Source of the DNA: Secundilactobacillus similis DSM 23365 = JCM 2765
GTDB taxonomy: Bacteria > Bacillota > Bacilli > Lactobacillales > Lactobacillaceae
Length of the DNA stretch: 36,300 nt
Direction: 5' to 3'
Assembly: GCF_001311075.1 (NCBI RefSeq)
Contig: NZ_BBAD01000027.1
Coordinates: forward strand, 1 to 36,300
A program made the position numbers and the translations under genes. Below the pieces are notes generated by a model that made no database searches, was not told where the DNA came from, and saw nothing but the letters and a program-made list of their open reading frames with translations. Below, in pieces: positions 1 to 36,300 of the stretch (the stretch's first letter is position 1; every line of letters starts with the position of its first letter).

Positions 1-473
1 TAACGCAACTGCATTAAGTTCACGTAAACGGAGCGCATGACCGGTAGATTTGATCTTGCACAATTTTTGACTCATTGCAGCTACTGAACATTGACCACGA
101 TTGTTTCTGCAACTGTTGAGTTACTATTAAACGTAACTGTCACGCAGTTTCGTCAACTTCAGCACGTGACCGTCAGCAGTTCTGGTTGCCAACAGCGCAC
201 AATGTAGCGGGAGGCGGAGGCGCGCGGGGCTCAGCAGTGTTGGTATGACTTAAGCAGTCGTGCCCCGTGGGGTTCGGGGTGCGAGTGCTTTAGTCATACG
301 CGGGTCCGGAGAGATCCGGCACGGAAGTGGTCTTCTTCCGTTCCTAGCTCGTAGGCCCGCCACTGCGTTCCAGTCCCCGCATAGCGCCGGAGCCTCCCGC
401 GGCATCTTCCCACTATAGAGAATCAGAATCACTGAATTTCACAAACTGAACATGCATACACTGGACACAAGCG
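1..473 (+). repeat. Right-hand part of a large structured non-coding element (second copy of the 10361-11153 element)
   Basis: No convincing gene lies here. The right end (TTCACAAACT at 438-447, then CTGGACACAAGCG at 461-473) matches both ends of the 10361-11153 element, and TGAACATTGA (85-94) also recurs there in the same order (10764-10773). A multi-branched fold occupies 207-400. Its closing stems are GCGGGAGGC (207-215)/GCCTCCCGC (392-400), GCGGGG (224-229)/CCCCGC (375-380) and CAGTG (235-239)/CACTG (361-365). Branch 1 (243-299) has arms starting GTATGACT and a TGGGGTT loop at 268-274. Branch 2 (300-360) contains two small hairpins. The element ends at the base next to the stop codon of the minus-strand protease gene at 474. 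Its left end lies outside the window. Confidence 0.7.
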
Positions 474-1121
474 TCAATTGCTGATAATCACCGAAGTATC
501 CGCCAAGGCCTCAAACGCCTGCAAGTCACATATGATGGTCACCGGTTCGTCATCCAGTTGCACCATCAGTGGCGTGGCAACTTGGAGTAGTGGCAACTGG
601 TAATGCTGTTTCACACTCGCAACGTCTGCGGCCGAGATACCAGTGTAGCGGTTGCGATAGTACATCACGCTGGTGGGGTCGGTGCTATGCTGCAAGCCGA
701 TGACGTGGCCGAGTTCGTGTTCGGCGACGATGACGCGGGAAGCCTTGCTGTATTTGTAAAATTTGAACACGCCTGAGTTGATGCGGGTGATGGCGGATTG
801 AATCTGGCTACCACGGCTGAAGAGTTGCGTTTGACCGGAAATGGCGAGGTCGGTGGTGGTGTTGGACCAGTTTTTGGCCTGAACCTGATTAGTAGTGGTA
901 ATTTTGAAGGTGAAGGCACCGGTTTTATTCCACGCGGTGATGGCCTGTTGCCAAATACCGCGGTAGTAGGCACTACCTTGAAGCTTAACGGTTGCTCTGG
1001 GTGTGGCGAACCGGTAAGGGCCAAAGGGGGTTGCTGCGTGTACCGGGAGACAGAATAACCAAGTGCTCGCAACCATGGTGAGTATCAGTATGAGTTGTCG
1101 AAAACGGTGAGAAAGTAACAT
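474..1121 (-). CDS. Secreted matrixin-like zinc metalloprotease
   Basis: A 215-residue protein with an N-terminal signal peptide (hydrophobic residues about 9-28, likely cleavage after VHA at 29). The matrixin/M10-type zinc signature HELGHVIGLQH lies at about 135-145, with H135, H139 and H145 as metal ligands and E136 catalytic. A Met-turn (SVMY, M153) follows at normal spacing. The start at 1121 has an AAAGGAGG ribosome site 7 bases upstream. It is probably secreted or cell-wall associated; the substrate is unknown. The stop codon abuts the end of the structured element 1-473, which may act as its 3' end. A second matrixin lies at 8924-9612. Confidence 0.85.
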   Translation of the reverse strand: MLLSHRFRQLILILTMVASTWLFCLPVHAATPFGPYRFATPRATVKLQGSAYYRGIWQQAITAWNKTGAFTFKITTTNQVQAKNWSNTTTDLAISGQTQLFSRGSQIQSAITRINSGVFKFYKYSKASRVIVAEHELGHVIGLQHSTDPTSVMYYRNRYTGISAADVASVKQHYQLPLLQVATPLMVQLDDEPVTIICDLQAFEALADTSVIISN

Positions 1122-1267
1122 CGCAAACCCTCCTTTGACGTGTCAGTTCTTAACGTTTGGTAATGAACCTTAACATTGTCTTAGTAGCTGTCATAATCAA
1201 GCCGAATTTATGGTTTTATTAAGTTAAAGCGACTATAACTGAAAGTAATAAAAAATGAGGTGATCAA

Positions 1268-2083
1268 ATGATGCCAACGTTAGGATTAAAAGCAAGTACG
1301 TCATTCGAACAATTAAACGAACGACTACAGTATCGGCCAAGCGTCTTTGAATTTTATACAACTGCTGCAGACATGACGCCGAGTGGTCTGGCGCATTTGA
1401 AAGCGATGATTGCTTACGTTAAGGCCACCGGGGTGCGGACGATTGTGATCCACCACCCAATGGCGTTTAACCATCACCACAACGAGATTTCGGTTTCGGC
1501 GTTAGCGGATCCTGAAAGTTACCAGTTCATGATGACTAGCACGGAATCGTTGATCGAACTGGCCGTGGCCTGCAACGTTCAGGTGTTGATCCACGGCGCT
1601 TACAGTCAAACGGTACCCAATAAGCGCGAACTGATGGCGGCTCGTCGGCGCGTATTTAAACGCTTAGACTACTTTCAAGCTTTAGGTGGCAATCACGTGA
1701 TGATTGAAAATTCCACCTCACCGGTCTTTGACTTCGGGGATCCTGAAATTGAACGCGAAGTCATGGCGCACCACTACCGGTTGTGCTATGACACAAGTCA
1801 CGGATTCATCGTGCTCCAAGGCAACAACGATCAACTGGTTCGGAGCATCCGGCGATTAGCCCCCCAAACCGTGCACTACCATCTCGTTGACTCAATGGGG
1901 TTAACGCACGACAGTTTACCGCTGGGACGTGGTAAAATTGACTGGTATCGGGTGATGGGGGTTGTGAATCCTACGGCAAGTAACATTTACGAAATTGACT
2001 TGGCAGATCAAAATGATTGCCAAGAGATGCGTGATAGCCATGCGTATTTGACCCAACTGCTCACGACCCAGCAAGTATCTTAA
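1268..2083 (+). CDS. Sugar phosphate isomerase/epimerase-like TIM-barrel protein
   Basis: A 271-residue soluble protein resembling the xylose isomerase-like/AP endonuclease 2 TIM-barrel superfamily. Barrel-strand motifs are visible in order: TIVIHHPM (about 58-65), VLIHGAYSQ (about 105-113), HVMIENSTSP (about 143-152), LCYDTSHGF (about 172-180), VHYHLVDSMG (about 201-210) and YEIDL near residue 240. The His/Glu/Asp residues at strand ends suit a metal site. The fold is shared by isomerases and endonuclease IV, so the reaction cannot be assigned. AGGTGA lies just upstream of ATG 1268; ATG 1271 is an alternative. The tag gene follows after 21 bases, so the two are probably co-transcribed, which leaves a DNA repair role possible but unproven. 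Confidence 0.7.
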   Translation: MMPTLGLKASTSFEQLNERLQYRPSVFEFYTTAADMTPSGLAHLKAMIAYVKATGVRTIVIHHPMAFNHHHNEISVSALADPESYQFMMTSTESLIELAVACNVQVLIHGAYSQTVPNKRELMAARRRVFKRLDYFQALGGNHVMIENSTSPVFDFGDPEIEREVMAHHYRLCYDTSHGFIVLQGNNDQLVRSIRRLAPQTVHYHLVDSMGLTHDSLPLGRGKIDWYRVMGVVNPTASNIYEIDLADQNDCQEMRDSHAYLTQLLTTQQVS

Positions 2084-2104
2084 TTTGAACGAAGGACTGA
2101 TTAG

Positions 2105-2671
2105 ATGACCCGTTGTGACTGGGGTGAAACTGAGAACGACTTGATGCGGCACTACCACGATGAAGAGTGGGGTGTAGCGACTTACGATGAGACCGAAACC
2201 TTTGAGCTGATGACGCTGGAGATGATGCAGGCCGGTTTGAGTTGGCAAACGGTGTTAAATAAGCGGGCCCACTTTAAAGTGGCGTTTGCTCAGTTTGACG
2301 CAGCGAAGGTCGCTCAGTTCGATGATGCTGATGTCGCACGATTGATGGCGGATGCTGGCATTATTCGAAATCGGCGAAAAATTGACGCGACAATTGCGAA
2401 TGCGCAGTTGCTGGTCAAGTGGCACGAAGCTGGCCGGTCGTTGAACGCCTATCTCTGGACGTTTGTTGACGGTAAGCCACAGGTGAACCGGTACGCCACG
2501 ATGGCTGATTTACCGGGACAAACACCACTATCGCAACGTGTTAGCAAAGCCTTGAAAAAGGAAGGGTTCAAATTCGTGGGTCCCACGATCGTTCAATCCT
2601 GGCTAGAAGCACTGGGCATTCTGGACGACCACTTGGCCAGTTGCACGGTCAATCACGTTAAAACTAAATAA
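2105..2671 (+). CDS. tag: DNA-3-methyladenine glycosylase I
   Basis: A 188-residue protein of normal family length. It should excise 3-methyladenine from alkylated DNA as the first step of base excision repair. The N-terminus MTRCDWG with Cys4, the HYHDEEWG segment (His17) and the C-terminal HLASC segment (about 175-179) give the Cys/His zinc site typical of the TagI family. The LSWQTVLNKR segment (about 45-54) is also family-typical. The start has AAGGA upstream, and the gene follows the TIM-barrel gene closely. The terminator at 2683-2728 ends the unit. Confidence 0.93.
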   Translation: MTRCDWGETENDLMRHYHDEEWGVATYDETETFELMTLEMMQAGLSWQTVLNKRAHFKVAFAQFDAAKVAQFDDADVARLMADAGIIRNRRKIDATIANAQLLVKWHEAGRSLNAYLWTFVDGKPQVNRYATMADLPGQTPLSQRVSKALKKEGFKFVGPTIVQSWLEALGILDDHLASCTVNHVKTK

Positions 2672-2682
2672 GCATTAAGTTG

Positions 2683-2728
2683 AAAATCGCACTGAAGTAG
2701 CGGGTTATGCTAATTCAGTGCGATTTTT
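2683..2728. terminator. Bidirectional terminator after tag
   Basis: Perfect 14-bp stem AAAATCGCACTGAA (2683-2696)/TTCAGTGCGATTTT (2714-2727), with a T run on the plus strand and an A run in front that works for the minus strand. It lies 12 bases after the tag stop. Confidence 0.85.
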
Positions 2729-3008
2729 GGGTTGTGTAAACTTGTGTTGAATCGGTAGTGACGTGACGTATTTGTGCGTTAATGATTTGCGCTAATTGGC
2801 CGGTCGTTGGCATCTGTGCGGCTTGAATTGGGGTCGTTGCCAGCGGTGCCAGGCCTGCGATAGCTATCATTCGGGATTGGCAGTCTCCCGCTAGCATTAA
2901 AATGATGAGCGACGTTGTTGAGATGTTGCCAACTCCGGTGCTTGTTGCAGTCGTATTCATGGTGTCATCGATTCGAGTACTAAGGTGGTTTTCTCTTTCA
3001 ACGCTCAT
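2715..3008 (-). CDS. Doubtful small ORF, about 97 aa
   Basis: An open frame starting at ATG 3008 behind AAAGGAG (spacing of only 2). It encodes a Thr-rich protein with one weak hydrophobic stretch near the middle. I do not recognise it. Its stop codon lies inside the terminator stem at 2683-2728, so the last few residues are encoded by terminator sequence. That is unusual and counts against a conserved gene. The frame stays open upstream to 3200, but no ribosome site is seen there. It could be a remnant or spurious. Confidence 0.3.
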   Translation of the reverse strand: MSVERENHLSTRIDDTMNTTATSTGVGNISTTSLIILMLAGDCQSRMIAIAGLAPLATTPIQAAQMPTTGQLAQIINAQIRHVTTDSTQVYTTQKSH

Positions 3009-3270
3009 TTCTCCTTTATGATGCCTAACTTGTCCGATAACGGTGCAATTCAAATTAATACTAAGTGGGACGGTCAAAAAGACGGGCCTGACTGATAACT
3101 GTAACTGGATTTTATCGGCATCGGTGCGACATATCAATTGAAGCGACTTAAAAGCTCCAAAGACGGTACAGACCAAAAATGATGTAGTGGTATAGGACAT
3201 TTTAATTATTGTTATAACGTCAAATCAGGATTGCTCATCAACTGGTCTAATTCAATTGAAGACAAAAATA

Positions 3271-3314
3271 AACAGCCTTGCGAAAGTCCTAAATTAGGAA
3301 CTCAGAAGGCTGTT
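3271..3314 (-). terminator. Terminator of the glycosyltransferase unit
   Basis: AACAGCCTT (3271-3279) pairs with AAGGCTGTT (3306-3314); a second inner stem AGTCCTAA/TTAGGAACT lies between them. Read on the minus strand it follows the stop at 3331 and leads into a T-rich tail. Confidence 0.75.
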
Positions 3315-3330
3315 ACGTCAAATCATCATG

Positions 3331-4350
3331 TTAACCGAGTTTAGGCTCACTTTCATCAAAGTCAGTGTGAGACTTTTTTTCACTCTTATCATTAGTGTTC
3401 GTTTTAAACGTCAATACCGATTGCTGCTTTGCCGAAAAGCCCGTTGCACTTTCAACAATGTAGAGCGGGCGTTTCTTAGCGGCGTTAAAGATCCGGTAAA
3501 GGTACGCGCCAGCAATCCCGAGGCTGACCAAAACGATGCCAACTAAGAAGAACAGCGCAAACACCAGAAATTTCAAGGTCGTCAGTCCGGTGAAGGCCGT
3601 ACTTACCAGGTAGCCCAGACCAATCAACATCGAGAAGCCACCCAACCAAGCAGGCAGTTTTAGCGGAAGTGATGAAAAGCCGGTGATGCCATCTACCGCA
3701 AGGCGAACCATCTCGCGGTTGGCTGATTTCGTGTTGCCACGCTGCCGTTCTTGCCGTTCATAAGTCACGCTGGTCTGCTTGAAACCGACCCAGCTGACCA
3801 TGCCGCGTAAGAAGGGATCGGGTTCGTCCATTTTACGAAGTTCCGTGACGACCCGACGATCCATTAAGCGGAAATCGCCAGCGTCCAACGGAGCGTTGAT
3901 GGTGGTAATGGCGTGAAATAACCGGTAGAAACTGGCAGCCATCAACTTCTTGCTCCAACTGTCACCGGCCCGAGAAACCCGCTTGCCGTAAACGACCTGG
4001 TAGCCTAAGCGCCACTTATCGATCATGGCTGGAATCACGGCGGGTGGATCTTGCAAGTCAGCAGCCATCACCACCACGGCATCCCCCGATGCGTAACGCA
4101 AGCCAGCGGTAATGGCAATTTGATTGCCGAAGTTCCGAGACAGTTGAATCAGTTTGATGTTTTCGTTGCGTTGAACGGCTTGTTGAATCAACTTAACGCT
4201 ACGATCTGTGGAGCCATCGTCAACGAAAATCAGGTCGTAGCTTTCTAGCCGGTTGGCAATGTAGTTTTCTAAGACGTCGATGGTTTCATCGATGCCAGCT
4301 TCTTCATTAAATACGGGAATGACAATGGAAATGTGTTCAGTTTGCGTCAT
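3331..4350 (-). CDS. Membrane-anchored polyprenyl-phosphate glycosyltransferase, GtrB/YkcC-like
   Basis: A 339-residue family 2 glycosyltransferase of the DPM1/GtrB type. It would load a sugar from a nucleotide donor onto undecaprenyl phosphate on the inner face of the membrane. The GT-A domain fills residues 1 to about 230, with ISIVIPVFNEE near the start, IFVDDGSTD (about 41-49), AADLQDPP (DxD-like, about 97-104) and a GDFRLMDR segment. Two transmembrane helices follow (about 235-257 and 268-292), then a charged tail. The PMT-like gene lies just upstream on the same strand, separated by 32 bases. The pair resembles B. subtilis YkcC/YkcB: one makes the lipid-linked sugar and the other transfers it outside. 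AGGAGG precedes the start. Confidence 0.85.
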   Translation of the reverse strand: MTQTEHISIVIPVFNEEAGIDETIDVLENYIANRLESYDLIFVDDGSTDRSVKLIQQAVQRNENIKLIQLSRNFGNQIAITAGLRYASGDAVVVMAADLQDPPAVIPAMIDKWRLGYQVVYGKRVSRAGDSWSKKLMAASFYRLFHAITTINAPLDAGDFRLMDRRVVTELRKMDEPDPFLRGMVSWVGFKQTSVTYERQERQRGNTKSANREMVRLAVDGITGFSSLPLKLPAWLGGFSMLIGLGYLVSTAFTGLTTLKFLVFALFFLVGIVLVSLGIAGAYLYRIFNAAKKRPLYIVESATGFSAKQQSVLTFKTNTNDKSEKKSHTDFDESEPKLG

Positions 4351-4382
4351 TTTAGTCCTCCTTTGGGGCGTGAATCATGTGA

Positions 4383-6321
4383 TTAGTTGATGGTACTAAG
4401 ATCATAAAGTGCAGTTTTATTGAGTGGTCGGTGATGGGGACCGGCGACCGTTGACGTTGGGTTAGTTGCGGTGACCGCATTGGGCTTCGCCAGCGTTGGT
4501 CGGGTCTGGTACTGACTTGGTGCGACCTTTTTGGCGTTCGCTTTGATCCAACGTGTGATGGCGGTTGAGCTGGTGTTACCGGTTGTGTAGTAGAACCGAA
4601 CCTGACCACTCGCGACGAGGTGCTTGAATTGCGTCAGTGTCAGGGTGGTTGCCGTGCCGCTGTAGCCACCCAGCGCGATGGCCGGTTGCCCGGTTTTCAT
4701 CATGTAGGGCGCAGCGGTTGCGGTTTGGTCGGTAGCCATGAGGTATTTGGCCGTCCTCTGATTGGTTGTGAGATAGTTGAGTAACTTGGTGTCTAGGGTC
4801 GCCGAACTGGCAACGGTGGTGTGCGTGGTGCTCGTTGTTGCGGCTAACGCTGGGGTCAGCGACCACCAAGCTGGCGCGATGGCGATGGTCAGCAGGCCGA
4901 TTGAAATTAACCAGCGGATGCTCGTCGTTGCCGACCAGAAATCAGCACCATGCTGACGACAGCGCCAATTGCGAGTAGCAACCAAGCCAAGAGTGCATAG
5001 TAGTTATAAACGTACCAGGCTTGCAGACTCGTCGTGGTAACAATGGCCAGCGGCAGCAAGTAGTACTGCCAGTTATTTAACGTCGATCGGTGATATAACC
5101 GAATCAAGACGGGCAGGGTAATGCCAAACAGTGCCGCAATGGCTGGTGCCAACATGACCAACGTATCCGCTTGGAAGGCGTTGATCATCAGCAAACCGTA
5201 AACGGGTAAGAGCCAGCCGGCCCACAACAGGAGTTGCTGTTGCTTGTTGGTGAGCTGCCACCACTTGCGCTTGGCATCCCGGAAGAATGACAAGCCACCG
5301 AAGAGGCCGAAGATGGCAAATGGTAGAAGCCAACTACCCTGCGAGCCAACCGTTGCTTGAACTAGTGACTGGGTCGTGGCAGTTGTTGTCGTGGCTTGAT
5401 TTGGCGCCGGTCGGTTGGCGGTTGAACGGGTCATGCTGGTCGCCGTTGTTCGATTGGGGTGAGTGGTGCTGTTAGCTAATTGTTTTGGTTGAGCAGTGCT
5501 ACTATCGCTGGTATAACTCGACTGGGCTAACAGGGATTGGTTGGTATTGGTTGAAAACGCGAGCTGCAAAGCAGAGGTCTGGGTTGCGGTTTGCGTGGTT
5601 GTGAAATCAATTGATAGGGGCCAAACGAATGATAAGGCGATCAGGGTAACGGCTGCCAGTGAGAGGTGGGTCAATTTTTGACGCCAAGACGTGGTGGTCG
5701 CTAACCAGTAAATGATGACCATGATGGGGAGAATTAAAAACGCCTGCATCAGTTTGATGTTGAAGGCAATCCCAATCATCGCAAAACTACCAATTAACCA
5801 GCCCAGCTGATCTTGTGCGAGGGCTTTTTCAAGTAACAAACAAGCGAGTAGTAGGAAGAAGAGCAGGGTCGTATCGAGATTATTAGCGCGTAAGTTAGTG
5901 ACAACGACTGGGGTTAGCGTCATTGCCAGTGCAGCCAGTCGACCTGAAACGCGGCCAAAAGTTGGCATAATGAGTTGGTAGATCAACGCGACTGAACCAA
6001 CGCCAAAACCAATCGAGGGGAGCACGAGGCTCCAGGTGTGGACCCCAAAGCATTTAGCACTAATAGCCATAAACCAAAGGGCAACGGGTGGTTGGGTACC
6101 GGTACTAACGTTGTTGGGGTCAAAACCGGCGACCCAAAACGCGTGCAACTTTTGGTCATGGTTGTGATAAGTTGGGTGTAGTAGGCGTTAGTCGTGCTGG
6201 CGTTACCGATCTGCCAGCTATAGAGAAACAGCGCAAGAATTAAAATAAGAGCAAAAACAAAGTCGATCGCGGGCACGTGAAATCGCTTGGTGTCAGTTGT
6301 CGACGGTGACGTGGCTAGCAT
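4383..6321 (-). CDS. PMT/ArnT-like membrane glycosyltransferase, YkcB-like (two frameshifts in this sequence)
   Basis: Reading through two single-base losses gives one protein of about 646 residues, normal for this family. One loss is near 6145, where TKSWHAFW is expected; the other is near 4916, where a CCC run appears as CC. There is an N-terminal helix with the ...YTQLITTMTKSWHAF...GFDP region typical of the PMT/ArnT superfamily, then many transmembrane helices. A Thr/Ser/Gln-rich external stretch follows at about 260-330. The C-terminal extracellular domain (about 490-646) contains LDTKLLNYL and an IALGGYSG motif seen in Gram-positive PMT-like proteins. It should transfer a sugar from the lipid carrier made by the neighbouring YkcC-like enzyme to a wall or protein acceptor. 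The divergent two-component system starts 200 bases away. Confidence 0.75.
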
Positions 6322-6521
6322 GAGCTGCTCCTTCAGTCCAAATTCGGCTGTAACGCCCTTAAAATAAGCTGGCGTTCAACACTATTAAAGATACCTAAAT
6401 GAACATAAGGGAACCTTAAAATTTAAAAAAAGTGGCCGAAGTCAAGATTTAGGCATTGACCTGCGCTCAAAAAGTCGCTAGGTTTAATACATCAAGACAA
6501 GTTTGATGGAGGTGCACGGAG
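6322..6521. promoter_or_regulatory. Divergent promoter region between glycosyltransferases and two-component system
   Basis: A 200-base AT-rich gap between the two divergent units. It holds CTTAAAAT repeated at about 6359 and 6414, which could be half-sites for an OmpR-type regulator. This is weak evidence from similarity of two short words only. GGAGGTG (6508-6514) is the ribosome site of the response regulator. Confidence 0.3.
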
Positions 6522-7208
6522 ATGAGTAGTGAACTTAAGATTTTGATCGTTGAAGACGACGAAGCGCTGGCCACCAGCCTAGAACGCTTTTTGACGGACA
6601 TTGCGGAAACCACGGTCAGCAACGATGGTTTTGAGGGTCAGATGCTGGGGCAGGAGGCATTTATGACCTCGCCGTTTTAGATTTGATGTTGCCACAGATC
6701 GGTGGGTACGATATTTTAAAATACTGGCGGACGGAAGCAAGGTCGACATGCCCGTATTGATTTTAACGGCGAAGGATACGCTGGAAGATAAGGTTCACGG
6801 TTTTCAGTTGGGCGCGGATGATTACTTAACGAAACCCTTCCACCGGGAAGAACTACTGATGCGGGTCAAGGCGCTGTTACGCCGGACGGGTAGTTTAGGT
6901 GCTGATAACCAACTGAAAGTGGCCGGTTTTACGGCTAATTTGAACAACCGAACCGTTACGGTCGATGGCAATAGCCTGGCCTGAACGGGAAAGAATATGA
7001 CCTTTTGATTTACTTTTTACAAAATCCTGATACCATCATTACGAAAGATCAGATCTTTGATCGACTTTGGGGCTTTGACTCCGATACTGCGCTTTCCGTG
7101 GTGGAAGTGTACATGAGCAACCTGAGAAAGAAGATCAAGGCCTGCGTCGCGGAACAACCGATCCGGACGCTTCGAAACGTCGGTTACATGTTAGAAACGG
7201 AGGATTGA
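6522..7208 (+). CDS. OmpR-family response regulator (three frameshifts in this sequence)
   Basis: Three single-base losses interrupt the frame: near 6656 (GGG read as GG), near 6737 (GAAGGC/GAAAGC expected) and near 6980 (CCC read as CC). Restoring them gives about 229 residues, the normal OmpR length. The receiver domain starts with ILIVEDDEA; the [10 protein letters not shown] segment carries the phosphorylated Asp, and LILTAKD and DDYLTKPF follow (Lys of the switch). The C-terminal winged helix holds [32 protein letters not shown] and [12 protein letters not shown]. The kinase gene begins one base after the stop. It may regulate the divergent glycosyltransferase genes; that is inferred from position only. 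Confidence 0.85.
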
Positions 7209-7209
7209 G

Positions 7210-8514
7210 TTGAAAGTTAAAAACCCCGAAAAAAAGCAACAACTCCAGCTCTTTTTGAAGGAGTTAGTCACGTTTGCGCTGCTGTTTGCTGCCCTTGGGC
7301 TAGTGGTCTATTTCTTCTTTTACCAGTCCGTTTATCGCGATATCAATTCAGGATTTACCGGGCAAAAACAACGTATTTTGCAAAACGTGCCGCAGCCGAA
7401 GTGGAATCACTTACGGGGCACTCAAACTAAGAACACCGTCATGCCAACCAAGGATGGGCCGTTTCGAGCGGACATCGTGGTGTTTAACAGTAAGGGTAAA
7501 ATCATGAACCAGGCGATGCTTGGGGAACGGGATTATAGTTTACTGAAGAAGACCAAGTTGAACGTGAACGATTTGGATAAAGTTCAGGAGCTGACGTTGT
7601 CTTCAGATGACGTTACCAGTCACTTCCGGACACTATTGATCAAGGTCCCCGCATCAAACTTAAACCCAATGTACGCCGGGCGTTATGTACTGATCATGGA
7701 GAACGTGGACGCGGACTTATTGGCGTTGAATAGTTTCCGAAATGCGCTGTTGGTCACGTTGATCATCTTCTGGATTTTAGCGATTGCGATTGCGTACCTG
7801 CTATCGCGGTCGAGTATGAAGCCGATTATTACGTCTTGGCGAAAACAGCGGGATTTTAGCGCCAACGCCGCGCATGAGTTGCGGACGCCGCTGACGGTGA
7901 TTCAAAACCAACTGGAGTATTTACTGACGAAGCCAAAATCCCGGGTGATGGACGAAATTGACGAAGTGGCCACGGCGCTGGATGAAGTTAACCATATGCA
8001 GACGTTGACTAACCGCTTGCTGTTACTGGCACGGTCGGATTCAAACGTCATTCAAATTAATCCGGCAGAGGTTGATTTGCAGCAGTGGCTGACGCAGGTC
8101 ACCAAACCGTACCAAGAAATCGCGATGAGCCAGCAAAAGTCCTTCCAATCCAGTATTAAGGTGGCAGGTAAGGGCAAGCTGGACGCCGATTTGATTCGTC
8201 AGTTGATCACCATTTTGATGGATAATGCGATCAAATATACGCCGGAGCACGGCACCGTTAGCATTAAAGCCACTAAGGTGCACGACAACCTCCAATTAGA
8301 GGTGGCGGATACTGGTGAAGGTATCGCGGACGAAGATAAGACTAAAGTGTTCGACCGTTTCTACAGAACGGATAAATCAAGAAATTCGAAAACCGGCGGC
8401 AATGGGCTGGGGTTAGCGATTGCCCACTGGATCGTCGGTCAGCATAAGGGCAAGCTTTATGTGAGAGATAATCATCCGCATGGGGCGGTGTTTGTGGTTA
8501 GTATTCCGTTGTAG
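7210..8514 (+). CDS. Sensor histidine kinase
   Basis: A 434-residue membrane sensor kinase. TM1 is at about 20-40 and TM2 at about 178-198, with an extracytoplasmic sensor domain of about 135 residues between them. The H-box FSANAAHELRTPL has His222 as phosphoacceptor. The N-box LMDNAIKYTP, a DTGEGI G1 box, the F-box RFYRTDKSR and GNGLGLAIAHWIV follow. It starts at TTG 7210, supported by GGAGG at 7199-7203 six bases upstream and by one-base spacing from the regulator stop. It phosphorylates the adjacent regulator. The signal is unknown. Its TAG stop is the first part of the structured repeat that follows. Confidence 0.93.
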   Translation: MKVKNPEKKQQLQLFLKELVTFALLFAALGLVVYFFFYQSVYRDINSGFTGQKQRILQNVPQPKWNHLRGTQTKNTVMPTKDGPFRADIVVFNSKGKIMNQAMLGERDYSLLKKTKLNVNDLDKVQELTLSSDDVTSHFRTLLIKVPASNLNPMYAGRYVLIMENVDADLLALNSFRNALLVTLIIFWILAIAIAYLLSRSSMKPIITSWRKQRDFSANAAHELRTPLTVIQNQLEYLLTKPKSRVMDEIDEVATALDEVNHMQTLTNRLLLLARSDSNVIQINPAEVDLQQWLTQVTKPYQEIAMSQQKSFQSSIKVAGKGKLDADLIRQLITILMDNAIKYTPEHGTVSIKATKVHDNLQLEVADTGEGIADEDKTKVFDRFYRTDKSRNSKTGGNGLGLAIAHWIVGQHKGKLYVRDNHPHGAVFVVSIPL

Positions 8515-8639
8515 AGCGCAAAAAACGCGGTTAGGACCCAGAATATAAGGCAGAAGAACAGGGACTCCTGGGCTTGGGAGTCCCTGTTCTTCTGCCTTAT
8601 ATGGCCGGGTCCTGCGTTTTTTTGCGCGTTTAGGCTACA
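8512..8639 (+). repeat. Stop-codon-adjacent hairpin repeat, copy 1
   Basis: It starts at the kinase stop codon (TAGAGCGC). The outer stem pairs GCGC, an A run and CGC (8516-8528) with GCG, a T run and GCGC (8614-8627). The inner stem is a perfect 26 bp: 8543-8568 pairs with 8577-8602. The loop is TGGGCTTG (8569-8576). It ends with GCGTTTAGGCTA. AGGACCCAGAATATAAG on the left and CTTATATGGCCGGGTCCT on the right also frame the copy at 18113, but the stem core differs in sequence and still pairs perfectly. It is the only terminator-like structure after the kinase gene. Confidence 0.85.
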
Positions 8640-8923
8640 TAACAGATGTGAGGTTTCGGAAAATTAACCATGAAAAAAACGTTAAGCATCGGGGGACATC
8701 CTTACCAATATAACAGAGATAGTCTGAACTATTCTCATATATACAGCTATACCGCCCCCAGCATATTAGCCAATTAACGTCCAATTCCTCCAACGCGATC
8801 TCCAAAACCAAAAAATTCCCTAAAATCCCACCATAATAATTGACCTCACTCCAAAAAATCAGTAGTGTAGTAGCGATAAGAAAACGCGCCGAACCACCAT
8901 GGCACACTAGAGGAGGCGCACTA
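8640..8923. other. Gene-less AT-rich gap
   Basis: No convincing gene, promoter or stem structure was recognised between the hairpin repeat and the second matrixin. GAGGAGGCG (8910-8918) is the ribosome site of the next gene. Confidence 0.5.
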
Positions 8924-9612
8924 ATGCGCAAACGAACGTGGTTAACTTGGGCGGTTGCCCTATTGGTTCTGGCATTTGTGCCACTAACAATCGATGGCAA
9001 ACCAGCGCCAGTTAACTTTAAAACTGAATTAACGAAATTAGCCGACCGGTATTTACCAAACTACGATGCACAACAATCGACGAGCAGCACGCAGAAGCGA
9101 GAAACGTCGTCGGCTGATCAAACGCCAATTGAAAACATTGTACAGGGGAAAACGTTGAAGAAGACTTACTACTACCACTTTGCTAGCGATGTTTCATCGT
9201 CCGCTCAGGTAGCGTTTGAAGCCGCAGTTGCGACGTATAACGCTACTGGACTTGTGAAGTTGGTGGCGGGGAACGCTACGGATAAGCAAAATTCAATTAC
9301 CTTCTTTGTTTACGAAAAGCAGATGAGTAGCGCTAACACCCAGCAGGGGATGATTGAGTCTGGTCATGGAGGCCCAAAGATCATTCAACAAACTGGCTGG
9401 GGCGCCTATACGGTCAACCACGCCAGAGCGGGGCTCAACGTGGCTATCCACAACAGGCCATCAAGCAATCGGTGGCAACTCACGAACTGGGACACGCACT
9501 GGGATTGGATCATAGCACGAGTAAGCTATCAGTCATGTATCCAGTCGACCAGAGCCGAACAACTCTATCGACGGCGGATCTAAATGCACTAAAGGCCATC
9601 TACAATGATTAG
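8924..9612 (+). CDS. Second secreted matrixin-like metalloprotease (one frameshift in this sequence)
   Basis: It starts at ATG 8924 with GAGGAGGCG upstream. There is a signal peptide or N-terminal anchor (residues about 6-24) and a Ser/Thr/Gln-rich linker. One base is missing near 9452 (in CCACAACAGG). Restoring it gives SVATHELGHALGLDHSTSKLSV and MYPVDQ, i.e. HExxHxxGxxH with the Met-turn, ending at TAG 9610-9612 with about 229 residues. Without the repair the protein loses its zinc site. The frame beyond the break is clean and keeps all catalytic residues, which argues for sequence error rather than decay. The channel gene starts 12 bases later. Confidence 0.75.
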
Positions 9613-9624
9613 TGGGGCGGTAAA

Positions 9625-10353
9625 ATGACACAAACTAAACGGGTGATTGGGTACCACATTTTAATCACGATCCTGGTCTTGGCCTCGTCAGTTTTGGCAC
9701 TGTTATTGCTGTGCCACGTACCAGTCGGTCCAATTGGGCATGCCATCAACACGGGACTATGGTTGTTCTTTGTTGCCGACTACTTCATCCGGTGGGCGAT
9801 CACCAAGAACCGAAAGTGGTTTTTAATTGAAAATGCGTTTGATTTACTGGGCATTATCCCCATGCACCCAGCATTTGCGCTCTTTCGGTTAGGCCGACTG
9901 GTGCAGTATATTCGAGCGCACCACTTATTCTGGCACCTTGGACTCTCGGGGAAGTGGACGAAAAATTTTCACCGGTTCGTCTATGACACCGGGTTTATTT
10001 ACCTGTTTACCATCAGTGTCGGCATCATCTGCATTAGTGCCTGGCTGTTTTCAATCGTTGAACACCAAACGCTATCCCAGTCAATGTGGTGGGCGGTCAC
10101 AACGGCCACAACGGTTGGTTACGGTGATGATTCACCGAAAACGGCTTGGGGCAAAATGATTGCGACTGCCTTGATGTTAGGTGGCGTTGGCTTTATCGGG
10201 TTGCTGACGAGTACGATCACCGAATTCTTCACTGATCGAACCGGTGCTGCGGATGAACAGCAACAGCAACATGATGCGTTGATGAAACAGCTGGCGCAGC
10301 TGACTAGCGAGGTTGATCGATTGTCGAAGCAGGTTGATAAGCTAAAGAAGTAG
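9625..10353 (+). CDS. Potassium-channel-like membrane protein
   Basis: A 242-residue protein of the voltage-gated-like ion channel superfamily. Helices are at about 10-30, 40-57, 68-88 and 120-145, then a pore loop with the selectivity filter TVGYGD (163-168) and a last helix (about 175-200). An Arg-spaced segment FRLGRLVQYIR (87-97) resembles a reduced S4 sensor. The C-terminal 40 residues are Gln-rich and predicted coiled coil (LTSEVDRLSKQVDKLKK), which may drive tetramerisation. It should conduct K+ across the membrane. It is probably co-transcribed with the matrixin before it. The stop is followed after seven bases by a large structured element. Confidence 0.88.
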   Translation: MTQTKRVIGYHILITILVLASSVLALLLLCHVPVGPIGHAINTGLWLFFVADYFIRWAITKNRKWFLIENAFDLLGIIPMHPAFALFRLGRLVQYIRAHHLFWHLGLSGKWTKNFHRFVYDTGFIYLFTISVGIICISAWLFSIVEHQTLSQSMWWAVTTATTVGYGDDSPKTAWGKMIATALMLGGVGFIGLLTSTITEFFTDRTGAADEQQQQHDALMKQLAQLTSEVDRLSKQVDKLKK

Positions 10354-10360
10354 CGGGTTA

Positions 10361-11153
10361 CGCTTGTGTCCAGCGTAAGCATATTGCGGTTTAGTTTGTG
10401 AAGTGCGATGATTTGCTTGCGCTGACGATTCCGGTCAGCGACTAGGTTCCTGCTGTGGGGCCGGTCTGAGCCGAAGAGCGGTCTCAGACCTCAAATGTAA
10501 GCCTCGCCAAACCCCGTGCGAGTCTTCAATTTGTCCCCGATAATTGGCGGTTGTCGGAAGGACACCAACAACCACCAATCATCGCGACACAGCATCTACC
10601 TAGCCGCTGACCGGAATCTTACATTGGTCCAATTCGGCACTATTGTAGACCATCTCAAGTGCTTAACTGGTCGTCATGCTACAGTATGACAGCGATTGAT
10701 GTTAACTCGGTAAACAGCACAATCGGTCAGTAGTTGTCATTTTCGTGATGAACAAGTCTAGCCTGAACATTGATTCAACTCGCTTGAACGTATTGCTGAC
10801 CCGACGTCGTTACGTGGCCATTCAACACTTGCTGAGATGCTTGCAGTTGTCAGCGTGCGACAGTTTAACCCTTCATGATAAATTTTCGAGAGTGCGGTAA
10901 TCGATGCCGACAGCCCGCAAACAAGAGGTCGGTCAGAAAATTGGGCTCAGCCGTGAAATTTCACTTAGCTGGTGAATTTCCAGCTTAGTGAAAGGCCGAA
11001 TTCTGAGACGTGTTTTCCCGGCTCAGAATCGTGCCCACGGCGTTCCAGCCCAAATTTTCTGACCGACCGGTTGTGCCCACAATATCACCCACGATTAACG
11101 CGCCGACGAAGCCGAGTTTCACAAGCTCTGCACACTTACGCTGGACACAAACG
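10361..11153. repeat. Complete structured non-coding element with inverted ends, about 793 bp
   Basis: The left end CGCTTGTGTCCAGCGTAAGC (10361-10380) plus AGTTTGTGAA (10393-10402) is inverted at the right end as TTCACAAGCT (11118-11127) plus CTTACGCTGGACACAAACG (11135-11153). Left fold 10427-10618: the outer arm starting GATTCCGGTCAGCG (10427) pairs with its complement ending at 10618. Branches are 10463-10490 and 10538-10584; the latter is about 20 bp with loop AAGGACA, i.e. TGTCCTT on the minus strand. Right fold 10927-11068: 21-bp arms around a hairpin 10959-10993 (loop TGAATTT) and a hairpin 11000-11039. No coding frame is convincing. It sits 7 bases after the channel stop codon. The right part matches 1-473. 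Confidence 0.75.
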
Positions 11154-11173
11154 ACAACAAAAAACAACAGCAA

Positions 11174-11211
11174 AAAACGTCTCCTCAACATAACTGCTGA
11201 GGAGGCGTTTT
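11174..11211 (-). terminator. Terminator of the sugar symporter gene
   Basis: AAAACGTCTCCTCA (11174-11187) pairs with TGAGGAGGCGTTTT (11198-11211), with one G·T. It lies 45 bases after the minus-strand stop and just outside the right end of the 793-bp element. Confidence 0.8.
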
Positions 11212-11256
11212 GGCAATGTAGAAAAGCGATATTAAGAGAGAATCAGGAACGCTAGA

Positions 11257-12626
11257 TTAATGTGAGGTAACGGTGTTTTCCGCTTCGTTGTCTTTTTCAC
11301 GAAGGGTAGCTTCAATTTCTTCCAATGACCGGTTCCGAGTTTCGAAGACGAACTTGTGAACGAACCAGATGGAGATGAAGCACAAAACACCATACCCGAT
11401 GAACAAACTACCAGTACCGAAGAAGTCAAGTAATGATGGGAAAGTAAGGGAAACAACCATGTTAGCTGCCCAGTTGATAACTGAAGCAAATGAGTTCCCT
11501 AACCCACGAATGTTAAGTGGGAAGACTTCACCAATCATGACCCACATTACGGGACCCCAAGTAGCGGAGAAGAAGGCGATGTAAATCGTCAAGGCGATAA
11601 CACTGATGATAGCGGCAACGTGTGACCCACCGGAGAACTTCATCCCAAAGCTCATGACGAAGAGGGAAATACCCATCCCGATGGCCCCGCCAATCAACAT
11701 CTTGGTCCGGTCGATCTTATCCATTATAGCAACGGCAACCGCAGTAACGATCACGTTAAAGATCCCGATCCCGATGTGGGCAAGCAAGGCTGCGGAAACC
11801 CCGAAACCAACGTCAGTAAAGATGGTTGGTGCGTAGTAGAGAACGGTGTTACACCCCATGACTTGTTGGAAGATGGCTAAGCCGATCCCAATAATCAATG
11901 AAGGACGAACGAACTTGCTAAAGAGTTCGCTCCAGCCACCACTCTTAATGTTAGCTTGTTGCTTGATTTGAGCTAATTCAGCATCAACGGCTTCTTTATT
12001 ATCATTGTTCATGTTCATCAAAACGGCGTTGGCTTCATCAGTCCGGCCGGATTTGACTAAGAAACGAGGACTTTCTGGGAGAATCAAGCCACCGAAGAAG
12101 AGGATTGCGGCTGGAATAGCGGCGAACCCTAACATCCAACGCCAGCCAGTATACATGCCAGAGAAGCTGTAATTGGTGATGTAGGCGACCAAGATCCCAG
12201 TCATAACCATCAGCTGGAACAAACTTGAAACGGTCCCACGCTTGTCAGCGGGTGCCAATTCAGCTAAGTAAGTTGGAATCAAAGCGGAAGCAGCCCCAAC
12301 GGCCATCCCTAAGATGATCCGTGAAACGATCAAAGTCCAGAATTCTGGTGAGAATGCTGAGCCAATGGCCCCAACGAAGAAAATAATAGCAGAAAGCAAA
12401 AGTAGTTTTCGACGACCATACTTATCAGAAGATGGTCCAATAATGGCAGCCCCTAAAACGGCCCCCAACAAGACGGCACTAACGACCCAACCTTGTTGCC
12501 ATGAGCCAAGTGAAGTTGTTTTTGAATAAACAGGATGGCGCCAGAGATAACCCCGGTATCATAACCGAAAAGCAACCCACCAAGGGCGCCGAAGAAGTAA
12601 ATAAAACCAGTCGACACTTTTCGCAT
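11257..12626 (-). CDS. Sugar:H+ symporter, MFS sugar porter family (one frameshift)
   Basis: After restoring one base near 12505 (GGG read as GG in the minus-strand codons for [10 protein letters not shown]) this is a 456-residue 12-TM sugar porter. It starts at ATG 12626 behind AAAGGGG. Family motifs visible are [11 protein letters not shown] near the N-terminus, SDKYGRRK (loop 2-3), [12 protein letters not shown] (after TM6), [18 protein letters not shown] (TM7, sugar-binding QQ) and [10 protein letters not shown]. It resembles AraE/XylT-type pentose or hexose proton symporters; the substrate cannot be fixed from sequence. A cre-like site lies upstream. The frameshift would otherwise separate TM1 from the rest. 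Confidence 0.85.
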
Positions 12627-12772
12627 AAAACGAATCCCCTTTGTAGTGTATTTTTAAGGTGCTAATAACAAGCTGCATGTAACAGTTGTAACTAAGTTGG
12701 TACATTAGAACAACCAACGTGGGTTAGTATAACGCTTATTTTTGAAAAAAGAAAGCGATTTCCAAAAGAAAT

Positions 12773-12787
12773 AGTTACCGCTTACAA
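12773..12787 (-). promoter_or_regulatory. cre-like CcpA site upstream of the sugar symporter
   Basis: TTGTAAGCGGTAACT read on the minus strand fits the cre pattern WTGNAANCGNWNNCW at every fixed position. It lies about 150 bp upstream of the symporter start, suggesting carbon catabolite repression. A weaker cre-like word is at about 12750-12764. Confidence 0.55.
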
Positions 12788-12983
12788 AGCAATAGTGGCC
12801 GAAATAGCCGGCATTACGGTGAAAAGGGTCGCTTAAGGTAGTTGAAAAAACTTTTCAGCACTAGAAAATTTTGTGAAAGTAAGCACAGACACAACCATAG
12901 TTTTTAATTATCATTCGATTAATTCTGAAAATAGTTGGTGAATCAAAGTGTTTTAAAGTCATTTTGGATAAGGGCAACAAAAA

Positions 12984-13012
12984 AGCACCGCGATATCATT
13001 AATCGCGGTGCT
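12984..13012 (-). terminator. Terminator of the Apf-like gene
   Basis: Perfect 11-bp stem AGCACCGCGAT (12984-12994)/ATCGCGGTGCT (13002-13012), followed on the minus strand by TTTTTT. Confidence 0.85.
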
Positions 13013-13088
13013 ATTATCAGTTACCAAGGGAACTTGTGTACAAGACCACTTATGTAAGTAAGGGTGCGCCAGCGCGTCAGCCCTCAGT

Positions 13089-13493
13089 TTAGTACCAGTG
13101 GTGTGCTTGCCAGAAACGCTTAGCGTTCGTCCAAGTGCCATAACGGCCGGCAACGTAAGCGTTAGCGACCTTTTCCTGGTTCACGGCTGAGTAGTTGCCA
13201 TGGAGGTATGAACGTAATAGTTGGTAACGGCCGTAACAGTTACCGTTACGAGCAGTATAGCTGTAACGAGATTCGCGGTAGGCAATCCAGTTCTTAGCAG
13301 CCTTTTGGGTCTTGGAAAGGCCGGCGTTGATCGTAGCGATTTGTTTCTTTTGGCTAGCAGTCAAAGTTGCGGCGTGTGCGGTAGTGGTTTCAGATTGTGG
13401 TGCGACGTGGGAAGTGGCGTTAGATGCCATCCCAAAGCCGAAGCCGATCATTAATAGAAAGAATGTTGCAATTTTTAAGTGTAGTTTTGACAT
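13089..13493 (-). CDS. Secreted Apf-like cell-wall protein (aggregation-promoting factor/transglycosylase-like)
   Basis: About 134 residues from ATG 13493. It has a signal peptide (hydrophobic about 7-22, cleavage likely after AHA), a short linker, and a C-terminal domain of about 70 residues. That domain begins NWIAYRESRYSY and runs through NGNCYGRYQL, LHGNYS, NQEKVANAYVAGRYG and the terminal FWQAHHWY. This matches the conserved C-terminus of lactobacillar Apf proteins. The Glu in YRES would be the catalytic residue if it cleaves peptidoglycan as related Rpf-like/lytic transglycosylase folds do. AAGGGG lies about 12 bases upstream of the chosen start; ATG 13520 is in frame but has no ribosome site. 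Confidence 0.82.
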   Translation of the reverse strand: MSKLHLKIATFFLLMIGFGFGMASNATSHVAPQSETTTAHAATLTASQKKQIATINAGLSKTQKAAKNWIAYRESRYSYTARNGNCYGRYQLLRSYLHGNYSAVNQEKVANAYVAGRYGTWTNAKRFWQAHHWY

Positions 13494-13520
13494 ATTTTTT
13501 ATAATCCCCTTGTTGTTCAC

Positions 13521-13835
13521 TGACTACTAGGATACCTGACGAATGTTTCAATTGTGTTAATAGCGAGTTACTATGCAATTAAATAGTTGTCACGGGTTGT
13601 CTAGAAAATTGGGGGATTTTTTAACAAATTTTAACTTTTAGTGGTCGTTAAAGCGGGCTATACCGCGCTTGAACGGCCTATTTAACAAAAATTACAGCGG
13701 TAGTGGTGGTTCGAAAAGTTGGCAGAAGATAATCGGGTTGATTAGCTGACTTCAATTGTTTCAATTAGAATCGTTCAAAATAGTTAAACGCCAAATCTAC
13801 TGGCGGTCATGATTAGACAACCGAAATAATTGAAT
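13521..13835. other. Gene-less gap upstream of the Apf-like gene
   Basis: An AT-rich stretch of about 315 bases with no convincing gene. It should hold the Apf-like gene promoter, but I do not see a clear -35/-10 pair. Confidence 0.4.
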
Positions 13836-13884
13836 AAAAAACGCATCCCCGAGTACCACAGTTTGGTATTCGGGGATGCGTTTA
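13836..13884 (-). terminator. Terminator of the Ohr gene
   Basis: AAACGCATCCCCGA (from 13839) pairs with TCGGGGATGCGTTT (to 13883), with a further TACCA/TGGTA inner stem. It follows the minus-strand stop at 13912. Confidence 0.85.
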
Positions 13885-13911
13885 TTTAAAATAATCGAGT
13901 GCTACGCGATA

Positions 13912-14319
13912 CTATTCAACGTTCAAAGTCACTTCAATATTGCCGCGAGTTGCCTTGGAATAAGGACAAATCTGGTTAGCTTGATCAAGGTAGGTTAATA
14001 GATCCGCTTCCGCAACACCATCAACGTGCGCAAAAAGGTCAACGCCGATGTGGAAGTCGGGACCGTCACCTTCTTGATAGAGGGCGACCTTGGCGCGAAC
14101 CGTACTTTCAGCAGTAACGCCGGCTTGTTGCAATGCAATCTCTAGTGCACCGTTAAAGCAGGAAGCGTAACCAGCCGCAAACAGTTGCTCAGGGTTAGTG
14201 GTATCCTTGTCAACGCCGGGGGTGCCGATCTTGAAGTCCCACTTTTTATCGTTGGACCAAACTTCACCAGCTCGACCACCAGTGTTCGTCATCGTTGTTG
14301 TATAGAGTTTTTTTACCAT
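13912..14319 (-). CDS. ohr: Organic hydroperoxide resistance protein, Ohr/OsmC family
   Basis: 135 residues from ATG 14319 (AGGCGA ribosome site; the upstream in-frame ATG 14340 lies ahead of it). It is a thiol peroxidase that reduces organic hydroperoxides using two conserved cysteines. Both are visible: FAAGYASCFNGAL (about 45-57) and ANQICPYSKATRGN (about 113-126). The N-terminal LYTTTMTNTGGRAGEVWS is typical of the Ohr branch rather than OsmC. It is a single-gene unit with its own terminator. Two OhrR-like boxes lie just upstream, so induction by peroxides is likely. No ohrR gene is in the window. Confidence 0.93.
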   Translation of the reverse strand: MVKKLYTTTMTNTGGRAGEVWSNDKKWDFKIGTPGVDKDTTNPEQLFAAGYASCFNGALEIALQQAGVTAESTVRAKVALYQEGDGPDFHIGVDLFAHVDGVAEADLLTYLDQANQICPYSKATRGNIEVTLNVE

Positions 14320-14354
14320 TAAGGTCGCCTCATTTCTCAATAGATTAAGTTGTG

Positions 14355-14391
14355 TACAATTGAATTGTAACCGATTACAATGTGATTGTAA
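14355..14391 (-). promoter_or_regulatory. Twin OhrR-like operator boxes
   Basis: TACAATTGAATTGTA (14355-14369) is nearly identical to the B. subtilis OhrR box (TACAATTAAATTGTA). A second perfect palindrome, TTACAAT-GTG-ATTGTAA, lies at 14375-14391. They sit 36-72 bp upstream of the ohr start codon. Confidence 0.75.
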
Positions 14392-14605
14392 AGAAAAATG
14401 CTAAAATAAGTGTGGCTCGGCCGGGTTACAAAAAAATGAAAATCGGCTGAACTCAAATCACTAGACCAGTTAGATAATCTTTTTTTACTGGTAAGTTGTC
14501 GCGCCCAGAATGCCCGCATTAGTCGGTAATTTGCTTGTTGATAACCAATTCAGAATGGCAATTAGCAAAAACTTAGAGGATTCTTAATTTTTGCGTGACT
14601 GAAAA

Positions 14606-14656
14606 TAGTACGTTACAATTGTATTATACAGTTCTTTTGTATTATACAGTTCTTTT
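14606..14656 (+). promoter_or_regulatory. opuC promoter region with tandem 18-bp repeat
   Basis: GTATTATACAGTTCTTTT occurs twice back to back (14621-14638 and 14639-14656). TTACAATTGTA, a palindrome, lies directly before (14613-14623). TATTAT within each repeat could be a -10 box. The arrangement looks like a promoter or operator duplication 44-95 bp ahead of opuCA. Confidence 0.5.
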
Positions 14657-14699
14657 TAGACGTCTGTACAGCAAAGTGAACAACGAGAGGATGGGAGCA

Positions 14700-15886
14700 A
14701 TGCAAGAATCGACGTTTTTAACAATGTCACACCTCAATAAAACGTACAGCGGTGGTAAGGTTGCCGTTGACGATTTTAATTTGGAAATTCAAAAAGGGGA
14801 GTTCGTGTGTTTTATCGGAACTTCCGGGTCGGGGAAAACGACCACCATGCGAATGATCAACCGGATGCTGCAACAAACGTCTGGGACGATCAAGTTGAAC
14901 GGTAAGGATATCAGTGAAATGGATCCCGTTCAACTGCGGCGCAAAATCGGCTACGTGATTCAAAATATCGGGCTGATGCCACACATGACGATTCGCCAAA
15001 ATATCACCATCGTGCCACGCTTATTGAAGTGGTCACAAGAAAAGATGGACGAACGGGCTAAGGAAATGATCAAGCTCGTTGAATTACCCGAAGAATTCTT
15101 AGACCGGTACCCGTCAGAACTATCTGGTGGGCAACAGCAACGAATCGGCGTGGTCCGGGCATTAGCTGCGGATCAAGATTTGATCCTCATGGATGAACCC
15201 TACGGTGCGTTGGATCCAATTACGCGGGAATCACTACAGGATTTGATCAAAGACCTGCAGATGCGGCTTGGTAAAACCGTGGTCTTTGTGACCCACGATA
15301 TGGACGAAGCGTTGACGTTAGCGACTCGTATCGTGGTTATGGATGCCGGCAAGATCATTCAAATTGCGACACCGGACGAAATTTTGCGGCACCCGGCCAA
15401 TGAATTTGTCGAGAACTTGATTGGGAAAGACCGCTTGATCCAAGCGCGGCCAAGTATCACAACCGTTGGTCAAGTCATGTTGAAGAACGTGGCGTCGATC
15501 ACGCCCGACAAGTTATTGAAGGAAGCCCTCAAAATGATGCATGATCGGCGAGTCGATTCACTGCTGGTCACGGATGAAGGCGGCAGTCTCAAGGGCTACC
15601 TCGACATCGAAGATATTGACTACAATTTCAAAACGGCGACTAGTGTGGGTGACGTCATGCATAGTGACGTGTTCTACGTGTCGTCTGACTCCCTCATTCG
15701 AGATACCGTTGAACGGATTTTGAAGCGGGGCTTTAAAAACGTGCCAGTGGTCGATCGAGATAAGCACTTGGTCGGCATCGTGACCCGGGCGGCCTTGGTT
15801 GATATCGTGTACGACGCCTCTGGGGTGAGGATGATAAAGCTGATGAGAGTGAGGTTGCCCAAGCGCAAGGTGGTGAGGCCAAATGA
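14700..15886 (+). CDS. opuCA: Osmoprotectant ABC transporter ATP-binding protein (one frameshift near the C-terminus)
   Basis: ATPase of a glycine betaine/carnitine/choline importer. From ATG 14700 (GAGAGG 9 bases upstream) Walker A GTSGSGKT is at about 40-47, the signature LSGGQQQR at about 142-149, and Walker B LILMDEP follows, then the switch histidine in [10 protein letters not shown]. Two CBS domains occupy the C-terminal third (about 255-375), which in this family sense ionic strength. One C is missing near 15817 (CCC read as CC). Restoring it gives a tail [19 protein letters not shown] ending at TGA 15884-15886, which overlaps the next start codon ATG 15883 as ATGA. Without it the frame runs on to 16016 in a nonsense tail. 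Confidence 0.9.
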
Positions 15887-16512
15887 TGCACTTTTTTGCA
15901 ACCTATGGCTGGCAATTAGTTGGAAAAACCTGGCAACACCTGTACATTTCAGCCATTGCGTTAGGCTTAGGGATCATCGTGGCCGTACCGCTGGGCGTTT
16001 TGCTTACGCGGACTAAAAAAGTGGCTAACGTGGTGGTCTCAATCGCCAGTATGCTCCAGACGATTCCCGCATTGGCGCTGTTAGCGTTCATGATTCCGAT
16101 TTTCGGGATCGGGGCCTTACCCGCCATCGTTGCCCTGTTTATCTATTCATTACTGCCCATTTTACGAAATACCTACCTGGGCATGGACGACGTTGATCCA
16201 ACGTTGAAAGATGCCGCAAAGGGCATGGGGATGACCAGTTGGCAGTCGATCTTTAAGGTCGAATTACCACTGGCCGCACCCGTAATTATGTCCGGCGTGC
16301 GGTTATCAGCCACCTACGTCATTGCGTGGGCGGCGTTAGCATCCTACATTGGGGCCGGCGGATTAGGGGATTTTATCTTCAATGGGTTAAACCTCTATCG
16401 GACGGACTTAATTTTAGGTGGGTCAATTCCAGTGATCCTTTTGGCGCTGATCGTTGACTGGTTATTAGGTAAGCTGGAAACAGCGTTGACGCCGAAAACC
16501 ACTCAGGCGTAA
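15883..16512 (+). CDS. opuCB: Osmoprotectant ABC transporter permease
   Basis: 209 residues with about five to six transmembrane helices. The BPD-type permease loop is [28 protein letters not shown] (about 105-132, shown as the EAA motif region), which docks onto OpuCA. It is the membrane half-channel paired with OpuCD. Its start overlaps the corrected opuCA stop. The binding-protein gene follows after 12 bases. Confidence 0.92.
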
Positions 16513-16524
16513 GGGGGGCTGAAC

Positions 16525-17455
<931 letters not shown>

Positions 17456-17456
<1 letters not shown>

Positions 17457-18115
17457 TGGTCCACATGAACCTCTTTGAACAGCTAATGTACTACTATCAA
17501 CATAACGGCCTGTACGTACTGTCACAGTTTAGCCGGCACTTCTTGATTTCAGTGTATGGTGTGCTGTTGGCAGCCATTGTGGGGATTCCGATTGGGATCT
17601 TCATTGCCCACCACAGCAAGCTGAGCGGGACCGTGATCGGAATTGCCAACGTGATTCAAACTATCCCATCACTGGCGATGTTGTCGATCATTATGATTGG
17701 CCTAGGTTTAGGCGTGAACACTGTGATTGTAACGGTGTTCCTGTACGCGCTGTTGCCGATTATTAAAAATACCGACACAGGCATGCGCAACGTTGACCCC
17801 AGCATCCTTGATTCAGGCAAGGGAATGGGGATGACGCGCCTGCAGTTACTTAGATTAGTGGAAATTCCACTATCGTTGTCCGTCATTATGGCGGGGCTCC
17901 GAAATGCCTTAGTCTTGGCGATTGGGATCACCGCTATCGGGACCTTCGTTGGTGCTGGTGGTCTTGGGGATATCATTATCCGTGGGACTAACGCGACTAA
18001 CGGGAGTGCCATCATTCTCGCCGGTGCGTTGCCAACGGCGTTGATGGCGATTATCCTGGACGTAGTCTTGGCTTGGGTCGAGAAGCGAGTGGATCCAGCT
18101 AAGGGTGCGAACTAG
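17456..18115 (+). CDS. opuCD: Osmoprotectant ABC transporter permease
   Basis: 219 residues with about six helices. The EAA loop is DSGKGMGMTRLQLLRLVEIPLS (about 121-142). It resembles OpuCB but has a longer N-terminus. It is the last gene of the opuC operon. Its TAG stop (18113-18115) is the first part of a hairpin repeat, which is the only terminator-like structure found. Confidence 0.92.
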
Positions 18116-18280
18116 AGAGCGTGACAAAACTCGTTTAGGTCCCAGAATATAAGCAGAAATAACCGTAGATTCCTGGTTTTGGAATCTACGGTTATTTCTG
18201 CTTATATGGCCGGGACCTGAGTTTTGGCGCGCGCCCCAGCGGAGCTTGGAAGCCTATTTGGCGTTTAGGCTAGGTAATAG
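18113..18280 (+). repeat. Stop-codon-adjacent hairpin repeat, copy 2
   Basis: It starts at the opuCD stop (TAGAGAGCG). The inner stem is a perfect 27 bp, 18147-18173 with 18181-18207, loop TGGTTTT (18174-18180). The outer stem AAAACTC...AGGTCCC (18126-18143) pairs with GGGACCTGAGTTTT (18213-18226). The conserved ends CCCAGAATATAAG and CTTATATGGCCGGG are shared with copy 1, but the middle of the stem is different and still perfectly paired. A GGCGCGCGCC palindrome follows, then the family end GCGTTTAGGCTAGGTAATAG (18261-18280). Confidence 0.85.
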
Positions 18281-18375
18281 TCTTGAAATCGAGTGGAATT
18301 TTTAACAAATTTTGAGTTAAGAAATTAGTTCGATGTTTGTCAATATAGATTTTTTCCAGTCATAATTTTGATTGA

Positions 18376-18696
18376 TTACTTAGCTTGTTGTTCGTTATGC
18401 GCGCGGTATTTCCCTAATTTTTCGTCAGTCGTCAAAATGTGTTCTTCTGGCGCATACGATAGCTTGATGTAGCTACTGATCTTTGGCGCGCCGCTTTCAG
18501 TAACTTGCGTTTGGATCCGGTGAAGTAGTTTGATCAAATCATCTAAGTCGCCTTCAACCGTTGTTTCAAACGCGCCAACTTCGTATGAAAGTCCGCTGGC
18601 ATCGATTTCCGCGATTGCCACGTCCACTAATCGGAGTAGCTCCTTGGTTGAGTCTGCTTCAGGTAGAACTTGAATTGCCATTGCTGCATTTGCCAT
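18376..18696 (-). CDS. MTH1187/YqgV-like thiamine-binding family protein
   Basis: 106 residues from ATG 18696 (GGGGAG at proper spacing); the frame extends further upstream without a ribosome site. It is a small ferredoxin-like fold protein of the MTH1187/DUF77 family, visible as MAIQVLPEA near the start, VDVAIAEIDASGLSYEVGAFETTVEGDLDDLIKLL in the middle (two strands and helix), and a SSYIKLSYAP strand. Some members bind thiamine or similar ligands; its role here is not established. It stands alone, facing the opuC operon. Confidence 0.75.
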   Translation of the reverse strand: MANAAMAIQVLPEADSTKELLRLVDVAIAEIDASGLSYEVGAFETTVEGDLDDLIKLLHRIQTQVTESGAPKISSYIKLSYAPEEHILTTDEKLGKYRAHNEQQAK

Positions 18697-18966
18697 GTGA
18701 ATCGCTCCCCTGCTTTTTTGTTGATTATAGCACGAAAGGTTATTGGGGAGATAGCCGCGGCACGTGTTACGATCGAAGTGAATGATTAATTTGAATCGAA
18801 AATGAATTATTTCTAAGAAAGCGGATCTGTTGGTAACCCAAATTTGCAATTAATACACCAAATTTAAAAAAAAGTTCAAAAAAAATTAAAAGCTCATAAA
18901 TGCTGAATTATCAGTACTTTAGGCCTGCCGAATAACATCAATTTTACTCAAATTACAAAACACCTG

Positions 18967-18995
18967 TTGACAGACCCCCGAATTATGATTATATT
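18967..18995 (+). promoter_or_regulatory. Promoter of the T-box/metY transcript
   Basis: TTGACA (18967-18972), a 17-base spacer, then TATATT (18990-18995): a near-consensus sigma-A promoter just ahead of the T-box leader. Confidence 0.85.
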
Positions 18996-19011
18996 AAATG
19001 GCAATTAGATT

Positions 19012-19276
19012 ATGAAATTCGGATGGGAATAGTACCTGAGGATGACATCACACAGCGACCTGTAGATAGTGCGAGGCAGGAGATCGTCGAATCAGAGAAT
19101 GAGCCCAGATTGAAGGTTGGCTGTTCACGCAACTGACCCGCAAGGATGCGTTACGATCCCAGACATCAACAGGTGTCGTTGAGGCAAGTCATGCGAATGA
19201 TTTGCAAAGATGGGTGGTAACACGAAGCGTTCGTCCCATACTAGCTTATATGCTGGTATGGGGTGAACGCTTTTTT
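19012..19276 (+). ncRNA. T-box riboswitch, Met specifier
   Basis: A tRNA-sensing leader of metY. Stem I closes near TTCGGATGGG (19018-19027) with CCCAGATTGAA (19104-19114). An AGTA S-turn (19031-19034) lies on the 5' side, and the likely specifier ATG (19099-19101) followed by A lies on the 3' side. The T-box sequence GGGTGGTAACACG is at 19212-19224. The terminator arms GCGTTCGTCCCATAC (from 19227) and GTATGGGGTGAACGC (to 19270) are followed by TTTTTT. Uncharged tRNA-Met should allow readthrough into metY. Confidence 0.9.
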
Positions 19277-19330
19277 CGATTTCTAACCTAAAAACTAAAT
19301 GATGATTTTAAATTAAAGGAGATCTTTATT

Positions 19331-20611
19331 ATGACTGAAAACAACGAATTACATTTTGAAACGAAACAAGTCCATGCGGGTCAAGTTGTCGATGAAACTG
19401 GTTCACGGGCAGTGCCAATTTACCAAACGACTTCATACGTCTTCAAGGACGCCGCTCAAGCTGCTGGCCGGTTTGCTTTAACGGATGCCGGTAACATTTA
19501 CACCCGTTTGACGAACCCAACTACCGATGTTTTGGAAAAGCGGGTTGCCGCTCTTGAAAATGGGACTGCCGGCGTTGCTTTAGCAACCGGTGCCGCTGCC
19601 GTTACCGCCGCTGTTCAAAACGTGGCCAACGCTGGTGACAACATCGTATCTGCCAGCACCCTTTACGGTGGGACTTACGACTTATTCAGCGTTACCTTAC
19701 CAAAGTTAGGCATTACCACTACGTTCGTTGATCCAGACGACCCTGAAAACTTCGCCAAGGCCATCGACGAAAACACCAAGGCACTTTACATCGAAACCAT
19801 TGGGAACCCTGGGATTAACATCATTGACATCGAAGCCGTTGCTAAGATTGCCCATGATAACGGCATTATCTTAATTGCTGATAACACCTTTGGCACCCCA
19901 TACCTGATCCAACCACTTGATCACGGTGTTGACGTGGTTGTTCACTCAGCAACGAAGTTCATCGGCGGTCACGGGACCTCAATGGGTGGTGTCATCGTTG
20001 AAAACGGCAAGTTCGATTACGCCGCTTCTGGCAAATACCCAGACTTCACCACACCAGATGCTACTTACAACGGCATCGTTTGGAACGACATTAACCCAGC
20101 TGCCTTTACCACAAAGGTTCGGGCCCAAACATTACGTGATACTGGTGCTGCTATCAGCCCATTCAACTCATTCTTGTTGATTCAAGGTCTTGAATCATTA
20201 TCACTTCGGGTTGAACGCCACGTGGCTAACACCCAAAAGATCACTGAATTCTTGAACAACCATCCAAAGGTGGCTTGGGTCAACTACCCATCATTGAAGG
20301 ACAGCAAGTACCATGATTTAGCTGCCAAGTACTTCCCAAAGGGCACTGGTTCAATCTTCACCTTGGGCTTAAAGGGCGGCGAAAAAGCCGGCAAGCAATT
20401 AACTGAAAAGACGGAATTGTTCTCACTGTTGGCCAACGTTGGTGATGCTAAGTCATTGATCATTCACCCAGCATCAACCACTCACGCCCAATTGAACGAC
20501 GAACAATTGAAGGAAACGGGCATTACCCCAGATTTGATCCGGATCTCAGTTGGGATTGAAAATGCTGATGATTTGATTGCTGATTTGAGTCAAGCGTTGG
20601 ATCAAATCTAG
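19331..20611 (+). CDS. metY: O-acetylhomoserine aminocarboxypropyltransferase (homocysteine/cysteine synthase)
   Basis: A 426-residue PLP enzyme of the Cys/Met metabolism family, cytoplasmic. It converts O-acetylhomoserine plus sulfide to homocysteine. Visible are TKQVHAGQ at the N-terminus, [20 protein letters not shown], the PLP-phosphate and ring-binding segments ([19 protein letters not shown]) and the Schiff-base lysine in [14 protein letters not shown] (about residue 209). The length and the [15 protein letters not shown] insertion fit MetY rather than MetB/MetC. AAAGGAG precedes the start. It is controlled by the Met T-box upstream. Its TAG stop begins a hairpin repeat. Confidence 0.92.
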
Positions 20612-20730
20612 AGTGCGGAGAGAAGCGGTTAAAGGGCGGCGTGTAAGGCGACTCGGGTGAAAGCCTGGGTTTGGGCTTTTACCCGAGTCGCCTTACACAT
20701 AGCCCTTTGCTTCTCGGAGCACGTTTCGGC
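20609..20730 (+). repeat. Stop-codon-adjacent hairpin repeat, copy 3
   Basis: It starts at the metY stop (TAGAGTGCG). The inner stem is 25 bp, 20641-20665 with 20674-20698, with one G·T; loop TGGGTTTG (20666-20673). Outer pairing: GTGC, GGA, GAGAAGC (20613-20626) with GCTTCTC, GGA, GCAC (20709-20722), leaving a symmetric GGA/GGA internal loop. It ends with CGTTTCGGC. Its outer sequences match the inverted copy at 36104-36238, but the inner stems are unrelated. Confidence 0.85.
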
Positions 20731-21090
20731 GCGGTTGCCAGAACGAACTACCGTAACCAATCTCACAAATGGATTGTTAAGCGCAAAGCCTAATCCAAGT
20801 GGCGCCGAAATCAAAGTAGTAGCCATGCACGTCGTCAGTACCACTCAAAGTAACGCAACGTGTCGTATAAAATAGTAATTTAGCACCACCCAAGTCAACA
20901 CAACAAGGACCAACCAGTCCCCCAACGGCCTGTTATCCAAGTTCTGATCCACCAGTCCCCACGTCCACCAACCCTAGGCACTGACCTTGACTAGGCTTGA
21001 TCGATGTGACGACCGTTAATGAAGTGCAACTTTCTCGAACTAAAGTCTCAACATAAGAAGTAACTCCTAAAATAGATAGTGAATTCATCC
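20731..21090. other. Gene-less gap between metY repeat and AraC gene
   Basis: About 360 bases without a supportable gene. TTTCGGCGC (20726-20734) and GCGCCGAAA (20802-20810) form a 9-bp inverted pair. Otherwise nothing was recognised; the stretch from 20880 is C/A-rich and looks degenerate. Confidence 0.5.
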
Positions 21091-21140
21091 AAAAATAGAA
21101 CCGAATCTCTGCGTAAATGCGAAGATTTGGTTCTATTTTT
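21091..21140 (-). terminator. Terminator of the first AraC gene
   Basis: AAAAATAGAACC...AATCT pairs with AGATT.GGTTCTATTTTT (21091-21140), four bases after the minus-strand stop, with T runs in both directions. Confidence 0.85.
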
Positions 21141-21143
21141 ATT

Positions 21144-22088
21144 CTAATCAGCGTTACCATTCCCTGGAATATGGTCAATAGAGTCTGATAATTGCTTTGG
21201 TAGTGGAATCTGTGGATCAATGTGTGGATTATTGAGATGAATAATGTTGTAGGTGTTGCGGTACTGAGTAGGTGATAGGCCCATTTCCTTTTTAAAATGG
21301 CGCATGAAGTTCTTAGGGTCGTTGAAGTAGGAACTCTGAGCAATTTCATTAATGGAAAGCTCAGTTCGAATGAGAAGCAGGGTGGCGACTTCAATTTTGA
21401 GATGATTAAGATACTGTAGGGTTGTGATACCCTCGTATTTCTTGAAAAGACGCGTGAGGTAATCGACGTTGAGATGAACCTGTTCGGCGATGGCTTCGAC
21501 GGTTAAATCACTGGACATATTAGCGCGAATCCATTCTTTGAGATAGTTGATCCGGTCGTTAGCGTCATCAGGATTGTGTTGAGCAATATAGGATTTAAAT
21601 AATTCAATCAGTAAAGCGGACGTTAAGAAGTCGCGTTCTTCAACGTACGAAAGTTCACTATGAAGCGAGAGAATCTGATGAATGAGGACGGTGACTTGTT
21701 CGTAGTCGTGAAGGTGGAATAGTGACGGTAAGATAATTTCTTTATCATCACCAGTTTTCGTGATAAACGAACTGACAGTTTCGTTTTCGTTAGCTGAAAA
21801 ATCACTGAGTGGGTCTTGAGAGAAGAAGTGCAACCAGTAGAAATCAACGTTTTCACTAGGAGAACAACCGTAAAAACGGGTGTAAGGCGGAATTAAAAGG
21901 ACGTCGTGGGGGCCAACGGTGATTGTTTCATCGTTAACTTGGAGATGGACTTTGCCGGTTAATCCGAGAATGAGTTCATAGTCACCCTTATGATACATAG
22001 GTTTATGAATCCACTCTGATTTGCTCATAAATTCACCACCTTTGTAATATAAGACGGGCTTATTTAAGTTGAATGAAAAGAATTGCAT
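21144..22088 (-). CDS. AraC-family transcriptional regulator
   Basis: 314 residues from ATG 22088 behind GGAGGGGAG. It has an N-terminal cupin-like ligand-binding domain (about 1-160: GDYELILGLTGKVHLQV, HDVLLIPPYTRFYG). A C-terminal double helix-turn-helix domain (about 205-305) contains LTVEAIAEQVHLNVDYLTRLFKKYEG and INEIAQSSYFNDPKNFMRHFKKEMGLSPTQYR. It is divergent from the small-protein/GPH/GH127 genes and likely activates them in response to a sugar. A pair of 25-bp direct repeats in the shared promoter gap is the probable binding site. Confidence 0.9.
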   Translation of the reverse strand: MQFFSFNLNKPVLYYKGGEFMSKSEWIHKPMYHKGDYELILGLTGKVHLQVNDETITVGPHDVLLIPPYTRFYGCSPSENVDFYWLHFFSQDPLSDFSANENETVSSFITKTGDDKEIILPSLFHLHDYEQVTVLIHQILSLHSELSYVEERDFLTSALLIELFKSYIAQHNPDDANDRINYLKEWIRANMSSDLTVEAIAEQVHLNVDYLTRLFKKYEGITTLQYLNHLKIEVATLLLIRTELSINEIAQSSYFNDPKNFMRHFKKEMGLSPTQYRNTYNIIHLNNPHIDPQIPLPKQLSDSIDHIPGNGNAD

Positions 22089-22147
22089 GTAACTCCCCTC
22101 CAATTGATGTACGGAAATTGACACCAAATATACGAAAAATGAAAAGA

Positions 22148-22232
22148 CTAAAAAGTCGGAAATGACTACCTAATATATAATTTCGTGTACATAGCTTGAA
22201 TTTAAGCTAAAAAAGTCGGAAATGATAACCTA
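22148..22232 (+). promoter_or_regulatory. Direct-repeat operator, probable AraC binding site
   Basis: Two copies of a word with core AAAAGTCGGAAATGA followed by ACCTA (22148-22172 and 22207-22232), exactly 60 bp apart in register. Direct repeats are typical of AraC activators. The second copy lies just upstream of a TATTAT -10-like box (about 22238) that has no clear -35, which fits activator dependence. Confidence 0.6.
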
Positions 22233-22276
22233 TTACCATATTATAGACCTTACCTGAAGACTTGAAAATAGTTAAT

Positions 22277-22291
22277 ATGTAAGCGTATTCA
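22277..22291 (+). promoter_or_regulatory. cre site of the GPH1/GH127 operon
   Basis: ATGTAAGCGTATTCA matches the cre pattern WTGNAANCGNWNNCW throughout. It lies 29 bp ahead of the small-protein start and downstream of the likely promoter, so CcpA would block transcription. Confidence 0.65.
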
Positions 22292-22319
22292 AAATATTGG
22301 TAAGAAAGGAGAACTTCAA

Positions 22320-22519
22320 ATGAAACTGTTTGGGAAATTATTTGCAAGTCAGTCGATTATTTCTTGGATTCTGCAATTACTATTTATCACGTTGCTTGGA
22401 AGGTTGCCGATCATACGATTCCCAATAATTTAACCACAATTATTGGTGGGACAGTTCTCATGTTAGTGATTTACATCAGTCTGGCTTTTGACAGTAAGAA
22501 GCGCATTTCGAACAAATAA
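22320..22519 (+). CDS. Small membrane protein paired with GPH symporter 1 (one frameshift)
   Basis: About 66 residues, with AAAGGAG upstream. One base is missing near 22398 (around TTGCTTGG). Restoring it gives a clean frame to TAA 22517-22519 with two transmembrane helices and a charged tail (FDSKKRISNK). It is a paralogue of the 67-residue protein at 29293-29496: both share a ...SQSIIS/GQSIRSW...LQ...IAW pattern, a short polar turn and a second helix ending in basic/polar residues. Each copy lies directly upstream of a GPH symporter gene. The function is not known; an accessory or assembly factor for the symporter is an inference. Confidence 0.7.
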
Positions 22520-22565
22520 GTGCCAACTGTTAGTTGACCATGGTTTATGAATGGAGGTTTTTTCA

Positions 22566-23981
22566 ATGAGTGCGAATAACACAGATCATAACGTTGCTGC
22601 GGCGCAAGCTATGCTTGCAAGTGACAAATTACCGTTTCACAGAAAGTTAACGTATGGGTTCACAGATATGGCGGGGAATCTGCTGTATACCCTGATTGGC
22701 TCATACATGTTGTACTTCTTCACTAACGTCTTCGGTTTGGATGTTGGGACTGCCGGGGCTTTGCTGTTACTGGGGCGGTTCATTGATGCATTAGGTGCTC
22801 CAGTCATGGGTGTGTTGGTTGACCACACGCACAGTAAGTACGGAAAGAACCGGCCTTGGTTTTTGTGGATGGCATTACCATTCACCATCTCCGTTTGGTT
22901 ACTGTTTACGACGCCATCACTCAGTAGTACGGCTAAAATTATCTATGCCGGGGCAATGTACATCATTGCTGAATTAACCTACACGGCGTTATCAACACCA
23001 ATTACGTCCGTTTTGCCTAACTTATCAGCTAACTCTGACGAACGGACCTCTGCTAACTCAATTCGGATGGTCCTAGGGAATGTTGGGAACTTCTTTGCCG
23101 TTACGTTCGTTATGCCATTAGCCTCAGCCTTGGGACATGGTAATGAACAGCGTGGGTGGTCGTTAGCCGTTGGGGTATACGCCATTATCGGGTTCATTAT
23201 CCTGATGATTGCGTTCTTAGATATGCGTGAAAAGAACATTGGCGAAGAAAAAATCATCACGATTCGCGAAAGTGTGAAGGCAACTAAGAATAACTGGCCA
23301 TGGGTCTTGATTGTATTGGCTAACCTGCTATTATGGACAGCATACTCTGCTCGTAACGCGGCATTACCGTATTACTTCCAGTATAATTTGAGTGACAAAG
23401 GGTTAATCTCCGTCTTCAATGGTTTCTCAATCATTCAAATTATCGGGATGGCGTCAGTGCCATTTGTTGTTAAATACCTTCACAAGTGGGGAACTACGAT
23501 CTTGATGTTAGGCATGACGATGGTTGGTCAAGTTTGGATTGGCATGGCCGGAACTAACGTTACCTCTGGCCTAATTGGTTGGTGCTTAGCATGTATTGGG
23601 TCTGGTTCTGCAATGACCATGTTCTTTTCAATGGTTGGTGACACTGTTGACTTCGGTGAATGGAAGAACGGCATTCGGGCTAATGGTTTCTTAACTGCCA
23701 TGGGTGCTTCCTTCTGTATTCAAATGGGTTCAGGGATTGGGTCATTTATTGCTGCCAGGATCTTAGCTAGCTTCGGCTTTACTGCTGCTAAAGCTACTCA
23801 AACAGGTTCTAGCCTTTCTGCAATTAGCTTTACCTTTATCTGGGTTCCTGTTATCATCTACGCTTTGAGTGCTGTTTGCATGGTATTCTACCGCAAGTGG
23901 GAAAAACACGAACCAATTGTAACTGAAGAATTAGCTGAACGTCGCGCTGAAGAAGAGAACGCAACTGCAACAACTAATTAA
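22566..23981 (+). CDS. GPH-family glycoside:cation symporter (XylP-like), copy 1
   Basis: 471 residues from ATG 22566 (GGAGG nine bases upstream). A 12-helix glycoside-pentoside-hexuronide symporter with the family signatures FTDMAGNLLY (TM1), GRFIDALGAPVMGVLVDHTHSKYGKNRPW (loop 2-3; DP/D-rich box) and GMTMVGQVW. No C-terminal IIA domain. It resembles lactobacillar XylP xyloside/isoprimeverose transporters. Placed directly before GH127, it likely imports an arabinofuranoside oligosaccharide. By eye it is more than 90% identical in protein to the second copy at 29529-30923. Confidence 0.9.
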   Translation: MSANNTDHNVAAAQAMLASDKLPFHRKLTYGFTDMAGNLLYTLIGSYMLYFFTNVFGLDVGTAGALLLLGRFIDALGAPVMGVLVDHTHSKYGKNRPWFLWMALPFTISVWLLFTTPSLSSTAKIIYAGAMYIIAELTYTALSTPITSVLPNLSANSDERTSANSIRMVLGNVGNFFAVTFVMPLASALGHGNEQRGWSLAVGVYAIIGFIILMIAFLDMREKNIGEEKIITIRESVKATKNNWPWVLIVLANLLLWTAYSARNAALPYYFQYNLSDKGLISVFNGFSIIQIIGMASVPFVVKYLHKWGTTILMLGMTMVGQVWIGMAGTNVTSGLIGWCLACIGSGSAMTMFFSMVGDTVDFGEWKNGIRANGFLTAMGASFCIQMGSGIGSFIAARILASFGFTAAKATQTGSSLSAISFTFIWVPVIIYALSAVCMVFYRKWEKHEPIVTEELAERRAEEENATATTN

Positions 23982-24017
23982 AAATAAAGTGTAATTTGAT
24001 CGGAGGAGAATGAGATC

Positions 24018-25979
24018 ATGGTTGAACCAGAATTAAAACGCGTTACGGTGACATCTGATTTTTGGAAACGATATCAGGAACTTGTTGTTTCTGAGGTATT
24101 ACCTTATCAGTGGGCTGTAATGAATGATGAGGCCGACATTAACATGTCAAAGGATCCTCAAAAGATTGAAGGTGCTGATAAAAATAGTCACGCAGTGGCC
24201 AATTTAAAAATTGCGGCGGGACAAATGGAAGGTCATCACTACGGTTTTCCATTCCAAGATACGGACGTTTATAAGTGGCTTGAAGCGGCTGCGTATTCAT
24301 TTTCGTACCATCCTAATCCAGAATTAAAAACGATTACGGATAACTTGATTGATCTGATTGCGGATGCTCAAGACGATGATGGTTATTTGTCAACTTACTT
24401 TCAAATTGATGCACCAGAGCGTAAATTCAAACGACTTCAACAGTCACACGAACTTTACACGATGGGGCACTACATCGAAGCTGGAGTGGCCTATCATGAC
24501 GCAACTGGCAACGAAAAAGCGTTAGAGATCGCCAAACGAATGGCTGATTGTATTGTTCGGAATTTCGGTACCGAAGATGACCAAATTGATGGCTACGATG
24601 GTCATCCGGAAATTGAACTAGCCCTATCGCGGTTATATGAAGCAACTCACGAGAAAAAGTATCTTGATGAGGCGCACTATTTCTTGCAAGTTCGAGGAAC
24701 GAAACCTGGTTTCTTTGAAAAACAAAATGAAGCGGATGGCTTAGAACGCGATATCATTCCGGGAATGCGTGAAGCGGGAGAACGGTATTATTTAGACGCT
24801 CAACCAATCGCAGATCAAGAAACGGCAGATGGCCACGCAGTTCGAGTCGTGTACCTTTGTACCGGGATGGCTTATGTTGCACGTTTGACGGGTGATGAAA
24901 CATTACTGGAAGCTTGTCATCGTTTCTGGAAGGATATTGTTAAACGTCGGATGTATGTGACTGGTAACGTGGGTTCAACGACTACTGGTGAGGCATTTAC
25001 GTACGATTATGATCTACCAAATGATACGATGTATGGTGAAACCTGTGCATCGGTTGGGATGACTTTCTTTGCCCGTCAAATGTCACTATTGGAAACAAAC
25101 AGTGAATATGCAGACGTGATCGAAAAAGAATTATTTAACGGTGCGTTATCAGGAATGGCCTTGGATGGGAAGCACTTCTTCTATGTGAATCCACTCGAAG
25201 CCGATCCAAAGGCATCGACCTTTAACCCTGGAAAGTCTCATGTGTTAACACACCGGGCCGACTGGTTTGGTTGCGCCTGTTGTCCGGCCAACTTGGCACG
25301 CTTGATTACCTCACTGGATCAATACATTTATGATGTTAAGCCTGGTGAAGTGTTGAGTAATCAGTTCATTTCCAACGACGCGGAATTCGCTAATGGTCTT
25401 TCGATTAAGCAAACTAGTAATTTCCCTTGGGAGGGTAACATTCATTTTGACATCACGAATGCGACCGGTGAAACAACGCAGTTGGGTATCCGGTTACCTA
25501 ATTGGTCAAAATCAAACTATAGCGTAACGGTGAACGGAACTGCAACTCAACTCGAAGCCAAGAATGGGTACCTCTACGTGCCAATCGCGCAAGCGTCAAC
25601 GACAATTGATATTGTGCTAGATATGAACACGAAGTTTATGCGAGCTAGCAACCGGGTTAGTGCTGACTTTGGGAAGTACGCTGTTCAACGCGGACCAATC
25701 GTATTTTGTGCTGAAGAGACCGATAATGACGCATCATTATGGCAGTATGAAGTGTCACCAAAGAGTGAGACGCACTACAGTTTCCAGCCCAACTTACTTG
25801 AAGGGGTTGGCACGATTACGGTTAATGCAAAGTTACCGCAAGAAGATGAAGATGGCGTTGATCTTTACACAGAAGCAACTGCTGAACAACTTCGGGACGC
25901 TAAGTTGAAACTAGTCCCATATTATGCATGGGCCAACCGTGAAGATGGTGCAATGCAGGTTTGGTTAAATAAAGAATAG
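24018..25979 (+). CDS. Beta-L-arabinofuranosidase, GH127
   Basis: A 653-residue intracellular enzyme (no signal peptide) of the HypBA1/GH127 family, which releases L-arabinose from beta-L-arabinofuranosides. The active-site set of HypBA1 is present with the right spacing: acid/base E325 (TTTGEAF), E341 and C343 (YGETC), and C419, C421, C422 (WFGCACCPAN). E341, C343, C421 and C422 are the expected zinc ligands, with C421 as nucleophile. An (alpha/alpha)6 barrel occupies the first two thirds and beta domains the rest. GGAGGAG precedes ATG 24018. It is the last gene of the operon with the small protein and GPH1. Confidence 0.93.
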   Translation: MVEPELKRVTVTSDFWKRYQELVVSEVLPYQWAVMNDEADINMSKDPQKIEGADKNSHAVANLKIAAGQMEGHHYGFPFQDTDVYKWLEAAAYSFSYHPNPELKTITDNLIDLIADAQDDDGYLSTYFQIDAPERKFKRLQQSHELYTMGHYIEAGVAYHDATGNEKALEIAKRMADCIVRNFGTEDDQIDGYDGHPEIELALSRLYEATHEKKYLDEAHYFLQVRGTKPGFFEKQNEADGLERDIIPGMREAGERYYLDAQPIADQETADGHAVRVVYLCTGMAYVARLTGDETLLEACHRFWKDIVKRRMYVTGNVGSTTTGEAFTYDYDLPNDTMYGETCASVGMTFFARQMSLLETNSEYADVIEKELFNGALSGMALDGKHFFYVNPLEADPKASTFNPGKSHVLTHRADWFGCACCPANLARLITSLDQYIYDVKPGEVLSNQFISNDAEFANGLSIKQTSNFPWEGNIHFDITNATGETTQLGIRLPNWSKSNYSVTVNGTATQLEAKNGYLYVPIAQASTTIDIVLDMNTKFMRASNRVSADFGKYAVQRGPIVFCAEETDNDASLWQYEVSPKSETHYSFQPNLLEGVGTITVNAKLPQEDEDGVDLYTEATAEQLRDAKLKLVPYYAWANREDGAMQVWLNKE

Positions 25980-26017
25980 TTATGTGAGTTAAACCTGATT
26001 TGTTTCTGGGTTTAAGT

Positions 26018-26065
26018 AAAAATCGACCTTATTCCCAGTAAAGTTAGGGAATAAGGTCGATTTTT
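26018..26065. terminator. Bidirectional terminator between GH127 and AraC2
   Basis: Perfect 19-bp stem AAAAATCGACCTTATTCCC (26018-26036) with its complement at 26047-26065. The A and T runs on the two sides suit both converging genes. Confidence 0.92.
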
Positions 26066-26075
26066 GTAGTGATGT

Positions 26076-26965
26076 TTAGTGACGTTTTGGTTTAGGAATC
26101 GTTGGGTCCACTTCAATGTTGTTCAGGTAGGTTTTGGAGTATGAATTTCGGAATTTAGTGGGTGTTAACGAGGTTGTTTGTTTAAAGACGCGTAGGAAGT
26201 ACTTTTCGTTACTGAAACTGAGGTCAAACGCAATTTCTTTAACCGATTTATTGGTTGTGAGGAGTAGTTCCTGTGCTTGTTTGATCTTAACCGCATTGAT
26301 GAAGTGAATCGTGGTCACACCCTCATATTCGTTGAAAAGCTGAGTTAAGTAAACCGGGGTCATCTGAAATTCAGCGGCAACTTGCGCAACGGTTAGCTTT
26401 TCGTGACTGTGGATGCGAATCCAGTTTTTAATCAGTTCAAACCGACTAGATGACTTATGGGGGTCTTGGATTGTTCCAATAAACTGGTGAGATAACTCAA
26501 TTAAAATACTTGAAATAAAGTAGTTTGAGGTTAGTTGAGAGACACTTTCATCATTAGCGCTATCCAGTAACTGCCGCACTAAAATAGCTAATCGTTCGAA
26601 GTTGGTGACGTTGAATAACTGAGGCATTTCAATTTCAGCGGGTTTTCCGGCAAGGTTGACATTATACGATGTTGTCACTGTGCCACTTGGAAAGAAGTGC
26701 ATCCAGTAGTAAACGGTGCCGTCTGGTGAGTCTCGGTAGCCAACGTGACGAATGTGAGGTGGAATTAGCAAACAGTCGTTTTTATGAAGCGAGTAGTCGT
26801 CACTTCCGATTCGAATGTAGCTGCCCCTGATAGCATAATAAATAATTCGTAATCACCATCATTGACGATATTTTTATGCCGCCAACCTTGATTAGCAAAG
26901 TACTGACCAGCCTTAAAAAAGTGCACGGGTTCATAGAGTAAAAATTTGTATACTTTTTTATTCAA
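26076..26965 (-). CDS. Second AraC-family regulator (one frameshift)
   Basis: It begins at TTG 26965, supported by GTGGAGGTC eight bases upstream and by alignment with the first AraC protein (KFLLYEPVHFFKAG against FSFNLNKPVLYYKGG). One G is missing near 26826 (a run of five read as four). Restoring it gives SGGSYIRIGSDDYSLHKNDCLLIPPHIRHVGY, a normal cupin domain, and about 296 residues in total. The C-terminal double helix-turn-helix (about 195-285) includes LTVAQVAAEFQMTPVYLTQLFNEYEG and VKEIAFDLSFSNEKYFLRVFK. It is divergent from the GH31 gene, which it probably controls. Confidence 0.85.
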
Positions 26966-27051
26966 AATAGAGACCTCCACTTTTGATATGTATACCATTG
27001 TCTTAATTTTATTAGTTTTAAGTAGGGGTGTAAAGCTTTATTATTAATAAC

Positions 27052-27093
27052 TGTAAGCGCTTGCTGATTAACGGCAATTATACTTATAATTGC
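27052..27093 (+). promoter_or_regulatory. cre site and adjacent palindrome upstream of GH31
   Basis: TGTAAGCGCTTGCT (27052-27065) is a near-ideal cre. Nine bases later GCAATTATA-CT-TATAATTGC (27074-27093) is an almost perfect 20-bp palindrome, a possible operator. A TTGACA (27142-27147) lies further down but without a well spaced -10 box. The direct repeat found upstream of GPH1 is absent here. Confidence 0.6.
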
Positions 27094-27205
27094 GTGGTAT
27101 CAATGTTTATATCAGATTCAATCAACTCATACTCGTAGTAATTGACATTATCATATAAATTAAATTACTTAGTAACTATAGGTGCATAAAAAAGGAGTCA
27201 GTGCA

Positions 27206-29256
27206 ATGATTTATGAAGATAATAATTGTCTGTACCTCAGAAATGGAAATGAACTTTTAGAGGTCAAACCCTGGGGGCAAAATAGTTTTCGGGTGAGAAG
27301 TACTAAATACGCAACGTACACCGATGATAACCATGCGTTAAGTGAACCAGTTTCGGCGTATCAAGCAGTAGTTGCTGTTAATGAAGGGCAGCGTCAAGGA
27401 ACAATCACCAATGGTAAGCTGACCGCTAAAATTGATGCGTTCAAGAACCTTAGTTTCTATAATCAAAACGGGGATCTGCTTTTAAAGGGCTATCAACGTA
27501 ATCGGGTTGATGACATGTCAGCCGGAAGCAATCAGGATAAGATCAACCACTTTAACAGTGCGTTGAACATTGATTCGCGTGAATTTAAAACGCTTACGGG
27601 TGGTGATTTTGAACTGAAAGTCCGGTTTGAATCGGATCCGAATGAGAAGTTGTTTGGGATGGGACAGTATCAACAAGATTTCTTGAATCTCAAGAATGCC
27701 AAGTTGGAACTGGCTCACCGGAATTCACAGGCTAGTGTGCCATTTGTGCTTTCAAGCAAGGGGTACGGGATGCTTTGGAATAATCCTGCCATTGGGGACG
27801 TTAACTTTGCGAAAAATCTGACAGAGTGGCATGCATTATCGACCAAAGAATTGGATTACTGGGTGACCTGCGGCGATCAACCAAGTGAAATTGAAGAAAA
27901 CTATGCCAATGTGACTGGCAAGGTACCAATGATGCCAGATTTTGCGATGGGATACTGGCAGTGCAAGTTGCGTTACCGGACCCAAGATGAATTGCTGGAA
28001 GCAGCACGTGAATTTAAGCGTCGTCAGTTGCCAATCAGTGTAATCGTGATTGATTACTTCCACTGGCCAAAGTCTGGTGAATTTACGTTTGATAAGACGT
28101 ACTGGCCAGATCCCGAAAAAATGATCAAGGAACTACATGGATGGGCATCAAACTAATGGTGTCAGTTTGGCCAACGATTGATGAAACCAGTTCACACTAC
28201 AAGGAAATGCAGGAAAAAGGATACCTCGTTCAAACTGAACGCGGGGTACCAATCACCATGAACTTCCTTGGCAATAACGGATTTGTGGACTTTACCAATC
28301 CAGATGCTCAAAACTATATTTGGCAATTATTAAAGCAAAACTATCAGGATAAGGGCGTCGATCTTTTCTGGTTAGACGAAGCAGAACCGGAGTATACCGT
28401 TTACGATTTCGATAACTACCGCTACTACAATGGAACCAATCTGCAAGTTGGTAATGCTTATCCAGTTGGTTACTCTAAAGCAATTTACGACGGCCAAAAG
28501 GATAGTGGCAAGGAAAACGTTATTAACCTCGTCCGTTGTGCATGGGCAGGGAGCCAAAAGTACGGGGCGTTAGTTTGGTCTGGCGATATTGATTCCAGTT
28601 TCCAGTCGTTACGGAATCAACTGGCAATCGGCTTGAACATGGGCATCGCCGGCATTCCTTGGTGGACAACTGATATTGGTGGTTTCCATGGTGGTGTTGA
28701 TGATGATGATAATTTCCGGGAATTGGTGACACGCTGGTTTGAATTTGCGACTTTCTGTCCTGTTATGCGGATGCATGGGGATCGGGAACCACACACGGTA
28801 CCACTCAGCCAAGAAGGTGGCGGGAAGATGCCATCTGGTGGCGGTACCGAACCTTGGGCTTATGGTGATCAGGCCTATGGCATCATGAAGAAGTACATGA
28901 ACTTACGAGAAAACTTGAAGCCGTACATTCGTGAAACAATGGTGGATGCGCATGAAAAAGGGACGCCAGTTATTCGGCCCCTGTTCTATAACTTTAATCG
29001 AGATGAGACAGCCTGGACGGTTGAAAACGAGTTCTTGTTTGGCGATTCGATTTTGGTTGCGCCGGTGCTCTACGAAAAGACTGAGCAACGGGATGTTTAC
29101 TTACCAGCTGGTACGAGTTGGCTCAATGCCCACACTGGGGATGTTGTTCCAGGCGGTCAAACCATTTCAGTTCAAACGCCAATTGAAGAGATTCCGGTTT
29201 TCATTCGCCAAGACGCTGCCGAAACCGTGCTACCAGCATTTGACGCTTTAAAATAA
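27206..29256 (+). CDS. GH31 alpha-xylosidase-like glycosidase (XylQ/YicI-like; one frameshift)
   Basis: From ATG 27206, with AAAGGAG at 27190-27196; an upstream GTG at 27182 precedes the ribosome site and is rejected. One G is missing near 28140 (GGG read as GG). Restoring it joins KELHG to MGIKLMVSVWP, giving about 683 residues. There is an N-terminal beta-sandwich, then the GH31 barrel with MGYWQCKLRYRTQDELLE, the nucleophile Asp in FWLDEAEPE (about 391) and the acid/base Asp in VWSGDIDSSF (about 461), followed by MRMHGDREPHT. It is intracellular. Next to a XylP-like symporter it matches the XylP-XylQ arrangement, so isoprimeverose or another alpha-xyloside is the likely substrate; alpha-glucosidase activity is possible. 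Confidence 0.88.
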
Positions 29257-29292
29257 TTAGCGGTCGCAATCAACTCGATTAAGGAGGGAACA

Positions 29293-29496
29293 ATGATGAC
29301 TTGGTTATCAAAACACGTTGCCGGGCAGTCGATTCGTTCGTGGGGACTTCAAATTGGCTTGATTTGCATCGCTTGGTTAGTGTCCAACCAGCAACTTGAC
29401 AGAAATATGTGGACACTTGGACTTGCCGCTGTGTTGACGATTTTGACGTATATGAGCTTGGCTAAAGATGCACAGCAGCGGTCAGATGAGCAATAG
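29293..29496 (+). CDS. Small membrane protein paired with GPH symporter 2
   Basis: 67 residues with AAGGAGGG upstream. Two transmembrane helices (about 16-32 and 39-56) are separated by a short polar turn (NQQLDRN), and a charged tail follows (KDAQQRSDEQ). It is a paralogue of the protein at 22320-22519 and occupies the same place immediately before a GPH symporter. I do not recognise a named family. The intact reading frame here supports reading the first copy as a gene with a sequence error. Confidence 0.8.
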   Translation: MMTWLSKHVAGQSIRSWGLQIGLICIAWLVSNQQLDRNMWTLGLAAVLTILTYMSLAKDAQQRSDEQ

Positions 29497-29528
29497 AAAC
29501 GATGTTCAAACGGGGAGGGTTTATTGAA

Positions 29529-30923
29529 ATGAGTTCAAACACAGATCATAATGTTGAAGCGGCTCAGGCGATGTTAGCTAATGATAAATTACCGTTTCAC
29601 CGAAAATTAACGTACGGTTTTACGGATATGGCAGGGAACCTGCTGTATACACTGGTTGGTTCTTATATGCTTTACTTCTTCACCAACGTATTCGGGTTAG
29701 ATGTCGGGACCGCCGGGGCGCTGCTCCTGTTAGGCCGATTTATCGATGCATTGGGTGCACCCGTCATGGGGGTCTTGGTTGACCATACCCATAGTAAATA
29801 CGGGAAGAATCGACCGTGGTTCCTATGGATGGCACTACCGTTCACCATTTCCATCTGGTTACTGTTCACTACACCATCACTCAGTGCCACGATGAAAGTG
29901 GTTTATGCTGGTGCAATGTACATTATTGCCGAATTGGCTTACACGGCATTATCAACACCGATCACATCAGTTTTGCCTAACCTATCGGCTAACTCTGATG
30001 AACGGACGTCCGCTAACTCGATTCGGATGGTGTTAGGAAACGTTGGGAACTTCTTTGCGGTTACGTTTGTTATGCCACTGGCATCGTTCTTGGGACACGG
30101 GAATGACCGTCGTGGTTGGTCATTAGCAGTTGGTCTTTACGCAATCATTGCGTTTATTATCCTAATGATCGCGTTCTTGGATATGCGTGAAAAGAACATT
30201 GGTGAAGAAAAAATTATCACGATTCGCGAAAGTTTAAAGGCAACGAAACGTAACTGGCCTTGGGTGTTAATTGTGTTGGCCAACTTGCTACTGTGGACGG
30301 CTTACTCAGCCCGGAACGCAGCTTTGCCATATTACTTCCAATATAACTTGAACGACAAAGGGCTAATTTCAGTCTTCAATGGTTTTTCAATCATTCAAAT
30401 TATCGGGATGGCGTCAGTGCCATTCGTTGTAAAATACCTGCATAAGTGGGGTACTACGATTTTGATGCTTGGCATGACGATGGTTGGTCAAGTATGGATC
30501 GGATTTGCTGGGACTAACGTCACTTCTGGTCTTATCGGTTGGTGTCTCGCATGTATCGGTTCTGGGTCAGCCATGACCATGTTCTTCTCCATGGTCGGAG
30601 ATACGGTTGATTATGGTGAATGGAAGACTGGTATTCGGGCTAATGGCTTCTTAACGGCGATGGGCGCCTCCTTCTGTATCCAAATGGGTTCAGGGATCGG
30701 TTCCTTTATTGCAGCTCGAATTCTCGCGGCGTTTGGGTTTACCGCTGCTAAGGCAACCCAATCGGCTGGTAGTTTGTCAGCAATCAACTTTACCTTTATT
30801 TGGGTACCTGTTTTAATCTATGCCTTGAGTGCAATTTGCATGGTCTTCTACCGTAAGTGGGAGAAACATGAACCGATTGTGACTGAAGAATTGGCTGAAA
30901 AACGGGCAGCGAGTGAAGCCTAA
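29529..30923 (+). CDS. GPH-family glycoside:cation symporter (XylP-like), copy 2
   Basis: 464 residues from ATG 29529, with GGGAGGG upstream. Same 12-helix plan and signatures as copy 1. The two proteins differ at only a few dozen positions, mostly conservative and near the termini, while the DNA differs at many third codon positions. It probably serves the GH31 enzyme encoded upstream. It is last in the GH31/small-protein/GPH operon and is followed by a terminator. Confidence 0.9.
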   Translation: MSSNTDHNVEAAQAMLANDKLPFHRKLTYGFTDMAGNLLYTLVGSYMLYFFTNVFGLDVGTAGALLLLGRFIDALGAPVMGVLVDHTHSKYGKNRPWFLWMALPFTISIWLLFTTPSLSATMKVVYAGAMYIIAELAYTALSTPITSVLPNLSANSDERTSANSIRMVLGNVGNFFAVTFVMPLASFLGHGNDRRGWSLAVGLYAIIAFIILMIAFLDMREKNIGEEKIITIRESLKATKRNWPWVLIVLANLLLWTAYSARNAALPYYFQYNLNDKGLISVFNGFSIIQIIGMASVPFVVKYLHKWGTTILMLGMTMVGQVWIGFAGTNVTSGLIGWCLACIGSGSAMTMFFSMVGDTVDYGEWKTGIRANGFLTAMGASFCIQMGSGIGSFIAARILAAFGFTAAKATQSAGSLSAINFTFIWVPVLIYALSAICMVFYRKWEKHEPIVTEELAEKRAASEA

Positions 30924-30958
30924 GCTTAAGAGTTAGTAATTGAATAAAAGAAACGGAG

Positions 30959-31003
30959 ATAGCATCGAGAATTCCTAATGCAGGATTCTTGATGCTATTT
31001 TTT
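30959..31003 (+). terminator. Terminator of the GH31/GPH2 operon
   Basis: ATAGCATCGAGAATTCCT pairs with AGGATTCTTGATGCTAT (two G·T/mismatch positions), followed by TTTTTT. Confidence 0.88.
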
Positions 31004-31014
31004 GTTAAAATCGA

Positions 31015-31097
31015 AACTATTTAGAAAAATATCTAAATAGTTCGACCACCATTCAGTAAACATGCTATAATCTATTTAGAAAGATATCTAAATAGAT
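31015..31097 (+). promoter_or_regulatory. Promoter flanked by twin ArsR-type operators
   Basis: Operator 1 (31015-31042): AACTATTTAG, spacer AAAAATAT, CTAAATAGTT. Operator 2 (31070-31097): ATCTATTTAG, spacer AAAGATAT, CTAAATAGAT. Both arm pairs are perfect. The -10 box TATAAT (31066-31071) abuts operator 2. The -35 region (TTCGAC, about 31041) overlaps operator 1. The arrangement predicts tight autorepression by the ArsR protein encoded downstream. Confidence 0.85.
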
Positions 31098-31110
31098 TGG
31101 CGGTGAGCAC

Positions 31111-31404
31111 ATGGCAATGAGTCAAACGTTAAAGGCGATTGCGGATCCGGTTCGACGACAAATTTTGGAACTATTAAAAACCAAACAGTATTCGGCTGGT
31201 GAAATCGCTGATCAGTTTGAGCTGACAAACGCAACGGTCTCGTATCATTTGAAGTTACTAAAAAAAGCAAATCTAATCTCTGAACATAAACAGAAAAACT
31301 ACATTTATTACGAACTAAACGCCAGTGTGTTTGAAGAGGTGCTGACGTGGATCTACGGACTAGGAATCGGGGGCGATCAGGATGATGACCAAAAGAAACG
31401 TTAG
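31111..31404 (+). CDS. ArsR-family regulator, SdpR-like
   Basis: A 97-residue winged-helix repressor. The helix-turn-helix runs from ADPVRRQILELLK through YSAGEIADQFELTNATVSYHLKLLKKANLI (about 10-55), and the wing HKQKNYIYYELN follows. No metal-binding Cys pair of classical ArsR is present; it resembles B. subtilis SdpR, the partner of SdpI. Its gene overlaps sdpI by 23 bases. Twin operators lie directly upstream, consistent with autoregulation. Confidence 0.88.
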   Translation: MAMSQTLKAIADPVRRQILELLKTKQYSAGEIADQFELTNATVSYHLKLLKKANLISEHKQKNYIYYELNASVFEEVLTWIYGLGIGGDQDDDQKKR

Positions 31405-32017
31405 GGTGTTGATAATCAGTAGTATCGTCATTTTGTTACCAATCATTTACGGGATGATGAATTATGCACAATTACCGGCTGATATGGTGACACACTGGGG
31501 TGTGAATAATCAACCGAATGGCTGGATGCCAAAGGCGTGGGCGGTCTATGGCCTACCATTCTTAATGCTGGCCTTACAGTGGTTTATTGTGATCATCTTA
31601 CGAATCAGTGCTAAGAAAACGGGTGGTGCGCCACGGTTGGAACGATTAGTTCAGTGGCTAATTCCAGTATTAACTGTGGTGCTGTACATCACAACGATTC
31701 GGGCAAATTTAGGGTTTGGCGTTGATATTCGTCGGATCGCAGTCGGCCTAGTAGGTGCCATATTTGTATTAATGGGCAACTATTTACCCACGGTGCCAGC
31801 TAATGGGAAAACTTGGGGGTACCATCCAACGACGAATCTAAAACCTGAATTACAGGCTAGGGTAAACCGGAGAATGGGGCAGGCAATGGTGATCAGTGGC
31901 TTGCTGTGCTTGTTAAGTCTGTTCTTTTCCGAAATTGTGTCGTGGCTGGCAGTGGCAATCGCAATCGTTAGTGTGATTGGCGTCTCAATTTACGGTTTGC
32001 GCTTGTCGCGGCGGTAA
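31382..32017 (+). CDS. SdpI-like immunity/signal-transducing membrane protein
   Basis: 211 residues with about six transmembrane helices. The N-terminal DUF1648 segment includes LPADMVTHWGVNNQPNGWMPKAW (about 31-53). The SdpI core in the C-terminal half has VGAIFVLMGNYLPTVPANGKTWG (about 120-142), with the GNYLP motif typical of SdpI. In B. subtilis SdpI gives immunity to the toxin SdpC and sequesters SdpR at the membrane. No toxin gene is present here, so it may protect against foreign toxins or act in envelope stress. Confidence 0.85.
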   Translation: MMTKRNVRVLIISSIVILLPIIYGMMNYAQLPADMVTHWGVNNQPNGWMPKAWAVYGLPFLMLALQWFIVIILRISAKKTGGAPRLERLVQWLIPVLTVVLYITTIRANLGFGVDIRRIAVGLVGAIFVLMGNYLPTVPANGKTWGYHPTTNLKPELQARVNRRMGQAMVISGLLCLLSLFFSEIVSWLAVAIAIVSVIGVSIYGLRLSRR

Positions 32018-32037
32018 TCAGGTAGTTGTGCACAAGT

Positions 32038-32101
32038 TGTGGATAAACTGTGGATAAGTATGTTGATAACTTATGATATTTTGTGGATAACGTGTGGATA
32101 A
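32038..32101 (+). promoter_or_regulatory. Phased DnaA-box cluster
   Basis: Four perfect TGTGGATAA boxes (complement TTATCCACA) at 32038-32046, 32049-32057, 32082-32090 and 32093-32101, plus TGTTGATAA (one mismatch) at 32061-32069. All point the same way, with start-to-start steps of 11, 12, 21 and 11 bp, i.e. roughly on one helix face. A TTGTGCACAA palindrome lies at 32026-32035. No dnaA/dnaN genes are nearby, so this is more likely an ectopic DnaA-binding site than oriC. Confidence 0.75.
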
Positions 32102-32142
32102 GCTGTGTAAAAGAAGTGAATATGATCGATTATAGTTAAACT

Positions 32143-32187
32143 AAAAATGCTTCGAAAGTCCCAAAAAGGAATTTCGAAGCCATTTTT
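32143..32187. terminator. Bidirectional terminator after greA
   Basis: AAAAATGCTTCGAAA (32143-32157) pairs with TTTCGAAGCCATTTTT (32172-32187) with one bulge. It lies 12 bases from the minus-strand greA stop. Confidence 0.85.
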
Positions 32188-32199
32188 ATTGATGGTTAC

Positions 32200-32667
32200 T
32201 CAAAGGGTAACGCGCAGCAGTTTAACCGCGTAACTCCCATTCGGCGAACTAATCGTCACCACATCATTCACAGTATGGTTTAGCAATGCCTTGCCCATCG
32301 GTGAAGCAATGGAGATCTTATTATCAGCAATGTCTGCTTCAGGCGTTCCCACGATAGCGAAAGTTTCCTCCGAACCATCGTCTTGAAAGGCCAACGTCAC
32401 CGTTTTGCCGATTTCAACCACGGCATTATCGTTAGGTTCGATGATTTTTGCGTAACGGAGTTGTTTGTCGAGAAAGCGCAAGCGGCTCTCTAAGTGGCGG
32501 AGATCCCGTTTGGCTGCGCTATAATCGGCATTTTCTGATAAATCACCCAGCGCTCGTGCGGCGACTAGCGCAGCGATTTTTGTTGGACGGTCTTGTTTTA
32601 GCGCCTCGATTTCGGCTTCAATTTTTTGGTAGCCCTGTTTGGTTACCGGGTTAAAATCTGGTTGCAT
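32200..32667 (-). CDS. greA: Transcript cleavage factor GreA family
   Basis: 155 residues from ATG 32667; the frame extends six codons to a GTG at 32685 with no ribosome site. The N-terminal coiled-coil hairpin (about 10-75) carries the acidic tip LGDLSENADYSAAK, which reaches the polymerase active centre and stimulates RNA cleavage. The C-terminal FKBP-like domain contains SPMGKALLNHTVNDVV. It lies 23 bases downstream of the nicotinamidase-like gene and is probably co-transcribed. It may be a second, non-essential Gre paralogue given this setting; that cannot be decided here. Confidence 0.88.
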   Translation of the reverse strand: MQPDFNPVTKQGYQKIEAEIEALKQDRPTKIAALVAARALGDLSENADYSAAKRDLRHLESRLRFLDKQLRYAKIIEPNDNAVVEIGKTVTLAFQDDGSEETFAIVGTPEADIADNKISIASPMGKALLNHTVNDVVTISSPNGSYAVKLLRVTL

Positions 32668-32690
32668 ACCCTCAGTTCTTTCCACAAAAA

Positions 32691-33244
32691 TTAAACGACT
32701 TGCGCACCTAACACGTGTTCAAAGTGGCCAAGTGCCCACTCCTGTCCGGCTGGCGTTAACGCGGCGACGGCGTCTTGATGGACGATGACGTTATAGTTCA
32801 GGTTGTAGGCATCAACGGCGGTGTGTAGCACACAGATGTCGGTGCAAACCCCAACCAAGTGGAGCGTATTAATATGCCGTTCGCGTAACCGAAGATCCAA
32901 GTCGGTCCCGGCAAATGCACTGTAACGCGTTTTGTCATACATGTAAACCTGCGCATCATCTTGGTGTTGCGCGAACCATGCTTTAACTGGCCATAGAATT
33001 CCCGGCCCCACGTATTGCGCACGTTGTGGGGTGGGAACAATTTACTTTCTGGATGATAGGGGTCATTGGGCGTGTGCACGTCGGTCGGTAGGATTACCCA
33101 GCTGCCATCAGCTGCAAATTGATCAGCCAACGCAATGATCGATGACTCCAGGGCCTGTCCGGCAGCGCCACACGTTAGGGCGCCGTCGTCGTGGACGAAA
33201 TCGTTTGTATAATCAATAATTAAGAGTGCTTCGTTTGCTGCCAT
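32691..33244 (-). CDS. Isochorismatase-family hydrolase, nicotinamidase-like (one frameshift)
   Basis: One A is missing near 32983 (AAAA read as AAA). Restoring it gives about 184 residues, with YGQLKAWFAQHQDD across the join. The catalytic triad of cysteine hydrolases is visible: Asp in LLIIDYTNDF (about residue 10), Lys in YDKTRYSAF and Cys in VGVCTDICVLH. The metal-site residues D/H in PTDVHTPNDPYHPES match nicotinamidase PncA. It would convert nicotinamide to nicotinate in NAD salvage. TTGGAGG precedes ATG 33244. It is followed by greA. Confidence 0.85.
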
Positions 33245-33296
33245 GTTCGAAAACCTCCAAAAGATTAGGATTCTTCGAACGGGGTGTCAAGACGGG

Positions 33297-34415
33297 TTAG
33301 TCAAACTGACGTAAAAATTGGGATAGCCTGTCAAGACCGGTTCGAAGAGTTGTCTCATCAGTACAATACCCTAACCGAAAGTGTCCTGGCAAGTCAAAAC
33401 GCTCGCCGGGAATCAAGAGGACGCCAGTTTCCTTTAGTAGGCGTAAACAGAATGGTTCCGTTGCTTCCGGAATATCCAGTTTTGGACAGGAGGTTGAGAC
33501 CGCTTGGGGTAGGACACAAGACACCCGGGGTTCATTGGCGATCCAGTCTTTCAGAATCGCTAAATTGTTCATGACCAACGCTCGGTTACGGGCAAAAATC
33601 TGGTCTCGGTGCTGCAGGATGTAAACGGCTAGTCGGTCGTTAAACACGCCGCCGCAAATCATCGTATAGTCGCGGTATTTACGGAACAAGTCACTCACTT
33701 CGTCGTTGGCTACCGTCCAACCAATGCGAACGCCGGGGAACGAGTAACTCTTTGAGAGGGAGTTAGTAGCGATGCCGCGGTCGTACAGGTCTACGATCGA
33801 GGTGAATTTTTTGGGGTCATCCAATGGTAAATACACTTCGTCCACTAAGACGTATGCGCCCACCGTTTTCGCAACTTCGACAACTTGTGATAAGAAGTCG
33901 CGGTCTAAGAGGGTCCCGGTGGGGTTATTGGCGTTATTGAGGCAAATCAGTTTGGTGTTCGGCCGAATCATCGCTTTGAGGTCGTTGATGTCGGGGTACC
34001 AGTTATCAGCTTCGTGAATCCGCCACAGGTCAACGTCGGCGCCCAAAGAGCGGGGAATATCGAAGAGTTGTTGGTAGGAAGGATATTCACTGATCACGTG
34101 GTCGCCGGGTTCGACTAATGAGAAGAGGGCGAGGTAGTTAGCGCCAGTGGCACCGTTGGTTTGTAGTACCTGAGAAGGTTTGACGTTCGCATAGTGGCTG
34201 CTGACCAGTTCTTTAAATTCAGGTGAGCCTTCGATCCAACCGTAGTTCATCTTGGTATCGTTAAGTTGTTTCGCAAATGTGTCCGGTGCGTCACCGGTTA
34301 AGTTTAAGAGGTCACTAATGGTCATCGAACTGATCGTACTTTGGGAAATATCGTAAGTTGCCGAGTTTTCCCACTGATTCAACCAGGCTTCGATGCCGAA
34401 TTCAGCTATTTGCAT
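33297..34415 (-). CDS. PLP-dependent aminotransferase, class I/II
   Basis: 372 residues, fold type I. Visible are NYGWIEGSPEFKELV and NGATGANYLALFSL near the N-terminus, CLNNANNPTGTLL (about 155-167), VDEVYLPL (Asp pairing with the PLP pyridine), the Schiff-base Lys in TNSLSKSYSFPGVRIGW (about 225), and HFRLGYC with the carboxylate-binding Arg. The substrate is unknown; this subgroup includes uncharacterised lactobacillar aminotransferases. AGGAGC precedes ATG 34415. It stands upstream of the nicotinamidase-like gene on the same strand with a 52-base gap. Confidence 0.85.
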   Translation of the reverse strand: MQIAEFGIEAWLNQWENSATYDISQSTISSMTISDLLNLTGDAPDTFAKQLNDTKMNYGWIEGSPEFKELVSSHYANVKPSQVLQTNGATGANYLALFSLVEPGDHVISEYPSYQQLFDIPRSLGADVDLWRIHEADNWYPDINDLKAMIRPNTKLICLNNANNPTGTLLDRDFLSQVVEVAKTVGAYVLVDEVYLPLDDPKKFTSIVDLYDRGIATNSLSKSYSFPGVRIGWTVANDEVSDLFRKYRDYTMICGGVFNDRLAVYILQHRDQIFARNRALVMNNLAILKDWIANEPRVSCVLPQAVSTSCPKLDIPEATEPFCLRLLKETGVLLIPGERFDLPGHFRLGYCTDETTLRTGLDRLSQFLRQFD

Positions 34416-34506
34416 GAGAGGCTCCTTTGTCGTTAATGAATTGGCTATATTGTATCAAAAATTAGGGTGAAAGGGGAATTTGGTTGATTATCGAAAATCA
34501 ATAAAA

Positions 34507-34542
34507 CGGTTACGTTGCCAACTCAAGTTAGCAACGCAACCG
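34507..34542 (-). terminator. Terminator of the MFS gene
   Basis: CGGTTACGTTGC (34507-34518) pairs with GCAACGCAACCG (34531-34542), one mismatch. On the minus strand a TTTTA tail follows. It lies 17 bases after the corrected MFS stop at 34560. Confidence 0.8.
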
Positions 34543-34559
34543 CTTGATGAAACTAACGC

Positions 34560-35752
34560 TCAAAGTGATTCGTGAGAGGTGACCTTAATTGGCTTACGCG
34601 CATTTAAGCGGTTCAACCAAATCACTAATACCATAGCTACTGCGATATAAACCGCCCCGCCCCAGCCAATCCAGTTCAAGCCAAGGTGCGTCACCACGAG
34701 GCGCCGGTAGCTGACCCCAGTGAGATTCCGAAGTTAAAGAAGATCGAGTTTAGCGATGACGCTAACACGATCGACTGCGGATAATCCTGTTCGGCCACCA
34801 TCAAGAAGTGGAGCTGAATTGGGGAGTTGAGCAGGTACATGGTGATGCCGAGGCAAAATACCACGGCAAGCGCAACCCACTGTAATCCGGTTACCAGTGG
34901 CAGAATAAACAGTAAAATTGCTTCGATCGCGTAAACCTTTGGCATGAGTTTTAAGCTCCCATGTTGTGCGATTTGGCCACTCAATTGATTGCTGACGATA
35001 GCGGTTAGGCCGTAAATGAACAGCAACAAACTCAACGACTGAGTGGAGAAGTGCAGCAGTGTCGTTAAAGTTGGCCGCAGGTAGGTATAGAAAACGTAAA
35101 TCCCGCCGGAACCAAAAAACGGTAAGGTGATGGCAACTTGAATTCGGTGATCTTTCAACAGCGCTAATTGATCGCGTAAATTACCGGTTTCTTGCGACAT
35201 TTTGTGTGGCAAGCTAAAGTACGCCAAGGCTAACGTCAAAAGACTAACAATGGTGATGGCCCAAAATGAATCTCGCCAAGTAAACGTGGTGCTGATCCAG
35301 GTCCCGATTGGCACCCCGAAAACGGAGGCGATACTAAAACCGGAAAAGACCCAAGCAATCAGCCATGGTCGCTTGTCCAACGGCGCGATTTGGTTGGCAA
35401 TCGTGATAGTGAGCGAAATAATGACTCCGGCCACTAGTGCGGTGAGAATCCGTGAAACAGTCAGCCAGAAGAAGGAGCTGGCTAAGCCACTGAAGGTATT
35501 GCTCAGAATGAAAATGACCATGAGGACCATCAGCGATTTAAAGTATGAATAGCGGCCCACAAATAGGGTGATGAATGGGGTTGAAATGGCGTAAACGAGG
35601 GCGAACACGGTGACCAGATAACCAACACTAGCCACAGGGACGTTGAACTGATGCCCCACGTCGTTGAGAATCCCCACGATAATGAATTCGTTACAGCCTA
35701 AGATAAAGGCGATCGCAACGAGGATGATAGCGCGAAATTTAAATGCGTGCAT
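34560..35752 (-). CDS. MFS drug/arabinose-type efflux transporter (one frameshift)
   Basis: One base is missing near 34702 (CCC read as CC). Restoring it gives SATGALVVTHLGLNWIGWGG and a final helix IAVAMVLVIWLNRL, ending at 34560 with about 397 residues, normal for a 12-helix DHA1 transporter. Without it, the last helix and tail are lost. Family features are GCNEFIIVGILNDV (TM1), SVGYLVTVFALVYAISTPF (TM2), RYSYFKSLMVLMV in the loop and ALVAGVIISLTITIANQIAP (TM4). It resembles AraJ/YdhP-like exporters; the substrate is unknown. AGGAAG precedes ATG 35752. Confidence 0.85.
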
Positions 35753-35965
35753 GGTAACTTCCTTTCAGCGAAAGCCAACGATATAACGGTAAGTTGGGGA
35801 TTTTATAAAGCGCTTTCGCGGAGTTAACTTTAGGATACATTATGGCGGGGATTTGGGGAACCGGTTTCGAGAAATTTTTGAAATTTAGTGTTGCGGGTGA
35901 TTAGCGTTACTTCATTAATGATTTGGGAAAATGAACCAATTAAAGTTGATAATTGAAAAAGCCCG

Positions 35966-36020
35966 TTGAGTCTAGGCCAATCGGTAGTGTACAATAAAAC
36001 AAGTAATTACATAGTAATTA
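35966..36020 (+). promoter_or_regulatory. Orphan promoter with MarR-like palindrome
   Basis: TTGAGT (35966-35971), an 18-base spacer and TACAAT (35990-35995) make a plausible promoter. TAATTAC-ATA-GTAATTA (36004-36020), a perfect 7+3+7 palindrome, covers the expected start site. Downstream, GAGTTAA (36035-36041) can pair with TTAACTC (36062-36068). Only a 20-codon frame (36052-36114) follows, and it stops inside the next repeat. No full gene is seen downstream within the window. Confidence 0.55.
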
Positions 36021-36103
36021 TTTTAGAGTAAGGTGAGTTAACCGGTATTGTATGCAGGGTTTTAACTCATGGTTATTGAAAATTTATTTAGGTTTGGTGG
36101 GTC

Positions 36104-36238
36104 ATGTTACCTAGCCGAAACGTGCTCCGAGAAGCAGAGAGCTGTGCGTGAGGCACTCGCACCACAAGTCCCAAAAACGGGGGCTTCTGGCACGAGTAAC
36201 TTACGCTCCGCTTTCTAACCGCTTTACTTCGCACTCTG
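36104..36238 (-). repeat. Hairpin repeat, copy 4 (inverted, divergent)
   Basis: Read on the minus strand it starts CAGAGTGCG and ends GCTTCTCGGAGCACGTTTCGGC followed by TAGGTAACAT, matching copy 3 at both ends and copy 2 in the last part. The inner stem is weaker: arms starting ACTCGTGCC and ending GGTGCGAGT, with several mismatches, and a T-rich loop. It lies in the leader of the orphan promoter. Confidence 0.75.
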
Positions 36239-36271
36239 TACGGAACCGTTGATATTTTTATGGCTGGGTTA

Positions 36272-36300
36272 ATGTTACCTAGCCGAAACGCATCGAGAGC
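36272..36300 (-). repeat. End of a further hairpin repeat, cut by the window edge
   Basis: ATGTTACCTAGCCGAAACG (36272-36290) is identical to 36104-36122 and is the conserved end of the family, so a second copy starts here and continues beyond the window. The two copies are in tandem, 168 bp apart. Confidence 0.65.

Follow-up and report, generated by a model that had tools for sequence, protein, structure and literature searches.

Small Structured Repeats of Bacterial Genomes

The EFAR repeats of Enterococcus faecalis (reportedly described by Venditti et al. in 2007) are said to be modular, mostly about 170 bp long and folded as two hairpins, and their empty sites are reportedly stem-loops that are mostly lost upon insertion. 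We take Efa-1 and EFAR to be the same element. One paper refers to EFAR as an enterococcal MITE (PMC3733652), and Efa-1 is given in an excerpt of another as a 163 nt element with 65 copies, made of a pair of adjacent stem-loops (PMC2267715). Small structured repeats with many intergenic copies are also represented, in the sections available, by RUP and BOX of Streptococcus pneumoniae and Correia/NEMIS of Neisseria (PMC2267715, PMC2229807), while the L. plantarum supermotifs (LPSM) are elements of 800–1000 nt, described in the portion consulted as absent from other species (PMC5643018).

Hairpin Copies in the Analysed Window

The window is the whole stretch of DNA that was analysed, 36,300 nucleotides, which is an entire contig (NZ_BBAD01000027.1) of Secundilactobacillus similis. 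A sequence-only reading of it proposed four related hairpins, three of them placed directly at the TAG stops of a kinase gene, opuCD and metY. All four copies exist, scoring 106–138 bits with a covariance model, and the three TAG stops do abut copies 1–3. The features are as follows (window positions):

8512–8514, plus strand: TAG stop of the kinase-like ORF (7210–8514, histidine-kinase-like by translation)
8513–8653, plus strand: copy 1, hairpin and 3′ tail; covariance-model match 8514–8653, 137.9 bits
8543–8568 and 8577–8602, plus strand: inner arms of copy 1, 26 nt, perfect
18113–18115, plus strand: TAG stop of opuCD, abutting copy 2
18114–18288, plus strand: copy 2, built of hairpin, extra module of about 30 nt and conserved tail, with CGTTTAGGCTA at 18262–18272; covariance-model match 18117–18252, 114.5 bits
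18147–18173 and 18181–18207, plus strand: arms of copy 2, 27 nt, perfect
20609–20611, plus strand: TAG stop of metY, abutting copy 3
20610–20748, plus strand: copy 3, hairpin and GGCGCGGTTGCC-type tail; model match 20611–20748, 106.2 bits
20631–20665 and 20674–20708, plus strand: arms of copy 3, 35 nt, 89% complementary
36096–36237, minus strand: copy 4; model match 36096–36236, 112.0 bits
36280–36300, minus strand: 3′ end of a fifth, partial copy (letters at 36280–36290), cut by the contig end

The TAG of the kinase-like ORF is completed by the AG that forms the first letters of copy 1. Stems of 25–27 bp had been ascribed to copies 1–3, whose inverted arms measure 26, 27 and 35 nt here. For the shared start, given earlier as AGNGCG, A|GAGNG is the better notation: in 108 of 109 copies an A precedes the model start, and the 5′ start of the element is precise, with A followed by GAG or GTG. 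As to the claim that no other terminator is visible at these three genes, a simple detector found no separate one within 300 nt past copies 1–3, but within each of copies 1 and 2, whose 3′ arms carry T runs, it called a terminator-like site.

The scores of copies 1 and 4 are not independent, since both belong to the 30 copies from which the covariance model was built; copies 2 and 3 were outside the training set. Copy 4 lies upstream of ORF 34691–35752 (transporter-like by translation) and has the weakest fold among 34 folded copies (−47.1 kcal/mol). The MetY product matches Secundilactobacillus MetY at 90–92%. The window also holds a separate 786-nt element (10365–11150), which is nearer to LPSM size when compared by length alone.

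A Dispersed and Numerous Family

The element is about 140 nt long: a single long hairpin, interrupted by a 4-nt bulge, is followed by a conserved tail that is mostly unpaired; tandem arrays with a unit of about 140 nt are present. From 204 covariance-model hits 116 separate copies were picked by hand, duplicates on the opposite strand being dropped together with a few hits that were cut by an edge or were the weakest, and 109 of them exceed 70 bits in the 801 kb of searched genome, from which (109 in 0.80 Mb) a genome-wide number of about 470, or roughly 450–500, is predicted by extrapolation. Orientation is unambiguous, the opposite strand scoring at least 40 bits lower wherever both strands were listed (>70 bits). 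The genome contains 48 instances of the end motif CGTTTMGGCTA versus 9 of the reversed control; this excess, together with five covariation measures lying beyond all 500 shuffles, excludes chance. Some observations point to recent dispersal: a sister of at least 95% identity exists for 14/109 copies, near-identical copies have unrelated flanks, and in a young subfamily 7 of 17 copies begin at GTGTGCGG with flanks that are again unrelated.

A covariance-model search of Lactobacillaceae, which the sequence-only reading had suggested, gave matches in 53 of 121 genomes (E≤1e-6), and BLAST located copies on plasmids of L. plantarum, L. paracasei, L. rhamnosus, and Pediococcus. Phages gave no match to copy 1, and plasmids none to copy 3 or to a G254 stretch. 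In Rfam release 15 no family reached its gathering score in the window, and the hairpins of 12 further loci had sub-threshold hits only; SSRC10 (40 bits, below its cut-off) at one further locus adjoins the element and does not lie on it. That reading would have been overturned by isolated hairpins at fixed positions, by absent covariation or by a described repeat family; found instead were many other copies, covariation exceeding that of the shuffles and no Rfam family match.

Stop Codons and Terminators at the Sites of the Copies

Thirty-six of 106 copies start between −4 and +12 nt from a co-directional stop, where random placement gave a mean of 1.0 and a maximum of 7/109. The docked stop is TAG in 30/36 cases versus 123/486 long frames (Fisher p 4e-12), and at docked stops the T of the host and the AG of the element make up the TAG. 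In 7 of the 13 species examined the opuCD stop has an intact element no more than 8 nt away, which is also compatible with retention for function. Among the 74 copies with both neighbours called (31/109 overlapping an ORF call were left out), 13 are antisense to both neighbours and 8 lie between divergent genes; plasmid PTS operons contain copies inside them.

Orthologous gaps of relatives without the element contain a hairpin of −15 kcal/mol or better in 12/12 cases, versus 24 of 45 control gene ends, all from one species (p 0.004, first 11 empty gaps). In the element-bearing partners a separate hairpin that strong is present in 2/12 and absent in 10/12 (p 0.0002, 11 vs 11). Of the 12 sites in this comparison 11 come from one species pair and one from a second, the species differing by 17–19%; the set is composed of 11 gaps without the element and a four-copy array added later, of which the 3′ side only was checked. 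Excluded were sites whose flanks were missing, comparisons in which the partner had an element, a remnant or a different hairpin, those differing in copy number, and those with large gaps (1.6–2.1 kb). Terminator loss judged within this genome alone, with separate terminators behind 10/32 docked elements versus 97/224 other gene ends, was too weak and was set aside. Only 10/109 copies have a stretch of 7 nt with 6 or more T in the 3′ arm, and in 5/32 docked copies, of which the window holds two, the hairpin contains a terminator-like site. Because the U-tract is usually missing, the family is not a classical terminator, and the earlier option of a plain intrinsic terminator is not sustained for it.

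Covariation, Strand Bias and Exchange of Hairpins

The compensated stem changes noticed between copies 1 and 2 extend to the family: 36/44 pairs covary, 0/500 shuffles reach the observed level and all five measures stand above 500/500 shuffles. One analysis of one-strand pairing took in 81 of the 109 copies. In 79 stem clusters, top-strand mismatches were G·T in 110 and A·C in 11 events, and GG in 18 versus CC in 0. Such strand-biased mismatches indicate that the folded top strand, as RNA or single-stranded DNA, is apparently maintained. Copies antisense to both neighbours have the same bias (G·T 14 versus A·C 0) and the same stability; an unchanged bias in these copies would follow from an effect exerted while copies are being produced. 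The strand bias could also come by inheritance from source copies.

On plasmids there are alleles with and without the hairpin. At one comparison the elements are 82% identical within flanks of 98.5–99.5% identity, and in one plasmid copy an arm is the exact complement of the other while its sibling retains the internal loop of the family. The hairpin-less alleles keep element letters and are therefore read as deletions and not as empty sites; GAGCGCGTT is retained in the L. plantarum allele, and plasmid presence and absence was accordingly not used to test for insertion. No target duplication was seen at the two plasmid sites read, nor any insertion with target duplication. The arms are likely kept matching in part by copying one from the other. 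The sequence-only reading had offered two causes of compensation, selected pairing or regeneration of perfect hairpins, and each seems to hold in part: there appears to be selection for pairing of one strand, as the biased mismatches indicate, and some process also makes perfect arms, as at one locus, and swaps hairpins at one site.

Proposed Origin and Its Alternatives

Considering the evidence together, the hairpin repeats of about 140 nt are probably a non-autonomous mobile element that displaces terminators at gene ends and whose folded top strand is apparently maintained. The option of a mobile element targeting stop or terminator sites, listed earlier among others, is the best fit to copies that are dispersed, numerous, docked at stops and situated where relatives have terminator-like hairpins. 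The copies would move as a folded single strand, either DNA or RNA, driven by an enzyme, and insertion would take out the targeted terminator hairpin, after which the transcribed hairpin would become the new 3′-end structure of the mRNA; arms may be copied through template switching, and hairpins may be lost between short end repeats or exchanged by recombination. An IS200/RAYT transposase or a reverse transcriptase was rejected as mobiliser, since neither domain tracks the element (overlaps counted by hand from listed rows): Y1_Tnp is present in 16/53 genomes with the element and 17/68 without it (p 0.54), and RVT_1 in 11/53 and 16/68 (p 0.83). A more specific picture, that of a strand-specific hairpin parasite of Lactobacillales with no known transposase, which lands on a stop, contributes the AG to a newly formed TAG, ousts the terminator and rewrites arm from arm, is offered as a speculative one; in such a parasite rewriting of one arm from the other would permit free divergence of an element that stays a perfect hairpin.

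Several of the same observations would also suit a 3′-end RNA structure maintained by the host (an unusual terminator or 3′ exonuclease barrier) that has spread chiefly through descent and recombination instead of transposition. Co-directional placement at stops, terminator-like hairpins of relatives at matching sites, the intact element behind opuCD in 7/13 species, the RNA-like mismatch bias and the terminator-like site within 5/32 docked hairpins, including two in the window, all agree with such a structure. We nevertheless consider it rather unlikely, because a T-rich stretch (6 or more T in 7 nt) occurs in the 3′ arm of just 10/109 copies, 13 of the 74 copies with both neighbours called lie antisense to both and 8 between divergent genes, with unchanged bias and stability, copies sit within plasmid PTS operons, and near-identical copies stand in unrelated flanks.

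That the hairpins are passive parts of a larger terminal-inverted-repeat element with TTGTGTCCAGCGTAAG ends, and are carried by it, appears improbable. The left end of such a unit precedes 10/17 young-subfamily copies and the genome has 257 occurrences of its end motif (≤1 mismatch) against 0 control matches, but none of the four window copies sits in one and no such end was seen by eye in the 60-nt flanks of 23 copies from other genomes. Slightly less credence still is given to covariation as a mere by-product of recombination and template switching without selection on structure: almost identical flanks around differing hairpins, and an arm that has newly become perfect, were seen directly, but neutral arm copying predicts about equal G·T and A·C, and 110 versus 11 were found, with GG 18 versus CC 0.

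If the mobile-element explanation is true, a mobile hairpin and not a normal terminator defines numerous gene ends, both in this genome and among lactic acid bacteria of food and gut, and 3′-end formation there must be mapped, not predicted. The family is also a natural test of long-palindrome evolution, in which sites with 98–99% identical flanks make it possible to separate strand selection from copy exchange and from the copying of one arm onto the other; even strong covariation among repeats does not have to mean base-by-base compensation.

Comparison with Known Systems

The family resembles REP/RAYT systems in its intergenic palindromes, high copy number and bulged stem, but it measures about 140 nt, versus 20–40 bp for REP in the consulted part of the source (PMC3733652), and has no Y1_Tnp association. 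With intrinsic terminators it shares a hairpin at gene ends, where relatives have a terminator-like hairpin, but its stem is far longer and a U-run is present in only 10/109 copies. LPSM (Wels et al. 2009), as far as the available section describes them, are likewise repeated structured intergenic elements of a lactobacillus (PMC5643018), but the tandem unit here is about 140 nt. RUP, BOX and Correia/NEMIS are similar by description in their many small structured intergenic copies. An integron attC-like site was considered for the GTT-type bulge and tail and dropped by eye. As regards MITE features, there was no target duplication at two plasmid sites, and an inverted-repeat unit surrounds 10/17 young copies.

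EFAR of Enterococcus would be the known system most like the present family. Both occur next to genes in Lactobacillales, as short palindromic repeats that are non-coding; compared by description, the family here differs in having a single long hairpin with a 4-nt bulge and conserved tail in place of two stem-loops. With regard to the stem-loop loss reported for EFAR, 12/12 empty partners have a strong hairpin and 10/12 filled partners lack a separate one, in species 17–19% apart.

The hairpin family and its fold

The four hairpins that the sequence-only reading had claimed for the window are all present, and copies 1–3 directly adjoin, as it stated, the TAG codons that end a kinase-like ORF, opuCD, and metY; the observation is borne out and widened. 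The best account of the family is a mobile hairpin repeat taking over gene ends. The window spans the entire contig C27 of a 3.45 Mb draft genome, in which CGTTTMGGCTA, the motif at the element's end, was counted 48 times versus 9 for the reversed control. R1, the covariance model of the element, gave at least 149 matches in the whole genome (150 of 1187 candidates scored). The copy survey covered 801,445 bases, that is, the window and 40 stretches, mostly of larger contigs, together with two small array-bearing contigs; here 204 hits on both strands were resolved into 116 separate copies, 109 of them above 70 bits, and the density of about 136 copies per Mb extrapolates to about 470 per genome.

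The element begins with A in 108 of 109 copies, followed by GAG (84) or GTG (20), and continues with an outer stem, a 4-nt bulge (GGTT 60, GGGT 17, GTTT 16, and GCTT 8), a 7-bp stem, an internal loop, and a long inner stem whose sequence varies freely, with a hairpin loop of CCCGGTTTTGG type. The 3′ arm has no matching bulge and leads into CGTTT and then an approximately 25-nt tail; tandem arrays of the element have a period of about 140 nt. In copy 2 an additional module of about 30 nt (window 18233–18261) separates the hairpin from the tail, and inserts resembling it were seen in locus L037 and, in a different form, at L096:9801.

Covariation of the stems, proposed earlier from the window copies, held in a family alignment of 30 copies with recognisable ends, where RNAalifold gave 44 pairs with both-side changes in 36 of them, a count taken on a structure from the same alignment and inflated by kinship among the copies. 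The real alignment stood above all 500 shuffles on every measure, with 96.6% versus 69.6% paired cells and a covariation score of 0.757 versus 0.220 (slid controls at most 0.155).

Inner-stem mismatches on the top strand comprise 128 G·T and 10 A·C (81 of 109 copies), and a recount of one event per cluster and position, with 181 copies offered from several genomes, gave G·T 110, A·C 11, GG 18, CC 0, AG or GA 22, CT 1, AA 11, and TT 5. Because G·T greatly exceeds A·C on the top strand, one strand, either as RNA or as single-stranded DNA, is apparently maintained in folded form. The bias is likewise seen in the 13 antisense copies (G·T 14, A·C 0), and since local orientation makes no difference the folding pressure may act while copies are made; a possible alternative is that the strand bias was inherited from source copies.

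Docking at stop codons and probable replacement of terminators

Docking, defined as an element start from −4 to +12 nt relative to the stop of an ORF that runs in the element's direction and encodes at least 100 aa, was found in 36 of 106 copies; random positions averaged 1.0 and never exceeded 7/109. TAG is used at 30 of the 36 docked stops, and among long frames of this DNA it ends 123 of 486; as the element contributes A (−1) and G (+1), a host T is enough for TAG. The L. plantarum plasmid copy likewise adjoins a TAG stop. A co-directional stop lies within 30 nt of 45/109 copies, and an opposite-strand stop near the other end of the element in 4/109. Among the 74 copies with both neighbours called (31/109 copies overlapping an ORF call being left out), 13 run antisense to the two of them and 8 are flanked by divergent genes.

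MetY of the window is 90–92% identical to MetY of Secundilactobacillus odoratitofui, folii, silagincola, and collinoides, which makes Secundilactobacillus the likely genus. Upstream of metY, window 19013–19241 is a possible T-box leader (64 bits, Rfam cut-off 93); the Rfam scan of the window returned no family at its cut-off.

Gene ends with and without the element (filled and empty sites) were compared in syntenic stretches of three Secundilactobacillus pairs with mean identities of 80.7%, 83.0%, and 86–89%, two of which yielded 12 such sites (11 in genomes G010/G013 and one in G009/G001). In 12/12 empty gaps a hairpin reached at least −15 kcal/mol in stability, with −21.7 at the array site, and in the other 11 gaps none of 20 shuffles each was equally stable; 9 of these 11 hairpins are followed by 3 or more T within 8 nt, and control gene ends of G010 lacking the element had a hairpin that strong in 24/45. 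On the filled side, scanned from 60 nt before to 200 nt after the element, a separate hairpin of this strength was found at 2/11 sites, and none at the array site, scanned on its 3′ side only. The element therefore occupies the place of the terminator-like hairpin at 10/12 sites. Within the window genome alone the contrast is weak, with a separate terminator at 10/32 docked copies versus 97/224 other gene ends. As to the hairpin itself, at least 6 T per 7 nt occur in the 3′ arm of just 10/109 copies, and our own detector placed a terminator-like site inside it in 5/32 docked copies, including window copies 1 and 2.

Distribution and probable mobility

In the Lactobacillaceae the suggested family was recovered by R1 (E ≤ 1e-6) in 53/121 genomes, the window's own included, and in 19/40 genera, and in an order-wide sample in 11/148 genomes (8 of them from other families; 1 to 20 matches per genome). 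The CGTTT end, as judged by reading, is retained in 18 of 23 copies from other genomes. The carriers include Lentilactobacillus diolivorans and plasmids of L. plantarum, L. rhamnosus, L. paracasei, P. acidilactici, and P. inopinatus. Plasmid searches with copy 3 and with a stretch of genome G254 and a phage search with copy 1 gave no match, and Rfam returned for hairpins of other loci sub-threshold hits only, chiefly to microRNA models. On an L. rhamnosus plasmid, L289:1345–1436 is a TPP riboswitch (67.6 bits, cut-off 54.3) with a terminator-like hairpin and an element downstream.

A sister copy of at least 95% identity exists elsewhere for 14/109 copies. In the youngest subfamily 7/17 copies begin at GTGTGCGG with unrelated flanks, and 10/17 follow the end of a larger inverted-repeat unit. 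No target duplication was found at the two plasmid sites read. Neither mobiliser family considered tracks the element: the Y1_Tnp transposase occurs in 16/53 genomes with and 17/68 without it, and the RVT_1 reverse transcriptase in 11/53 and 16/68. The window also carries a distinct long repeat:

Window 10365–11150: long repeat with inverted ends TTGTGTCCAGCGTAAG/CTTACGCTGGACACAA

Its end motif, allowing one mismatch, is present at 257 places across the genome (control 0); the units measure about 318 and 770–900 nt, and several contigs start within 650 nt of one.

Arm matching and probable exchange and loss

Of 13 species inspected by eye at the opuCD stop, 7 carry an intact element no more than 8 nt away, 3 have remnants, and 3 have none; between genomes G007 and G012 a T-A pair at this site is replaced by a compensated C-G pair. 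G010 and G013 copies have common flanks and stem ends and differ in an 11-bp block on both arms, the other version of which is present in a neighbouring tandem remnant; uncompensated changes (G·T and A·A pairs) also occur. Two G010 hairpins, at 192994 (L237) and 64022 (L231), are hybrid or compound and contain a stretch matching the reverse complement of the 5′ arm of another subfamily, as if the arms were inverted.

Such comparisons of sequence point to arm copying and exchange in the family. In PTS-operon plasmids L291 and L296 the flanks are 98.5% and 99.5% identical and the element gaps 82.0%, so that the entire hairpin was probably swapped; the gap of L291 is 98.7% identical to that of L295. 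L297 has a perfect 28-nt arm, its sibling in L292 has the family internal loop, and copying of one arm from the other explains this best; in L. diolivorans the pattern recurs on the opposite arm. Template switching would presumably lie behind the arm copying. From L. plantarum plasmids L293 and L294 the hairpin is missing, while GAGCGCGTT is retained; as GAGCGCG is present at either element end, the loss was likely a deletion between short repeats. In L. paracasei plasmids L291 and L292 the elements lie within mannose-type PTS operons, the L291 copy being antisense, and could alter expression between operon genes.

Comparison with known repeats

The element and EFAR, an Enterococcus MITE, are broadly of one kind, the fold of the element being distinct; EFAR target sites were reportedly treated by Venditti in 2007. 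No description of the hairpin family was found in a full-text search of PMC literature that covered a minority of subscription papers. EFAR is named in PMC3733652. Efa-1, of two adjacent stem-loops, 163 nt, and 65 copies, is described in PMC2267715, the main text of which does not name L. plantarum, and PMC2229807 is a further source on small structured intergenic repeats. The supermotifs (LPSM) of L. plantarum (Wels 2009) are taken from PMC5643018, and the long repeat at window 10365–11150 is like them in size, the one property compared.
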